From the IMG/VR virus record IMGVR_UViG_3300038361_000101, positions 1 to 51,840 of that record: a DNA stretch of 51,840 bases. One strand, 5' to 3'. Positions 1-51,840 of this stretch are shown here, piece after piece. Origin of the DNA: a virus. Made by a program: the position numbers and the translations under genes. Below the pieces are notes generated by a model. The model made no database searches. It saw nothing but the letters and a program-made list of their open reading frames with translations, and was not told where the DNA came from. Each line of letters starts with the position of its first letter. Positions within the stretch are counted from its first letter, which is position 1.

Positions 1-522
1 AAAGAACTTCATTCTGGTGAAGCAAAGTATAACTGGCTTTTACGAAGAGCAGAGAATATTTCATGGGCAACATTTTGGAGGTTTGTCCCATGGAAATATT
101 TTCAAATGACAGACCCTTTCAATTTTTACAGACTATCCAAAGTAAGAACTCTAGACATTTATAAAGACTTCAGTCCCTTATTAATTGGTCGAAAATATAT
201 AGTCAAAATAATCCTGTTGTACCACTACGGGATATTATATATTTTTGTACCAAATGGGAATGAGAGTTGGTTCAACAAAGCCGTTCATGATATAGATGAA
301 GGCATCACTAAAACCAGATTAATTGCCCGTCTTAGAAAAGACAAAAGCGAATTCCCAGATGATAAAAAAACTAATATGCAGAGAAAATTATCTCTGGATA
401 ATATAGTTGAAATAAGGTATGGAACTTCTGATCTTAAAGTCGCACAAATGGCTAGAAAATATGGGGTGAATCCTTTCGCTATAGACTCCATTAAATCTGG
501 TATATACTGGAAGTACATTTAA
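1..522 (+). CDS. Partial protein with C-terminal helix-turn-helix, 5' end outside window
   Basis: The reading frame is open from the first base of the window to the TAA at 520-522, so the gene starts upstream. An internal ATG at 106 is available, but the residues before it read as ordinary protein, so the longer partial frame is preferred. The last ~45 residues (from about VEIRYGTSDLKVAQMARKYG) look like a short helix-turn-helix of the kind found at the C-termini of phage HNH/GIY-YIG homing endonucleases. No catalytic motif is visible in the part that is present. It could be the DNA-binding tail of a homing endonuclease or a stand-alone DNA-binding protein. The function is not recognised. Confidence 0.55.
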   Translation, partial: KELHSGEAKYNWLLRRAENISWATFWRFVPWKYFQMTDPFNFYRLSKVRTLDIYKDFSPLLIGRKYIVKIILLYHYGILYIFVPNGNESWFNKAVHDIDEGITKTRLIARLRKDKSEFPDDKKTNMQRKLSLDNIVEIRYGTSDLKVAQMARKYGVNPFAIDSIKSGIYWKYI

Positions 523-539
523 AAAAAAATTAAAATAAC

Positions 540-568
540 TTGACTTACATATTTTTAACTGATATATT
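540..568 (+). promoter_or_regulatory. Sigma70-like promoter
   Basis: TTGACT at 540-545, a 17-bp spacer and TATATT at 563-568 form a near-consensus host-type promoter just downstream of the stop codon at 522. It would drive the small Cys-rich gene at 613 and the helicase at 956. Confidence 0.6.
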
Positions 569-612
569 CGTAAGAAATAAGCGTACCTCTTTGTCTAAAG
601 AAAGGAGTAGTG

Positions 613-954
613 ATGATCGAAAAATGCCAATATTGCAAAAGATTTATAGAAGCAAAAGATTACATGAAAGAACCTGTCCAAGCAAAAAATGGAAAAACTC
701 TTGTAGATAGAAGGCATTGTATTGTAGATAAAGGTTTTGTAACTCCAAGTGATGGTTGTGAGAAGCTAATTCTAGCCGACATAATATGGTGTAAAAAGCA
801 CACTCAATGGATTCATAGGGTAGTGTGCATCAAAAAATATATTAACAAAGAGGATGCTTGTAAAAGGTGTTCGCAGGCAAAAGAATTAATTAGTATCACC
901 CGAAGGGTGGGGACTAAAAAGAGAAAGAAAAGATTACTGATCAGGAAAAAATGA
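613..954 (+). CDS. Small Cys-rich basic protein, probable zinc binder
   Basis: 113 residues, not assigned to a family. Cysteines occur as CQYC near the N-terminus, single cysteines in the middle, a CKKH, and a CKRC near residue 90, which suggests one or two zinc sites. The C-terminus is very basic (RVGTKKRKKRLL). A GTG at 610 is in frame, but the GGAG at 604-607 lies 5 nt from the ATG at 613, so that ATG is preferred. It is separated by one base from the helicase gene at 956 and is probably co-transcribed with it from the 540-568 promoter. A nucleic-acid-binding role is a guess from charge and cysteines only. Confidence 0.65.
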   Translation: MIEKCQYCKRFIEAKDYMKEPVQAKNGKTLVDRRHCIVDKGFVTPSDGCEKLILADIIWCKKHTQWIHRVVCIKKYINKEDACKRCSQAKELISITRRVGTKKRKKRLLIRKK

Positions 955-955
955 A

Positions 956-2329
956 ATGATAACTATAACCGTGTTGGACAACATTGAATGTGAAGTCTCT
1001 AAAATGGACGCAGCATATATTGAACCAGCTATTTCCTTTGATGCATCATATTGGGTACAGGGCAGATTTAAAAAGATCAAGAGGGAATGGGTTAAAAAGA
1101 TATGGGTGCGAACTGGTAAAAATTGGATGACATTTTATACTGGTTCCCTCCAAAGGGTCTTAGATTATTGCAAAGAAAATAGAATTAGAGTGAAGGTAGA
1201 AGGCAAACAACTGGTAATACCAGCAGGTAAAAAACCAAAAATCAAAGGGATTACTTTTAGACCAGATCAAATTGAACTTATCAAGGCATGTACTGATAGT
1301 GGTAGGGGTATCATTAAAGGTGCCACTGGGATAGGTAAAACGGTAATTCAAGCGGGTGTGGTTTCTACTTATAAGGGGTTTCACACGCTCATATTAGCGC
1401 ATACAGTCAGCATCATTTCACAAAGCTATGAAAGGTTCATAGAATATGGTTTCAACAGCATAGAGATGTTTGGTGGTGGGAATAAAGCCAAAAAACCTAC
1501 AAAGCAAATTGTTCTTTCCACCATTCAATCCTTTGTTAAACTAGCACCAAAGGATTACATTGATTATTTCGACATTGTCCTTGTTGACGAAGTTCACCAC
1601 GTAGGCAAAAAGGATTCAATGTACACCAAAGTATTATCAAAGATGCTGGCACCGAACAGGTTGGGTTTCTCAGCAACTCCCCCTAAAGACATAGAGGGGG
1701 TGCTAATTTCAGAAGGTATATTTGGACCTATCATTGGTGATCTCTCTATCGGTAAAGCTACTGAATTGGGAATTTTAGCTAGACCGCATTTAATTCTTAA
1801 AAGGGCAGAGTTTGATTCTAAATTAGAAACTGCTAGAACATGGCCACAAGCGTACAAGTATGGAATTGTTGAAAACAAAAAACGAAACATACAAATAGCA
1901 AATACGGCTATAGAATATGTCAAAGAAGGTAATCCAGTAATCATATTCGTAGTACAAATAAAACACGGTGAAATCCTTCAAGAGTTAATAGAAAGTAAAC
2001 TGAACAGGAAAGTTGCATTTGTTCAAGGTAGCATGGACGAAGATACTCGAAAAAAAGTACAAGCCAAAATGTTAAAGGGTAGGGGTAGAATAACCATTGC
2101 AACTTCTGTCTGGACTGAAGGAACCGATATCCCAAATTTAGCTTGTGTAATTCTAGCAGATGGGGGTATGGGTGAAACCAAAACAATACAAAAAATAGGC
2201 AGAGGACTAAGAACCACGAAAGATAAAGATACCGTGGATATAATAGATTTCTTAGACCTCCAAAACAACTATCTCCTAAGACACACAGGTTTTCGTTTAG
2301 CTATATATTCAGAGCAAGGATGGATCTGA
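956..2329 (+). CDS. uvsW: SF2 DNA/RNA helicase, UvsW-like
   Basis: A 457-residue superfamily 2 helicase. Walker A GATGIGKT is at about 122-129, the DEVHH box at 211-215, SATPP (motif III) at about 239-243, and the arginine-rich motif VI GRGLR near 415. The length and order fit T4 UvsW and related phage helicases, which unwind branched DNA and R-loops, allow the switch to recombination-dependent replication, and rescue stalled forks. The first ~100 residues form the small N-terminal domain usual in this family. It starts one base after the stop of the preceding gene. The family call is firm; the exact UvsW orthology is inferred from length and phage context. Confidence 0.88.
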   Translation: MITITVLDNIECEVSKMDAAYIEPAISFDASYWVQGRFKKIKREWVKKIWVRTGKNWMTFYTGSLQRVLDYCKENRIRVKVEGKQLVIPAGKKPKIKGITFRPDQIELIKACTDSGRGIIKGATGIGKTVIQAGVVSTYKGFHTLILAHTVSIISQSYERFIEYGFNSIEMFGGGNKAKKPTKQIVLSTIQSFVKLAPKDYIDYFDIVLVDEVHHVGKKDSMYTKVLSKMLAPNRLGFSATPPKDIEGVLISEGIFGPIIGDLSIGKATELGILARPHLILKRAEFDSKLETARTWPQAYKYGIVENKKRNIQIANTAIEYVKEGNPVIIFVVQIKHGEILQELIESKLNRKVAFVQGSMDEDTRKKVQAKMLKGRGRITIATSVWTEGTDIPNLACVILADGGMGETKTIQKIGRGLRTTKDKDTVDIIDFLDLQNNYLLRHTGFRLAIYSEQGWI

Positions 2330-2339
2330 AAAATAATTC

Positions 2340-2368
2340 TTGACAAACCCCAAAGTAAAAAATATTCT
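2340..2368 (+). promoter_or_regulatory. Sigma70-like promoter of structured RNA copy 1
   Basis: TTGACA at 2340-2345, 17-bp spacer, TATTCT at 2363-2368. It lies about 10 bp after the helicase stop and just upstream of the first copy of the three-way-junction RNA. The same architecture precedes the other four copies. Confidence 0.65.
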
Positions 2369-2374
2369 ATAGGT

Positions 2375-2482
2375 AATTGGAAATGAGCGAAAATCTAAAA
2401 TTTGAAATGCCTGAGAGTTCTTACATCGTGAGGTGTAGGAGAGTGTTCGCTCACTCCAATTGCTCTCAGGCATTCTTATTTT
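2375..2482 (+). ncRNA. Five-copy pseudoknotted three-way-junction RNA, copy 1
   Basis: P1 is a perfect 12-bp stem, 2406-2417 with 2463-2474. Inside it, P2 is an 8-bp hairpin (2420-2427 with 2432-2439) with a GTGA loop at 2428-2431. P3 is GAGTG at 2441-2445 with CACTC at 2452-2456. The leader TGAGCGAA at 2384-2391 is the exact reverse complement of the P3 loop region TTCGCTCA at 2446-2453, which would give a pseudoknot. A U-rich run and the ribosome binding site of the HNH gene at 2492 follow. The likely start (about 2375) is set by the promoter; the 3' end is approximate. No known RNA family was recognised by eye. Confidence 0.72.
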
Positions 2483-2491
2483 GGGGGAGTC

Positions 2492-3340
2492 ATGCGAAAA
2501 TTATTAAAAGGAACTCCTTTATGTGCATGTGGTTGTGGGAAAAGAGTTAGATGTAATAAAGGAAGTAAGCAATGGAACAAATTTATCAATGGGCACAATG
2601 ATAGAAGAGAAAAATTACCCGAAGTAGCCAGAGGCACTTTCGTACCTCTGTGTGCATGTGGTTGTGGCAAAAAAGTAAAATGGAGTGGGTTATATAAAAG
2701 ATGGAACAAATACATAAATTATCATGCAAATAAAGACCCTATATACAAAGCAAAATTAGCCATTTTATACAATAATCCAGAATGGCGAGAAGAACAAAGA
2801 AAAAATGCAATAGAACAATGGGAAAGTCCAGAACTCAGAAAACGAATGAAAGCTATCTGGGATGACCCAAAAAGAAATAAAGCTATTGGAAAAAGGTGGA
2901 ATAAATTTTGGTCTGATCCAAAAAATAAAGAAAATTTATCAAAGAAAATAAAAAAGAAGTACGAGGAAAACATTGATTACTATCTTAGATTAGTTGGAAA
3001 AAACAATCCCAATTGGTGTGAGAATTCAATCAGTCCTTACTGCGACATTTGGAAAACACCAGAATTCAAAGAAATGATTAGGGGGCGAGATAATTATAAA
3101 TGTCAAAATCCATCTTGCTGGAAAAAAATAATGAAAAATGAAAAACTACCAATACACCACATAAATTATAAAAAGGAAGAGTGTCATCCAATTAATTTAA
3201 TTACTCTATGTCGCTCTTGTCATGGAAGATCAAATGCAAATAGAAGCTATTGGAAAAAATACTACCAAACTCTTATGAGAGGTAAATTTAAGAAGAACGG
3301 ATTTGCAAAAAAACGTAAACTAATAAAAAGGAAGGTGTAA
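2492..3340 (+). CDS. Free-standing HNH homing endonuclease
   Basis: 282 residues. The N-terminus carries two copies of a short Cys module (CACGCGK at about 10-16 and again at about 52-58), a likely zinc-binding DNA-contact unit also seen in the HNH gene at 11133. The middle has repeated W-x-x-P-E/D-x-R segments resembling NUMOD3-type DNA-binding repeats. The C-terminal part has CQNPSC, then IHHINY, N, and CRSCHG, an HNH nuclease core with zinc cysteines. It sits directly downstream of structured RNA copy 1 and overlaps the next start codon by one base (TAATG), so it interrupts no gene. Such enzymes cut intron-less or cassette-less alleles to spread themselves. Confidence 0.85.
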   Translation: MRKLLKGTPLCACGCGKRVRCNKGSKQWNKFINGHNDRREKLPEVARGTFVPLCACGCGKKVKWSGLYKRWNKYINYHANKDPIYKAKLAILYNNPEWREEQRKNAIEQWESPELRKRMKAIWDDPKRNKAIGKRWNKFWSDPKNKENLSKKIKKKYEENIDYYLRLVGKNNPNWCENSISPYCDIWKTPEFKEMIRGRDNYKCQNPSCWKKIMKNEKLPIHHINYKKEECHPINLITLCRSCHGRSNANRSYWKKYYQTLMRGKFKKNGFAKKRKLIKRKV

Positions 3341-3546
3341 TGGAAAAAACATTTTACATGGTGGGTGCTGTCAAGGATAAACATCCATTAGAAGTTCTTG
3401 GTTCAAAGGTGGAACTGGATTTAATTTTTGCAGACGGTATGATGGGGTGTTGTCCTGTATTTGATAATCAAAAGGATGCTTTTAAATATTCAGATAATAC
3501 CTATCCAGTCTTTGCAATAACCCTTTACGACCCGAAAGGAGAATAA
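3340..3546 (+). CDS. Small phage protein of unknown function
   Basis: 68 residues, not recognised. The start ATG overlaps the TAA of the HNH gene, and the ribosome binding site GGAAGG lies inside that gene's 3' end. The sequence is mixed alpha/beta without cysteine pairs or membrane segments. It is followed one base later by another small gene, so it is part of the same operon. Confidence 0.6.
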   Translation: MEKTFYMVGAVKDKHPLEVLGSKVELDLIFADGMMGCCPVFDNQKDAFKYSDNTYPVFAITLYDPKGE

Positions 3547-3547
3547 A

Positions 3548-3748
3548 ATGAAAGGACCAAAAGAAAAACCAGAAGTGCAACTATCAGGTGAAGATGGAAA
3601 TGCTTTTTCTATACTAGGAGCGACTATTAAAGCATTGCGAAAAGCCGGTGCTGATGAGGAGTATATTGATAAATACCAAACTGAAGCTATGAGCGGAAAC
3701 TACGATGAACTTTTGCAAACAACTATGGGATACGTAAATGTTCTTTGA
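3548..3748 (+). CDS. Small conserved-looking protein of unknown function
   Basis: 66 residues. The C-terminal half (ALRKAGADEEYIDKYQTEAM, followed by SGNYDELL) is predicted helical and is of a type often seen in small uncharacterised phage and bacterial proteins. No catalytic motif. Ribosome binding site AAAGGAG is just upstream, at the end of the previous gene. Confidence 0.6.
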   Translation: MKGPKEKPEVQLSGEDGNAFSILGATIKALRKAGADEEYIDKYQTEAMSGNYDELLQTTMGYVNVL

Positions 3749-3762
3749 AAGGGGGACACATT

Positions 3763-4035
3763 ATGATGGGATACAAGATTATTACACAGTCTAACAATAA
3801 TCTCGCACTATGGAGTGACGCAGTTCAAGATATAATCTTGAAAGATAGTGCCAAAGATGAAATTCTAGCGTACCTTTTAAATTTTGAAAAAGAGAAAATT
3901 AGTGAATGGATTGACAAATCACTAGAGGAAAGCGAACCATCTGATTTCGTTAACGCCTTAAACACAATTATTGCGAATCAAACTGAAGCAGCTCCCACGG
4001 TAGTTTACTACCGTGTTAGAAATGTGATCCCATAA
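3763..4035 (+). CDS. Small phage protein of unknown function
   Basis: 90 residues from the ATG at 3763, chosen because AAAGGGGG at 3748-3755 is well placed; the frame also has an upstream TTG at 3745. Mostly helical and acidic, with no recognisable domain. A strong hairpin at 3996-4015 lies within the last codons. Confidence 0.6.
   Translation: MMGYKIITQSNNNLALWSDAVQDIILKDSAKDEILAYLLNFEKEKISEWIDKSLEESEPSDFVNALNTIIANQTEAAPTVVYYRVRNVIP
3996..4015 (+). other. Perfect 8-bp stem-loop near the end of a gene
   Basis: CACGGTAG (3996-4003) pairs with CTACCGTG (4008-4015) around a TTTA tetraloop. No U-run follows, so it is more likely an mRNA-stabilising or attenuating hairpin between the small genes and the primase than a classical terminator. 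Confidence 0.4.
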
Positions 4036-4095
4036 AATGATCTATACTAATTTACTAGGAAATAGGGAACCTTCAAAAATTTTCAGTGGTGAACT

Positions 4096-5007
4096 ATGGG
4101 AATGAAAAAGAAATCTCTGATCATAGATTTAGTAGACGTTGAGGAGTATCTCGATGCATTAGATATAGAATATTCTCACCCTGGATCAAAGAATACAGGT
4201 CAAAATTCTATCAGCATACAATGTCCTTGGTGTGATGATGGTTCTTACCATCTTGGTATAGAACTAGACAGGAAATTTTTCAACTGTTGGAAATGTACAA
4301 AGTCAGGAAGTTTAATCAAACTGGCGATGAAGTTAGAGGACTGCCCATATCATGCTGCTGTTGAGCATTTACAAGAATTTATGAGCATTGACCCTAGTAA
4401 AGTGGTGGACAACGATTCTCAGGTCACTCAGAGCGTCAGAGAGGTGGAATTAGTAGGGGTAAATACCCTGCTTGAACCACATCAAAAATATTTAGAGAGT
4501 AGAAACTTTGATCCTGAGTATATTTTTCAGAAATATTCTCTGAATTGTGTGGGTCCTATTGGTAGGTGGAGTCATAGTTTAATAATTCCCTACCTCAAAA
4601 ATGGTAGGGTAATTACATTCTGTGCTGCCGATATTACTAGAACATCTGACAAAAAATATAAATACCTTCCGAATGAACTATCAATTGTTCCCATAGGACA
4701 AACTCTTTACAACATAGACAGGGCAATTGATACAGCTTTGGTAGTAGAAGGTGCAACAGACACATGGAGAATGGGTGACGGTGCAGTTGGTCTTGGAAGA
4801 AAGAAGTACACAAGTTGGCAAGTAAAACGATTGGCCAAATTTAAAAGGGTTTTCATCATGTTAGATTCAGATGCCACAGAAATGGCAACTGATCTAGCTA
4901 ATGATGTAGGGATGTTTACAGAGGTTGTATTACTAGAGTTAGAATCAGGTGATCCAGCAGATTTATCAAACGATGATGTGAAAGAAATAAGAAAAGACAT
5001 ATTTTAA
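4096..5007 (+). CDS. DNA primase with zinc ribbon and Toprim domain
   Basis: 303 residues. An N-terminal CHC2-like zinc ribbon has CPWC at 43-46 and CWKC at 64-67. The C-terminal half is a Toprim domain: LVVEGATDTW with the catalytic glutamate at about 215, then MLDSD at about 252-256 as the metal-binding acidic motif. This is the layout of DnaG/phage primases that synthesise RNA primers for lagging-strand replication. It lacks a helicase domain, which fits the separate DnaB-like helicase at 16918. Shorter than bacterial DnaG because the helicase-interaction domain is missing. The ribosome binding site is weak (GGTGA at 4088-4092). Confidence 0.85.
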   Translation: MGMKKKSLIIDLVDVEEYLDALDIEYSHPGSKNTGQNSISIQCPWCDDGSYHLGIELDRKFFNCWKCTKSGSLIKLAMKLEDCPYHAAVEHLQEFMSIDPSKVVDNDSQVTQSVREVELVGVNTLLEPHQKYLESRNFDPEYIFQKYSLNCVGPIGRWSHSLIIPYLKNGRVITFCAADITRTSDKKYKYLPNELSIVPIGQTLYNIDRAIDTALVVEGATDTWRMGDGAVGLGRKKYTSWQVKRLAKFKRVFIMLDSDATEMATDLANDVGMFTEVVLLELESGDPADLSNDDVKEIRKDIF

Positions 5008-5016
5008 GGAGAAAAA

Positions 5017-5259
5017 ATGTTACTAAGTCAAGCCGTCGAAGAAGCGAAAATGATGTTTGTGGATCTTCACCCTTCAGAAACCGTTCTATTCAATATAGTA
5101 GATGTAGAGGAAAGAAAAACAGAATGTGAATGGATTGATCCATTTGAAGGTAAATTTATCATAAAAGGTATGAATGGATTTACTGATATGAATGAGTATT
5201 TAACAAAAGATCCTCACGTAGACAATATGCGAATAGCTCCTAGGGAAAAAGTAAAATGA
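5017..5259 (+). CDS. Small acidic protein of unknown function
   Basis: 80 residues, good AAGGAG site 9 nt after the primase stop, so probably co-expressed with the primase. No recognisable motif. Its stop overlaps the next start (ATGA). Confidence 0.6.
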   Translation: MLLSQAVEEAKMMFVDLHPSETVLFNIVDVEERKTECEWIDPFEGKFIIKGMNGFTDMNEYLTKDPHVDNMRIAPREKVK

Positions 5260-5627
5260 AATTCTATTCTAAAAGAGTATGTCCTGTTTGTAAAAAGATT
5301 GTCTCATGTGCAGGGGTTGCATGGGTCCAACACTCAAGAATGCATGTTAGAGAAGGGGTAATTGAAGAAATTTTAGATTGGGACAATCGAATAACTTTTA
5401 GACAACTAAAACCAATAAGAGGAAAATCTAGGAGAAGGACAGAAATGAAAAGAACAAAACAAGAAAGGGTCAAACAATATACGGAAGAAATGCAGAATTT
5501 ACAAAATAGCAGTGATCTTGAATCAACACATTGTATAGCCGATGATCTACTGTGTGATCTGTTACGAGAAATAGGATATGGAGAAGTTGTAAATGCTTTT
5601 GAGAATCTTGAAAAATGGTATGCATAA
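5256..5627 (+). CDS. Protein with single C2H2-like zinc finger
   Basis: 123 residues. The N-terminus has CPVCKK at about residues 8-13, then H and H spaced as in a C2H2 finger (WVQHSRMH), followed by a basic region and an acidic helical C-terminus. Such fingers in small phage proteins usually bind nucleic acid. The ATGA overlap with the preceding gene indicates translational coupling. Function unknown. Confidence 0.62.
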   Translation: MKFYSKRVCPVCKKIVSCAGVAWVQHSRMHVREGVIEEILDWDNRITFRQLKPIRGKSRRRTEMKRTKQERVKQYTEEMQNLQNSSDLESTHCIADDLLCDLLREIGYGEVVNAFENLEKWYA

Positions 5628-5640
5628 AAAGGAGAAATAA

Positions 5641-6048
5641 ATGAACACTTATGAAAAATGTTGTTCCATTAGGCACATGATTTTAACAAGGGCAGCAGAA
5701 GTTATAAACTATGATTGGGATGCTGAATTCTCAAAAAAGAATGTGAAAGAATTCCCTTATGATTTAAAGAACAAAATAAACACAGATGATGAGGACTTCT
5801 TCAACATTCAACCAGCAGAATTGACAAAAGAAGAAATGGATCAATTGAACTTTGGTAGATGGAGTGAGGGAGATCCTATGCGATTAATACCACTATGGTT
5901 ATTCCCATTTCTAGCAGAAAAAATAAAAACGAGGTGTATTGATGATAAAGAATATATAAAAAAATCAGAGATGGATAATGATCATCGTTTTGGGTATATG
6001 GCTTACGGTGTAATACCAAAGGAGAAAAATAAATGTTATCAAAAATAA
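5641..6048 (+). CDS. Protein of unknown function upstream of ligase
   Basis: 135 residues, preceded by AAAGGAG. Its 3' end overlaps the ligase start by 16 bases. The sequence shows an LTKEEMDQLNFGRWSEGD helix and a short hydrophobic stretch (LIPLWLFPFLAEKI) that is amphipathic rather than clearly membrane-spanning. Not recognised. Confidence 0.6.
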   Translation: MNTYEKCCSIRHMILTRAAEVINYDWDAEFSKKNVKEFPYDLKNKINTDDEDFFNIQPAELTKEEMDQLNFGRWSEGDPMRLIPLWLFPFLAEKIKTRCIDDKEYIKKSEMDNDHRFGYMAYGVIPKEKNKCYQK

Positions 6049-7853
6049 ATGAACTTGAAATTGAAATTGGCAAAGCCAATCAACTTTACTGGAGAAAACA
6101 AGAGCCTGAAATTTCAGACATTGAATACGATAATTTAGTCAGAAAATTAACTAAATTAGATCCAGATAATCCTATGTTATTAGATATTCATGCACCTGTA
6201 TCAACCAAAGGGTTGAAGGTGACACATAAAGTTCCAATGCTATCACTAAACAAGGTGTACACCATACCGGAGCTACTTGCATGGTGCGCTAAAGTAGCTA
6301 GGGGACCGCATGAACAATTCCTTATCCAGCCAAAGTACGATGGTTGCTCCGCTAACTATGAAGATGGAATACTGTCAACTAGAGGGGATGGTGAAGTTGG
6401 AGAAAATATTACCGACAAACTTCCACTCATCAAAATGCAAATTTCTAAATTCAGAGACAACAAGACAAGAGGGGAGATAATCTTTCGCAAATCAGTCTTT
6501 GAAAAGTATAAAACCATTCTCAAGAAAAGGGATGGTACACCTTATTCTAATGCCAGAAATGCTTGTGCCGGTATGCTCAACAAAGATGATCTCCCAGTGA
6601 AAGAAGCAATCTTAGAACTAATACCATTCGAAATGGAAACCACAAAATTATCTTTGAACAATATGGGAAGAGTAAACTTTGAAGAATACATAGAACAGGT
6701 GAAGGGACTTGACTACCCTGCTGATGGTCTAGTTATTAAACTAGCTGATGAAGAATACAAAGAATCATTAGGGTACACAAGCCACCATTCTAGGGGTGAG
6801 ATGGCCCTAAAGTTTGCCAATGATACAGGAACAACAAAACTATTAGGGGTAACTTGGTCGTGCGGTAAGGAAGTGATTACCCCTATCGGTAATGTGGAAC
6901 CTGTAGAAATAGGCGGGGTCACTATTAAAAACGTGTCACTTCATAATTGGAATTTTATAGAAGAACATACCATTCATATAGGGGATACACTAGTCATAGA
7001 AAGAGCAGGAGATGTTATTCCACATGTAGTGTCTTGCAAATATGATATGGCAGTAGATGAAGAACCACAAGCAATAGAAATTGATGAATGTCCTGAATGT
7101 CATTCACCTGTAACTTACAAAGATCCCAATATTTACTGTACTAATAGCAATTGTGCTGGCAAACTATTAAATAAACTATATGACAGTGTAACCAGAATTG
7201 GAATTGAAAGAATTGGTAAACCCACTATCAGAAATATGATAGACATACTAGGAGTAGATAATCTTATTGATATATTTAATCTCACAAAAAGTGATCTACT
7301 CAGACTACCTAAATTTGGAGACAAAAAAGCTAGTAACACCTTGAATGAGATTCATAAGGTAAATGATGAGGGGGTACATGAATGGCAGATCCTTGCTGCT
7401 ATGAATATTCCTGGTATCGGTAGAACACTCAGCAAAACTCTATGTGAAGAATTTGGATTAAATGGATTAATGGAATTATGTTTACGTTCCAATGCAAAAC
7501 ATAGGTTGATTGCTATTGAAGGTATCGAAGAAAAAAGAGCCACTGATATAGTGGTGGGAGTATTGGAAAATATTAGATATATTACAGCTTTATGGGATAT
7601 ACTGACATTGAAAATGTATGCTGTTGTTGAGGATGAACCATTACCAACAGTCTGTTTTTCTGGTAAATTCCCTGAACAAAAATCGGTCTATTATGAAAAG
7701 TTAAAAGGAAAATATGAAATAGCTAAATCTGTAACAAAGTCCCTTGATATTTTAGTTGTAGCGGATAAAAACTCTAAAAGTTCCAAATGTAAAAAAGCTA
7801 AAAAATTAGGTATCAAAATCATATCAATCCAAGAAATTATGGGGGAAATATAA
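6033..7853 (+). CDS. ligA: NAD-dependent DNA ligase
   Basis: 606 residues. Adenylation motif KYDG at 101-104 with the catalytic lysine K101, preceded by the Ia-type N-terminal domain. An OB-fold region, the four-cysteine zinc finger (CPEC with a downstream CTNSNC) at about 350-372, helix-hairpin-helix repeats (RLPKFGDKKA, NIPGIGRTLS, AIEGIEEKRA) and a C-terminal BRCT domain (VCFSGKFPEQ onward) follow in the LigA order. It seals nicks using NAD+. It is slightly shorter than bacterial LigA (~670) but has every domain, unlike many trimmed phage ligases. Confidence 0.95.
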   Translation: MLSKINELEIEIGKANQLYWRKQEPEISDIEYDNLVRKLTKLDPDNPMLLDIHAPVSTKGLKVTHKVPMLSLNKVYTIPELLAWCAKVARGPHEQFLIQPKYDGCSANYEDGILSTRGDGEVGENITDKLPLIKMQISKFRDNKTRGEIIFRKSVFEKYKTILKKRDGTPYSNARNACAGMLNKDDLPVKEAILELIPFEMETTKLSLNNMGRVNFEEYIEQVKGLDYPADGLVIKLADEEYKESLGYTSHHSRGEMALKFANDTGTTKLLGVTWSCGKEVITPIGNVEPVEIGGVTIKNVSLHNWNFIEEHTIHIGDTLVIERAGDVIPHVVSCKYDMAVDEEPQAIEIDECPECHSPVTYKDPNIYCTNSNCAGKLLNKLYDSVTRIGIERIGKPTIRNMIDILGVDNLIDIFNLTKSDLLRLPKFGDKKASNTLNEIHKVNDEGVHEWQILAAMNIPGIGRTLSKTLCEEFGLNGLMELCLRSNAKHRLIAIEGIEEKRATDIVVGVLENIRYITALWDILTLKMYAVVEDEPLPTVCFSGKFPEQKSVYYEKLKGKYEIAKSVTKSLDILVVADKNSKSSKCKKAKKLGIKIISIQEIMGEI

Positions 7854-8224
7854 TGGAAAAAGAGTCTGTAGAATTAGTGTTACAACATTTAGATAAACTT
7901 GGAGAAAAATTAGGGGTGGGTGTTGAAAGAATATGGCCTTGGTTTGTACATCAAGTGTATATTGAATCCATAGTATCCTTATTTCTTATGCTATTTAGTA
8001 TGGGTCTGTTTGTTAGTTTATCTATTTTTGTAGCTAAACATTGGAAAAAACGAGAAGGTAAGTATTCAATTGATGATTCTAGCCATGAACCACCGTGGGT
8101 TATAGGTTTAGTATTACTTGGAATAGTAACTCTTATTTGCACGATTGCATTTTTTACTGTTGGATTCAACTTCTTAAATCCTGAATATCACGCTTTCAAA
8201 AATATAATAGCAACTGTAAAATAA
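7853..8224 (+). CDS. Membrane protein with two transmembrane segments
   Basis: 123 residues. Two hydrophobic segments are visible at about 40-60 (IVSLFLMLFSMGLFVSLSIF) and 82-104 (VIGLVLLGIVTLICTIAFFT), joined by a basic loop HWKKREGK, so both ends are probably on the same side. Start codon overlaps the ligase stop. Function unknown. Confidence 0.65.
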   Translation: MEKESVELVLQHLDKLGEKLGVGVERIWPWFVHQVYIESIVSLFLMLFSMGLFVSLSIFVAKHWKKREGKYSIDDSSHEPPWVIGLVLLGIVTLICTIAFFTVGFNFLNPEYHAFKNIIATVK

Positions 8225-8240
8225 TGGTATAAAGGTAAAC

Positions 8241-8357
8241 GCCCGGACCTCAGAGGGCTTTGCTCATCAGTCCTAGCGCACCAAAACCTGCTCAGAACCG
8301 GGGAAATTCTCATGATTCCATATAGTAAGCGGGTCAAGATGAGCTTCACTTTTAATA
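8241..8357 (+). ncRNA. Candidate structured RNA or structured leader
   Basis: The 146 bp between 8224 and 8371 hold no gene and are distinctly richer in G and C than the flanks. Visible pairings: GCCC 8241-8244 with GGGC 8255-8258; GCTCATC 8262-8268 with GATGAGC 8338-8344 (7 bp closing a 69-nt interior); nested CCTGCT 8287-8292 with AGCGGG 8328-8333 (one G-U); and GGAA with TTCC further inside. A U-rich stretch TTCACTTTTAAT follows the closing stem, then the ribosome binding site of the 48-residue gene at 8371. It has no tRNA T-arm or group I core that could be recognised. Ends are approximate. Confidence 0.45.
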
Positions 8358-8370
8358 CAAAGGAGAGAAA

Positions 8371-8517
8371 ATGGAAAATGAAAAACAAGGCTATGGAGAA
8401 TGTGAAGATTGTGTTTGGTATCATGACCCTGGCGGGTGTAACGTAGAAAGAGATTCTGATATTTGTCTCCTGAATAAAAGATTGAAAAACAAAGAAACCG
8501 AAATTGTGGAGGATTAA
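8371..8517 (+). CDS. Tiny Cys-rich protein (48 aa), likely zinc ribbon
   Basis: Begins MENEKQGYGECEDCVWYHDP and contains four cysteines (C-x2-C, then two single cysteines about 14 and 10 residues later), consistent with one zinc site. AAAGGAGAG lies 6 nt upstream of the ATG at 8371. It is the first of a run of very small genes between the candidate RNA and the glycosyltransferase. Function unknown. Confidence 0.6.
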   Translation: MENEKQGYGECEDCVWYHDPGGCNVERDSDICLLNKRLKNKETEIVED

Positions 8518-8518
8518 A

Positions 8519-8686
8519 ATGACTTGGAATGAATTCAAAAAATGTATTGATGATCAGATAGAAGATATGAACATTGACAAAGATTTGGAGCTGGAGTACA
8601 TCGACATCTCCTATCCTTGCCTTGATCATCCTTCTTGTCAACCTACTGTCTATGCAGATGAAAATGGTATAGCTATCCAACCGTAA
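8519..8686 (+). CDS. Tiny acidic protein (55 aa)
   Basis: Start at ATG 8519, placed 6 nt after GGAGG at 8508-8512, which lies in the end of the preceding gene. Begins MTWNEFKKCIDDQIEDMNID. Not recognised; the helix-then-beta pattern resembles the next gene, suggesting a shared small fold. Confidence 0.55.
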   Translation: MTWNEFKKCIDDQIEDMNIDKDLELEYIDISYPCLDHPSCQPTVYADENGIAIQP

Positions 8687-8695
8687 GGGAGAGAT

Positions 8696-8887
8696 ATGAA
8701 TTGGGATAAAGTAGAAAAATTAATAATAGAAATTGCGGATGAAGCAAAGATTGATCTCAATGAGGTGGGGTCAATTACAATTCATAAAGATGGACCAACA
8801 CAAAGCATTCACATCGCCGCTAAAGTATTTTTCACACACGAAAAGTACGGTGAATTAAGTGATATGTATATCGTAGAATCTAATTGA
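8696..8887 (+). CDS. Tiny protein of unknown function (63 aa)
   Basis: Begins MNWDKVEKLIIEIADEAKID; a helical N-terminus followed by beta-like segments. Ribosome binding site GGGAGAG. It is the last of the small genes before the repeated ACCGGAGGA spacers begin. Confidence 0.58.
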   Translation: MNWDKVEKLIIEIADEAKIDLNEVGSITIHKDGPTQSIHIAAKVFFTHEKYGELSDMYIVESN

Positions 8888-8905
8888 ACCACCGGAGGAG
8901 GAAGG

Positions 8906-9142
8906 ATGATGAAAATAATTAGAGTTAACTCATGTGAGGAGTGTCAGCATTCGTCATTTATGAAATGCGAAAAAAGAATCTATACTGGCAGTTCTCAATG
9001 CACCGTGGACGGTGTTAGGGATGATTGTCCACTGGAAGATGCAGTGGAATGTCCAATCTGTGAGGGTCCGTCATGCGTTCACACCGAGCAAGCGTGGAAG
9101 GCGTACTTTAAAATCCCAGCACCACCGGAGGATGAGAAATGA
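8906..9142 (+). CDS. Small Cys-rich zinc-binding protein
   Basis: 78 residues with C-x2-C, C, C, then DDCPLED and CPICEGPSC, enough for two zinc sites. The SCEECQHSSF...DDCPLED layout is common in small uncharacterised phage proteins. Start at 8906 or the ATG at 8909; the GGAGGAGGAAGG run is directly upstream. Ends in PPEDEK, encoded by the next junction repeat. Function unknown. Confidence 0.62.
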   Translation: MMKIIRVNSCEECQHSSFMKCEKRIYTGSSQCTVDGVRDDCPLEDAVECPICEGPSCVHTEQAWKAYFKIPAPPEDEK

Positions 9143-9369
9143 GCGTTAATTATATCAATCGAGAAAACGATGAGGAAATAATAGACATAGTTCGGTCAGT
9201 TTTAGACAACGGGACTGGTAAGGCAGAGACGGCGAATGAACACATATTAATAAAACTTATGCAGCTTCGTGGAACACCTATAGTTTCGTTTGATTATGAT
9301 CAAGAACAAGTTGATTATCACCACCAACATTGGCAAAATGAATCTGTGACACCGGAGGATAAGAAATGA
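9139..9369 (+). CDS. Small protein of unknown function
   Basis: 76 residues, overlapping the previous stop (ATGA) and ending in TPEDKK encoded by a junction repeat. No cysteines, unlike its neighbours. Has a helical middle segment (NDEEIIDIVRSVLDNG). Not recognised. Confidence 0.58.
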   Translation: MSVNYINRENDEEIIDIVRSVLDNGTGKAETANEHILIKLMQLRGTPIVSFDYDQEQVDYHHQHWQNESVTPEDKK

Positions 9370-9527
9370 CAGAACTAAAGCCATGCCCGTTTTGCGGGTC
9401 AACTGATGTTGAATACATTGATTTTTATGTCGCATGTAATAGGTGCAGCGCCATGGGGCCAAGCGATGAGTCGGACATAGACATAATCAAAGCCTGGAAC
9501 ACCCGCACACCACCGGAGGAGGAATGA
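9366..9527 (+). CDS. Lar-like zinc-ribbon protein (53 aa)
   Basis: Begins MTELKPCPFCGSTDVEYIDF, has a second Cys pair CNRC, and ends with IIKAWNTR. This LKPCPFCG...C-x2-C...A-W-N-x-R pattern is that of the Lar restriction-alleviation family, small phage and prophage proteins that modulate type I restriction or accompany anti-restriction functions. ATGA overlaps join it to both neighbours. The family match is clear from the motif; anti-restriction activity is inferred. Confidence 0.72.
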   Translation: MTELKPCPFCGSTDVEYIDFYVACNRCSAMGPSDESDIDIIKAWNTRTPPEEE

Positions 9528-9853
9528 TGAAACTTAAACCATGCCCGTTTTGCTCTGATACACATATCCGTATTGTAAGAACAGACTTTGGCAATATTGA
9601 ATACCAAGGTCAATGTCTGCACTGCGGAGCAACGGCAGGGCATCTACGAGAGACAAGGGATGAAGCCATAAAAGCCTGGAACGCCCGCACCTCCGGAGGA
9701 GGAGAAATGAACGTCTATTGTCCAAAATGCGGTGGATGGTACATCGTAACAAATGTCTGGGGGGACATCAGTCCCGGCAATGTGGTATGCACGTGTGACC
9801 ACTGTGGGACCGAATGGAACATTGAAATCTCATTTACTGAGGAGAAAAAATGA
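9524..9853 (+). CDS. Lar-like zinc ribbon fused to a second zinc ribbon
   Basis: 109 residues. Residues 1-55 repeat the Lar pattern (KLKPCPFC, CLHCG, AIKAWNAR). After a GGG linker a second ribbon follows (CPKCGGW and CDHCGTEW). The linker is encoded by a junction repeat, and an in-frame ATG at 9707 sits 3-8 nt after GGAGGAGG, so a separate 48-residue ribbon protein could also be made. The likely history is fusion of two cassettes by loss of the stop codon between them. The gene overlaps the glycosyltransferase start by 4 bases. Confidence 0.7.
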   Translation: MMKLKPCPFCSDTHIRIVRTDFGNIEYQGQCLHCGATAGHLRETRDEAIKAWNARTSGGGEMNVYCPKCGGWYIVTNVWGDISPGNVVCTCDHCGTEWNIEISFTEEKK

Positions 9854-10947
9854 AACCTGAAGTTAGTATTGTAATGCCAATCTATAACACGGTGAGTAGA
9901 AATGGTACTATGATCCACACTGCCATTAACTCACTACTGAATCAAACCTTTAAAGATTTCCAATTACTAATTTTAGATAATCTATCCACAGATGATACCC
10001 AAGAAATCTGTACCACGTATGCCAAACAAGATAGTAGAATAAGATTTTTCATTGATTCAAAACAGAGATTTCCAGAAGGGGGTATAAACAAACTATGCGA
10101 AATGGTGGACACCCCTTACATGATGATAGCTAATGATGATGATAAATGGGAACCATCCTACATTGAAAAGCTCTATAAGATTCTACAATCAAATAAGGAT
10201 ATAGATGCTGCGTACACTAATGGAAGTTTCATGAGTGTAACCGATAATGTTGGTGGAGTAATAATTCCAAAAGGTAATGAAGTTGACTACACAAAAGATG
10301 TACCTACAAATTTCTTCACGTTTATCCAAACACGAAATGTAATTCCTCTACTATTCGGTTTATTCAGAACTGAGTCCTACAAAAAATGTCTACCCTATAC
10401 TCCATTTGATACACTAAAAGCTAATGTCGATAATATTTTTGCAGCCAAATTTTTTCTCTTCGGGGGGAAATCATTTCTTTTAAACGAACATCTATTCTAC
10501 TATAGAAACAAGCCTCGCAAATTGGAGGAGGGTGTCGTAGAAGGAATGCCTAAAAACCCTACGCTTATATGGATATTTTATGTTGCACACCAACTTAATT
10601 TTTACATGGAACTAACTAAAAATTTCCCCAACAATATAACATACAGAATAGTAACCTTAGACAGTTGTTTACAAAGACTTCCTGCATTAATAAAATGGGT
10701 TCTAAAAGATGTGACAACGAAAGAATCTGATAAACGTGTTGTCAGTGAGGTTTATTCTATGTTACCACAACCTAGAAAAGCTGATGGACAAATCACAATC
10801 GGGGGGTTAACCAACGAAATAAATAATTTTATGATCAAAATAGAAGAAATATTGCACTACATAGACCTAAAAATAGGGTATAATCACACCGTAAACACTC
10901 TACGCTACCTGATGAGTGATGTTAATAATTCAATTCAAGGAGATTAA
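9850..10947 (+). CDS. Family 2 (GT-A) glycosyltransferase
   Basis: 365 residues. The N-terminal domain is typical GT2: VSIVMPIYN at 5-13, a QTFKDFQLLILDN segment, and the nucleotide-sugar/metal-binding acidic motif (NDDDKWEP) at about 95-102. The C-terminal ~150 residues are helical and not recognised. It would transfer a sugar from an activated donor to an unknown acceptor; in phages the acceptor can be a modified DNA base, a virion protein or host surface polysaccharide. Given the deazaguanine genes in this genome, DNA glycosylation is possible but there is no direct evidence. The start overlaps the preceding zinc-ribbon gene. Confidence 0.82.
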   Translation: MKPEVSIVMPIYNTVSRNGTMIHTAINSLLNQTFKDFQLLILDNLSTDDTQEICTTYAKQDSRIRFFIDSKQRFPEGGINKLCEMVDTPYMMIANDDDKWEPSYIEKLYKILQSNKDIDAAYTNGSFMSVTDNVGGVIIPKGNEVDYTKDVPTNFFTFIQTRNVIPLLFGLFRTESYKKCLPYTPFDTLKANVDNIFAAKFFLFGGKSFLLNEHLFYYRNKPRKLEEGVVEGMPKNPTLIWIFYVAHQLNFYMELTKNFPNNITYRIVTLDSCLQRLPALIKWVLKDVTTKESDKRVVSEVYSMLPQPRKADGQITIGGLTNEINNFMIKIEEILHYIDLKIGYNHTVNTLRYLMSDVNNSIQGD

Positions 10948-10949
10948 TC

Positions 10950-11000
10950 ATGAACGGAAGAAAGATCAAAATAAATCTTTACTTTCCCAAAGGGTTTTAA
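10950..11000 (+). CDS. Possible 16-residue micro-ORF or gene remnant
   Basis: MNGRKIKINLYFPKGF with a good AAGGAG 6 nt upstream of the ATG. It overlaps the promoter of structured RNA copy 2. It may be a leader peptide, or the surviving 5' end of a gene truncated when the RNA-HNH cassette arrived. Confidence 0.3.
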   Translation: MNGRKIKINLYFPKGF

Positions 11001-11006
11001 TACAAT
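10978..11006 (+). promoter_or_regulatory. Sigma70-like promoter of structured RNA copy 2
   Basis: TTTACT at 10978-10983, 17-bp spacer, TACAAT at 11001-11006. The sequence following the -10 box (TTTATTGTCGAACTAATG) resembles that of copy 5, so the whole promoter-leader unit is related. Confidence 0.58.
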
Positions 11007-11012
11007 GTTTAT

Positions 11013-11120
11013 TGTCGAACTAATGATGCCAAAGAGAAATTCAATAAAGCTTGAGAATCTCTGCATCGTGAGGTGCAGGGGGGTTATCATTAACTCCGAC
11101 AATTCTCAGGCTTTTCTTTT
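11013..11120 (+). ncRNA. Five-copy pseudoknotted three-way-junction RNA, copy 2
   Basis: P1: 11047-11058 with 11102-11113 (AAGCTTGAGAAT against ATTCTCAGGCTT, one G-T). P2: 11060-11067 with 11072-11079 around GTGA at 11068-11071. P3: GGGTTA 11081-11086 with TAACTC 11091-11096. Leader TAATGATG 11021-11028 pairs with TATCATTA 11085-11092 in P3 (one G-T). Compared with copy 1, P2 replaces an A-T pair by G-C, and the leader and P3 change together. A CTTTTCTTTTT run and GGAG follow, then the HNH gene. Confidence 0.72.
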
Positions 11121-11132
11121 TGGAGATTTGCT

Positions 11133-11837
11133 ATGAAAAAACTAAATAGAGGAGAAGCACCTTTATGTAGTTGTGGTTGTGGTAAACAAGTTAATTGGAA
11201 GGATGGAAGATGGAACAGATTTATAAACCATCACTGGGGAAAAGGAAGAATTGTATCCAAAAGAACCAAACAAAGATTATCCAAAGCAAATAAAAAATAT
11301 ACATCTAACGAAAAAATTCTTACACAGGAACTTCTTAAAAAACTTTTACATTATAATCCATCTACTGGATTATTTAGATGGAAACTACCCTTTGGAAAAC
11401 AAAAAATAAATGGAATAGCTGGTGGTAAAAATTCTCAGGGATATACTATTATCAGCATTAACTCAAAATTATACCGTGCCGCAAGACTCGCATTTCTTTA
11501 TATGGAAGGGTACTTTCCTGAGTATCATGTCGATCATATAAATAGAATCAGAGATGATAATAGATGGGAAAATCTTCGACATATAACACAGCAATGTAAC
11601 AATCGAAACACTTCAAAACGTAGTGATAATACATCAGGGATAACAGGTGTTACTTGGAATAAACTAAGTAAAAAATGGGTTAGTCAAATAAGCACCAATG
11701 GTAAAAATAAATATTTAGGTATATTTGGAACTCTCAAAGAAGCAGCAAAAATACGATGGGAAGCTGAAGTAAAATATGATTACCCTAATTGCAACACAAC
11801 GTCAAGTGCGTATCAATTCTTACAGGAGAATAAATAA
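11133..11837 (+). CDS. HNH endonuclease with AP2-type DNA-binding domain
   Basis: 234 residues. An N-terminal Cys module (CSCGCGKQV) like those in the gene at 2492 is followed by an HNH_3-type nuclease: VDHINRIRDDNRWENLRHIT with the catalytic histidines and asparagines at about 135-155. The C-terminal SGITGVTWNKLSKKWVSQI segment is an AP2-like DNA-binding domain. The genes at 20686 and 24666 are clear paralogues lacking the N-terminal module. Its last codons (TTACAGGAGAAT) supply the ribosome binding site of the PRPP synthetase gene, whose ATG overlaps its TAA. Confidence 0.88.
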   Translation: MKKLNRGEAPLCSCGCGKQVNWKDGRWNRFINHHWGKGRIVSKRTKQRLSKANKKYTSNEKILTQELLKKLLHYNPSTGLFRWKLPFGKQKINGIAGGKNSQGYTIISINSKLYRAARLAFLYMEGYFPEYHVDHINRIRDDNRWENLRHITQQCNNRNTSKRSDNTSGITGVTWNKLSKKWVSQISTNGKNKYLGIFGTLKEAAKIRWEAEVKYDYPNCNTTSSAYQFLQENK

Positions 11838-12784
11838 TGAATAATGGAAGAACATTAAAAATTATTGATGGATCAGCAAATACACCCCTTGTCAATGAAT
11901 TATGTACATTCAAAGGATTAGAAAGAGCTTGGTCTAAAACTGTAGTAACATCATTCTCAGATGGGGAAACGTGTATAAAAATAAATGAAAATGTGAGAGG
12001 CGCCGATGTTTTCATCCTCCAACCAACATGTCCACCAGTAAATGATAATCTAATAAAACTATGTTTGATCCTTGACGCACTAAAAAGAAGTAACTGCTGG
12101 AGAATCACTGCTGTCATACCCTACTTCGGTTATGCAAGGCAAGATAAAAAACTGCAACCTAGAGTTCCAATCTCTGCTAAAGCTGTTGCCGATATTATTC
12201 AGACAGTTGGTGTTGATCGTATCTTAACAATGGACTTACATTCTAATCAAATACAGGGTTACTTCAATTGTCCAGTAGACCATCTTTTTGCATCTTCAAT
12301 ATTCTTAAAACATATGAAAGAAAATTTAGAGGAAAGTACTGTATTGGTATCACCAGATGTTGGAGGTGTTGCGAGAACTGTATACTATGCTAAAAAATTG
12401 CACAAAGAAACCGCTATCATCCATAAAACTAGAATTGCTTCTAACAAAGTTGGACGTATGATTTTATTAGGAAATGTTAGAAATAAAAGTGTGGCGATTA
12501 TAGACGACATGGCGGATACAGCAGGCACATTATGCAAAGCAGCAACACTACTCAAAGATGCTGGAGCTAAAAAGATTATGGCTTATGTTTCTCATGGTGT
12601 ATTCTCTGGTAGTGCTTATGACAAAATAGAAAAATCTGATTTTGATATTGTGTATGCTACAGATTCAATTCCAAATGACGGTCCAAGACCTAAGAAAATA
12701 CAAACTATATCCTGTGCTCCTTTACTTGCAAAAGCTATAATTAATATTCATAAGGAAACATCAATTTCTTGTCTATTCGAATAG
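11837..12784 (+). CDS. prs: Ribose-phosphate pyrophosphokinase (PRPP synthetase)
   Basis: 315 residues, the usual Prs length. Recognisable are FSDGETCIKINENVRG near 40, RQDKK near 97-101, the metal-binding region MDLHSNQIQGYF near 130, and the PRPP loop (IIDDMADTAGTL) near 220. It converts ribose 5-phosphate and ATP to PRPP, the donor for nucleotide and NAD synthesis. Phages with such genes usually boost nucleotide or NAD supply; here NAD is also needed by the phage ligase. No partner nicotinamide phosphoribosyltransferase is in the window. Confidence 0.93.
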   Translation: MNNGRTLKIIDGSANTPLVNELCTFKGLERAWSKTVVTSFSDGETCIKINENVRGADVFILQPTCPPVNDNLIKLCLILDALKRSNCWRITAVIPYFGYARQDKKLQPRVPISAKAVADIIQTVGVDRILTMDLHSNQIQGYFNCPVDHLFASSIFLKHMKENLEESTVLVSPDVGGVARTVYYAKKLHKETAIIHKTRIASNKVGRMILLGNVRNKSVAIIDDMADTAGTLCKAATLLKDAGAKKIMAYVSHGVFSGSAYDKIEKSDFDIVYATDSIPNDGPRPKKIQTISCAPLLAKAIINIHKETSISCLFE

Positions 12785-12796
12785 GAGGAGATTACT

Positions 12797-12955
12797 ATGA
12801 AAAAATTATGGCATGCTATATTAGGTACAGCAATCATATGTCTAATAATATATGGTTTCTATTGGATTGTAAAAACAGTAACTTACACTATTTTTTATGA
12901 AGATATGGTGAAAGCTACAATAACAGAAATGGTTAAACAGGTGGCATTACGATGA
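12797..12955 (+). CDS. Small single-pass membrane protein (52 aa)
   Basis: Begins MKKLWHAILGTAIICLIIYG; residues 8-27 form one transmembrane segment after a short basic N-terminus, followed by a helical tail. GGAGGAG lies upstream and the stop overlaps the next start (ATGA). Function unknown. Confidence 0.6.
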   Translation: MKKLWHAILGTAIICLIIYGFYWIVKTVTYTIFYEDMVKATITEMVKQVALR

Positions 12956-13323
12956 TAATACCAAATTGGGAAGACGGTAGAGAGGGTACTATTCCTTGGT
13001 CTTTTATATTAGGATCAGATACCAACCATAGAGAAATACTGGAAAGACTTCTACAAGACCATACATCCATGAATGAATTATCACGTTATCTTGGAGTGTC
13101 TTTCAGTGGTATACGAATCAAATTTGAACATGAAGGAATACATATTAAAAGGAAAAGACCACTTATAGAAAGGTTGAGAGAACTCGGTCCAGTATACAAT
13201 ATGACATCAAAAGAAATAGGTGCTAACCTTGGTGTACCTGCAAACTCTGTAACTAGATGTTGTAGGAAACATAGTATTCCTTATAGAAAAATACCGACAG
13301 GGGGTGATACGAGATGCGTCTAA
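12952..13323 (+). CDS. Protein with two helix-turn-helix segments
   Basis: 123 residues. Two HTH-like stretches are visible, MNELSRYLGVSFSGIRIKFE (about 42-61) and MTSKEIGANLGVPANSVTRC (about 84-103), each followed by a basic IHIKRK or IPYRKI segment. A DNA-binding, perhaps regulatory, role is likely. It overlaps both neighbouring genes. Confidence 0.68.
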   Translation: MIIPNWEDGREGTIPWSFILGSDTNHREILERLLQDHTSMNELSRYLGVSFSGIRIKFEHEGIHIKRKRPLIERLRELGPVYNMTSKEIGANLGVPANSVTRCCRKHSIPYRKIPTGGDTRCV

Positions 13324-13781
13324 AAGTGGAATTAGTACCAAAATCATCATTCTATTCCAACATGCGAAAGGTCCTGTCTAAAGATGCATGGGATTTACTG
13401 CGTAAATCTGTCTACAGAAAAGCCAATTATCGTTGTGAAGTTTGCGGTGCAAAAGGTAGGATGAATTGTCATGAAATTTGGAAGTACGATGATGGTAGGG
13501 GGGTCCAAATTCTGAGGGGATACGAATGCTTATGTGATTGGTGTCATCACGTGCGCCATATAGGTTTTGCCTCTATTCTAGCTTCTAAGGGTAAGCTAGA
13601 CTATGAAAAAGTTGTTAAGCACTTTTGTAAGGTCAATAACTGCTCTACAGAAGCATTCAGAACCCATGTTAATGCTGCTTACGTACTTTGGAAAAAGAGG
13701 TCTAAAATTAAATGGCGAGTAGACATGATAACCTATCACCAAAACAGGAATGATTTCATAACAAAGGAGATTATACCATGA
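13314..13781 (+). CDS. HNH-like zinc-binding protein
   Basis: 155 residues. CEVCGAKGRMNCHEIW and CDWCHHVRHIGFA form a His-Me/HNH-like core with two zinc knuckles at about 43-47 and 80-83. The catalytic arrangement is less canonical than in the other HNH genes here (CHEIW in place of HHI), so nuclease activity is uncertain. It has no AP2 or Cys module and is not linked to a structured RNA, so it may be an ordinary phage HNH protein rather than a homing enzyme. Confidence 0.62.
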   Translation: MRLKVELVPKSSFYSNMRKVLSKDAWDLLRKSVYRKANYRCEVCGAKGRMNCHEIWKYDDGRGVQILRGYECLCDWCHHVRHIGFASILASKGKLDYEKVVKHFCKVNNCSTEAFRTHVNAAYVLWKKRSKIKWRVDMITYHQNRNDFITKEIIP

Positions 13782-13948
13782 AAAATGCAGTTAGCAGATT
13801 ACAAGCAGATATTCCAACAAAATTATTTACACAATTTAAAACCGTGGCACTAATTAAAAATAAATCTATACGAAATGCACTAATCCATATTATTCAAAAA
13901 TATGTGGAAGAAGAATCTAAAGAAGTAATAAAAATTCTTAGAGAATAA
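13778..13948 (+). CDS. Ribbon-helix-helix DNA-binding protein (56 aa)
   Basis: Begins MKNAVSRLQADIPTKLFTQF. The pattern of a beta strand with DIPTKLFTQFK, then VALIKNKSIRNALIHII and KYVEEE, matches the Arc/CopG ribbon-helix-helix fold (strand, helix A, helix B). AAAGGAG is 10 nt upstream of the ATG at 13778, which overlaps the preceding stop. Probably a small transcription regulator. Confidence 0.6.
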   Translation: MKNAVSRLQADIPTKLFTQFKTVALIKNKSIRNALIHIIQKYVEEESKEVIKILRE

Positions 13949-13961
13949 AAGAAATCATCAC

Positions 13962-14054
13962 ATGATCTACTTAATACTATTCGGAGACAAATGGTGGACA
14001 GACTATGAGGTGATAGAGGCTTACATTTCAGAAGAACGTGCAGAAGGGATTTAA
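13962..14054 (+). CDS. Possible 30-residue ORF, maybe a truncated gene
   Basis: MIYLILFGDKWWTDYEVIEA... ending EERAEGI. The pattern resembles the N-terminus of small phage proteins of the type V-Y-G-D...E-V-I-x-A-[FY]-x-S-x-E-x-A. The ribosome binding site is weak and the frame ends early, so it may be a decayed gene. Confidence 0.3.
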   Translation: MIYLILFGDKWWTDYEVIEAYISEERAEGI

Positions 14055-14308
14055 ATTAATACCTCTTTCATCTAAAGTATGGGATACTTTTTGGAAAACT
14101 AACCTATAACTAAAAGTATTCGATCAAACGTTCGAATACTATTATTAATGATTAAATTTTCTCGGTAATATAGTAATTAAAACAGCACCTTCCAATCTAT
14201 AGTAGATGACTATATATTAAATAGTGATTTAACCTCTTGACGATTAGAATTCTATTTGAGAAGCTATTAACTTCTATAATTAGGTTCTAATCTCAAGGGG
14301 GTTCCATC
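14055..14308. other. 254-bp intergenic region with inverted repeats
   Basis: No gene. Contains a 9-bp inverted repeat AGTATTCGA (14115-14123) / TCGAATACT (14132-14140) around 8 nt, which could be an operator or a terminator without a U-run. Nearer the next gene, TATAAT at 14275-14280 could be a -10 box, but no good -35 lies 16-18 bp upstream. TTGAGA (14256-14261) and TCTCAA, and TTAGAA and TTCTAA, form interleaved inverted repeats. Confidence 0.4.
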
Positions 14309-14680
14309 ATGAAAAAATTCTGTCTCGCAACAATTCTAATCGTCCTGTTTATTCCCATCACAGTATTAGCAAAACATCAATTTGTGGAAAGGTACTATCA
14401 AGACATTTGGTGCTCCCAACAAGGTGGACAAGTGGAAGTCATTCTGGATGATGGCACACGTTGCGATTGTTTAACAGATACTCTTTCAACAGAAGTGGAT
14501 TTTGCTAGTAAATGGTATGAAGGAGTTTCTCAAGCACTTCACTACTCAATGAAAACTGGTCGTCCAGGGGGTCTACTCCTAATAGTAGAATCTGACAAGG
14601 ACTGGAAATTCGTAGATCGAGCCAGAAATTTAGTAGAATTTTTTCAACTCCCAATAACCGTCTATACAATCTCACCTTAA
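14309..14680 (+). CDS. Exported small protein with signal peptide
   Basis: 123 residues. Residues 1-21 form a classic signal peptide (basic MKK, hydrophobic core, cleavage after VLA). The mature part has CSQQGGQVEVILDDGTRCDC near 35-54, a pattern seen in uncharacterised secreted bacterial proteins, and four cysteines that may pair in the periplasm. Strong ribosome binding site (AAGGGGG). Surrounded by non-coding DNA on both sides, so it looks like an independently acquired gene. Function unknown. Confidence 0.65.
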   Translation: MKKFCLATILIVLFIPITVLAKHQFVERYYQDIWCSQQGGQVEVILDDGTRCDCLTDTLSTEVDFASKWYEGVSQALHYSMKTGRPGGLLLIVESDKDWKFVDRARNLVEFFQLPITVYTISP

Positions 14681-14689
14681 AAAAATACC

Positions 14690-14718
14690 TTGACTTTCAT
14701 ATTGTCATTTGTTATTCT
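14690..14718 (+). promoter_or_regulatory. Sigma70-like promoter of structured RNA copy 3
   Basis: TTGACT at 14690-14695, 17-bp spacer, TATTCT at 14713-14718, just after the exported-protein gene. Same -10 hexamer as copy 1. Confidence 0.62.
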
Positions 14719-14724
14719 ATTTTC

Positions 14725-14893
14725 GTCTGAAAAAATCACAATGTTAAAAGAGTATAAATATGAAATCAAATGAATCAAATCAACTAAATAGCGCCAGAGA
14801 ATCTTATATCGTGAGGTATAGGGTAAGTACTCTTCACACCCCTCCACGTGTGATTGTGAGCTTACAGACAATTCTCTGGCGCTATTTTTATTT
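14725..14893 (+). ncRNA. Five-copy pseudoknotted three-way-junction RNA, copy 3
   Basis: P1 is a perfect 17-bp stem, 14786-14802 with 14871-14887. P2: 14803-14810 with 14815-14822 around GTGA. P3 is enlarged: GTAAG 14823-14827 with CTTAC 14861-14865, and TCACAC 14834-14839 with GTGTGA 14848-14853. Leader TCACAAT 14736-14742 is complementary to ATTGTGA 14853-14859. A U-rich ATTTTTATTTAT tail and GGGGG follow. Unlike the other four copies, the next gene is not an endonuclease, which shows the RNA is not merely part of the HNH genes. Confidence 0.7.
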
Positions 14894-14905
14894 ATAGGGG
14901 GACTG

Positions 14906-15184
14906 ATGGGAACTAGTAAAGAGACATCTGACTCTGCCAAAGATTTAGAAAAGTTGATAGTAAAATATCTCAATGCATTATCACATGAGGTTGGTAAAAT
15001 CTTTGGTGGAGATGGATTATCAGTACTAAATCCAATACTAGCACATTTATCTATAGAGAAAATGATAGAAACCAGAGGTTATTTTGAAACACTCCAGATG
15101 ATAAAAACTATTTACACAAAAGTTGAAGGGGATGCTATCAGACAAATGGCTCAGCAAGAAAGTAAATCTGCTACTAAACATTAA
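14906..15184 (+). CDS. Small helical protein downstream of structured RNA copy 3
   Basis: 92 residues, mostly helical, beginning MGTSKETSDSAKDLEKLIVK. No motif recognised and no resemblance to the HNH genes that follow the other RNA copies. Ribosome binding site GGGGG is 9 nt upstream. It lies directly before the replication gene at 15217. Confidence 0.6.
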   Translation: MGTSKETSDSAKDLEKLIVKYLNALSHEVGKIFGGDGLSVLNPILAHLSIEKMIETRGYFETLQMIKTIYTKVEGDAIRQMAQQESKSATKH

Positions 15185-15216
15185 CCTCTTGGACGGGGCA
15201 CGAAAGAGAGTAAAGA

Positions 15217-16827
15217 ATGAAAGATGAAAAAATAAATCCAATATGCACACAAGTAAGCAAAATCAAATTTGACAACAACATAAACGTAGCTCCAATATTA
15301 TGGTACACAAATATTTTATTGGACACTGGGAAACCCGATTTAATTGCCATTCTAATACTATCCGATATTTGGTACTGGTACAAACTATCTGTAATAACTG
15401 ATGAAAATACAAGAAAAGTTATAGGCTACAAACAAAAATTCAAAGCAGACAAACTCCAAAGGAGTTATTCTTACTACGAAACCACTTATGGTCTATCGAG
15501 ATCACAGGCTAAAAGGGCATTTGATAGGCTTATATCCAATGAATTGATAACCAGAGAATTCAGGAATATAACAGTTGGAGATAGAACACTATCAAGTGTG
15601 ATGTATGCAGAACCTATCCCAGAAAATGTAGTAAAAGTCTCATTCTTAAAGGAAATAGATGGGGGTTACTCTAAAGTAAAGGGGGGGTCACAAATTTGTG
15701 AGGGGGGGTTATCAAATTTGTCAAGCACCCCTAGCAAATTTGTCAAGCATACAGAGACTACTTCAGAGACTTCTACAGTTGACTTTTCTAAAGAAAAGTA
15801 CACCCGTTCCAAAGAACGGGGTAATAACCCTGCCAAACATCTTGGTCAAGGGAATAATGAAACGAAACAATCAATACCCCTTGACTCCCCGAAGGTGAAG
15901 AAACGTTTCTTGATTAAAAAGAAAGTTGAACCCGCCGCCGAAGAAACTGCTGCCGAAATAAAACGGGAGAAATTCAAAAATATAAAAGAATCGTTGAATA
16001 TGAAATCTCCCAAGAAAAAAAGAAAACCCTGTTACCCCGCACAACATAAGATGCCTTATTTAGCACTTTGGAACAATGCCGAAGTGCGAAAACATCTTAG
16101 AAATGATACAAAAGTATATTGGGATACGTCAAGAATCATTGGTAAGTTAATCAATGGGACATTTTTCACAGAGAAACATGAAGGCTGCGAACATCTTATT
16201 GGAAAAAAAATAACATTGAAAGATTTTGAAAGAGCCATTGGTAATTTTGAATTAGTAATACATTCACCAGATCATGAACCGGCTTCACGATCTGTCAAAG
16301 CAGCATGGGGTAATTATTCATTCCCTGAATATATTTACAATGAACGTGGTAATGGCACAAAAAGTTTATTCGCAAAATATTTTACCAATCCCCCTAGGAA
16401 ATTGGAAAAGGTTGCAGAAGAGAAGTTAACGCCTGGTCAGAAAGAAGCATTATCAACTTTGGTAAAAGAATATGAAAGTGCATTTGGCGTTAGTCTGAAT
16501 AACAATGGTGATATGAAATACGCCATTCGATGTGTTCAACATACCGTTCCTGATTTCTTTAAATCCATCAAACCTAGAATCAAACCAAAATCCTATCTAG
16601 AAAAACAAAGAAGTCCTGTCAGTAAAACTCGCACATGGATTGAAATGCTTGCTGATTTATACAAAGGTATGGAGAACCCACACCCTGGAATACTAAATTC
16701 AGATAACACAAGGAAAAAAGCTTACATGTATTTTGGGAAAACCTATTATCTGAAAGGTTTTTCTGAAATGCTAGAAAACGCTCGTATTACCAATGATAAA
16801 CTTTTAGCACACATGGGGTACACCTAG
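15217..16827 (+). CDS. Probable replication initiator or helicase loader
   Basis: 536 residues. The N-terminal ~130 residues look like a winged-helix domain (TTYGLSRSQAKRAFDRLISN followed by a wing), as in DnaD-like and O-type replication proteins. A Ser/Thr/Lys-rich linker of ~150 residues contains iteron-like DNA repeats at the nucleotide level, then a ~240-residue C-terminal helical domain follows. The gene immediately precedes the DnaB-like helicase, as lambda O or phage DnaD/helicase-loader genes do. The weak ribosome binding site (AAAGAGAG) and the two G7 runs are noteworthy. The exact family was not recognised; the role is inferred from domain style and position. Confidence 0.55.
   Translation: MKDEKINPICTQVSKIKFDNNINVAPILWYTNILLDTGKPDLIAILILSDIWYWYKLSVITDENTRKVIGYKQKFKADKLQRSYSYYETTYGLSRSQAKRAFDRLISNELITREFRNITVGDRTLSSVMYAEPIPENVVKVSFLKEIDGGYSKVKGGSQICEGGLSNLSSTPSKFVKHTETTSETSTVDFSKEKYTRSKERGNNPAKHLGQGNNETKQSIPLDSPKVKKRFLIKKKVEPAAEETAAEIKREKFKNIKESLNMKSPKKKRKPCYPAQHKMPYLALWNNAEVRKHLRNDTKVYWDTSRIIGKLINGTFFTEKHEGCEHLIGKKITLKDFERAIGNFELVIHSPDHEPASRSVKAAWGNYSFPEYIYNERGNGTKSLFAKYFTNPPRKLEKVAEEKLTPGQKEALSTLVKEYESAFGVSLNNNGDMKYAIRCVQHTVPDFFKSIKPRIKPKSYLEKQRSPVSKTRTWIEMLADLYKGMENPHPGILNSDNTRKKAYMYFGKTYYLKGFSEMLENARITNDKLLAHMGYT
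15688..15820 (+). other. Candidate replication origin: iterons and paired hairpins
   Basis: CAAATTTGT occurs at 15691-15699, 15713-15721 and 15735-15743, exactly 22 bp apart. The first is within a 14-bp palindrome (TCACAAATTTGTGA, 15688-15701) and the other two share CAAATTTGTCAAGCA. About 40 bp further on are two 18-nt hairpins 3 nt apart: 15782-15799 (7 bp, loop TAAA) and 15803-15820 (7 bp, loop CAAA). Iterons inside an initiator gene next to the helicase gene recall the lambda origin inside O. Two G7 runs flank the first iteron. Confidence 0.45.
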
Positions 16828-16917
16828 CACCTGGATAGCTACTCTCGTAGAAGTTAGACCGGCAGAAATCGATTTTAATAGCAGAGAATAGACCTACTTT
16901 TGACTTGAGGGGTAAAC

Positions 16918-18432
16918 ATGACGCAGATGAAGTTGAAGAAACGTAGGATAGATTCCTACACAGAGAAAAGAATACTAACAGGAATGATTGTCTCAACAGA
17001 ATTTATGTCGATATTAAATCCAGTCATTCAAATAAATTACTTCCAATCTAATTACGGTAGAACAGTAGCCAAGTGGTGTGTAGAATTTTATGAACAGTAT
17101 GAACAAGCCCCATTCGATCACATTCAAGACATCTTTGATCAACGATCCTCTGAGTTGAATGAAGAGGCTGATTTAGTAAAAGCCCTTCTATCTGACATAT
17201 CAGAAAAATATGAGAACAATGCAGGATTGAATGTTCCTTACATGATTGACAAAGCATTTGAGTTTTTTAAGAAAAGAGAACTTGAATTAACAGTTGGGAA
17301 TATGCAGATTCTACTAGGAAAGAATGATCTAGAAGGAGCAGAAAGACAGGTATTTGAATTCAGTAAGATAGCAGCAGTCACTTCTGATTGGAGTAGTCCT
17401 TTTGATCCTGAAAATATAAAAGAAGTATTCAAAGAGGAAAATAGACTGTTCAAAATGGCTGGTGATTTAGGCAGGTACATGGGTGGGTGGGACAGAGGTT
17501 GGTTAATAGCAATAGCAGCACCCTTCAAACGGGGAAAAACTTTCAGTCTGCAAGAGATAGCAGTTGAGGCAATGTTTAAAAAGTTGAAAGTTGTTTTTAT
17601 CTCATTGGAAATGCATAAGAAAGATATGTTTGAAAGATTATACAAGAGATTGGTTAGTGCTTCTAACCCTGATGGGGGTATAGATGTATTTCCCTGTTTT
17701 GATTGTTCTCTCAATCAAACTGATGAATGTGATAGGGAAGAAAGGCCAGTACAAGATGCATTATTAGATGAGGAAGAACGCAAACCAGAATACAGTCCAG
17801 ATTTAGAGTACATACCTTGTACTCATTGTAAGAATGATCCAAAATTGAATGGTTTTTACATAGAAGAAACTTGGTGGGAGAGTATAGAAAGACCACCATG
17901 GAGAGAACCTGATGTTGCAAAACATATAGCTTCCCTTGAAAAAATTTATAGAAAATACTTCCAATTTAAACGATATGCAAGGTACTCTGCCAATTTGAGT
18001 GACGTTCTTCACGATATTGAGGTACTGGAAAAGACTGAAGGTTTCATTCCTGATATGATTGTAATTGATTACGCTGACATCTTGAAACCAGAAGATGGAG
18101 AATCAGAAGGAATCGGTCAATTGGATGCAACTTGGAAAACGCTATCTAAATTAGCAGGGGAGAGACATGCCATAGTGGTCACAGCATCACAGGTAAATAG
18201 GGGTGGATTGAATAAAAAGAATGTTGAATCAAGTGATCTTGCAATGTGGATAGGTAAATTAGGTCATGTAGATGCCATGTTCACACTGAATCAAACGAAT
18301 GATGAGAAGAAAAATGGTGTAATGAAAGTAGGAACTATGGTTAAACGATTTGAAGATTACAGTACAGAGGATACGTGTACCATTCTTCAAAATTTAAAAT
18401 ATGGTCAATTCTGTTTAGACAGTCATTTCTAG
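16918..18432 (+). CDS. DnaB-like replicative helicase
   Basis: 504 residues. An N-terminal helical domain is followed by a RecA-like ATPase: the P-loop reads APFKRGKT at about 201-208, then VVFISLEMHKKDMFERLYKR (the DnaB H1a-type segment), MIVIDYADIL as Walker B near 385, and VVTASQVNRGG as motif H3/H4. An insertion between about 250 and 320 carries CFDCSLNQTDEC and CTHC, a likely zinc site not found in bacterial DnaB. It unwinds DNA 5'-3' at the fork with the primase at 4096. GAGGGG precedes the ATG. Confidence 0.88.
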   Translation: MTQMKLKKRRIDSYTEKRILTGMIVSTEFMSILNPVIQINYFQSNYGRTVAKWCVEFYEQYEQAPFDHIQDIFDQRSSELNEEADLVKALLSDISEKYENNAGLNVPYMIDKAFEFFKKRELELTVGNMQILLGKNDLEGAERQVFEFSKIAAVTSDWSSPFDPENIKEVFKEENRLFKMAGDLGRYMGGWDRGWLIAIAAPFKRGKTFSLQEIAVEAMFKKLKVVFISLEMHKKDMFERLYKRLVSASNPDGGIDVFPCFDCSLNQTDECDREERPVQDALLDEEERKPEYSPDLEYIPCTHCKNDPKLNGFYIEETWWESIERPPWREPDVAKHIASLEKIYRKYFQFKRYARYSANLSDVLHDIEVLEKTEGFIPDMIVIDYADILKPEDGESEGIGQLDATWKTLSKLAGERHAIVVTASQVNRGGLNKKNVESSDLAMWIGKLGHVDAMFTLNQTNDEKKNGVMKVGTMVKRFEDYSTEDTCTILQNLKYGQFCLDSHF

Positions 18433-18445
18433 ATTGGAGGAGAAA

Positions 18446-19114
18446 ATGAAACTGTATTCAATATTTACCAGCATTAATGGAGAAGTAGGAGCATGTCAAG
18501 GTATGTTTACCACTTTTATACGGTTTGCAGGGTGCATGAAAACCCCTTGTAAATGGTGTGACACTACCTATGCACTTGATCCTGATTCTGGTAAAGAGGT
18601 AACACCTGAACAAGTAACAAATCAAGTGGAATTAACTAATAAGGGTTGGCCACATGTTACTATTACAGGTGGGGAACCACTGATGCAGAAAAAGGAATTT
18701 GAATTTTTAGTAAGATTACTTTGGGAAAAGGATCACATAATTTCTGTAGAAACTAATGGTGCATACAATATTTTTGATACTACTGTAGCTCCTATGGTTA
18801 AACATTGGGTTGTAGACTATAAGACTCCTTCATCTGGTATCTCTCATATGATGAAAGATGCTATGTTCCCATTGTTAGAAGAGAGTGATTGGATAAAATT
18901 TGTTATATCAGATCGTCAAGATTATAATTTCTCTAAAGAAAAAATTCATTCTTTCATAGAAGATGGTTGTCAAGCTAACATAGCTTTTTCACCAATGAGT
19001 GATGGGAAAGTATCTCCTAGTCAATTGATGCGATGGCTTATCCAAGATAAACTATATCATGTTATCCTCAATCTTCAACTTCACAAACTCGGGAAGTTGG
19101 ACGAACCTAATTAA
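18446..19114 (+). CDS. queE: 7-carboxy-7-deazaguanine synthase (QueE), radical SAM
   Basis: 222 residues from the ATG at 18446; an in-frame TTG at 18434 exists but lies within the GGAGGAG ribosome binding site. The family start (IFTSINGEVGACQGMFTTFI), the cluster cysteines in GCMKTPCKWCDT and TGGEPL identify QueE, which rearranges 6-carboxytetrahydropterin to CDG. The cysteine spacing is C-x4-C-x2-C, one residue longer than the classical C-x3-C-x2-C; QueE is known to tolerate variation here. It is the first gene of the deazaguanine cluster and lies 13 bp after the helicase. Confidence 0.9.
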   Translation: MKLYSIFTSINGEVGACQGMFTTFIRFAGCMKTPCKWCDTTYALDPDSGKEVTPEQVTNQVELTNKGWPHVTITGGEPLMQKKEFEFLVRLLWEKDHIISVETNGAYNIFDTTVAPMVKHWVVDYKTPSSGISHMMKDAMFPLLEESDWIKFVISDRQDYNFSKEKIHSFIEDGCQANIAFSPMSDGKVSPSQLMRWLIQDKLYHVILNLQLHKLGKLDEPN

Positions 19115-19117
19115 AAA

Positions 19118-19182
19118 AATCGTGATGAAAATACGTTTTAAGCAAGATTTTTCTTGCTTTTTTAATTTCAATGTATTATATT
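19118..19182 (+). promoter_or_regulatory. Promoter with upstream CGTGATGAAA box, plus terminator-like hairpin
   Basis: TTGCTT at 19154-19159, 17-bp spacer, TATATT at 19177-19182. AATCGTGATGAAA at 19118-19130 lies 33 bp upstream of the -35, as in the promoter at 32679-32743. AAGCAAG 19140-19146 pairs with CTTGCTT 19153-19159 and is followed by a T-run, so the same DNA can act as a rho-independent terminator for QueE transcripts. Confidence 0.55.
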
Positions 19183-19238
19183 GAAAAACAATAATTCATG
19201 GGGTTTTTAAATTAAAACACATTACAAAGGAGAAAGAG

Positions 19239-19943
19239 ATGAAAGCACTAAAGGATGTAGATTACAATGGGTTGAAACAAGCGTGTAAAAGTCTTAATGA
19301 AGCAAAGATTTTGGAAGAGGACATTAAATTTATAGGGGTTAAAAAAGAAAAACTTCTTGAAACTTTTAATGCCGCAATTGAGACTATTATAGAAACCACT
19401 CCTGAAGATGTTCAAGAGTCAATTCCTGATTTCGTAATTGATTTTTATAATGATCTAATTTCTGATGAAGTAACAGAAGAGCCTGAAGAAGATAAACTTA
19501 CAGATGAAACTCAACCTGTGCCTGAAGATGAAGTACAAGCTGAAGAAACTGTAGTAGAGCAAACTGAGCCTGAGCCTGAAGTTAAAAAGAAGAGAAAAGG
19601 TAAAGATTATGATGCACCGGAACCCATGAAAAAGAAATTGGGACAAGCGGGTGTCAAAATTGGTACTAAGAGATGGATTTCTTTTGAAGAGTATTCAAGT
19701 TCGCTCAGAACCGATGGGCCTGAAACACCTACCAATTACCTTGACCTTATTTTTCTTGATGGGGCTACCCTGCAAGAGGCTGTTGATCTTTTTAAAGCAT
19801 TCTTGGAAGAGAATAACATGAACCATAAAGGGTACAGATCAGTTGGATTGATTAACGATCACATTAAAGCTAGGGCAGAACGGTCTGGTTTTATCTTTTC
19901 AAAAGATGGTGACACTTTCACTCTTGTTGGAGCAATCGAATGA
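19239..19943 (+). CDS. Acidic two-domain protein of unknown function
   Basis: 234 residues. A helical N-terminal ~85 residues, an acidic Glu/Pro/Val-rich linker (about 86-125, with EPEVKKKRKGK at its end), and a C-terminal globular part that ends with a possible winged segment (NHKGYRSVGLINDHIKARAE). Good AAAGGAG. Overlaps FolE by 4 bases. Not recognised; its position between QueE and FolE does not by itself imply a role in base modification. Confidence 0.6.
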   Translation: MKALKDVDYNGLKQACKSLNEAKILEEDIKFIGVKKEKLLETFNAAIETIIETTPEDVQESIPDFVIDFYNDLISDEVTEEPEEDKLTDETQPVPEDEVQAEETVVEQTEPEPEVKKKRKGKDYDAPEPMKKKLGQAGVKIGTKRWISFEEYSSSLRTDGPETPTNYLDLIFLDGATLQEAVDLFKAFLEENNMNHKGYRSVGLINDHIKARAERSGFIFSKDGDTFTLVGAIE

Positions 19944-20521
19944 ACCAAGAATTAGCAGAGAAACATATCTATTCTCTGTTAACTGAAGGCTTGGGGTTGG
20001 ATTTATCTGACCCCAACCTTACAGATACTCCAAAGAGAATAGCCAAGATGTATTGTAAAGAGTTCTTTTCAACCATTGGAGAGAATTTCACAGATTTTAA
20101 ATCATTTCCTAACGATAGCAACTATGATCAAATAATAATGTTTGATCATATCCATTTTACCTCAGTATGTTCACATCATTTCTTACCGTTCACTGGCTTG
20201 GGTTGGGTGCTTTATATACCTGGAAAGAAACTAATAGGTGCGTCTAAAGCAGCCAGATTGTTGACACACTACTCAAAACGTCCACAATTGCAAGAGAAAT
20301 TAGCTCATCAAGTAGCTAGACATTTTATGAATGCTGTTCAACCTCAAGGAGTTATGGTGTTGTTACAAGCTGTACACGGCTGCATGAAGTGCAGGGGGGT
20401 TGAACAATATGCTGGTGCTGGTATGGGAACAAGCATTGTTAAGGGTTGCTTTCTTGACAATTCTGTTAAAAGTGAAGCCTTGGAAATGATCAAAATCTCA
20501 ATAAGATTAAAGGAAAAATGA
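19940..20521 (+). CDS. folE: GTP cyclohydrolase I
   Basis: 193 residues, normal for FolE. Motifs: TDTPKRIAKMYCKEF near 28-42, SVCSHHFLPFTG with the zinc cysteine and catalytic histidines at about 76-87, GASKAARLL, and CMKCRGVEQ with the second zinc cysteine. It converts GTP to 7,8-dihydroneopterin triphosphate, the first step to preQ0. Phage deazaguanine clusters typically carry it. ATGA overlap with the preceding gene. Confidence 0.93.
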   Translation: MNQELAEKHIYSLLTEGLGLDLSDPNLTDTPKRIAKMYCKEFFSTIGENFTDFKSFPNDSNYDQIIMFDHIHFTSVCSHHFLPFTGLGWVLYIPGKKLIGASKAARLLTHYSKRPQLQEKLAHQVARHFMNAVQPQGVMVLLQAVHGCMKCRGVEQYAGAGMGTSIVKGCFLDNSVKSEALEMIKISIRLKEK

Positions 20522-20529
20522 CAATTTAG

Positions 20530-20559
20530 TTGACTTCCCAAAAAGAAAGATAATACAAT
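20530..20559 (+). promoter_or_regulatory. Sigma70-like promoter of structured RNA copy 4
   Basis: TTGACT at 20530-20535, 18-bp spacer, TACAAT at 20554-20559. The region is nearly identical to the promoter at 24510-24539 (two differences in 31 bases), indicating duplication of the whole cassette. Confidence 0.65.
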
Positions 20560-20565
20560 GCAAAT

Positions 20566-20676
20566 GCTGAAGATGATTAAACCAAAAAGGTTATACGAAA
20601 ACCCCAAGAATTCCTACATCGTGAGGTGTAGGAGAGCCTTTAATCAGCTCCAGCAATTCTTGGGGTTTCTTTTTGG
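20566..20676 (+). ncRNA. Five-copy pseudoknotted three-way-junction RNA, copy 4
   Basis: P1: perfect 14 bp, AAACCCCAAGAATT 20599-20612 with 20655-20668. P2: CCTACATC 20613-20620 with GGTGTAGG 20625-20632 around GTGA. P3: GAGC 20634-20637 with GCTC 20647-20650. Leader TGATTAAA 20574-20581 is the exact complement of TTTAATCA 20639-20646 in the P3 loop. P1 has an entirely different sequence from copies 1, 2 and 5, yet pairs fully. The tail CTTTTTGGAGG merges into the HNH ribosome binding site. Confidence 0.74.
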
Positions 20677-20685
20677 AGGTAGACA

Positions 20686-21219
20686 ATGAAAAAATTAACA
20701 CAGGAAAGATTGAAAGAGGTGCTACATTATAATCCTGATACAGGAATTTTTACATGGAAAGTAATGGTTGGGAAAAGAGCAAAGGTTGGTACTATACCAG
20801 GATATCATCATTGTGGTTACATTTATATGGGAGTAGACAATCATGGGTATCCTGCTCATCATTTAGCTTTTCTTTACATGGAAGGTTACTTACCAGAACA
20901 TGATATTGACCACATTAATAGAATTAGAGATGATAATCGTTGGGACAATTTACGACATGTATCAAGATCGTGCAATTTACGAAATACATCTGTAAGAAGT
21001 ACCAATAAATCGGGTGTTACAGGTGTGGGTTGGGATAAAGGAAAAAAGAAATGGGGAAGTTGTATCGGAGTTAATTGTAAAGTAAAACATCTTGGTGGTT
21101 TTGATAACTTAAAAGAAGCAGTACAAGCACGTTGGGAAGCTGAAGTTAAATATGATTATCCAAATTGTAATAGTACCTCTAGTGCATTTCAGTTTTTACA
21201 AAAGGAGTCAAATTGTTAA
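20686..21219 (+). CDS. HNH endonuclease with AP2-type domain
   Basis: 177 residues, a close paralogue of the genes at 11133 and 24666. HNH core IDHINRIRDDNRWDNLRHVS at about 85-104, then an AP2-like SGVTGVGWDKGKKKWGS. It is inserted between folE and the first radical SAM gene without disrupting either. Its 3' end contains AAAAGGAG, which serves the TTG start of the next gene at 21213. Confidence 0.9.
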   Translation: MKKLTQERLKEVLHYNPDTGIFTWKVMVGKRAKVGTIPGYHHCGYIYMGVDNHGYPAHHLAFLYMEGYLPEHDIDHINRIRDDNRWDNLRHVSRSCNLRNTSVRSTNKSGVTGVGWDKGKKKWGSCIGVNCKVKHLGGFDNLKEAVQARWEAEVKYDYPNCNSTSSAFQFLQKESNC

Positions 21220-22196
21220 ACGAACTTGTCAAATGTGAGATATTGTGGACTAGAAAATGTCCCTTGAAGTGTAGTTTTTGCAACATGCCTAACGACACTA
21301 AGAGATGTTCTACCAAGAAAATGATTCAAGGCTTAACTAATTTAAAAAATCTAGGGTGTAAGTTCGCCGCTATTTATGGTGCATCCCCACTTTATGATTT
21401 TAAAGGTCTACCAGAATATGTAAAAGCTGCTGAAGATATGGGAATTCTCACCACCATTATTGTTGACGGTATTGGTGGTGAGAAGGACAAAGAAAAGATT
21501 AAACAATTATATGATGCAGGGTTGCGTTCTCTGACAGTGAGCCAAGACTTTGTACCCTATGACAAATCATCAAAAAGAAAATCACAAGCAGGATTAAAAT
21601 TACTCGATTGGTTTTATAAACTTCCAGACATCAGAGATATAGAAATTGTTACCACAGTAACCAATCAAAATTATAAGGAAATAGAATCCACTATCTATGA
21701 TTTCTTAGAGAAGTACTGGCCAAAGTTGTGGTTTTCCTTTGATTTTCTCCATCTAGATAGAGGTAATCCTGGTAGTAAATGCAAAGGTATGAGCAAAGAA
21801 TTACTTCTCACAGATTCACAGGTTAATTCTTTTGCCTATAATCTGATTGATCAAATGCAAATTGAAAGTAGGATACATCAATCAAAAGATTTCCTGATTA
21901 AGTGCGTAAATGATCCCAAGTTTGTTACTGAGTTTAGATGGAAATGTGCTCCTAATGATGTATTTCCGAGTTTTCTAACCATTGACGCTGACGGCACGGT
22001 TTTACCGTGTGATGATTTTCATACTGACCGTCACTGGAAAATATGGAACTTCGGTGAAAAAGAGTTTGCAGAATTTAAAGAATTCTATTCCAAAGAAATT
22101 GAAACTAAATGTAAGGGGTGTTGCTGGAGCACTCACCATGATGCAGCACTAATTAAAAGAGGCAAGAAAGGGTTTAATTCATATGTACACAAATAA
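21213..22196 (+). CDS. Radical SAM protein 1 of deazaguanine cluster
   Basis: 327 residues, starting at TTG 21213 inside the end of the HNH gene (AAGGAG at 21202-21207 fixes the start). CPLKCSFC at 16-23 is the C-x3-C-x2-C 4Fe-4S motif of radical SAM enzymes. The C-terminus has LPCDDF and KCKGCCW, a SPASM/twitch-like extra cysteine set that usually binds one more cluster. The substrate is unknown. It overlaps the second radical SAM gene and sits between FolE and Gat-QueC, so a role in modifying the 7-deazaguanine base is inferred; a peptide or other small molecule substrate cannot be excluded. Confidence 0.8.
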   Translation: MLNELVKCEILWTRKCPLKCSFCNMPNDTKRCSTKKMIQGLTNLKNLGCKFAAIYGASPLYDFKGLPEYVKAAEDMGILTTIIVDGIGGEKDKEKIKQLYDAGLRSLTVSQDFVPYDKSSKRKSQAGLKLLDWFYKLPDIRDIEIVTTVTNQNYKEIESTIYDFLEKYWPKLWFSFDFLHLDRGNPGSKCKGMSKELLLTDSQVNSFAYNLIDQMQIESRIHQSKDFLIKCVNDPKFVTEFRWKCAPNDVFPSFLTIDADGTVLPCDDFHTDRHWKIWNFGEKEFAEFKEFYSKEIETKCKGCCWSTHHDAALIKRGKKGFNSYVHK

Positions 22197-23145
22197 AAAG
22201 TTCTCATTTGTTACGTTGTTCATCACTCGGGAGTGCAATTTGAGATGTAGCTACTGTAATCTCCCAAATAATAACATGAACACCATGTCAGGTGAAGGAT
22301 GGATTAAAGTAATAGATAGTCTATTGCCATATACGGAATTTTTTTCTTTGATAGGAGGAGAACCAACACTCCATCCCGACTTTCCTATGGTAATAGATTA
22401 TCTCAATACAGTTGGTGCTAATTACACGACAGTAACAAACGGTACAGCTCCCCATGATTACTACAAACATCTAATTGAAGATATTGGAATAAAATCTCTT
22501 GGTGTTTCAATGGATGAATTATACTCTGATGATAGTAATAAAAAACCAGAGACTATAAAAAGTGTATTAGGAAAAAATTTAATACGCTTCATAAGAAATG
22601 AAACCATTTATGATGGGGAGCTTATTATAAGTTCTATCATAAAAGATACTATGTCTTGTGGTGCGATATTAGACTTTGCAGCTATCCATGAATGCAAAGT
22701 AGCACTCTCTTTACTGCAATCTAGTACAGATCCTAATCAACTTAATTCTAATAATCCTAAGAATGAACCTTTCAATGAAAAGGACATCATTGATGTTTTA
22801 AAGTGGTTGGTACATTCCAAACCAGAGGAGGTCCTTGACCCACAAGAATATTACCTTGCCATGTTGTATAGAATTATGTTAAAGAAAGGTAAGTGGCATT
22901 GTAGTAAAGGTTTAACTCCTGCTGTAAATTGTAATGGTGATCTTTGGGGATGTTTTGATTTTATGGGTGATGTTAATCCTGTAATAGGTAGACCGAGAAT
23001 TAATTTACTTAACGAAGATTTTGAGCCAGAGAAACATTTTGAGGCAGTGATGTACTCTTGTGTATATTGCCCGGGATGTCTGTGGAATTGTCCATTCGTT
23101 AGCGAATTGATAGCAGATGGAATCGTTGAAATGAAATTTTCATAG
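22183..23145 (+). CDS. Radical SAM protein 2 of deazaguanine cluster
   Basis: 320 residues. CNLRCSYC at 18-25 is the radical SAM cluster motif, and LIGGEPTLHPDF near 57-68 is the SAM-binding GGE motif. The C-terminal region (CSKG, CNGDLWGCFD and CVYCPGCLWNC) is rich in cysteine in a SPASM-like arrangement for auxiliary clusters. It differs substantially from radical SAM protein 1, so the two probably do distinct steps. A 14-base overlap with the upstream gene implies coupled translation. Confidence 0.82.
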   Translation: MYTNKKFSFVTLFITRECNLRCSYCNLPNNNMNTMSGEGWIKVIDSLLPYTEFFSLIGGEPTLHPDFPMVIDYLNTVGANYTTVTNGTAPHDYYKHLIEDIGIKSLGVSMDELYSDDSNKKPETIKSVLGKNLIRFIRNETIYDGELIISSIIKDTMSCGAILDFAAIHECKVALSLLQSSTDPNQLNSNNPKNEPFNEKDIIDVLKWLVHSKPEEVLDPQEYYLAMLYRIMLKKGKWHCSKGLTPAVNCNGDLWGCFDFMGDVNPVIGRPRINLLNEDFEPEKHFEAVMYSCVYCPGCLWNCPFVSELIADGIVEMKFS

Positions 23146-23153
23146 GAGATATT

Positions 23154-24506
23154 ATGTGTGGAATTTATGCCGCTATAGCTTTTTCAAAATATGGGTATAA
23201 ACATATCCAAATAATGAAAAATCAATTAATAGGAGGTGCTAAAAAACGTGGTAGAGATGGGGATGGTATTTTTGAGTTTGATAATGGTTACATTGGTGCT
23301 TCAAGGGCAAAACCTCTCCCCGAAGGTGGAATTATAGAAATTCCATTACAAGATAATGGCTTACACCTTGTATTCAATGGCACACTATCTAATGATGTAG
23401 AATTAACGACGGAATATAAGTTAATACCAGGGGACGTAGACACATCTGTAGCAATACAACTATGGAATAAGATAGGAGGATTGGAAACGTGTAATAAATT
23501 AATTGGGGGATTTGCTTTTAGTGTTTTCAATGAAAATGATCTATCCCTAACTGTAGCTAAAAATTTTAAAACCCTTTGGTATTCCCATGACCCTAAACAT
23601 TTCTTTATACTTTCTTCAGAAAAAGAACCTTTACTTACTGATAATAATATTTTTTCAACGTTTTACCCAAAACGATTTCCTACCAATACTCTTTTGAACA
23701 TATCTCATACAGGATTCATGCAATATGAAAAAATAAGTAGAAAATATTGGTCTTATACTCCAGATTTAGATAGTAACAAAGCGGTAGTTATTACTTCTGG
23801 TGGAATTGACTCAATAACTTCTGCTTATATAGCTGCTAAACACTGGAAATATAATACTACTTTAATAAATTTTGACTACAAACAAATGGCTAGTATAAAA
23901 GAGAAGGAAGCTGTAGAATATGTATCTAAACAACTTAATGTCAATGTCGAATTCATTAATTTAAAAAAATTAGGGGAATGGGGACATAGCCCATTAACTG
24001 ATTGTAATATACCTCTTCCTCTAGGTAAACAATCTGCGGAATCAACTCTATGTTGGACACCAGGACGTAATATGTTAATGCTTGCATATGCTGCCGCTTA
24101 TGCTGAAGCTCATGGTGCTAAATGGTTAGTATTTGGTAACAACCTTGAGGAAGAAGCATCTGGTTATTCGGATAATGATCTTGATTTTGTTTATTTGTAT
24201 AACCTTTTATTAGAATATGGAACATTAAAAGGAGTTCAAATAAAGAGAGCCTTGGCACGATTAATGAAACCTGAAATTCTCCAAGTGGGAAATTATCTAG
24301 GAGTTGATTATTCTAAAACATGGAGTTGTGATTTAGGTGGGAAATCACCATGCGGTAGCTGCGGGTGCTGTACAACAAGGAGACACGCCTTTATGGTAGC
24401 GGGATTATTAGACGAACAAACTTATCAAAATGATTTGAATGACCATTATACTTCTGTAGAACCAAAGCAATTTGACATTCAAAAGTTACTATCTCTTGTA
24501 GAATAA
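23154..24506 (+). CDS. Gat-QueC: glutamine amidotransferase fused to QueC
   Basis: 450 residues. The N-terminus MCGIYAAIAF exposes Cys2, the nucleophile of class II glutamine amidotransferases (about 1-195). The C-terminal half is QueC: PP-loop SGGIDS at 215-220, and zinc cysteines CGSCGCC near 400. Gat-QueC fusions in other phages make 7-amido-7-deazaguanine (archaeosine base) from preQ0 or CDG, with glutamine as the nitrogen source, giving deoxyarchaeosine in phage DNA. Together with a separate QueC at 26171 this implies both preQ0 and its amidated form are made. Confidence 0.88.
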   Translation: MCGIYAAIAFSKYGYKHIQIMKNQLIGGAKKRGRDGDGIFEFDNGYIGASRAKPLPEGGIIEIPLQDNGLHLVFNGTLSNDVELTTEYKLIPGDVDTSVAIQLWNKIGGLETCNKLIGGFAFSVFNENDLSLTVAKNFKTLWYSHDPKHFFILSSEKEPLLTDNNIFSTFYPKRFPTNTLLNISHTGFMQYEKISRKYWSYTPDLDSNKAVVITSGGIDSITSAYIAAKHWKYNTTLINFDYKQMASIKEKEAVEYVSKQLNVNVEFINLKKLGEWGHSPLTDCNIPLPLGKQSAESTLCWTPGRNMLMLAYAAAYAEAHGAKWLVFGNNLEEEASGYSDNDLDFVYLYNLLLEYGTLKGVQIKRALARLMKPEILQVGNYLGVDYSKTWSCDLGGKSPCGSCGCCTTRRHAFMVAGLLDEQTYQNDLNDHYTSVEPKQFDIQKLLSLVE

Positions 24507-24509
24507 TTA

Positions 24510-24539
24510 TTGACTTCTCAAAAAGAAAGATAATATAAT
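24510..24539 (+). promoter_or_regulatory. Sigma70-like promoter of structured RNA copy 5
   Basis: TTGACT at 24510-24515, 18-bp spacer, TATAAT at 24534-24539, a few bases after the Gat-QueC stop. Confidence 0.68.
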
Positions 24540-24545
24540 GTTTAC

Positions 24546-24655
24546 TGTCGAATTAGTGCTACTAAAAAGAAAGTACATAAAGCCTGAGAATTCTTGCATT
24601 GTGAGGTGCAGGAGAGTTAGCACTAACTCCGACAATTCTCAGGCTTTTCTTTTTG
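24546..24655 (+). ncRNA. Five-copy pseudoknotted three-way-junction RNA, copy 5
   Basis: P1: perfect 14 bp, AAAGCCTGAGAATT 24579-24592 with 24634-24647. P2: 24593-24600 with 24605-24612 around GTGA at 24601-24604. P3: GAGTTA 24614-24619 with TAACTC 24624-24629. Leader TTAGTGCTA 24553-24561 is the exact 9-nt complement of TAGCACTAA 24618-24626. The distance from leader to P3 (56 nt) matches copies 1, 2 and 4. The TTTTCTTTTT tail leads into GGAGG of the HNH gene. Confidence 0.75.
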
Positions 24656-24665
24656 GAGGTACGTT

Positions 24666-25196
24666 ATGTCTACTTTAACCCAAGAAAGATTGAAAGAATT
24701 ATTGCATTATGATCCTGAAACAGGTGTATTTACGTGGAGAACTTCTGGAAGTGGTAAACGGGCAAACAAATTAGCTGGAGGGTATGACGCTTACGGTTAT
24801 ATTTGCATTGCAGTAGATAAAGTAACGTATAAAGCCTCTAGATTAGCTTGGCTTTATATAGAAGGGTATATACCAGAAAATCTTATAGATCATAAAGATC
24901 GCAATCCAAAGAATAATAAATGGAAAAATTTACGTCATGTAACTAATCAATGCAATGCACGAAATCAATCCGTACGTAAAAATAATAAATCGGGAGTTAC
25001 AGGTGTATGTTGGATTAAACGGTCTTGTAAATGGCAAAGTCAAATTAGAGCAGATCGTAAAACTAAATATCTTGGAGAATTTAAAACATTGAAAGAAGCA
25101 GTACAAGCAAGATGGAATGCAGAAATCAAATATGGTTATCCAAACTGCAATACAACGTCATCCGCTTACTTATATTTACAGGGAGTAACACCATGA
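24666..25196 (+). CDS. HNH endonuclease with AP2-type domain
   Basis: 176 residues, paralogous to the gene at 20686. HNH-like core IDHKDRNPKNNKWKNLRHVT at about 77-96; the second catalytic-site residues differ (DHKDRNPKN rather than DHINRIRDD), then an AP2-like domain SGVTGVCWIKRSCKWQS. It lies between Gat-QueC and the methyltransferase. The end of the gene (TTACAGGGAGTAACACC) contains the ribosome binding site for the next start at 25193. Confidence 0.88.
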   Translation: MSTLTQERLKELLHYDPETGVFTWRTSGSGKRANKLAGGYDAYGYICIAVDKVTYKASRLAWLYIEGYIPENLIDHKDRNPKNNKWKNLRHVTNQCNARNQSVRKNNKSGVTGVCWIKRSCKWQSQIRADRKTKYLGEFKTLKEAVQARWNAEIKYGYPNCNTTSSAYLYLQGVTP

Positions 25197-25858
25197 CAAA
25201 ATGTCCTTACTGCGGTAACATACGTATGATTCCTTTAACTTCCGGTATTTGCATATGTAGAAAATGCGCAGCCGTAGTAAAAGAAAATTTCAAATACATT
25301 GGTTACGAAGAAGAAAATAATGAGAAAACTCCAGCTTACCTAACAGAATTAAATGAAATGTACGCTCAACATCTCCTTCAATTTATTATGGATAGCAATA
25401 GACCCATACAGGACCTAAGAGTGCTTGAAATTGGTTGCTTTCAAGGTGACTTTTTAAATGCAATGCTGTGGGCTGATGTAGACTCTGTTCATGGTTGTGA
25501 TATAGCAGACAAAACAAATGGAAGGTTTGAAGTATTTCCTACTATAGCAAGCATCATTGGTGATTACGATGTTATATCAATGATTCATACCATAGAGCAT
25601 TTGCCAATAGAAGAACTACATTTGTTGAAAAAGAAAATAGGTACAATACTAAATCCAGGGGGTATATTTTATTCAGTTACAAATTGTACTTACCCTATTG
25701 AAACAGCTTTGTATGATATGAAAGAACCTACCCACCACGCTTTTCCAACACAACAATCGTACCTACAGTGGTTACAATTTCAAGGTTCATTTACAATGGA
25801 AGAATTTGAAAACAGATGGGACTACTCTAGCACCTGTATAATGACAAAGGATATATGA
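25193..25858 (+). CDS. SAM-dependent methyltransferase with N-terminal zinc ribbon
   Basis: 221 residues from the ATG at 25193. CPYCGNIR and CICRKC (about 4-30) form a zinc ribbon. VLEIGCFQGDFL at about 82-93 is motif I of class I methyltransferases, and DVISMIHTIEHLP near 124-136 is motif IV. The fold is like UbiE/small-molecule methyltransferases rather than classical DNA methylases (no NPPY or PC motif). Its place in the deazaguanine cluster suggests it could methylate the modified base or a precursor; this is inference. Confidence 0.8.
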   Translation: MTKCPYCGNIRMIPLTSGICICRKCAAVVKENFKYIGYEEENNEKTPAYLTELNEMYAQHLLQFIMDSNRPIQDLRVLEIGCFQGDFLNAMLWADVDSVHGCDIADKTNGRFEVFPTIASIIGDYDVISMIHTIEHLPIEELHLLKKKIGTILNPGGIFYSVTNCTYPIETALYDMKEPTHHAFPTQQSYLQWLQFQGSFTMEEFENRWDYSSTCIMTKDI

Positions 25859-25859
25859 T

Positions 25860-26174
25860 ATGGTTTACATTTTTGATTTAGACGGAACATTATGTGAAGA
25901 GGATGGTGACTTTGAATGCTTTATAACAGATGAAGATTGGCATGAATATTATAAATATTGTACCCCAATGATAGATACCATTTCTCAAGTACGAGCTATG
26001 TATTCTTATGGACATAGAATAATAATTCATACTTCAAGAAGGTCACAAGATTTTACAGTAACTAAAAAATGGCTAGAGCAACACAGAGTTCCTTTTCATG
26101 AACTAATCTTAGATAAACCAAGAGCGGATTACTACGTTGATACTAATGCTTTAAGACCGGAGGAGCTATTATGA
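25860..26174 (+). CDS. HAD-superfamily phosphatase-like protein
   Basis: 104 residues. FDLDGTLCEEDG at 5-16 contains the HAD nucleophile and acid/base aspartates, HTSRR near 59-63 is motif II-like, and DKPRADYYVDTNAL near 85-98 has the motif III lysine and a terminal aspartate. Short HADs like this in phages are often nucleotidases or polynucleotide-kinase-phosphatase-like. It lies between the methyltransferase and QueC with a one-base gap and a 4-base overlap. Substrate unknown; dephosphorylating a pterin or nucleotide intermediate would fit the cluster. Confidence 0.75.
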   Translation: MVYIFDLDGTLCEEDGDFECFITDEDWHEYYKYCTPMIDTISQVRAMYSYGHRIIIHTSRRSQDFTVTKKWLEQHRVPFHELILDKPRADYYVDTNALRPEELL

Positions 26175-26824
26175 GAACAATAGATAAAAGAATTGTACTG
26201 TACAGTGGTGGTATGGATAGTTTGATAGCATGGGAGATGTATGATAGACCACAAACGCTCTATGTTGATCTCGGACATGTTTATAGAGAAAAAGAAATAA
26301 ATGCTGTTATAGATACTATTCCAAATACACAGATAATCAAAGCACATAGTATTGGAAAATATGAGAAAGATGATGCTGAGATACCAAACAGAAATCTTAT
26401 ACTCGCTACATACGCAGCCTTAGAAGGTGCTGATGATATTGTTCTGGTAGTTCAGAAAGATGAAATGTCTATACCGGATAGAACTCAATCTTTTTTTCAT
26501 TCATTAACAGAAATGTTATCGGAATTAAATAATAAGAAAATACATGTTGGTTCACCCTTTTACCATATGGATAAAACAGAGATGGTTGAGTGGTACATAA
26601 AGAAAGGGTTTTCTACTGCTAGGTTGAGGGCAACTGTGGGGTGCTATACTTCTGATGAAGGTCATTGTGGTAACTGTCCAGCATGTTTCAGACGTTTCGT
26701 AGCATTCATGAATAATGGTGTTGAGCCTGGTTATGTGTTATCTCCAGAAGTGAAAGATTACTACAGAAGTAATGCAGAGAAATATTCTACTGATAGACAA
26801 GAAAGGATGTTACAATGGGTGTAG
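26171..26824 (+). CDS. queC: 7-cyano-7-deazaguanine synthase (QueC)
   Basis: 217 residues. PP-loop YSGGMDS at 11-17, then EIPNRNLI near 75-82, and the zinc-binding cysteines CYTSDEGHCGNCPAC at about 157-171. It converts CDG to preQ0 with ATP and ammonia. It is the stand-alone counterpart of the Gat-QueC at 23154 and overlaps both neighbours. Confidence 0.9.
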   Translation: MRTIDKRIVLYSGGMDSLIAWEMYDRPQTLYVDLGHVYREKEINAVIDTIPNTQIIKAHSIGKYEKDDAEIPNRNLILATYAALEGADDIVLVVQKDEMSIPDRTQSFFHSLTEMLSELNNKKIHVGSPFYHMDKTEMVEWYIKKGFSTARLRATVGCYTSDEGHCGNCPACFRRFVAFMNNGVEPGYVLSPEVKDYYRSNAEKYSTDRQERMLQWV

Positions 26825-27882
26825 ACATATTAATGGATAGTGGTGCGTTCAGTGCTATGACCAAAGGTGAAGTGATAGAACTGGACGAATACATAGAGTA
26901 TATCAAGAAATGTGGTGATAATATTTCAGCGCATATCAGTCTTGATGTTATCGGTGATGGTGATAAAACATATGATAACTGGCAGTACATGAGGTCCAAA
27001 GGTCTTGATCCAATACCAACATATCACCTTGGAACAGATCCAAAGTACCTTCAACGCTATTTGAAAGAGACAGATTATATTGGTCTTGGCGGTGTGGCGG
27101 GTGTTACAACTTCAAGGACTGTGAGAGAAACTTTCAATGCGTTATGGAATAATTACCTCACTGATAAAAAGGGGTTGCCTTTATGTAAGATTCATGGTAT
27201 GGGTATCACTGATGTTCGCATTGTAGCTGGTTATCCTTGGTATAGCATTGATAGTTCAACGTGGTTAATGACCAGTAGAAGAGGAATCATCATTGTACCA
27301 CAACTTTCTTCTGGTAAAGCACCAGATTATTCTGTGGCAAAAAGAGTTGAAGTTTCTACAAAATCACCACATAGGAAAAGACGTGGACAACACATAGAAA
27401 ATTTAGGTTCTTTGCAAAAAGCCCTTCTACTGAATTTCATTCATTCAAAAGGTTTCATCCTTGGTTCATCTAAACAGAATGAGTTTGGAGAAACCCTCAG
27501 TAAAGAAAATGGAAAAGAAGATATTATAGAACGAGGTTTAAGTAATGACTATATTCCAAGAGATTACATCAATGTTGATTTCTTTTTAGAATTAGAAAAA
27601 TCATTATTAAATTGGCCGTGGTCATGGCCGAACGGCAAGGTTACTTATCAGTTGCAAATATTTGATGAATATGCTATAGAAAAGAAATCTACTAGCAAAA
27701 ACAAATTCACAAAAGACCGTACTAGAATATATCTAGCTGGAGAGGGTGTCAAAGAAGTGGATACCTACCATGTGGTTAATGATAAGGGTATGGACTACAG
27801 AAGAATGCTGTCTTACCCTTTTCGTAGGGCTAAAGTAGTAAAAGATTTTCAACCTATTTTTGATGAGGAGAAAAACGTATGA
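26815..27882 (+). CDS. dpdA: DpdA-type DNA-guanine transglycosylase
   Basis: 355 residues, TGT-like TIM barrel. MDSGAFSA at 7-14, ISLDVIGD at 41-48 and GLGGVAG at 90-96 match the substrate and glycine loops of tRNA-guanine transglycosylases, but the sequence is of the shorter phage type that replaces guanine in DNA by a 7-deazaguanine. It is the step that inserts preQ0 (or a derivative) into phage DNA. It overlaps QueC by 10 bases and the clamp gene by 4, so it closes the modification operon. Confidence 0.88.
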   Translation: MGVDILMDSGAFSAMTKGEVIELDEYIEYIKKCGDNISAHISLDVIGDGDKTYDNWQYMRSKGLDPIPTYHLGTDPKYLQRYLKETDYIGLGGVAGVTTSRTVRETFNALWNNYLTDKKGLPLCKIHGMGITDVRIVAGYPWYSIDSSTWLMTSRRGIIIVPQLSSGKAPDYSVAKRVEVSTKSPHRKRRGQHIENLGSLQKALLLNFIHSKGFILGSSKQNEFGETLSKENGKEDIIERGLSNDYIPRDYINVDFFLELEKSLLNWPWSWPNGKVTYQLQIFDEYAIEKKSTSKNKFTKDRTRIYLAGEGVKEVDTYHVVNDKGMDYRRMLSYPFRRAKVVKDFQPIFDEEKNV

Positions 27883-28931
27883 AAATTAAAAGGGCTGTAT
27901 TAGAAAATGCGCTGTCTAAAGTGAAACCTGGACTTGAAAAAGGTAAAGAATATATTGAACAAATGAAGCATGTTCTCTTTGATGGAGAAGATATTGCTAC
28001 TTACAATGATCATATTGCAATACTTGTTCCATTTGAAACAGATTTTAAGACCTCTGTTAAATTTGAGGATCTTTACAAAGCAATCACAGTAACATTTCAA
28101 AATGCTGTTAACGTAGATTTCTCCTTTGATGAGAAAAAGAAACAGATGCTCATGACATCGGATAAAACCAAAGTTGGTTTGAATACTACTGAGATAGATG
28201 AAATTGGAACTAAATTGCGAGATTTAAAAAAGCAATTACCAACGGAACCTTCAGATTGGGTACAATTACCAGAAGATTTTAATGAAGCTTTGGGACTATG
28301 TGTTTTTGCAGCAAGTAATAACATGATGGATGGTCCATTAACTTGTGTTCACATTAAAGGGGATAATGTACTGGCTTCTGATAATATAAGAGTGTCTTGG
28401 TACAAATTTGCTAAAGAAATTGAAGGAGCTGATTTTCTAATTAATGCTAATGATATACGAGAATTAGCAGATTTCCCAGTGATTGATTTGTTCATAGCTG
28501 AATCATGGTGTCATTTTATTACTGAGGATGATATTATATTTAGCGCAAAAAAAGTAGAGTACGAAAAAGTTATACCACTTGAAAGAGCATTTACAAAATT
28601 AAAAGGAACTACTTTAACATTCCCCGAAGTTCTTAAAGATAAACTTGATAGTATGCTTTTCATGGTTGATGGTGATTCACAGTTAGAAAAATTCATAGAC
28701 ATAGACCTGTCTAAAGATGGCATTATATGTAAAACTACAAGCGATAGGGGTTGGATTGAACAAGAAGTAGATATTGACTATAAAGGAAAAGATGAAAGTC
28801 TATGTATTAATCCAATATTTTTATCCCAAGTCTTATCAAAGAGTACAACAGCGATTATTTCCAAAGATAGAACTATGCTAGAGTCTGGAAATTTTAAACA
28901 TATGTTAATGCACAAAAAAGTAAGTGAATAA
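27879..28931 (+). CDS. DNA polymerase sliding clamp, DnaN-like
   Basis: 350 residues, close to the length of bacterial DnaN. Three repeated beta-rich domains can be followed, with the middle one starting near VQLPEDFNEALGLCVFAASN, where clamps have a similar segment. The family is inferred mainly from length, pattern and from its place just before the polymerase and near the clamp-loader gene at 33046. It would tether the Pol A-type polymerase at 28942. Confidence 0.7.
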   Translation: MKIKRAVLENALSKVKPGLEKGKEYIEQMKHVLFDGEDIATYNDHIAILVPFETDFKTSVKFEDLYKAITVTFQNAVNVDFSFDEKKKQMLMTSDKTKVGLNTTEIDEIGTKLRDLKKQLPTEPSDWVQLPEDFNEALGLCVFAASNNMMDGPLTCVHIKGDNVLASDNIRVSWYKFAKEIEGADFLINANDIRELADFPVIDLFIAESWCHFITEDDIIFSAKKVEYEKVIPLERAFTKLKGTTLTFPEVLKDKLDSMLFMVDGDSQLEKFIDIDLSKDGIICKTTSDRGWIEQEVDIDYKGKDESLCINPIFLSQVLSKSTTAIISKDRTMLESGNFKHMLMHKKVSE

Positions 28932-28941
28932 GGGGTGAATT

Positions 28942-31551
28942 ATGAAAGGTTTCTTTTCTGAAGCTGAATTAAGTGAGTATATAGATACACCAACGGCTCT
29001 GGAACCTAACTGTACTAAATGTGGGTTGCATAAAAAATGTAAATCACCCAAACTGGATGTTGTCGGTAAAGGCAAAAAGAAAGTTCTAATGGTCATTGAG
29101 ATGGCTGGTAGAGATAGTGACAAAGTTGGAGAGTACCTATGCGGTAGAGATGGGAATACTTTAGATTCCCATCTATCTGATATAGGTTTAGATTTAAAAG
29201 AAGATTTCTGGATAACTGGTGCTGTACGTTGTAGATCCTTTAAAGATGATAAAACAAAATCTGATACAAAACCAACTAAAACAAATATTAAATGCTGCAA
29301 ACCTTATTTAGACTTAACCATCAAAAAGTTAAAACCGGATTTTATTTGGCTGATGGGTGGTACTCCAATAGAATCATTTTACATGGATAGATTTTCAACT
29401 CTAACAGTGTCAAGATGGGTTGACTTATGTATTCCTGATAGACCGACAGGTGCGTGGGTTATACCTTTCTTTCATCAAAGTCATATACGCAGAAGGAATG
29501 ATGACAAAAATCTTATATCTGAATTTAAAAGGAATATTAAATATGCTAAATCCTGCCTGGGTAAAGAACCCTACAAACATGAAGATTTGGAGCAGTATAC
29601 GCACAGCCTTACAAATTTTGATTCTACAATGTCATTCTTGGAAAAGTTAGTTCATGATACAAGTGATAAACCTAGCACTTTGTATGTGGATTTAGAAACA
29701 ACCAGTTTAAAACCCCATTGGAAAGGTTCAAGAATAGTTACGGTTTCTATAGCCACTGGTACACAAACAGCATATGCATTTCCATTTCAACGTAAAGATT
29801 GGTTTAATTTTAGAGAACAAAGGAAAATAAAATCTCTACTTAGAAAACTTTTTACTAATCCTCAAATATGTTGGATAGCGCACAATAAAAAATTTGAAGA
29901 TTCATGGATTCGAAATATTCTAGGTGTGTCACCAGCTAATTGGATGTATGATACAATGTTAGGGGCACATATAATAGACAATCGTAGAAAATTTTCTGGT
30001 TTAAAATTTCAAAGTTACATTAATTTTGGTGTTGATCCATATGATAAGAGTGTAGCGAAATATTTAAAATCACCTCCAAATTCCCATGAGAACAATATAG
30101 ATAAAGCTCCACTGAAAGAATTACTCTACTATAATTGTTTAGATACCCTATTGGGAATGAGACTATTTGAAAAACAACAAGAATCCTTTACCTTAACTGA
30201 AGGGTTACGAGCAAAAAATAATTTACCCAATGCATATAATCTTCTCCACAATGGATCATTAGCATTAAGTGACGTTCAAGAGAATGGGGTAACAGTTAAG
30301 GAGGGGTATTACGAAGAAAAAGAAGTGGAAGTTGGAAATAAAATTAAAGAACTGGAAAGTAAATTACTTAGTAGTAAAGGTGCTAAAAAATGGAATGATT
30401 TAAAGAAAAGACCGATAAACTTAGCATCAAATAAGGACTTGGGTATTTTATTCTACGATATACTAAAGGAGAAGAAGGTCTTAACTAAAAACAATAATTA
30501 TAAAGTGGACAAACAAACTTTAGAGATGATGGGTAACCCCTTTGTGTCTGACCTCCTTGAAATGAGAAAGTATGAAAAGATACGGGGCACATACTTCTCG
30601 CAAATCAAACGTGAGGTTTGTAACGGGGTTATCCATCCATTTTTTAATCTGCACATACCAATTTCGTATAGATCAAGTAGTTCTATGCCCAATTGGCAAA
30701 ACCAACCAGGACATGACCCAATAGCTGGTAAATTAGTAAGGGAGGGTATTGTACCCCCCGATAATTGGTATATGGCCGAAGCTGATTATAGCTCTATAGA
30801 AGTCAAAGTAGCTGCACTATATACTCAAGACCCATCATTGTTAAAATATGTAACAGATCCAACTACGGACATGCACAGAGATACCGCTTGTGATATTTGG
30901 ATGATACCAAAAGAACAAGTAACAAAAGCTATCAGATATAATTCCAAAGGTGGTTGGGTATTTGCACAATTTTATGGAAGTTACTATGCCAATTGTGCAG
31001 AAGATTTGTGGAAAACTACCATTACGAATGAAGAATGTTTGGTAGATGGCACCCCAATGATAGAACATTTACATGACAATGGAATTCATAGTAAAGCTGC
31101 CTTTGTAGAACATTTAAGGGGCGTAGAAGATATATTTTGGAATCAAAGATTTAAAGTTTATAAGCAATGGAAGCTTGGTATAAACAAACAATATAGAAGG
31201 AGAGGTTTTGTGGAAACCTTTTACGGTTTCCGATTTACTGGTTATATGACAGATAAGGAAACCACAAATTACCCTATTCAATCTACAGCATTTCATATCC
31301 TACTAGAAGCCTTAACTAAATTGAATAACATTTTAAAAATTGATAATTGGCAATCTTATATTGTGGGACAAATTCACGATAGTATTTTACTTTACATTCA
31401 TCCAGATGAGAAAGATGCTCTATTACAATTATGTAAAAAAGTAATGAGCAAAGATATTGCTGATAAATACAATTGGATTACAGTACCAATAGATATGGAG
31501 ATGGAATTAACCAATACTTCTTGGTGGGATAAAAAGGAGGTTCCAATTTAA
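28942..31551 (+). CDS. Family A DNA polymerase with N-terminal UDG-like domain
   Basis: 869 residues. Residues 1-210 resemble family 4/5 uracil-DNA glycosylase: CTKCGLHKKC near 22-31 and further cysteines for a 4Fe-4S cluster, as in the SPO1-type phage polymerases. A 3'-5' exonuclease follows with VDLETTS near 248-254. The polymerase core has motif A (ADYSSIEVK, about 614-622), motif B (KAIRYNSKGG with the O-helix region, about 667-690) and motif C (QIHDS, about 810-814). It is the replicative polymerase. The SPO1-like arrangement is shared with several lytic phages with modified DNA. Confidence 0.92.
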   Translation: MKGFFSEAELSEYIDTPTALEPNCTKCGLHKKCKSPKLDVVGKGKKKVLMVIEMAGRDSDKVGEYLCGRDGNTLDSHLSDIGLDLKEDFWITGAVRCRSFKDDKTKSDTKPTKTNIKCCKPYLDLTIKKLKPDFIWLMGGTPIESFYMDRFSTLTVSRWVDLCIPDRPTGAWVIPFFHQSHIRRRNDDKNLISEFKRNIKYAKSCLGKEPYKHEDLEQYTHSLTNFDSTMSFLEKLVHDTSDKPSTLYVDLETTSLKPHWKGSRIVTVSIATGTQTAYAFPFQRKDWFNFREQRKIKSLLRKLFTNPQICWIAHNKKFEDSWIRNILGVSPANWMYDTMLGAHIIDNRRKFSGLKFQSYINFGVDPYDKSVAKYLKSPPNSHENNIDKAPLKELLYYNCLDTLLGMRLFEKQQESFTLTEGLRAKNNLPNAYNLLHNGSLALSDVQENGVTVKEGYYEEKEVEVGNKIKELESKLLSSKGAKKWNDLKKRPINLASNKDLGILFYDILKEKKVLTKNNNYKVDKQTLEMMGNPFVSDLLEMRKYEKIRGTYFSQIKREVCNGVIHPFFNLHIPISYRSSSSMPNWQNQPGHDPIAGKLVREGIVPPDNWYMAEADYSSIEVKVAALYTQDPSLLKYVTDPTTDMHRDTACDIWMIPKEQVTKAIRYNSKGGWVFAQFYGSYYANCAEDLWKTTITNEECLVDGTPMIEHLHDNGIHSKAAFVEHLRGVEDIFWNQRFKVYKQWKLGINKQYRRRGFVETFYGFRFTGYMTDKETTNYPIQSTAFHILLEALTKLNNILKIDNWQSYIVGQIHDSILLYIHPDEKDALLQLCKKVMSKDIADKYNWITVPIDMEMELTNTSWWDKKEVPI

Positions 31552-31552
31552 A

Positions 31553-31801
31553 ATGCCAAAACAAGACGTTTACTTGAATATCAAAAAGGTAAAAGAATTA
31601 AGGGAAATTCTAGATGAAATACCTAGTTGGTTCCCTGTTTGTGTGGGTTCTAATGAACCTACGATTAGAAGGAAATTTAACATCATTGGGGTGGTGGTTC
31701 ACAAGGAAGTGATGCAACGTAAAGTGGAATTTATAATTGATGCTGATTCAATTGTGTGTACCAACGAGGAATCTGTTTATAGTGAATTTGTGAAAGAGTA
31801 A
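31553..31801 (+). CDS. Small protein of unknown function
   Basis: 82 residues, ATG one base after the polymerase stop, with AAAGGAGG at the polymerase 3' end. Beta-rich, no cysteine pairs; the GVVVHKEVMQRKVEFIIDAD segment is the most regular part. Not recognised. Confidence 0.58.
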   Translation: MPKQDVYLNIKKVKELREILDEIPSWFPVCVGSNEPTIRRKFNIIGVVVHKEVMQRKVEFIIDADSIVCTNEESVYSEFVKE

Positions 31802-31804
31802 GAA

Positions 31805-32686
31805 ATGAAGATTGACTGCTTTACATTCATGAATAGAAATGGAATATCTGATTTCTTTACTATGTATGTACAGGATTCTAGTAATGAAGTTAGTAGAAAA
31901 CATAGAACAGCATCTATGTCGGTCAAATCAGTTTTAAGAATTCATCCAGATTATTTAAAAAAAGTATGTAAAAATAGACCCTTTTACAGGAGAAAATCTA
32001 TGGAAATAACAAATATTAATGCGACAACAATTCCAGATGCATGGTTTCAATGTATATCAAAAGTTTTAGATGTTGGATTCAAATATAAAATTGAACATGG
32101 TTCATTCGTTGGACAGACAAGATTAGAGTTTGACTTCATTACAGTGTATATTAAACATCCTTATGCAGAACCTTATGATCTTATGTTACCTCAAATTCCA
32201 GCACATTTGGGTATGCCTAATCCTGTAGAAAATGGTTATGTTGAACAGTATCTCCCCTACCTTATGACAGGTGAGAAACAAGAGGGTGAAGATTACACTT
32301 ATGGAGAAAGATTAAATAAAGTTCCTATACATTCTTATTATGCAAATCAAGTATCCTATTGGGTTAATATTTTGGAAAAAACCCCTAATACTAATCAGGC
32401 CATATTACAAGTTGGTCAACCCTCTGATTGTACATTAGAAGATCCTCCATGTCTACGTCATATTGATATGAGAATCAAAGATGATGAGTTAATATTTTAC
32501 CCTTATTTCAGAAGTTGGGACATGTGGGGAGGGTTTCCTGCTAACCTTGCTGGTATTGCTGTACTGCAAAAACATATGGCCGATGAAATTGGTGTAGAAT
32601 CTGGTCCGATTATTGCTTCATCCAAAGGACTTCATCTGTACGGGTATATAGAAGAACTTGCAAAGCTCAGAACAAATAAATCGTGA
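31805..32686 (+). CDS. Thymidylate synthase-like protein with N-terminal extension
   Basis: 293 residues. The C-terminal half carries the ThyA signature in order: DPPCLRHIDMRI with the nucleophilic cysteine near 218, then FRSWDMWGGFPANLAGI near 237-253, where the asparagine (PANLAG) corresponds to the dUMP-selecting residue, so dUMP rather than dCMP is the likely substrate. Residues 1-65 are not part of the normal ThyA N-terminus. An AGGAG at 31988-31992 precedes an in-frame ATG at 32000, so a shorter 228-residue product is possible. It would provide dTMP, or a 5-substituted dUMP, for phage DNA. Confidence 0.75.
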   Translation: MKIDCFTFMNRNGISDFFTMYVQDSSNEVSRKHRTASMSVKSVLRIHPDYLKKVCKNRPFYRRKSMEITNINATTIPDAWFQCISKVLDVGFKYKIEHGSFVGQTRLEFDFITVYIKHPYAEPYDLMLPQIPAHLGMPNPVENGYVEQYLPYLMTGEKQEGEDYTYGERLNKVPIHSYYANQVSYWVNILEKTPNTNQAILQVGQPSDCTLEDPPCLRHIDMRIKDDELIFYPYFRSWDMWGGFPANLAGIAVLQKHMADEIGVESGPIIASSKGLHLYGYIEELAKLRTNKS

Positions 32687-32743
32687 TGAAACCACCTTTA
32701 GATGCACTTTTTTCTTGCTTTTTTATTTTTCATTCATTATAAT
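32679..32743 (+). promoter_or_regulatory. Promoter with upstream CGTGATGAAA box
   Basis: TTGCTT 32715-32720, 17-bp spacer, TATAAT 32738-32743. AATCGTGATGAAA at 32679-32691, which overlaps the thyA stop codon, is exactly 33 bp upstream of the -35, as at 19118-19182. TTTTTTCTTGCTTTTTTA is also shared. It would drive the gene at 32768 and the clamp loader. Confidence 0.58.
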
Positions 32744-32767
32744 AAAATCACTCTTGAAAGGTTAACT

Positions 32768-33046
32768 ATGACAAAAATTGAAGTTGAGAAAGAAATCAAA
32801 AGACTTAATTCTGTGGACCCTGAATGGTTTTGTCCTTTACTCAATGCTACATGCAGAAAAGATTGTATCAACTTCACCAAACCATTTATTTTTAATATTG
32901 ATGGAAAAACTATCAATGATGTTAAAGAGGATTCATTTGAGGTGGCGGGATTCGTATGTTCTAATGCACAGTATCTAGGACATCTCTCAGTAATTTACTG
33001 TCATAATTGCGGTGCTGAAATCATCGCAGGAAGAGGAGAGTTTTAA
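32768..33046 (+). CDS. Small Cys-rich protein, probable zinc binder
   Basis: 92 residues from the ATG at 32768, chosen because GAAAGG lies 7 nt upstream and the promoter ends at 32743; the frame extends upstream without a good start. FCPLLNATCRKDCINF and YCHNCGAEI provide cysteines for one or two zinc sites. Start of the clamp-loader gene overlaps its stop. Function unknown. Confidence 0.62.
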   Translation: MTKIEVEKEIKRLNSVDPEWFCPLLNATCRKDCINFTKPFIFNIDGKTINDVKEDSFEVAGFVCSNAQYLGHLSVIYCHNCGAEIIAGRGEF

Positions 33047-35241
33047 TGCCATTACATACTAAATACCAAGTCACAAACTTAGATGATATAGTTGGAAATG
33101 ATGATACTGTAAAATCTCTAATCTCAGTCCTTAATAGAGAAGAAGATGTTCCTCATACTTATTTATTTACAGGACCCGCCGGTACAGGAAAGAGTACATT
33201 CGCTGAGATAGTAAAAGATGAATTGGGATGTAGTGATAACGATTTCTTCAAATATAATGCTGCCTCTAAAAAATCAAGGGGCATAGACATGACAAGTGAA
33301 ATTGAAGAAAGGTGTGTCTATGCACCTTCTAATGGTAAAGTTAAATTCTACCTACTTGAGGAATGTTTTCATAAAGATACACTTGTAACTAGGGCTAATA
33401 ATGAGTTAATTAAAATTAAAGATATTGAAATAGGGAGTAAAGTAAAGAATCTCCATGGAGTAGATACAGTAGAAAAGGTATTTATAAATAAGGTTCCTTT
33501 GAACAGAATGGTTACAGTACATTTATCTAATGGGGTGTACATCGTATGCTCTAAGGATCATTTGTTCTACACCGAAAATAAAAAATGGGTAAAAGCGAAA
33601 AACCTTGACAATACTACTTTCCTGTGCTTTGATAGTGATACCATGTCAAAACTATCAGTATTGGAGGGTAAAGATGAAAAAGAATTACTGCAAAGAATGC
33701 AACATAGAAATACACAAGAAAAGGAAATTTTGCTCCAACCGATGTTCAGCCCTGTACAGAGAAAGACATATGAAAAGAGAGTACAATTGTATATGCAAAA
33801 TATGTGGAGAAAAATTTGTAGGTCTTGTTTGCAATTCTCGACATTGTCCAGAGTGCAAAAAAGAGAAAATAGATTATTGCCAAAAGTGTGGGAAAGAGTT
33901 TACAAATTCAAAAGCGAATCCAACAAGATTCTGTTCTGGCTCTTGTTTGGCAAAATGGAGAAATGCACAACCAGATTTTCAGAAAGTTCTTCGCTCAGAA
34001 GAAAAGAAGAAAGCGGTTTTACTAGGGCACAAGAAATCAAAAATAAAAAATCCACAACTTTGGAAAGATGTAGCACAAAAAACATCAGATCGTATGAAAA
34101 AGAACAATCCAATGGCGAACAAAGATACCATTCAAAAAATGATAAATACAAAAGAAAAAAATGGAACTTTGCGTTTACCAATTTTACCAAGGGGTGGGAA
34201 TGGTTCTTACACAAAAGCACAATTAATTCTACATACTGCTTTGCAATGGCCAATGGAAGTAATAGTTCCTACAGCACCAGAAATCCCAAAAGGGGAGAAA
34301 CGAATTTTTTGCAAGCTACACAGCTACCCCACTCATTACAAACTGGATCTAGCGAAACAGGAATTGAAACTAGCTATAGAAGTGGATGGTGCAGGACACC
34401 GTATGCGGCTGGAGAAAGAGAAAGACAAGAAGAAAGAAAAGAGACTAAAAGAATTAGGGTGGACCACATTACGTTTTACGAACAAGCAGATAATAGAGAA
34501 CCTGCCTTTGGTTTTGTTTCGAATAAAGAAAAAGAGCAAGGATTTATTGAATTCTATGACTTACAAGTAAAAGAGAATCCTTCTTATATCGCTAATGGTT
34601 GTATGGTTCATAATTGCCATGCGTTAACCCCTGCTGCTCAGGAAGCTCTGTTAGAAATAATTCATAGACCCCCATCCCATGTTTATTTTGGTCTTTGTAC
34701 TACTGAACCAGAGAAATTGAAACCTACCTTTAAAAGGCGTTGTCACCATTACATTTTAGAACCTTTGAATAGAGGACAATTACTTAAACTTCTGACAAGG
34801 GTTTTGAAAGAAGAAGGAATAGATGATTACCCTAAAAGTGTACTGAATAAAATAATTCCTGCTTCTAATGGTTCTGCTGGTATTGCTCTGAATCTTTTAG
34901 ATAAGGTCATTGATATTGAGGATGAGAATGAAGCATTAACAGTCATAGAGAATACCACAATCTCTGAGACTGCTGTGAATGAAGTTGCCCAAAGCATCTT
35001 AACCCATGACACCTGGCCAAACTTTGCAACGAAGGTGAAGGGGCTGAAGGGGGATGCCGAGAGTTTACGTAGAGCATTCGCAACCTATTTTAGCAAAGTA
35101 ATGATGGGTTCAAAAACAGAAGAGAAGGCATCTCTTATGATGGAGGTGTTAGAACCGTTCATGGATAACACTACAACGATGTATGCAGGAAAAGCAGGGT
35201 TAGATTATTCTTTAACCTTTGCTTGGAATGCTACAGGGTAA
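33046..35241 (+). CDS. Clamp-loader ATPase interrupted by an intein
   Basis: 731 codons. The flanks are an RFC/gp44-type AAA+ clamp loader: Walker A FTGPAGTGKS ends at residue 50, and Walker B is split, YLLEE before and CHALTPAAQEALLEII after the insert, followed by the FKRRCHHY (sensor/SRC-like) segment. Removal of the intein (residues 107-523) leaves 314 residues, the size of T4 gp44. The loader opens the sliding clamp (27879) and places it on primed DNA. The intein sits at the DExx motif, a typical intein site because it is strongly conserved. Confidence 0.9.
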   Translation: MPLHTKYQVTNLDDIVGNDDTVKSLISVLNREEDVPHTYLFTGPAGTGKSTFAEIVKDELGCSDNDFFKYNAASKKSRGIDMTSEIEERCVYAPSNGKVKFYLLEECFHKDTLVTRANNELIKIKDIEIGSKVKNLHGVDTVEKVFINKVPLNRMVTVHLSNGVYIVCSKDHLFYTENKKWVKAKNLDNTTFLCFDSDTMSKLSVLEGKDEKELLQRMQHRNTQEKEILLQPMFSPVQRKTYEKRVQLYMQNMWRKICRSCLQFSTLSRVQKRENRLLPKVWERVYKFKSESNKILFWLLFGKMEKCTTRFSESSSLRRKEESGFTRAQEIKNKKSTTLERCSTKNIRSYEKEQSNGEQRYHSKNDKYKRKKWNFAFTNFTKGWEWFLHKSTINSTYCFAMANGSNSSYSTRNPKRGETNFLQATQLPHSLQTGSSETGIETSYRSGWCRTPYAAGERERQEERKETKRIRVDHITFYEQADNREPAFGFVSNKEKEQGFIEFYDLQVKENPSYIANGCMVHNCHALTPAAQEALLEIIHRPPSHVYFGLCTTEPEKLKPTFKRRCHHYILEPLNRGQLLKLLTRVLKEEGIDDYPKSVLNKIIPASNGSAGIALNLLDKVIDIEDENEALTVIENTTISETAVNEVAQSILTHDTWPNFATKVKGLKGDAESLRRAFATYFSKVMMGSKTEEKASLMMEVLEPFMDNTTTMYAGKAGLDYSLTFAWNATG
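33364..34614 (+). mobile_element. Intein in the clamp-loader Walker B motif
   Basis: 417 codons. The first residue is Cys (CFHKDTLVTRANNELIKIKD is block A), NGVYIVCSKDHLFYTE is block B, EFYDLQVKENPSYIANGCMV is blocks F/G, ending in His-Asn, and the next extein residue is Cys. These are all the splicing residues expected. Between B and F the frame contains no recognisable domain in the splicing frame; instead an endonuclease gene is encoded there out of frame (33674-34570). The splicing frame stays open across it, giving a long basic, low-complexity linker. Confidence 0.9.
33674..34570 (+). CDS. Vsr-like homing endonuclease nested out of frame in the intein
   Basis: 298 residues in the +1 frame relative to the clamp loader. 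GGAGG at 33663-33667 is 6 nt upstream of the ATG. The N-terminus has several zinc knuckles (YCKECN, FCSNRC, CKICGEKF, CPECK, YCQKCGKEF, FCSGSC). The middle resembles NUMOD3-type DNA-binding repeats. The C-terminus HYKLDLAKQELKLAIEVDG followed by GHR and RLKELGWTTLRFTNKQI is like the Vsr/PD-(D/E)xK fold of small homing endonucleases. Its last 14 codons overlap intein block F. It most likely cuts intein-less alleles and drives spread of the intein. Confidence 0.82.
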   Translation: MKKNYCKECNIEIHKKRKFCSNRCSALYRERHMKREYNCICKICGEKFVGLVCNSRHCPECKKEKIDYCQKCGKEFTNSKANPTRFCSGSCLAKWRNAQPDFQKVLRSEEKKKAVLLGHKKSKIKNPQLWKDVAQKTSDRMKKNNPMANKDTIQKMINTKEKNGTLRLPILPRGGNGSYTKAQLILHTALQWPMEVIVPTAPEIPKGEKRIFCKLHSYPTHYKLDLAKQELKLAIEVDGAGHRMRLEKEKDKKKEKRLKELGWTTLRFTNKQIIENLPLVLFRIKKKSKDLLNSMTYK

Positions 35242-35252
35242 GGGAGAATAAA

Positions 35253-35774
35253 ATGAGATCCTATGAGGAAGCATTAAGGATTGACTTCAATGACCTACAC
35301 ACCAATTGGAAAAATCATTCAGATGATTTTATGTATTGGGCAAAGAAGTGGGCTGAAGCTGTCGAGAAAAAAGATAAATTGAAAGAAATGGTAAAAGTTC
35401 GTTCAGCAGAAATTGAAATGGGAATTCGAAAAGAATTTGCGGCACGTCCACCAAAGAATATTAAGGTAACAGAAAGTGTTATAGCCTCAGAAGTAACCAT
35501 GAATGATGAATTGAAGGGATTAAGAAATCAAATATTGGAAACAAATAAAGATGTGGATGTTTATGCTGCTGCTAAAGCTGCATTCGAATCAAGGAAAAAA
35601 GCACTAGAGGGTATTACAAGTTTATGGATTGCGGGTTATTACTCAACACCTAATGCACCAAGAGAATTTAAGGAGGTAGCAAATGAAGCAGTAAGAAAGA
35701 AGAGTATGGAAGCACATCAAAAAGAGATTAAAAAGGGTAATATTAGACTGAAAAGGAGAAAGAAAAGTGAATAA
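35253..35774 (+). CDS. UvsY-like recombination mediator candidate
   Basis: 173 residues from ATG 35253, just after AGGGAG; an upstream in-frame ATG at 35223 is inside the clamp-loader gene. The pattern (SYEEALRIDFNDLHTNWKNH near the start, a long charged helix, then FESRKKALEGITSLWIAGYY near 115-135) matches a widespread group of phage proteins thought to be UvsY-like or recombination mediators. Location beside SSB and near UvsX supports it. Orthology is inferred. Confidence 0.5.
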   Translation: MRSYEEALRIDFNDLHTNWKNHSDDFMYWAKKWAEAVEKKDKLKEMVKVRSAEIEMGIRKEFAARPPKNIKVTESVIASEVTMNDELKGLRNQILETNKDVDVYAAAKAAFESRKKALEGITSLWIAGYYSTPNAPREFKEVANEAVRKKSMEAHQKEIKKGNIRLKRRKKSE

Positions 35775-35943
35775 AATACAGGTAATGATGAACATTCTAA
35801 CAGAAGCAGCAGTTGACTATGACAAATTCTTGAACGGTAACAATGCAGCAGGGGCGAGAGTTCGAAAATTCATGCAAGAAACCAAAGTTAAAGCGCAGGA
35901 TATCAGGGTTGAAATTTCAACAATTAAAAAAGAAAGAGCATAG
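35767..35943 (+). CDS. Small basic histone H1/Hc1-like protein (58 aa)
   Basis: Start GTG at 35767 (AAAAGGAGAAAG upstream), with a second possible start at ATG 35785. The motif GNNAAGARVRKFMQETKVKA and QDIRVEISTIKKERA resembles the K/R-A-A-G-x-R-x-R-K pattern of Hc1/H1-like DNA-binding proteins found in bacteria and phages. Perhaps a minor DNA-binding accessory to SSB, which follows 9 bp downstream. Confidence 0.55.
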   Translation: MNKIQVMMNILTEAAVDYDKFLNGNNAAGARVRKFMQETKVKAQDIRVEISTIKKERA

Positions 35944-35952
35944 GAGGAAATT

Positions 35953-37026
35953 ATGGCTGGTAAAAGAGCATCGTTTCGGGATAAGTATCGCAAACAAAAA
36001 AAGGACCTTCAGAAAAGACATCAAGAATCTGTGAATAATAAAGATGCTGGAATGTATGGTTCTGTTTTTGATAAAACAAAACTGAATAACCGAACCTTTT
36101 GGAAATGCGGTGAAGCCAAACACACCATTGATATTATTCCTTTTGTCTGTGGTGATAACATGCCGGCTATGCAGAATACAGAAGCAGGGGAGACCAGTTG
36201 GTTTCTTGATCTTTGGGTTCATAGGGGTGTTGGGGTATTGGGTCATCCTTATCCTTGTCTTGCATTGAATTGGGGTGAAAAGTGTCCCATCTGCGAAGAA
36301 CTGCAAAACAACAGAGACAAATACACTGAAGATGATTGGAAAGCTGCAAAAGCTAAACGTAGGTCAATGTACCTTATCTGGAGTCACACCACTCCCAGTG
36401 ATGAAGAGAAGGGTATTCAGATTTGGGATGTTGCTCATTGGTTTATGGAAGATAAACTTAGTGAAATTTCTATTAAACCTAAAGGCGGTGGTACTATTGC
36501 CTACTACGATATTGACACTGGTAAACATGTCATGTTCACTCGTAGGGGGACAGGTGCCACAAACACTCAATATTTAGGTCACGCATTCTATGATAGGGAT
36601 GAACCTGAAATTCCTGATTACATTTTAGACCAAACTTTTGAGCTTGACATGGCAGTAATTCACCCTACATATAAAGAGTTGTATGAAGTGTTCCATCAAT
36701 CTGCACCTGAAGAAGAGGAAGAAGTTGTAGATGAACCACCTGAAACTGAGCCAGATCCAGAACCTGAAGATGATTCCCCTATTGTTGGTGATGATGAATG
36801 TCCAGGTGGTGGTACAATGGGTGTCGATATTGAACAGTTAGAAGAATGTAAAACTTGTGTCAATTGGGACCCTTGTGAAGAAGAAGCTGATAGGTTGGAA
36901 GCTCAAGATGTTGAACCCGAACCTGAACCCGAACCTGAACCACCCAAGGAAAAAAAGCGACTTCGAAGGAAATCTTCTGAACCTGAAAAGAAAGAACCTG
37001 TGAAAAGAAGAAGACGTAGAGGATAA
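35953..37026 (+). CDS. Single-stranded DNA-binding protein, gp32-like
   Basis: 357 residues. Residues ~50-240 form the DNA-binding core with CPICEEL and nearby histidine/cysteine residues as a zinc site, comparable to T4 gp32. The C-terminus is acidic (EEEEEVVDEPPETEPDPEPE) and includes a second cysteine group (DDECPGGG, CKTC, CEEE), then EPEPEPEPEP and finally a strongly basic tail KRRRRRG. An acidic tail is expected for SSBs that recruit partners; a terminal basic stretch is unusual. The repeated GAACCTGAACCC DNA underlies the EP run. Confidence 0.72.
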   Translation: MAGKRASFRDKYRKQKKDLQKRHQESVNNKDAGMYGSVFDKTKLNNRTFWKCGEAKHTIDIIPFVCGDNMPAMQNTEAGETSWFLDLWVHRGVGVLGHPYPCLALNWGEKCPICEELQNNRDKYTEDDWKAAKAKRRSMYLIWSHTTPSDEEKGIQIWDVAHWFMEDKLSEISIKPKGGGTIAYYDIDTGKHVMFTRRGTGATNTQYLGHAFYDRDEPEIPDYILDQTFELDMAVIHPTYKELYEVFHQSAPEEEEEVVDEPPETEPDPEPEDDSPIVGDDECPGGGTMGVDIEQLEECKTCVNWDPCEEEADRLEAQDVEPEPEPEPEPPKEKKRLRRKSSEPEKKEPVKRRRRRG

Positions 37027-37035
37027 ATTTTAATA

Positions 37036-37060
37036 TAATGGGGGTATTATACCCCCATTA
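37036..37060 (+). terminator. Perfect 11-bp stem-loop after SSB
   Basis: TAATGGGGGTA (37036-37046) pairs with TACCCCCATTA (37050-37060) around TTA. No T-run follows, so it may stabilise or process the mRNA rather than terminate it. It sits just before the ribosome binding site of the next gene. Confidence 0.45.
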
Positions 37061-37074
37061 TTAAGGAGATTACT

Positions 37075-37341
37075 ATGGAAATGAATTTTGAATCTGAATA
37101 CTCAAAAGAAATGGATGAAGAAATACATATCTATTACAGATCAATAGATGAAGCTAAAGAAGCGAGAAGGAAGGAATTTGAAAAACAGTACAATAGTTTG
37201 AGAGAAAAAGTATTGGACCTTTTTGATTCAATTGATGATTCTATTGATGCAGCTTACGATGAAATAGAGCAAGGTGCTAGGGAAAAATGTGAAGAAAACC
37301 TTATTAAGATAAGGGAAAAGCATTACAAAAGAGAAGGATAA
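37075..37341 (+). CDS. Small coiled-coil protein of unknown function
   Basis: 88 residues, very charged, mostly one long helix (EAKEARRKEFEKQYNSLREK onward). Overall a predicted coiled coil. AAGGAG precedes the ATG. Between SSB and the recombinase; no family recognised. Confidence 0.58.
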   Translation: MEMNFESEYSKEMDEEIHIYYRSIDEAKEARRKEFEKQYNSLREKVLDLFDSIDDSIDAAYDEIEQGAREKCEENLIKIREKHYKREG

Positions 37342-37344
37342 ATC

Positions 37345-38409
37345 ATGGGTAAAATTCTAAAAAAGAAATCTGACGTTGAAGAAATAACACAACATGCCAA
37401 TAAAAAGAAAGAAAGCACCCCTAAAGATAAGGGTCTTTTAATTCCTAGTGGTTCTCGTATGTTAAACTTAGCTTGCTCAGATACTTCCAATGGTGCGTTT
37501 CAACTTGGTAAAATTGTGAACCTCATTGGTGACAGTTCAAGTGGAAAGACGCTTCTCGCTCTATCTATGCTGTCTGAAGTAGCAAACAGACCTGAATTTG
37601 ATGAGTATGATTTAATTCTTGATGATGCTGAAGAGGCTCTATCATTTGATATTAAAGAATTATTTGGAAGCGTCTTAGATGAAAGAGTAAACTTGAGTAT
37701 TACTTCCAATACCATAGAGGACTACTACGGTAATGTACTCAGAGCAATAAAGAAAGGGCAACCTTTCATTTATGTCCTTGATAGTTTTGATTCTATTACT
37801 GCCGATGAAGAAATAAAAAGATCCAAAGAGTATGAGAATAACAAGGCAGAAAAATCTGGTAGTTACAAAACGGAAAAAGCTAGAATGTCCAGTGAAATTC
37901 TTAGGGTCATTAAAGGTGGGATGAAAGAAACCAATTCATTGCTTTTCATTATCTCACAGACCAGAGATAATATTGGATTCGGTGCCATGTTTACTCCCAA
38001 AGTTAGAACAGGCGGTAGGGCATTAAAATTCTATTGCAGTCATGAAATTTGGTTAGCTGTAGGAAAGAAGCATAAGAAAAAAGGTCTAGAAGTTGGCGCT
38101 GATGTTATGAGTAAAGTTTCTAAAAACAAATTAACAGGAAAGAAAAGAGAAATACAATTTCCTATCTATTACGATTACGGTGTAGATGATCTAGTTTCCT
38201 GTGTTGATTTTCTAATAGAACAAAAGGTTTGGACTAAAAGTGGTAGCAAAATAACCACCAATGATTTATTTCCTGAAAGTACTATCGCTAAATTAATCAG
38301 CACAATAGAAGATGAAGATAGGGAACAAGAGGTATTAGACCTAGCTAGTGAAACTTGGTTAGATCGTGAAGATGCAGTAAAGTTAAGAAGAAAGAAAAAA
38401 TTCGCTTAA
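37345..38409 (+). CDS. uvsX: RecA/UvsX-type recombinase
   Basis: 354 residues. Walker A GDSSSGKT at 62-69; VLDSFDSITAD near 148-158 is Walker B; the SQTRDNIG segment near 210-217 is the L2/Q-like region, and the RTGGRALKFYCS motif is seen in phage UvsX proteins. It polymerises on ssDNA and promotes strand exchange and recombination-dependent replication with UvsY-like, SSB and UvsW partners in this window. A short lysine-rich N-terminal tail is present. Confidence 0.9.
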   Translation: MGKILKKKSDVEEITQHANKKKESTPKDKGLLIPSGSRMLNLACSDTSNGAFQLGKIVNLIGDSSSGKTLLALSMLSEVANRPEFDEYDLILDDAEEALSFDIKELFGSVLDERVNLSITSNTIEDYYGNVLRAIKKGQPFIYVLDSFDSITADEEIKRSKEYENNKAEKSGSYKTEKARMSSEILRVIKGGMKETNSLLFIISQTRDNIGFGAMFTPKVRTGGRALKFYCSHEIWLAVGKKHKKKGLEVGADVMSKVSKNKLTGKKREIQFPIYYDYGVDDLVSCVDFLIEQKVWTKSGSKITTNDLFPESTIAKLISTIEDEDREQEVLDLASETWLDREDAVKLRRKKKFA

Positions 38410-38421
38410 AAAGGAGATACT

Positions 38422-38808
38422 ATGAACAACATCATATCCCTTAGTATTCTAGGTACAATTTTCTTACTATTCCTAATTGCTGGAAGTATGTACGGTTGTC
38501 CAAAGTATAATGTTTGGCAACAGGGGTTAGCAGGAGAAGCTCAACTTAATAAGGCAGAACAAACTAGAAAGATTCTTATAGAACAAGCAAAGGCAGAAAA
38601 GGAATCAGCCATATACAGAGCCGAAGCTATCGGTATCTTAGGTAAAGCTGCAAAAGAATATCCTGAGTATAGATTACAGGAATTTCTTGGTGCATTTGCA
38701 GAAGCCTTACAAAGTGAAACCATTGATCAAATTATTTATGTACCAACTGAAGCAAATATTCCTATTATGGAAGCCGCACGTTTTACTACTGTGCAGAATG
38801 AAAAATAA
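38422..38808 (+). CDS. Membrane-anchored SPFH/HflC-like protein fragment
   Basis: 128 residues. An N-terminal transmembrane segment (about 4-26) is followed by KYNVWQQGLAGEAQLNKAEQ and EQAKAEKESAIYRAEAIGIL, the helical part seen at the C-terminus of stomatin/prohibitin-type proteins, without the SPFH domain itself. Such short phage versions are common and may act on the host FtsH/HflKC system, but no partner is visible. ATG follows AAGGAG. Confidence 0.65.
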   Translation: MNNIISLSILGTIFLLFLIAGSMYGCPKYNVWQQGLAGEAQLNKAEQTRKILIEQAKAEKESAIYRAEAIGILGKAAKEYPEYRLQEFLGAFAEALQSETIDQIIYVPTEANIPIMEAARFTTVQNEK

Positions 38809-38837
38809 CATTAACCTTTAAAGGAAAGGGGCACAAA

Positions 38838-39062
38838 ATGGGTGAATTAAGAGTGATGAGTACATTGGGGGATACAAAGGTTATTTGGGACCCTGAAAAT
38901 GAAGATGAAGTAGAAGCTGCTGAAGATCAGTTTGATTCTCTTTTGGGCAAAGGATTTAAAGCTTTTAAAGTTAAGAAAGATGGTAAAGCTGGAGTGCAAA
39001 TCAAAAGGTTTAACCCAAATGAAGCAATGTACATCCTCGTTCCAGAGCTTAAAGGAGGGTAA
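38838..39062 (+). CDS. Small protein of unknown function
   Basis: 74 residues. Begins MGELRVMSTLGDTKVIWDPE; the sequence resembles small phage proteins that occur next to VW-repeat proteins. The terminus FNPNEAMYILVPELKGG is conserved-looking. Function unknown. Confidence 0.6.
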   Translation: MGELRVMSTLGDTKVIWDPENEDEVEAAEDQFDSLLGKGFKAFKVKKDGKAGVQIKRFNPNEAMYILVPELKGG

Positions 39063-39074
39063 GGAGGTAAAAAG

Positions 39075-39725
39075 ATGAATACGTGTACTTATGCAAGTAC
39101 AACTTCTGGCACTGCTTCTACTGACTATGTATGGAATACATGGTCAGGCAATACTGCTTCCTCATCTACTTCTACTACCACCTATACAGATACAGTATGG
39201 GTGACTTGGACAAGTGATTCTACGTCTACTGGTAATGCCACTGCTACAACTTCTTCTGGATATGTAAATGTGGTATGGAATGATTGGGTAGAAGATACCG
39301 AAGTAACTCCGTACGAGCAAGTTGCTCCAGTAGAACAAGATCAATCAGATGATTTTTGGGAGAAGAAGCAAAAGGAAAGAAAAGAAGCAGAAAATAAAGC
39401 TGTTGAACTTTTAGAAGTCTTAATAGGCAAAGAGCAGACTAAGATTTATCAAGAAACAGGAAGGGTATTCCTTAAAGGCAAGAAATTTGATTACCATATT
39501 GTTAAGGGTAGTGGGTTTAATATTCGTAAGATTGAGAAGAATCGGGTTGTAGACCTTTGCGCCCACATTAGTAAATCCATTTATCCAGATACAGACAATG
39601 TAGTAGCCTTGTTACTTGCGTTACAGGATGATGAAGAAGGTGTCTTGAAATTGGCTAATGAACGTGGCAGTTCAGATGATATGCCGATAAATAATTTTCC
39701 AAGAGCTGCCGTTGCTGGAGGGTAA
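39075..39725 (+). CDS. Ser/Thr-rich VW-repeat protein
   Basis: 216 residues. The first ~75 residues are Ser/Thr/Gly/Ala-rich with three repeats of Y/T-x-V-W-x-x-W (YVWNTW, TVWVTW, VVWNDW), unlike any other gene here. The C-terminal ~120 residues are an ordinary globular domain (IYQETGRVFLKGKKFDYHIV onward) that may bind nucleic acid or RNA. It follows a strong AAGGAGG. Function unknown; the repeat N-terminus could be surface-exposed or intrinsically disordered. Confidence 0.62.
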   Translation: MNTCTYASTTSGTASTDYVWNTWSGNTASSSTSTTTYTDTVWVTWTSDSTSTGNATATTSSGYVNVVWNDWVEDTEVTPYEQVAPVEQDQSDDFWEKKQKERKEAENKAVELLEVLIGKEQTKIYQETGRVFLKGKKFDYHIVKGSGFNIRKIEKNRVVDLCAHISKSIYPDTDNVVALLLALQDDEEGVLKLANERGSSDDMPINNFPRAAVAGG

Positions 39726-39743
39726 TAAAAAATTATTTTTATC

Positions 39744-39773
39744 TTGACTTTTACATTAAAATGATTGTATTAT
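39744..39773 (+). promoter_or_regulatory. Sigma70-like promoter
   Basis: TTGACT 39744-39749, 18-bp spacer, TATTAT 39768-39773, in the 103-bp gap before the GTG-initiated gene at 39829. The rest of the gap is the probable 5' UTR; it has a strong GGGGAGGA ribosome binding site and no further structure was seen. Confidence 0.6.
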
Positions 39774-39828
39774 ATTAAAGCTTCAAGAGAAATCAGCGTT
39801 AAACTTATTTTCACGGGGAGGACAAACA

Positions 39829-40575
39829 GTGGCAAAGCTTCATGAATTACTGGCAGTAGAGTCTGACTTAGAGGGTACTTACAACCGTATCCTCAAAGAG
39901 ACTGAGGTAAACTTTACCAAACACCCTGATAGGTACTTCGGTGAGCATATTCGGGTGGAATTCTTTGATGAAAACGCACCTAAAGAAGCAGACCTACACA
40001 AAGAAATGGACGACACTGTGAAAAGTAAGTTGAAGTATTCACAGAAATCCATTATCAGGTATCTTGATGCAGTTCTTCAGAAAGAAAGAACCAATCAAGA
40101 TGCAAGGACTGATCTTGTGGTAGACGGAATTACCATTGCAAAAGATGTTCCTGCTACATTTCTTTTGGGTCTTGAAAGTAAACTCAAGAGAATCAGAGCC
40201 AGTTTGTTTGAGTCTATTCCTACACTTCAGCCTGGTATCAAGTGGGAAAAAGATTCTGAAATTGGTGACGATGTTTACCGCATGGTCAATCCTATTGAAA
40301 AATTTCGTACCAAAAAAGTTATGAAGAATCATGTTATCTCTGAAGCTACCAAAGAGCATCCTGCTCAAGTGAATGTTTACAATGAGGATGAAAAGGTAGC
40401 TAGAATAATTGGTGATAAATGGTGTGGTATGATTTCCTCAGCAGAAAAATCACAACTGTTGAGTAATATTGACAAACTGATTCGGGCAGTGAAGAAAGCT
40501 CGGCAGAAAGCCAATACTACTGAAGTGGTCAAAATGACAATCGGCAAAGAACTCTTTAAATTTATAACAGGTTAA
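39829..40575 (+). CDS. Conserved phage protein of unknown function, GTG start
   Basis: 248 residues starting at GTG 39829, with GGGGAGGA at 39815-39822. The MAKLHELLAVESDLEGTYNR start is characteristic of a broad family of uncharacterised phage and plasmid proteins. Mostly helical with an inserted beta region. It has its own promoter and is followed by the aberrant tRNA locus, so it is a monocistronic unit. Function unknown. Confidence 0.72.
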   Translation: MAKLHELLAVESDLEGTYNRILKETEVNFTKHPDRYFGEHIRVEFFDENAPKEADLHKEMDDTVKSKLKYSQKSIIRYLDAVLQKERTNQDARTDLVVDGITIAKDVPATFLLGLESKLKRIRASLFESIPTLQPGIKWEKDSEIGDDVYRMVNPIEKFRTKKVMKNHVISEATKEHPAQVNVYNEDEKVARIIGDKWCGMISSAEKSQLLSNIDKLIRAVKKARQKANTTEVVKMTIGKELFKFITG

Positions 40576-40583
40576 ACAGTTTT

Positions 40584-40645
40584 AGGACTCAGCTTCAGCT
40601 TCTGGCTTCAGCTTCAGTGATCGCAGCATCAGTGTTTTGAGTCCT
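40584..40645 (+). repeat. Stem-loop enclosing GCTTCAGCTTC direct repeats
   Basis: AGGACTCA (40584-40591) pairs with TGAGTCCT (40638-40645). The loop holds CAGCTTCAGCTTC and GGCTTCAGCTTC as imperfect direct repeats. No T-run follows. It lies between the gene ending at 40575 and the permuted tRNA, and could be a processing or terminator-like structure. Confidence 0.4.
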
Positions 40646-40694
40646 CAGCTTTAGACGAAAATATTCTTAGTAATCTGTAAATTGTGCAAACTTT

Positions 40695-40772
40695 ATTCTG
40701 GTCGTGGGTTCAAATCCCACCCCTGTCTCCAATAAAATTTATGGCAGGGTAGCTCAGTGGCAGAGCAAGAAT
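40695..40772 (+). tRNA. Apparent circularly permuted tRNA: 3' half precedes 5' half
   Basis: 3' half (40695-40731): ATTCT, variable GGTC, T-arm GTGGG-TTCAAAT-CCCAC (40704-40720), acceptor CCCTGTC 40721-40727, T, CCA. After 11 nt (40732-40742) the 5' half (40743-40772): acceptor GGCAGGG 40743-40749, TA, D-arm GCTC-AGTGGCA-GAGC 40752-40766, A, anticodon-stem strand AGAAT 40768-40772. Acceptor strands pair over 7 bp (one G-T) and anticodon-stem strands over 5 bp only if the halves belong to one molecule. The anticodon loop is split and no normal loop (T33, purine 37) could be reconstructed, so amino-acid identity is unknown. A recombination remnant is the main alternative. Confidence 0.5.
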
Positions 40773-40826
40773 GTATTAGACTGACATGGTTTACTAGAAT
40801 GAAAAGGATAATGCTAGTCAAAACTT

Positions 40827-40898
40827 TAATGTATAGCTCAGTTGGTAGAGCATATCCCTATAAAGGATAAGGTTGCAGGTTCGATTCCTGCTACAAAC
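40827..40898 (+). tRNA. tRNA-like gene with defective acceptor stem
   Basis: D-arm GCTC...GAGC (40836-40851), anticodon arm TATCC-CTATAAA-GGATA (40853-40869), T-arm GCAGG-TTCGATT-CCTGC (40875-40891) are perfect. The acceptor pairs only at positions 4-7 (TGTA with TACA); the outer three pairs mismatch, and no CCA is encoded. The loop gives anticodon ATA, which would read UAU (Tyr), an unusual A34 anticodon. It may be a pseudogene, or need 5' repair. Confidence 0.5.
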
Positions 40899-40903
40899 TT
40901 GAA

Positions 40904-40938
40904 GGTGTAGGGGACAGGATAGTCCCCTACACCATTTT
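40904..40938 (+). terminator. Rho-independent terminator after tRNA locus
   Basis: A perfect 12-bp stem, GGTGTAGGGGAC 40904-40915 with GTCCCCTACACC 40922-40933, loop AGGATA, then ATTTTC. It ends the transcript from the 39744 promoter through the tRNA locus. Confidence 0.75.
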
Positions 40939-40956
40939 CAAAAAAAGGAGAAAGAC

Positions 40957-41148
40957 ATGTTAGGTGCTAGAATAGTTAGATGTGAAATTACCAAAACCCT
41001 TCAGGACCCTCAATTTGAACCTATAAAAGTAACTATTGGATTTGAAGGTGAGATTGCAGATACAGATAACTACAGAGAAGAAATGGAAGAAATAAGAAAT
41101 TTATGTAGAGGGCAAGTAGAATTAGAACTAGCTGAATGGGTTGGTTAA
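40957..41148 (+). CDS. Small protein of unknown function
   Basis: 63 residues, AAAAGGAG upstream. Begins MLGARIVRCEITKTLQDPQF; a beta-rich first half and an acidic helix at the end. The last base of its stop overlaps the exonuclease ATG. No promoter was seen between the terminator and the gene. Confidence 0.6.
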   Translation: MLGARIVRCEITKTLQDPQFEPIKVTIGFEGEIADTDNYREEMEEIRNLCRGQVELELAEWVG

Positions 41149-42014
41149 TGAAACTTAACCCTATTTTAATTATTGATTCTCATGCCATTGCTCATACGGT
41201 TAAGTATGGATTGGTACATTTAACCCACAATGAACAGAGCGTGGGTATAATTTTAGGCTTTCTAAGGAAAATATATTCTTTAGCCAATAGGTTTGAAACG
41301 AATAAAATAGTTTTCACTTGGGATTCAAAAAGAAGAAAGAGAGCAAAGATTTATCCTGCGTATAAACAGAGTAGGGTTGATAACAAGAGTGAAGAAATGA
41401 AGGCTCTTGACCTTCTGGTGTACCCTCAGATAGATGATTTACGCTTCTCAGTAATACCTGAATTAGGATTTAAAAACAGTTTCATGCAATCTGGTCTAGA
41501 GGCTGATGATTTGATTGCTGTCATAGCTAGAATGCCTACAGATGAAGATAAAATAATCATATCTGGTGATCACGATCTATACCAATTATTATCTCCTACA
41601 GTTCATTTATTTAGTGCTGCTAAAAAAGCCAAAGTGTATACTGCTAAACATTTTGTGAAAGAATGGGGGGTTGAACCTAATGAATGGGGAATGGTCAAAC
41701 AAATTGCTGGTTGTACGACTGATAATGTTGAAGGCATTAGTAGAGTTGGGGAAAAGACCGCAATCAAATATCTAATTGGAGATTTAAAACATACTACTAA
41801 AGCTTATCAGGCAATCAAAGATGGTGAAGATATTATAAAAAGAAATGAAGTCCTTGTTAAACTACCATTTCCCTCAACAAAAGAGGTTACTTTAAATTGG
41901 GATGAGAAATTTACAATATTAAATTTCTTGCGTGTCACTGAAAAGTATGGTTTAAATTCTATGCAAACTGAAAAAAACATAGATAATTGGTCAACCCTAT
42001 TTAATATGAGATAA
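41148..42014 (+). CDS. 5'-3' exonuclease/flap endonuclease
   Basis: 288 residues from ATG 41148, preferred over the in-frame ATG at 41136 because of the TAATG junction. ILIIDSHAIAHTV near 6-18, FTWDSKRRKRAKIYPAYKQS near 59-78, GLEADDLIAVIA near 118-129 and SGDHDLYQLL near 140-149 are the acidic metal-binding motifs, and the AGCTTDNVEG segment with ISRVGEKTA is the H3TH region. It matches phage T5 D15/T4 RNase H-type enzymes that remove RNA primers and flaps. Processing with the phage ligase is likely. Confidence 0.92.
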   Translation: MKLNPILIIDSHAIAHTVKYGLVHLTHNEQSVGIILGFLRKIYSLANRFETNKIVFTWDSKRRKRAKIYPAYKQSRVDNKSEEMKALDLLVYPQIDDLRFSVIPELGFKNSFMQSGLEADDLIAVIARMPTDEDKIIISGDHDLYQLLSPTVHLFSAAKKAKVYTAKHFVKEWGVEPNEWGMVKQIAGCTTDNVEGISRVGEKTAIKYLIGDLKHTTKAYQAIKDGEDIIKRNEVLVKLPFPSTKEVTLNWDEKFTILNFLRVTEKYGLNSMQTEKNIDNWSTLFNMR

Positions 42015-42025
42015 GGAGAAGAAAA

Positions 42026-42463
42026 ATGTTGCAGCAATTTGAGCAGATTCCAGACAAAGAAAAAGCTAGGAAACTCTCTGCATTGTACGAGATTAAAGAA
42101 GCAAAAAAACTTGCCCAAAAACTTCTGAGGGAAAAACTCGATCTGAATTACCGATACATAGAAATGTGGTCAAAGGCTGGTGTTGCGTCAATTTCTTTTG
42201 GTTGGAAAGCTTCTGGTAATATGATAACTTATGCTGTGGCTCTGCAAAGTAATAAAGATAACTTCAGTAGGAAGAAAGCAAGGATCATTATTAATGAAAG
42301 GTTTGCAAAGGATGAAGTGCAAATGTTCACGTTCTGGTCAGAAAATACTATTAAAGATATGGGAGGTATTCTAGCTTCTCACTATAATTCACTCAGAGAA
42401 ATTCAAGGCGTAAAAAATGTACCAAAATATTTGAGAAGAATTGATATAGAATTGGGATGGTAA
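42026..42463 (+). CDS. Protein of unknown function between exonuclease and QueD
   Basis: 145 residues with a helical, basic N-terminal half (KAQKLLREKLDLNYRYIEMW-like) and a mixed second half. AAGGAG precedes the ATG. Not recognised. Confidence 0.58.
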   Translation: MLQQFEQIPDKEKARKLSALYEIKEAKKLAQKLLREKLDLNYRYIEMWSKAGVASISFGWKASGNMITYAVALQSNKDNFSRKKARIIINERFAKDEVQMFTFWSENTIKDMGGILASHYNSLREIQGVKNVPKYLRRIDIELGW

Positions 42464-42473
42464 GGAGGATATC

Positions 42474-42872
42474 ATGAACATATACGGTGAAGAATTATCA
42501 GTAGTAAAGATTTTTGATTTTTGTTATGCACATCATTTACCAGAATACCAAGGAAAATGTGCTAATATTCACGGACATAATTGCCAACTACACGTAGAAG
42601 TAAATACAAACATTAAACCAAAATGTGCATATGAAGGAATGATCATTGATTTCAACGAATTAAAAGAAATTATTAACAAGGAAATCATTGATGAACTTGA
42701 CCACAAATATTTGAATGAAGATGTAGCTCATTTTAAAAACATTAATCCAACGGCAGAAAATATGGTCATATGGATTGTAAGTAAACTGGAACCTATTTTT
42801 GGTAATGGTTTAGCAAGAGTTCGTTTTTACGAAACCCCTACCTCTTATGCTGAATGGGTGAATTACGAATAA
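42474..42872 (+). CDS. queD: 6-carboxytetrahydropterin synthase (QueD)
   Basis: 132 residues. FDFCYAHHLPEY, then CANIHGHNC with the zinc histidines and the catalytic cysteine, LDHKYLN, and FYETPTSYAEW near the end are all typical of QueD/PTPS. It makes 6-carboxytetrahydropterin from the FolE product, supplying QueE. It is 15 kb away from the rest of the deazaguanine genes, between the exonuclease and the nuclease genes. Confidence 0.93.
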   Translation: MNIYGEELSVVKIFDFCYAHHLPEYQGKCANIHGHNCQLHVEVNTNIKPKCAYEGMIIDFNELKEIINKEIIDELDHKYLNEDVAHFKNINPTAENMVIWIVSKLEPIFGNGLARVRFYETPTSYAEWVNYE

Positions 42873-43450
42873 TGGAAAATTCATTCTTAACATACTTTAA
42901 CACTAGTGGCGCTTATATAGAAACTGTACATTTCACTACTAAAAAGACTTCTATAAAAGCAATTATTACTGAGATTAGGACTTTACGTGATACAGGTAAA
43001 CTTCCAGGGTGTAAAAGAAAAAATGTAGATATAGTGATTGAATGGAATAATGATTTCCATTTAGTTAAATTTAAGAAAAGAATTACTGTTGCATCTGCAA
43101 AGGGTAAAGGTAGACGGTTACAGCACTGGACAGCACAAAAAATATCTGAACTACTAGGTCTGCCTTGGGGGTATGACGAAGTAATTTCCCCAAGAGAAAT
43201 GGGTCAAGCGGGTACAGATATACGTCTGGTTGCTGATGCAAAGGACCTATTTCCATGGTCTATTGAATGTAAAAATACAGAATCATGGGGTGTGCCAAGT
43301 TTTATTAAACAAGCAAAGGATAATCAATTACCTGGAACAGATTGGTTAGTCGTTATGACAAAGAACCATCATGAAAACATTGTTGTATTGGATGCAGAGG
43401 TTTTTTTTGATATTTTAAGATTAATGAAAGGGAGTAAAAAAGGCAGATAA
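42872..43450 (+). CDS. Probable Holliday-junction resolvase or PD-(D/E)xK nuclease
   Basis: 192 residues from ATG 42872 (TAATG with QueD). The C-terminal part GKGRRLQHWTAQKISELLGL and MGQAGTDIRLVADAKDLFPW, then SIECKNTESW, is a PD-(D/E)xK core: GTDIR aspartate followed by E-C-K. Such nucleases in phage replication clusters resolve or trim branched DNA. RecU/Hjc-like function is inferred from the motif and neighbours. Confidence 0.68.
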   Translation: MENSFLTYFNTSGAYIETVHFTTKKTSIKAIITEIRTLRDTGKLPGCKRKNVDIVIEWNNDFHLVKFKKRITVASAKGKGRRLQHWTAQKISELLGLPWGYDEVISPREMGQAGTDIRLVADAKDLFPWSIECKNTESWGVPSFIKQAKDNQLPGTDWLVVMTKNHHENIVVLDAEVFFDILRLMKGSKKGR

Positions 43451-43740
43451 TGTACGCTGTTAAAATAACTTACTTCTTAGAAAATGGAAGATATTTTACA
43501 GAGGGTACATACGCTACAGAGAAACATCAACTCTCTTTAATCTGGAAAGAAATAGAAGAAAAAATCATAACCAATGAAAACAGACCTGGATTTCGTCTTT
43601 ATAAAGGGAAACTTTTTCATGCTCTAGTAGAAGTTCCAAACCACGAATACAACCGTCCGTATCTAATCGCAAATGTCTCCAGACTTTATAAAAGAATTCA
43701 ACCAGAGAGGATAAAACCATGGATACCACCAAAAATATAA
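43450..43740 (+). CDS. Small protein of unknown function
   Basis: 96 residues, overlapping the nuclease stop. The beta-rich sequence MYAVKITYFLENGRYFTEGT is unlike known motifs. It overlaps the next gene by 22 bases. Confidence 0.58.
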   Translation: MYAVKITYFLENGRYFTEGTYATEKHQLSLIWKEIEEKIITNENRPGFRLYKGKLFHALVEVPNHEYNRPYLIANVSRLYKRIQPERIKPWIPPKI

Positions 43741-44375
43741 GTAGTTGGAAATTATTTTTATTTTTCTCTTACGGGTTTATATTCTGTGCTATTATTTCTT
43801 ATATCCTAATGTTTAAAACCATTGATAGTAAAGCAACCATAGAAACAACCCCTGCAATCAAACAGATCAATGAATTGGTTCTAATAGAAAGCGCATTGAA
43901 AAAATTGAAACCTGAATTAGATGAAATAGTATTAGAGGAGATTTTAACTTACACTCAAAAATATGCCAAAGAATATAATTTACCATTGACATTAGTATTA
44001 GCTATTATGAACAGGGAGTCAGGTTTTAACCCTTTAGCAATTTCTTCAAAGGGCGCCAAAGGTCTTATGCAGATTATGGTAAAAGTGCATGAGGACAAAT
44101 TGAAGAAATTAAAGATTAATGGTTATCAAGCAATGCATATTGGAAATAATATTCAATTAGGATGTATGATATTAAGGGAGTACTATAATCAAACAAAGGA
44201 GATAAAAAAGGCTTTAAAGAAGTACGTTGGTGGGGTTCAAGCAGGGTACTATACAGATATCCTGACTTGGTATGTTACAATTAACACAATGATTTTAGAA
44301 AAGGAGAACAATGGCAAAGGAAAAGAAACAATTGAGCAACAAGGAATTCAGCAAACAGGACGAACCGTTCAATGA
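43719..44375 (+). CDS. Membrane-anchored lytic transglycosylase (SLT)
   Basis: 218 residues. An N-terminal transmembrane anchor (about 8-30) is followed by the SLT domain: LAIMNRESGFNPLAISSKGA near 88-107 holds the catalytic glutamate, and GLMQIM near 109-114 the GxMQ motif. It cleaves peptidoglycan glycan strands, and could act in cell lysis or local wall opening. It is the only wall hydrolase on the plus strand. Its C-terminus runs 65 bp into the next gene in another frame. Confidence 0.85.
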   Translation: MDTTKNISSWKLFLFFSYGFIFCAIISYILMFKTIDSKATIETTPAIKQINELVLIESALKKLKPELDEIVLEEILTYTQKYAKEYNLPLTLVLAIMNRESGFNPLAISSKGAKGLMQIMVKVHEDKLKKLKINGYQAMHIGNNIQLGCMILREYYNQTKEIKKALKKYVGGVQAGYYTDILTWYVTINTMILEKENNGKGKETIEQQGIQQTGRTVQ

Positions 44376-44505
44376 TGCATGTGAAAAAGTAAGAGAATTT
44401 CCAAGGTACGGTGAGTTTGCTGCAACTAAGAGACAAGCATCTAAATATCGAATGGGAAAAGGTATGGCATACAAGGTTGCTAATGGAAAAATTAAGCAAA
44501 GGTAA
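44311..44505 (+). CDS. Small basic protein of unknown function
   Basis: 64 residues, strong AAAAGGAG, start within the SLT gene. Lys/Arg-rich; the KVREFPRYGEFAATKRQASK region is a possible HTH or nucleic-acid-binding element. It overlaps the next gene by 23 bases. Confidence 0.58.
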   Translation: MAKEKKQLSNKEFSKQDEPFNDACEKVREFPRYGEFAATKRQASKYRMGKGMAYKVANGKIKQR

Positions 44506-45601
44506 AATTAAAAAGATTGTATTAGCAAACTTTCAGGGTCACATAGATTCTGAGTTAGAATTTCATCCAAACATTACAGCAATAGTAGGTGAATCTGATG
44601 CTGGTAAATCATCTATTCTACGTTCTATCAAGTGGATAATGACAAACAGACCGTTAGGTAATGCATATTTTAATCTATCTGCTGGACCAGACGACCCGTA
44701 TAGCTCAACTATTGAATTTGATGATGGACAAAAAATTACTTTAGGGAGATTCGTAAGACAAGCAAAATATGTTATAGATGGGGAAAGTCTGAAAAAATAT
44801 GGTGCATCTGTTCCATGGGCACTTACTAATGCTCTATCTTTGAATGATATTAATCTTCAAAGTCAACATGATCCGTACTTTCTCCTTCAAGATACTCCTG
44901 GTAATGTAGCTAAGAAATTGAATGAGTTAGTGAATTTAGACATCATAGATTTTGTCCTCAAGAATGTTAATTCTGATATAAGAACTGCTACTAAAGAAGT
45001 TACCAATAATAAAGAGAAAGTGAATGGAACAAAAGAAGCTATCAAAGTTTTCAAACGATTGGATTCTGTGGAGAAATTAGTAGAGAAACTGGAAAAGGAT
45101 GTAGAAAACGCTGATACAGAAAGATTAATCCTTGATAGTTTACAATCAACTTATAATTCTATAATGGTGAACAAGGATGAAGTGAAAACCATAACAGAAT
45201 GGTTGACTGTGGAAAAACCTGTAGAGAAAATATCCATAGAAATAGAGTTACGTGACTCTTTAATAACAGAAAAACAGAAATTGACTACCACTGTAGAAAC
45301 CATAAAGTCCTTGAAAGAAAAAAAGGAAAAATGTGATATCCTAATTACTTTTGAATCCAAAACTGAAAAAGTATTAAAAGAAATAAATAAGCTCACACAA
45401 GCATATACAGAAATAAATGAGGTAACGACCTTAGTTAGCAACTTAACTACCAACCTCGAAGGGCTCAGCACCCTTGACGATGAAATCAAAGAAAGAAAAC
45501 AAACCTTAATTGACCTTTTACTATCTGCAAAGATATGTCCTTTCTGTGGATGCGAAACCACAAAAGAAGATATAAAGAAACATGTGGAGAAAATGGTATG
45601 A
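44483..45601 (+). CDS. Rad50/SbcC N-terminal half ending in zinc hook
   Basis: 372 residues from ATG 44483. IVGESDAGKSS at 35-44 is Walker A of the SMC/Rad50 family, and NLQSQHDPYFLLQ near 135 is the Q-loop region. The coiled coil occupies about 170-345, and CPFC at 352-355 is the zinc hook at the very C-terminus. The C-terminal ATPase half is a separate gene at 46766. With Mre11 it forms the MR (gp46/gp47-like) nuclease complex. Confidence 0.88.
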   Translation: MEKLSKGKIKKIVLANFQGHIDSELEFHPNITAIVGESDAGKSSILRSIKWIMTNRPLGNAYFNLSAGPDDPYSSTIEFDDGQKITLGRFVRQAKYVIDGESLKKYGASVPWALTNALSLNDINLQSQHDPYFLLQDTPGNVAKKLNELVNLDIIDFVLKNVNSDIRTATKEVTNNKEKVNGTKEAIKVFKRLDSVEKLVEKLEKDVENADTERLILDSLQSTYNSIMVNKDEVKTITEWLTVEKPVEKISIEIELRDSLITEKQKLTTTVETIKSLKEKKEKCDILITFESKTEKVLKEINKLTQAYTEINEVTTLVSNLTTNLEGLSTLDDEIKERKQTLIDLLLSAKICPFCGCETTKEDIKKHVEKMV

Positions 45602-46533
45602 GTAAAATTCTAATATCTGGGGACTGGCATATACGTGCAATCAATCCATTGAATAGAATTGGGGAATATAAAAAACAACAATTTGATAAAATAAAATGGA
45701 TATTAGACTTAGCAGAGAAAGAAAAGTGTGTTGCTATTATTCAACCTGGAGACTTCTTTGATAATAGAAAGATGCCAGAAGATATAAAAGTAAGATACAT
45801 TGAACTATTCAAAAGATTTGATACTCCAATTTTAACAATCTATGGTCAACATGATCTTAGATACCATAAAAATAAAAGAAACACTGCTATGGCAGTGTTA
45901 GAATCTTCCGGTGTGATTACAATTCTAAATGAAGACGCAATGGAAATAGACGATGGGGTCCATATCTATGGTGCTTCATGGGAAGAAAAATTTCCTGAAG
46001 TGGTAGACACAGAAGCTTTAAACATTCTAGTGCTACATAAAATGGTGATCGAGGATGAACCTTTATGGCCAGGTCAAAAATCTTTCACAAGAAAGAACGT
46101 CCTATTAAGAAAAGAAACTGACTTTGATATATTCTGTTGCGGGGATAATCATAATACTTTCTACCATAATGAAGATGATGAAAAACTATTCTTCAACATG
46201 GGATCTTTGATGCGCTCTAACATAGCTCAAGTGGATCATAAGCCTACTATCGCTTTATACGATTATGAAAATGGTGAAACTGAAATAATAGAAGTACCAA
46301 TCCTACCAGCAACAGAAGTTTTAAAGATTGAAGATGTGGAAAATTTGAAAAGACAAGACAGTGCTTTCACTGCCTTTGCAGAATTATTAGATTCTGATAC
46401 CAAAGAAATAGGAATTAATTTTGAACAGAATGTCAAACAATTATCTGTAGAAGCAAAATTGAAAACAGTGGAAGAAGATTCAATTAACCAATACATAGGT
46501 GAATACTATGAAGAGAAGGAGGCTAATTTATGA
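45598..46533 (+). CDS. Mre11/SbcD-type nuclease (gp47-like)
   Basis: 311 residues from ATG 45598 (ATGA with the Rad50 N-half). Metallophosphoesterase motifs are ISGDWHIR near 6-13, QPGDFFDNR near 48-56, IYGQHDLRYH near 79-88, and GDNHN near 170-175. It degrades DNA ends in the MR complex. Lying between the two halves of Rad50 suggests the whole complex is co-translated. Confidence 0.9.
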   Translation: MSKILISGDWHIRAINPLNRIGEYKKQQFDKIKWILDLAEKEKCVAIIQPGDFFDNRKMPEDIKVRYIELFKRFDTPILTIYGQHDLRYHKNKRNTAMAVLESSGVITILNEDAMEIDDGVHIYGASWEEKFPEVVDTEALNILVLHKMVIEDEPLWPGQKSFTRKNVLLRKETDFDIFCCGDNHNTFYHNEDDEKLFFNMGSLMRSNIAQVDHKPTIALYDYENGETEIIEVPILPATEVLKIEDVENLKRQDSAFTAFAELLDSDTKEIGINFEQNVKQLSVEAKLKTVEEDSINQYIGEYYEEKEANL

Positions 46534-46772
46534 ACATAGAAGTTATTTTAAGACAGGTGAGTGAAATAAAAGAAGCTATTGAAGAAGCCAAGCAAGACAG
46601 ATCAGAACTGAAAGGTGCTATCAATGAACAGATGAAAGGATTAGCGCAGTATAAAATCAAGTCTCTACCTGAAGCAGCAAAGTTAATCAATAAAAAGAAA
46701 TTGGAAATTGTGAAGATAGAAAAAAATGTATCTAAACTTTTCACTAAACTACAGGAAGAATACGAATGGTAA
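46530..46772 (+). CDS. Small coiled-coil protein between Mre11 and Rad50 C-half
   Basis: 80 residues, nearly entirely helical with heptad-like spacing (VILRQVSEIKEAIEEAKQDR onward). It overlaps Mre11 by 4 and the Rad50 C-half by 7 bases. It may be a detached piece of the Rad50 C-terminal coil, restoring coil length lost from the short C-half. Confidence 0.6.
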   Translation: MNIEVILRQVSEIKEAIEEAKQDRSELKGAINEQMKGLAQYKIKSLPEAAKLINKKKLEIVKIEKNVSKLFTKLQEEYEW

Positions 46773-47386
46773 ATAGCGTAACCCCACAGCTAAGAAAAGC
46801 TAGGGAAAAATTAGATGAAGAACTAGCTGAAAGAGACTTCCTCAAAAAGAGATTGAAGGAAGAGGAGGTTCATCTCAGAGAAGTAAAAAAGAAAGAGGAA
46901 TCTTTTAAAAAAATAAGGGTTGTCTTTCAAAAAGCTGCCACCATGACACAAAAGCAAATTGAATTTCACATATCCAATATTGTGAGTACAGCTTTAGCTG
47001 CAATATGGGATGATCCTTATAAATTTGAATTAGAGTTTGTTCCTAAAAGGGGTAAAACAGAAGCTAACTTGTGGTTTGTAAGGGATGAAAATAAAATGCA
47101 CCCTATGGATAATGCTGGCGGTGGTGCTATAGATGTGGCTTCAATGGCACTGAGAATTGCAGCATGGAGTTTAAACAAAAATACCCGTCCCATTATTATT
47201 CTTGATGAACCATTCAAGAATCTATCTGCTGGACTACAACCGGCTGCTTCTGATATGTTGAAAATGCTCAGTGAAAAATTAGGATTACAAATAATAATGG
47301 TTAGTCATATTCAAGAATTAACTGATCAGGCTGATAAGCAAATAGTAGTAAAGAGGGTAAACGGCATTTCTGTTATTGGAGAATAA
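46766..47386 (+). CDS. Rad50/SbcC C-terminal ATPase half
   Basis: 206 residues. A short coiled coil (about 10-60) leads into GGGAIDVASMALR near 118-130, the ABC signature region, and PIIILDEPF near 142-150, Walker B with the catalytic glutamate, then a MVSH switch. It complements the N-terminal half at 44483. Rad50 is usually one chain of this gene plus the N-half joined by a coil with a zinc hook; here the chain is cut just after the hook. Confidence 0.88.
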   Translation: MVNSVTPQLRKAREKLDEELAERDFLKKRLKEEEVHLREVKKKEESFKKIRVVFQKAATMTQKQIEFHISNIVSTALAAIWDDPYKFELEFVPKRGKTEANLWFVRDENKMHPMDNAGGGAIDVASMALRIAAWSLNKNTRPIIILDEPFKNLSAGLQPAASDMLKMLSEKLGLQIIMVSHIQELTDQADKQIVVKRVNGISVIGE

Positions 47387-47387
47387 A

Positions 47388-47759
47388 ATGTTTATGATAA
47401 TAATATGTATACTTATAGGAATATGTGTAAGTCTCTTGATTTGGGGTATTCTTGTAATTCATAAAAAAGAAAAAGAATTACGAGAATCAATGGATCATAA
47501 CTATATTATAACACCAAATCCAGAACCAGAAAGCAGGGTGATTGATCCTATAATTGTTGAGGCTGTGAAACACTATGTACGACAAAAAGGTATAGAGCAT
47601 GATTTTGGAGAGAAAATAACAGCACACGATGAAGAATGGAAATCAGTATTTCACACTCGGAGTGGTTATCATATTGCTGCACGAATTGGGGATACGCTGC
47701 CGTGTCAATTATTTGTCGTGAAAGAAGATAAGAATGAAGAGGTACAATCGAAAGAATAG
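47388..47759 (+). CDS. Single-pass membrane protein of unknown function
   Basis: 123 residues from ATG 47388. Residues 2-23 form a transmembrane segment and the rest is soluble, with a DFGEKITAHDEEWKSVFHTR region. It is the last plus-strand gene of the block before the switch of coding strand. Ribosome binding site TGGAG. Confidence 0.62.
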   Translation: MFMIIICILIGICVSLLIWGILVIHKKEKELRESMDHNYIITPNPEPESRVIDPIIVEAVKHYVRQKGIEHDFGEKITAHDEEWKSVFHTRSGYHIAARIGDTLPCQLFVVKEDKNEEVQSKE

Positions 47760-47765
47760 TTGAGA

Positions 47766-47806
47766 GTGCGTCCATAGTTTGCATTGCTAAGAGGCATCGG
47801 ACGCAC
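47766..47806. terminator. Stem-loop at convergent gene junction
   Basis: GTGCGTCC (47766-47773) pairs with GGACGCAC (47799-47806), an 8-bp stem with a 25-nt loop, between the plus-strand end (47759) and the first minus-strand stop (47817). It is in position for a bidirectional terminator, though U-runs are weak on both sides. Confidence 0.55.
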
Positions 47807-47816
47807 CCCTTTATGG

Positions 47817-48056
47817 TTAAGGTTTAATTTCTTCACCACGTTCAGCAAGAGGTGGAATGTATGTTGACTTCTCAATACCCTGCCTAGCAAAGATACCAGA
47901 CACACCAAGACATGCAGCCACTCCAAATTGTATCCAGGTAATATCACCAGCAAGAGCAGTACCCAAAGCACCAATCATACCGGCAATAAGTGTCCACGTT
48001 GTTTTCTGACGAAACCAAGGAATGATTTCGTTGATACCACCATTACCAGTTCCCAT
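47817..48056 (-). CDS. Holin-like small membrane protein
   Basis: 79 residues. A hydrophobic stretch TTWTLIAGMIGALGTALAGD and IQFGVAACLGVSGIFARQGI form two predicted transmembrane helices, followed by a polar tail (STYIPPLAERGEEIKP). Size and layout fit small phage holins, which make lesions in the inner membrane. It is the last gene of the minus-strand module, beside a probable peptidase and other lysis-like genes. Confidence 0.6.
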   Translation of the reverse strand: MGTGNGGINEIIPWFRQKTTWTLIAGMIGALGTALAGDITWIQFGVAACLGVSGIFARQGIEKSTYIPPLAERGEEIKP

Positions 48057-48337
48057 TATTCGACCCCCTCATCATTCGGAAATAAGAAAGGACAGAAGAT
48101 GTCGATGAATGCAGAAATAGCTTTATCCACCTTCAACCAGATTACATCCCACTCTGGTCCAGTAACATTAGTCAATGCTTCAGCAATAATCTTAACCATC
48201 GCCATAACGTACTGTTTCTTCTGCTCTCCACTATCTGGAATATCGTCAAAAAGTTTCTCTGCCTCTTTCATCAAATCCTTAATCTTCGGTAGAATTTGAA
48301 TCACTATCCCCAACCAAATCACCCATGCTGCTGCCAT
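48056..48337 (-). CDS. Small protein with hydrophobic N-terminus
   Basis: 93 residues. MAAAWVIWLGIVIQILPKIK is a short hydrophobic or amphipathic N-terminus, then a helical acidic body with QKKQYVMAMVKIIAEALTNV. It lies between holin-like and NlpC-like genes; an antiholin, accessory or membrane-associated role is possible. Confidence 0.55.
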   Translation of the reverse strand: MAAAWVIWLGIVIQILPKIKDLMKEAEKLFDDIPDSGEQKKQYVMAMVKIIAEALTNVTGPEWDVIWLKVDKAISAFIDIFCPFLFPNDEGVE

Positions 48338-48926
48338 AATCGTCCTCCTCTTCTTCCAAAATGAATGGTTCTAACGGTAACTCGTCCCCTTTTAATTGAT
48401 AACAACCAGAATATATGTTTAAATGGCAAATGTCAATAGGGGTTAATTCAGAAGCATTCACATCTATTATACCAGCAACTTCCAAAGCAGCCCCGACAAT
48501 TTCACTACAAAACATCTTCTTATAATCTTCCTTATTTTTAGCAATACCAATCATATCAAGAATATCAATGCCAGCTAAAAGAGCCTGTTTAATATCATAG
48601 TGTTTTCCTATCTGTTGAAGTAGAAAGTCATAGAAAGGTAAAGGTTGAAAAGATTTTCGCACTTCTAATTTTAGTGGCATCCACCAAATTTCCCCATGAT
48701 AATTTTCTATTCTTTCTCTAGCAAAGTTAACAGACACTCCACAAAAATCTTTTATAGTTGCAGATTCAACAATCCTATTATAATCAAAAACATTTTCAAG
48801 AACAACCCCTACATGAGTAACATTAGCGTCTGTAACTGGTTTGATAACATCAGAAAATCCACCGTACCCACCAAAAGCGAAAACATCACCAGCTTGAATT
48901 TTATAAGCTATATTTTCATATTTCAT
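48279..48926 (-). CDS. Permuted NlpC/P60 (YiiX-like) cysteine peptidase
   Basis: 215 residues. GDVFAFGGYGG near 13-23, THVGVVLE near 37-44 carries the histidine, and MFCSEIVGAALEVAGI near 143-158 carries the cysteine; the order His then Cys is that of circularly permuted papain-like NlpC/P60 proteins (YiiX/YebB type). These act on peptidoglycan or lipid substrates. A C-terminal acidic and glycine/serine-rich tail is present. Its end overlaps the previous gene by 59 bases. Confidence 0.72.
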   Translation of the reverse strand: MKYENIAYKIQAGDVFAFGGYGGFSDVIKPVTDANVTHVGVVLENVFDYNRIVESATIKDFCGVSVNFARERIENYHGEIWWMPLKLEVRKSFQPLPFYDFLLQQIGKHYDIKQALLAGIDILDMIGIAKNKEDYKKMFCSEIVGAALEVAGIIDVNASELTPIDICHLNIYSGCYQLKGDELPLEPFILEEEEDDYGSSMGDLVGDSDSNSTED

Positions 48927-49159
48927 AGTATTTCCTTGGGTACTCTTATGAGTTTACTATAATGCTCATTGCAGTAAGGATTAGACAAGTAGCCTCTATC
49001 TGGTGTACAACCACAACCGTCATAAATCCATTCGTAATCTACTTTTACTTTAGCTCTTTTCCTTTTCTTTAACCATTCTCTAATCTTTAAAATAGGTAAG
49101 GTAAGGATAAATACTTTTTCATTTTTGCCAGTGTACTCTTTCCAAGCTTCATTGACCAT
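48923..49159 (-). CDS. Small basic protein with Cys-rich C-terminus
   Basis: 78 residues. A hydrophobic segment (KVFILTLPILKIREWLKKRK) then DGCGCTPDRGYLSNPYCNEH, a Cys-rich end that could bind metal. ATGA-type overlap with the NlpC-like gene. Function unknown. Confidence 0.55.
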   Translation of the reverse strand: MVNEAWKEYTGKNEKVFILTLPILKIREWLKKRKRAKVKVDYEWIYDGCGCTPDRGYLSNPYCNEHYSKLIRVPKEIL

Positions 49160-49253
49160 ATCTCATCCTTGAGTACATCCATGCTATTGCGTCTATAATA
49201 CCTTCACAAATAGCAATCATCAACATTGCGAATGCAGCAAGAATATCACCCAT
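49149..49253 (-). CDS. Tiny membrane peptide (34 aa)
   Basis: MGDILAAFAMLMIAICEGII continues as DAIAWMYSRMRYGQ; one transmembrane helix over about residues 3-24. GGGAG lies just before the ATG, at the end of the gene above, and both ends overlap neighbouring genes. A holin- or spanin-like accessory is conceivable but not shown. Confidence 0.5.
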   Translation of the reverse strand: MGDILAAFAMLMIAICEGIIDAIAWMYSRMRYGQ

Positions 49254-49612
49254 TACGTCTCCCTGTCAGCCCAAATAACATCGTACTCTGTATCATCTTC
49301 ATCATCATCTAATACAATAGTTCCAACACCAATGGAATTGTTATCTATACTTTCTCCAGTTGCAGTACCAAATGTAGCTATATGTTGATTGAACAATGGA
49401 ACTGTGACAATACTTTCTCCAGTTGCAGTAGCAAATGTACCTACATTTCCAAGACTTCCAACTAATGTGGCAGCAGATTCTCCAACTAAACTACCATCGC
49501 CGGAGAATCTTTTAACAGCACTGAGGGTAGCAATAGCAACACCGGCTGCTTTGAAACTTTGTGTAATATTACTATTCCCAATGGAAATTTGTAGTGCAGG
49601 TCCGCAATACAT
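49253..49612 (-). CDS. Virion-like protein with GESI repeats
   Basis: 119 residues, beginning MYCGPALQISIGNSNITQSF. Two repeats, FATATGESIVTV and FGTATGESIDNN, and the low-complexity Gly/Ser/Thr composition suggest a beta-structured fibre or decoration protein. An acidic segment DDDEDDTEYD lies near the end. No family recognised. Confidence 0.58.
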   Translation of the reverse strand: MYCGPALQISIGNSNITQSFKAAGVAIATLSAVKRFSGDGSLVGESAATLVGSLGNVGTFATATGESIVTVPLFNQHIATFGTATGESIDNNSIGVGTIVLDDDEDDTEYDVIWADRET

Positions 49613-49617
49613 AGCTT

Positions 49618-50022
49618 TTACCTGATAACTATTGATAACGCATTCGCATTTACGACAAATGAATCTCCAGAGGAAACAGTTTTAGCAGCAGTAATCGAAC
49701 CATGGAATAACATATTAGTTCCGGCATTCTCGAATATTGCCCAATGAGTAATAGAACCCCATGAACCTGAAGATGGTCCAAATATGGTATCAGATGTTGG
49801 TCCAGTAAAAGTTGTACCTGTACCATTTACAGATGATAAAGCTCCCATTGCAATTGTTTTTCTTGCATAACCCATAGCTGAAGGTTCTGCTATGGCTGAT
49901 CCATCATCTAGTGGGTCTGCTGTTGATAATGCCAGTAGTAGTGAAGATGGAGCTGTATCGACAGCAGATCCTTTCACCCAATTTCCTATTTCCTCTTGAA
50001 GATACTCACTGAATGAGGACAT
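49618..50022 (-). CDS. Phage virion/tail-fibre-associated protein
   Basis: 134 residues. The order SFSEYLQEEIGNWVKGSAVD, then LLLALSTADPLDDG, GYARKTIAMG, WGSITHWAIFENA and SSGDSFVVNANALSI is that of a widespread phage family associated with tail fibres or baseplates (the LALSTADP and A-I-F pattern). Predicted beta-rich, secreted to the virion. Family resemblance is moderate by eye. Confidence 0.65.
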   Translation of the reverse strand: MSSFSEYLQEEIGNWVKGSAVDTAPSSLLLALSTADPLDDGSAIAEPSAMGYARKTIAMGALSSVNGTGTTFTGPTSDTIFGPSSGSWGSITHWAIFENAGTNMLFHGSITAAKTVSSGDSFVVNANALSIVIR

Positions 50023-50033
50023 TTCATTTCTCC

Positions 50034-50363
50034 TTAATCAACTTGTTCACAAGCATGAACCCAAAGATTACCATCAGCAGCACCAGATCGTTTTATTGCT
50101 GTAACTTTATCACTAAGCTCACAGTAAAAAAGAAAAGGTATATCTGCTGGAATCCAAGGATCATTGGTTGTTGCTGCTGTTGCAGCGGATGATAATCTAA
50201 AATGTACAGGGGTGCTGGATATTAGATATACGCAATTCCCGTCAACTGAATTAGTACTGGCAACTGAACTAGCGGTTATAGTTAATGGAGATCCATCAAT
50301 TCCACCCGCTATCGGTTTTATTGTAGGTATAATTCCTGACTGACCTACAGGTGTTTTAACCAT
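50034..50363 (-). CDS. Beta-rich virion-like protein
   Basis: 109 residues, Ser/Thr/Ala-rich and beta-like (PLTITASSVASTNSVDGNCV, then FRLSSAATAATTNDPWIPAD). It resembles small phage structural or decoration proteins. AAAGGAG is upstream on the minus strand. Confidence 0.55.
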   Translation of the reverse strand: MVKTPVGQSGIIPTIKPIAGGIDGSPLTITASSVASTNSVDGNCVYLISSTPVHFRLSSAATAATTNDPWIPADIPFLFYCELSDKVTAIKRSGAADGNLWVHACEQVD

Positions 50364-50378
50364 GATGTTCTCCTTTCA

Positions 50379-50636
50379 TTATTGTACCGTCCATGTGTAT
50401 TGATCAAAATCCTTAAATGTGATAGACCCACAAGTATTCGGCCCCCAAATCGGTGTATAGGGGTTCGTGAAATCATCCCTTGGCAATGGAAGAGGAACAG
50501 GTGTCACCGGATGGTATGGCTCCGGTCTACCTGTCAACCGATTCAATAAACACCTGAGTTCAATAGCCTCATCCATCGTTAATTTAATGTCCTGGTCTTT
50601 AATTTTCAACTCTATTGTGGCTGTCCCTTCCATCAC
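50379..50636 (-). CDS. Small protein with Pro-rich middle
   Basis: 85 residues. A helical start (LKIKDQDIKLTMDEAIELRC) precedes a Pro-rich linker (PEPYHPVTPVPLPLPRDD) and a beta-like end. The overlap with the gene to its right suggests one operon. Unknown function. Confidence 0.55.
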   Translation of the reverse strand: MMEGTATIELKIKDQDIKLTMDEAIELRCLLNRLTGRPEPYHPVTPVPLPLPRDDFTNPYTPIWGPNTCGSITFKDFDQYTWTVQ

Positions 50637-51004
50637 ATCTCCTTAAATTCTGCTTTGAACTTTTTCATCCTGTCTAAATAAAAATCAAGATCGTTTGGAT
50701 CACAGTAATGAGCAGTTGCCTTTTCTTCAGTACCCCACCTTTTAAGCAGCAACCTTAGAAACAAAATTCCACAAGCAATATCAATCAGATCATCATCAAT
50801 CTTTTCCATATCCCAAAGCAAATCTTTCATTGCAATACCAGACATTTGAAAAACACCACGACATCCAGTAGGTGATTTCTGGTGCAGTCCTAGTGAAGAT
50901 TCAACCATAGCAACACCCAAAGCCCAGTTTGGGTCAATGCCGAAAATCCCTGCCAACTGCTCGATCTTTTCCTTTGTCTCTTGCTGCTTTTTATTCAGGT
51001 CCAT
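50633..51004 (-). CDS. Lytic transglycosylase-like protein
   Basis: 123 residues. GVAMVESSLGLHQKSPTGCR near 30-49 contains the E-S-S-L type catalytic motif, and GVFQMSGIAM near 50-59 the GxxQ motif of SLT domains. The fold is short but complete for a small endolysin-like transglycosylase. It would cut the host cell wall, with the holin-like gene at 47817 in the same operon. Confidence 0.7.
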   Translation of the reverse strand: MDLNKKQQETKEKIEQLAGIFGIDPNWALGVAMVESSLGLHQKSPTGCRGVFQMSGIAMKDLLWDMEKIDDDLIDIACGILFLRLLLKRWGTEEKATAHYCDPNDLDFYLDRMKKFKAEFKEM

Positions 51005-51018
51005 ACTTAGCCATTCCT

Positions 51019-51240
51019 TTACTCATTCTCGTTGATCCTTGATGCTATTTTGCAAGCCTTACGCATCTTTGCGCACTCATCATGCTGCTCCCGAATCCCT
51101 ACCCGAATGAACTGAAGATCAAAACCCATTTTCTCTACAATGTTTTCCAGTGCGTTATGAATTGAAATTATCCCATCCAGTTTTTTGTTTATTGCTAACA
51201 GCTCATCAGAATCTTTTCCCATCGTTGACGTTTCTCCCAT
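51019..51240 (-). CDS. Small coiled-coil protein
   Basis: 73 residues, helical (DELLAINKKLDGIISIHNAL onward), with two cysteines near the end. A start at 51222 (MGKDSDELL) is also possible. Overlaps the CheY-like gene by ~46 bases. Unknown function. Confidence 0.5.
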   Translation of the reverse strand: MGETSTMGKDSDELLAINKKLDGIISIHNALENIVEKMGFDLQFIRVGIREQHDECAKMRKACKIASRINENE

Positions 51241-51596
51241 GCATAGCGAACAATTCGCAGTAATCCATCCAAGTCAACCGGTTTCTGCATCACATCAGTA
51301 AACACCGCACCCAATAAGTACCCAATATCAAAAGCATCCAAATAGCCGGATATTGCACAAAAAATACACATAGGATCTGCCTGGTGCATCCGTCCTGCCA
51401 ACGATGCCCCATCTATCTGATCACCAAGCCGCAAATCCGTCAAAACCATAAACGGCGGAACAGCCTCAAATAGTCCCATTGCCTCGCCAGAAGTTTCAGC
51501 ACAATGAACAGTGAAGCCATCATCCTCAATAATATGACAAATTACATCCAACTGATCTTTTTGATCGTCCACAATCAATATGTTTTTATCGCCCAT
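51195..51596 (-). CDS. CheY-like response-regulator receiver domain
   Basis: 133 residues from the ATG at 51596, placed 9 nt after AGGAG. LIVDDQKDQ at 7-15 has the acidic pair, LTDLRLGD has the phospho-accepting aspartate at about 54, AISGY the conserved Ser at about 83, and MQKPVD the lysine at about 105. It is a stand-alone receiver with no output domain. It is unusual in a phage lysis/virion module, and may titrate or mimic a host phosphorelay. The conserved residues all look intact. Confidence 0.85.
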   Translation of the reverse strand: MGDKNILIVDDQKDQLDVICHIIEDDGFTVHCAETSGEAMGLFEAVPPFMVLTDLRLGDQIDGASLAGRMHQADPMCIFCAISGYLDAFDIGYLLGAVFTDVMQKPVDLDGLLRIVRYAWEKRQRWEKILMSC

Positions 51597-51840
51597 TTTT
51601 CTGGCTCCTATCCCACCGATCCATATAAATCTCAAGGTTACTGGTTAGCTTGCCAAGGCGAGCATCAACCTTTTCCTGACACCGTTCCATTTTATCTAAC
51701 GTCCTTTGAATACTAGCCATTTGGACATCGGCAGTTTCTTGTCTGGTTTCGTGAAGTGTCTTGCATTTGTCTTCCGTCATAAGCTGATCCAGGTGGCAGT
51801 TGTCAATTACTTTTTGATGATCACCAAGTTGCCTTTTATG
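51586..51840 (-). CDS. Coiled-coil protein, 5' end outside window
   Basis: The frame is open from the right edge of the window to the stop at 51586. An internal ATG at 51780 exists but lacks a good ribosome binding site, so the longer partial frame is preferred. The visible part is a heptad-rich helix (ADVQMASIQRTLDKMERCQE onward) with basic end. It overlaps the CheY-like gene by 11 bases. Unknown function; possibly a structural spacer or chaperone. Confidence 0.5.
   Translation of the reverse strand, partial: HKRQLGDHQKVIDNCHLDQLMTEDKCKTLHETRQETADVQMASIQRTLDKMERCQEKVDARLGKLTSNLEIYMDRWDRSQKNGR

Follow-up and report, generated by a model that had tools for sequence, protein, structure and literature searches.

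We have analyzed five intergenic elements in a viral DNA of 51,840 nucleotides, the whole of which is referred to here as the window. As judged from sequence, the elements are best read as members of an undescribed family of C4-like antisense/attenuator RNAs, and each is probably a compact autoregulatory antisense RNA of the C4/CI kind that controls the gene behind it. Established by observation are the promoter-like sites, where the boxes lie, the fold and its covariation, the complementarity specific to each copy, the U-tract and the gene context. The core pattern ATYGTGAGGTRYAGG has exactly five matches in the 51.8-kb record, all on the + strand; it has none on the opposite strand of this record, and a reversed-pattern control gave none in it either. 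These matches are the five elements that a preliminary description had placed at positions 2375, 11013, 14725, 20566 and 24546, and the architecture that it attributed to them (promoter, stems P1, P2 and P3, a U-rich tail and complementarity between a leader and the P3 loop) is seen in all five. The leader of every copy contains two boxes, a1 and b1; the partner of b1 (b') lies in the P3 loop, while that of a1 (a') lies between P3 and P1'. The features of the elements, designated E1 to E5, are as follows.

2340..2368 (+): E1 sigma70-like promoter, TTGACA-17-TATTCT; 10/12 consensus bases, equalled by 1.3% of random windows
2375..2391 (+): E1 leader boxes a1 AATTGGA (2375-2381) and b1 TGAGCGAA (2384-2391); 7+8 Watson-Crick pairs with a' and b'
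2404..2481 (+): E1 RNA, with P1, P2 (2420-2439, GTGA loop), P3 with b' 2446-2453, a' 2455-2461, P1' and U-tract; 84-88 bits (covariance model), fold z -7.3
2492..3340 (+): HNH-type homing endonuclease gene 3' of E1; PHROG HNH endonuclease, Pfam HNH below cut-off
10978..11006 (+): E2 promoter-like site, TTTACT-17-TACAAT; 9/12 consensus bases
11011..11027 (+): E2 leader boxes a1 ATTGTCG (11011-11017) and b1 TAATGAT (11021-11027); 7+7 pairs
11044..11121 (+): E2 RNA, with P1, P2, P3 with b' 11086-11092, a' 11097-11103, P1' and U-tract; 87-91 bits
11133..11837 (+): HNH_3 + AP2 homing endonuclease gene 3' of E2; Pfam HNH_3 5e-12, AP2 2e-7
14690..14718 (+): E3 promoter-like site, TTGACT-17-TATTCT; 9/12 consensus bases
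14725..14740 (+): E3 leader boxes a1 GTCTG (14725-14729) and b1 AATCACA (14734-14740); 5+7 pairs
14786..14890 (+): E3 RNA, P3 enlarged, b' 14849-14855, a' 14865-14869; 53 bits with E3 left out of the model, 64 with R2
14906..15184 (+): 92-aa ORF of unassigned function 3' of E3; no significant family
at 15217: replication-initiator-like gene after the 92-aa ORF of E3; phrog_270/391
20530..20559 (+): E4 promoter-like site, TTGACT-18-TACAAT; 10/12 consensus bases
20565..20581 (+): E4 leader boxes a1 TGCTG (20565-20569) and b1 TGATTAAA (20574-20581); 5+8 pairs
20596..20675 (+): E4 RNA, b' 20639-20646, a' 20651-20655; 78-83 bits
20686..21219 (+): HNH_3 homing endonuclease gene 3' of E4; Pfam HNH_3 6e-13
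24510..24539 (+): E5 promoter-like site, TTGACT-18-TATAAT; 11/12 consensus bases, equalled by 0/300 random windows
24546..24561 (+): E5 leader boxes a1 TGTCG (24546-24550) and b1 TTAGTGCTA (24553-24561); 5+9 pairs
24577..24654 (+): E5 RNA, b' 24618-24626, a' 24630-24634; 87-92 bits
24666..25196 (+): HNH_3 homing endonuclease gene 3' of E5; Pfam HNH_3 2e-12

Twenty-three more copies were found in other phages, for a total of 28 with the five of the window. Three of these phages are otherwise unrelated to the window at the DNA level, the only shared DNA being the element itself (76-134 nt). A single phage contains up to five copies of the RNA, and every copy has a pairing code of its own. Locus L006 (39 bits, boxes 5+7) is a possible member. 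A number of pattern hits were discarded after their flanks were read: L008, L009, L011, L012, L017 and L018 look intron-like by eye; L014, L019, L020, L044-L046, L049-L051, L053 and L054 were also dropped; L048 and L060-L063 are terminator-like or chance hits. A scan for GNRA variants with the P2 stem held fixed yielded just terminator-like or chance hits, and genuine GNRA variants carry other P2 stems. BLASTN of the element cores against named phages and plasmids gave no convincing copy, and a search of genomes from the class of the L047 host returned the original hit only.

The preliminary description had reported a single helix between the leader and the P3 loop. All five of its pairs are present, with the reported letters accurate to within one end base, but a second helix, a1:a', had been missed; on the leader side it sits immediately 5' of the reported helix, and on the RNA side immediately 3' of P3. 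Summed over both boxes, the pairing of 18 copies with their own partners comes to 250, versus 114 +/- 18 (maximum 188) over 50,000 swaps. For the 10 copies found later the sum is 133 with their own partners versus 75.5 +/- 12.4 when swapped, a value reached in 0 of 50,000 permutations, and block-shuffled leaders are beaten in each of the 28 copies individually (p <= 0.04). A chance origin of the match between leader and antisense is excluded. Nor is there the loss of pairing in other phages that was to count against a structured RNA: the two-box complementarity is found in 28 of 28 copies. This complementarity allows either cis pairing, as a pseudoknot, or trans pairing, as an antisense RNA, and in antirepressor-linked relatives it would also allow pairing with a second target that overlaps the ribosome-binding site. 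In L021, L047 and L052 b1 is repeated over that site (TATTCAGGAGG, CCAAAGGAGG and TTCTAGGAGG, respectively); the background rate of 7-nt recurrence is 0.8%. Among homing-endonuclease copies a downstream second target does not exceed background, except possibly in L166 and L179, and such a b2 target is absent from the window copies and most homing-endonuclease copies. Nearly all copies have a1 starting 4-7 nt past the -10 box, so a1-b1 should be the 5' end of the transcript; L047 has no clear promoter.

The cores of the five window elements have folding energies of -32 to -46 kcal/mol, 5.7 to 7.3 SD below those of shuffles. That the helices covary, as had been proposed, is borne out by 18 aligned copies, in which P1, P2 and P3 contain 93 double-change cells versus 22.4 +/- 4.1 in shuffles, with both partners changed at 23 of 26 base pairs; 0 of 500 shuffles did as well. 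The P2 loop, described as an invariant GTGA, is invariant within the window but not elsewhere; since GTAA, GCGA or GCAA occur in other copies, the loop belongs to the GNRA class. Fold, promoter-like sites and U-tract support the earlier proposal of a structured RNA with a 5' promoter and a U-rich tail.

C4 and CI antisense RNAs are the textbook phage immunity switches of antirepressor and P4 replication operons; C4 RNA is freed from its precursor by RNase P and represses in trans. The topology of the elements equals that of the Rfam C4 consensus (17-bp outer stem, tetraloop hairpin, hairpin with a 12-nt loop, and junction). They have the outer stem around a tetraloop hairpin and an antisense-loop hairpin, and in 28 of 28 copies upstream boxes a1-b1 complement a' in the junction and b' in the loop. 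The same scan applied to the C4 of phage P1 and the CI of P4 recovered TTGACAG/GTTAGTG and GTGAGAA/TTCACAGG as their upstream targets, with the order of the boxes unchanged and a' abutting the outer stem; a1, b1, a2 and b2 are annotated in phage P1. The Rfam check proposed in the preliminary description revealed no known class at the five elements, either at gathering scores or at E<=10; sub-threshold hits elsewhere look like chance, except int-alpA in L013 and the tRNA region. The C4 model RF01695 (gathering score 45 bits) picked up neither the window nor any of the six relatives scanned, even at E<=10, with phage P1 and P4 scoring 69 and 75 bits, and the covariance models R1 and R2, built from the present copies, match neither phage P1 nor P4; common descent with C4 is therefore not established. 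The c4-a1b1 leader RF03163 had no hit in the window scan, nor was there an Rfam hit to IsrK RF01394, for which the P4 control lies above the gathering score and that of phage P1 below it. The earlier statement that no known family could be recognized thus holds for sequence and covariance-model membership, but not for architecture, target layout and the gene context of the relatives, which match the C4/CI kind. Its suggestion of a small RNA or attenuator comes close to the best reading; that of a put-like antiterminator is not supported, the close analogue among the systems compared (C4, CI, IsrK and the T4 endonuclease hairpins) being C4/CI antisense RNA.

The elements resemble the C4 of P1/P7 in their long outer stem, tetraloop hairpin, hairpin with b' in its loop, a' abutting the stem and upstream a1-b1, as well as in the downstream target at the ribosome-binding site of antirepressor-linked copies. 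They differ in having a GNRA rather than a UUCG-type loop, an outer stem that runs straight into a U-tract, a1-b1 where the transcript is expected to begin, and mostly homing endonucleases downstream, there mostly without a second target. The CI of satellite phage P4 (seqA/seqB/seqC), which matches Rfam C4, also has a loop whose antisense sequence complements a leader site upstream, and it lies ahead of the P4 replication genes as E3 lies ahead of a replication-initiator-like gene; however, its seqA is followed by a terminator-like hairpin of its own, and it possesses a second target; compact copies have neither. By eye, L021 and L052 have a terminator-like hairpin between leader and RNA, and phage P1 and P4 appear alike in this. 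Repression by CI RNA comes from its pairing with the upstream seqA and the downstream seqC, which leads to termination (PMC4825925). The IsrK/anrP locus of Gifsy-1 likewise yields a short terminated RNA and, by read-through, an antirepressor mRNA (PMC4825925), although IsrK has another fold and shows no Rfam match here. Hairpins of the T4 homing endonuclease genes I-TevI, segB and mobE sequester the ribosome-binding site (PMC2988022) and are thus also RNA structures before endonuclease genes, mobE having an intrinsic terminator early in the gene, but antisense boxes are not described for them (PMC2988022).

The scheme that we infer for the start and end of transcription, the sign of regulation and pairing in cis or trans would operate as follows. 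A sigma70-type promoter would begin transcription at or just before a1-b1, and the RNA would fold so that the outer stem P1 holds the GNRA hairpin P2 and P3, with b' in the P3 loop and a' in the junction complementing a1-b1. The U-tract lies directly behind P1, so that P1 should double as an intrinsic terminator; most transcripts would stop as an RNA of ~105 nt, and mRNA would be made by read-through only, its Shine-Dalgarno site lying directly behind the U-tract. The binding of a1-b1 by b'a', within one molecule or by accumulated RNA on a new transcript, would set the level of read-through or translation. Homing endonucleases (or antirepressors, or recombinases) would be kept off once the RNA is present and be able to come on at first entry, and the distinct a/b sequences would prevent cross-regulation among copies in one phage. 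An RNA that retains its own a1-b1 could self-fold, and might then need processing before it could act in trans.

The near-constant spacing between b1 and P1 in compact copies (mostly 7-18 nt, across an A-rich linker) would fit a purely cis device, with the leader and its own P3 loop and junction forming a pseudoknot stacked on P1 that serves as terminator/attenuator or antiterminator without any trans RNA. Stacking of a1:a' on P1 is possible because a' abuts P1'. We nevertheless consider such a device unlikely, since in copies ahead of antirepressor-type genes a1 begins 68-93 nt before P1, two of them with an intervening hairpin, and the target is repeated over the ribosome-binding site; moreover, the precedents, C4 and CI, are trans-acting (PMC4825925, PMC12197685). 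Decidedly improbable is a translation-coupled attenuator, in which ribosomes on a leader ORF would open P1 and a1-b1 pairing would block the start of that ORF. A frame is indeed open across 16 of 18 cores, and in several copies it is in phase with the gene or ends in an ATGA overlap (E2, E4), but ~11 of 18 cores are expected by chance, shared ancestry aside, the frames of L007 and L021 are closed, and the start codon often lies upstream of the expected transcription start.

Gene context bears on two further readings. An HNH-type homing endonuclease gene follows 4 of the 5 window elements, the exception being the copy at 14725, and a homing endonuclease is downstream of most copies, window included. 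Across all copies the RNA precedes HNH, GIY-YIG and DUF559-like nucleases, a serine recombinase and antirepressor-type proteins, the latter being AntA (L021), Bro-N (L047) and pRha (L052) in three relatives. A structured RNA beside HNH genes could be a guide for the adjacent nuclease in the style of IscB/omega-RNA (HEARO), but this idea has hardly any probability and was dropped because the partner proteins are unrelated: they span several families not of the IscB type. Rfam gave no HEARO/omega-RNA hit in the window, self-complementarity accounts for the variable parts, and most related HNH genes are without such an RNA. Indeed, since homologues of the homing endonucleases elsewhere usually occur without it, the RNA is not an obligate part of the endonuclease gene. 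It is also very improbable that the elements are stand-alone stable small RNAs, their 5' ends protected by pairing, with targets elsewhere in phage or host and the neighbouring genes mere passengers. Each would have its own promoter and terminator, and L182 has no obvious gene behind the RNA; however, the ribosome-binding site of a gene adjoins nearly all copies, and in each copy the antisense boxes fit that copy's own leader, their sequences varying from copy to copy.

We thus favour a C4/CI-type antisense RNA with an autoregulatory role, whose pairing code lends itself to a direct test by compensatory mutation. We suggest more tentatively that phage homing endonucleases from several unrelated nuclease families may share a transferable RNA immunity module specific to each copy: a C4-type switch cut down to ~130 bp (promoter, 5'-terminal target, antisense and terminator) that would silence the endonuclease once established, the private codes insulating neighbouring copies and forming a naturally orthogonal set of attenuators in one phage. 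Here a C4/CI architecture that Rfam does not recognize accompanies selfish homing endonuclease genes as well as genes of other kinds. If this reading is true, homing endonucleases would be under a layer of RNA control additional to the T4 hairpins already known, immunity RNAs would seem to travel between genes as modules, and the elements would provide a source of natural orthogonal RNA regulators.

The five structured RNA elements proposed in the preliminary description (E1 to E5) all lie on the + strand where it had placed them, and their core pattern has five exact occurrences in the window, a virus record of 51,840 bases, and none in the controls. Four directly precede genes for HNH-type homing endonucleases.

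Elements of the window and the genes 3' of them
Near 2375, +, E1; HNH-type homing endonuclease gene at 2492
Near 11013, +, E2; HNH-type homing endonuclease gene at 11133
Near 14725, +, E3; 92-aa ORF and a replication-initiator-like gene
Near 20566, +, E4; HNH-type homing endonuclease gene at 20686
Near 24546, +, E5; HNH-type homing endonuclease gene at 24666

In E3 (14786-14890) the P3 hairpin is enlarged and includes an additional hairpin, and there is one more complementarity to the leader, AAGAGTA/TACTCTT; the place of E3 ahead of a replication-initiator-like gene recalls that of CI, the antisense RNA of phage P4.

Searching with DNA patterns, with proteins and with the covariance models R1 (built on 9 copies) and R2 (built on 18) yielded 23 more copies, all in IMG/VR phage records except one, which lies on a contig of a Mucispirillum genome. 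R1 matched copies outside its training set (E3, 53 bits; loci L047, 45, and L013, 42). Several records hold more than one copy: five in the window, four each in G010 and G083, and two each in G015, G081 and G085. One contig (L015), 99.9% identical to the window across 14 kb, appears to be nearly the same phage, while the DNA that three other phages (L007, L016 and L055) have in common with the window is limited to the 76-134 nt of the element. A 39-bit match at L006 (3368-3454, - strand), within an apparent ORF, has P1, P2, a U-tract and a 5+7 two-box complementarity and is a possible divergent member of the group.

The covarying helices of the preliminary description are borne out by 18 copies aligned to a covariance model. 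In this alignment 96% of cells are paired, 23 of 26 pairs show double-sided changes, and 93 double-change cells are observed vs 22.4 ± 4.1 after shuffling; structures slid along the alignment drop to 10-14. Although the 18-copy alignment is fitted to the model, a MAFFT alignment of 9 copies, from which a structure was assigned by hand, points in the same direction (35 vs 9.7 ± 2.5). The P2 loop is a GNRA tetraloop (GTGA, GTAA, GCGA or GCAA) on stems of widely different sequence, and a U run lies 3' of the outer stem P1 in every copy.

The helix between the leader and the P3 loop was also described correctly, but a second leader helix had been overlooked. When leader and RNA were scanned for two Watson-Crick helices in a set order, both were present in 12/12 copies first tested, in 18/18 and then in 10/10 later copies. 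In E1 the leader AATTGGA-AA-TGAGCGAA faces TTCGCTCA-C-TCCAATT in the RNA. Leader boxes a1 and b1 pair with a', which adjoins the 3' strand of P1, and with b' in the P3 loop. Own leader/antisense pairs of the 18 copies score 250 vs 114 ± 18 when swapped (maximum 188 in 50,000), and 10 held-out copies score 133 vs 75.5 ± 12.4, with 0/50,000 as high; within the window own pairs score 12-15 and cross pairs at most 11. Where a promoter scores well, a1 almost always starts 4-7 nt past the -10 box, so the transcript is expected to begin with a1-b1.

This layout resembles that of C4, the antisense RNA of phage P1, whose Rfam structure comprises an outer stem and two hairpins, the first capped by a tetraloop and the second by a long loop. 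In the phage P1 annotation C4 is flanked by a1 and b1 on its upstream side and by a2 and b2 on its downstream side, ahead of icd-ant. The two-box scan of phages P1 and P4, with a wider inter-box gap permitted, gave TTGACAG/GTTAGTG and GTGAGAA/TTCACAGG, with a' and b' in the same order and placement as in the new RNAs. At L021 (AntA), L047 (Bro-N) and L052 (pRha), b1 is repeated across the Shine-Dalgarno site, against a 7-nt recurrence background of 0.8%; at L021 and L052 a terminator-like hairpin separates leader from RNA. Judged by anatomy, the RNA should work like C4 RNA. However, the Rfam C4 model matched none of the new copies scanned, and R1 and R2 matched neither phage P1 nor P4; because the layout agrees while the models fail both ways, the RNAs are C4-like and lie outside the C4 family as defined.

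Most of the 28 copies sit before homing-endonuclease-type genes: HNH/HNH_3/NUMOD, GIY-YIG (L069, L179) or DUF559/MTES_1575-type nucleases (L185, L192). Elsewhere the gene behind the copy encodes a serine recombinase (L013), an antirepressor-type protein (three copies) or an HTH protein (L181), or is the E3 ORF. For L080, L166, L167, L169, L180 and L186, which have no significant Pfam domain or no Pfam run, assignments come from reading the sequence or from likeness to other copies. No clear gene follows L182; its a and b boxes are identical to those of L183 (records G084 and G085), where an HNH gene does follow, and L182 may be a copy whose gene was lost. An often repeated N-terminal motif, CxCGCG...V...WNKFIxGH, is shared by homing endonucleases whose catalytic domains differ (HNH or DUF559-like) and whose genes in many cases follow a copy of the RNA (window 2492-3340; L075, L080, L082, L166, L167, L185, L189). 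At L075, L080, L069, L166, L047, L013, E2 and E4 an open frame crosses the RNA and continues into the downstream gene or overlaps it by ATGA; cores with an open frame number 16/18 vs 10.7 expected, a modest excess. The L013 contig also carries int-alpA, another phage RNA family (1662-1726, - strand, 48 bits, above gathering). In another part of the window, at 40601-40895, Rfam reports one tRNA (58.8 bits) that has no ARAGORN call and, immediately upstream of it, a YrlA-like and tmRNA-like match below threshold; the region may be a tRNA cluster that is degenerate or unusual.

The preliminary description recognised no known family, and Rfam gave no match to the elements in the window at gathering score or at E ≤ 10. 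The parts consulted of the open-licence literature on C4 RNAs and homing endonucleases, or on structured RNAs near HNH genes, contain no description of the family; this is weak evidence of novelty because only open-licence papers were covered. As far as these tools show, the family is undescribed.

According to published work, P4 CI RNA brings about termination when it pairs with the upstream seqA and the downstream seqC (PMC4825925), and C4 blocks translation at the antirepressor RBS (PMC12197685). After these precedents, compact copies would use the upstream target site alone, P1 itself would be the terminator, and the downstream gene would be held down. Homing endonucleases of T4 are also held back by RNA structure, although there by RBS-sequestering hairpins (PMC2988022). 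The elements are real, well beyond chance. Assuming neither a direction of control nor pairing in cis rather than in trans, we interpret them, on their anatomy, as a probable C4-like antisense or attenuator RNA recruited to homing endonucleases.
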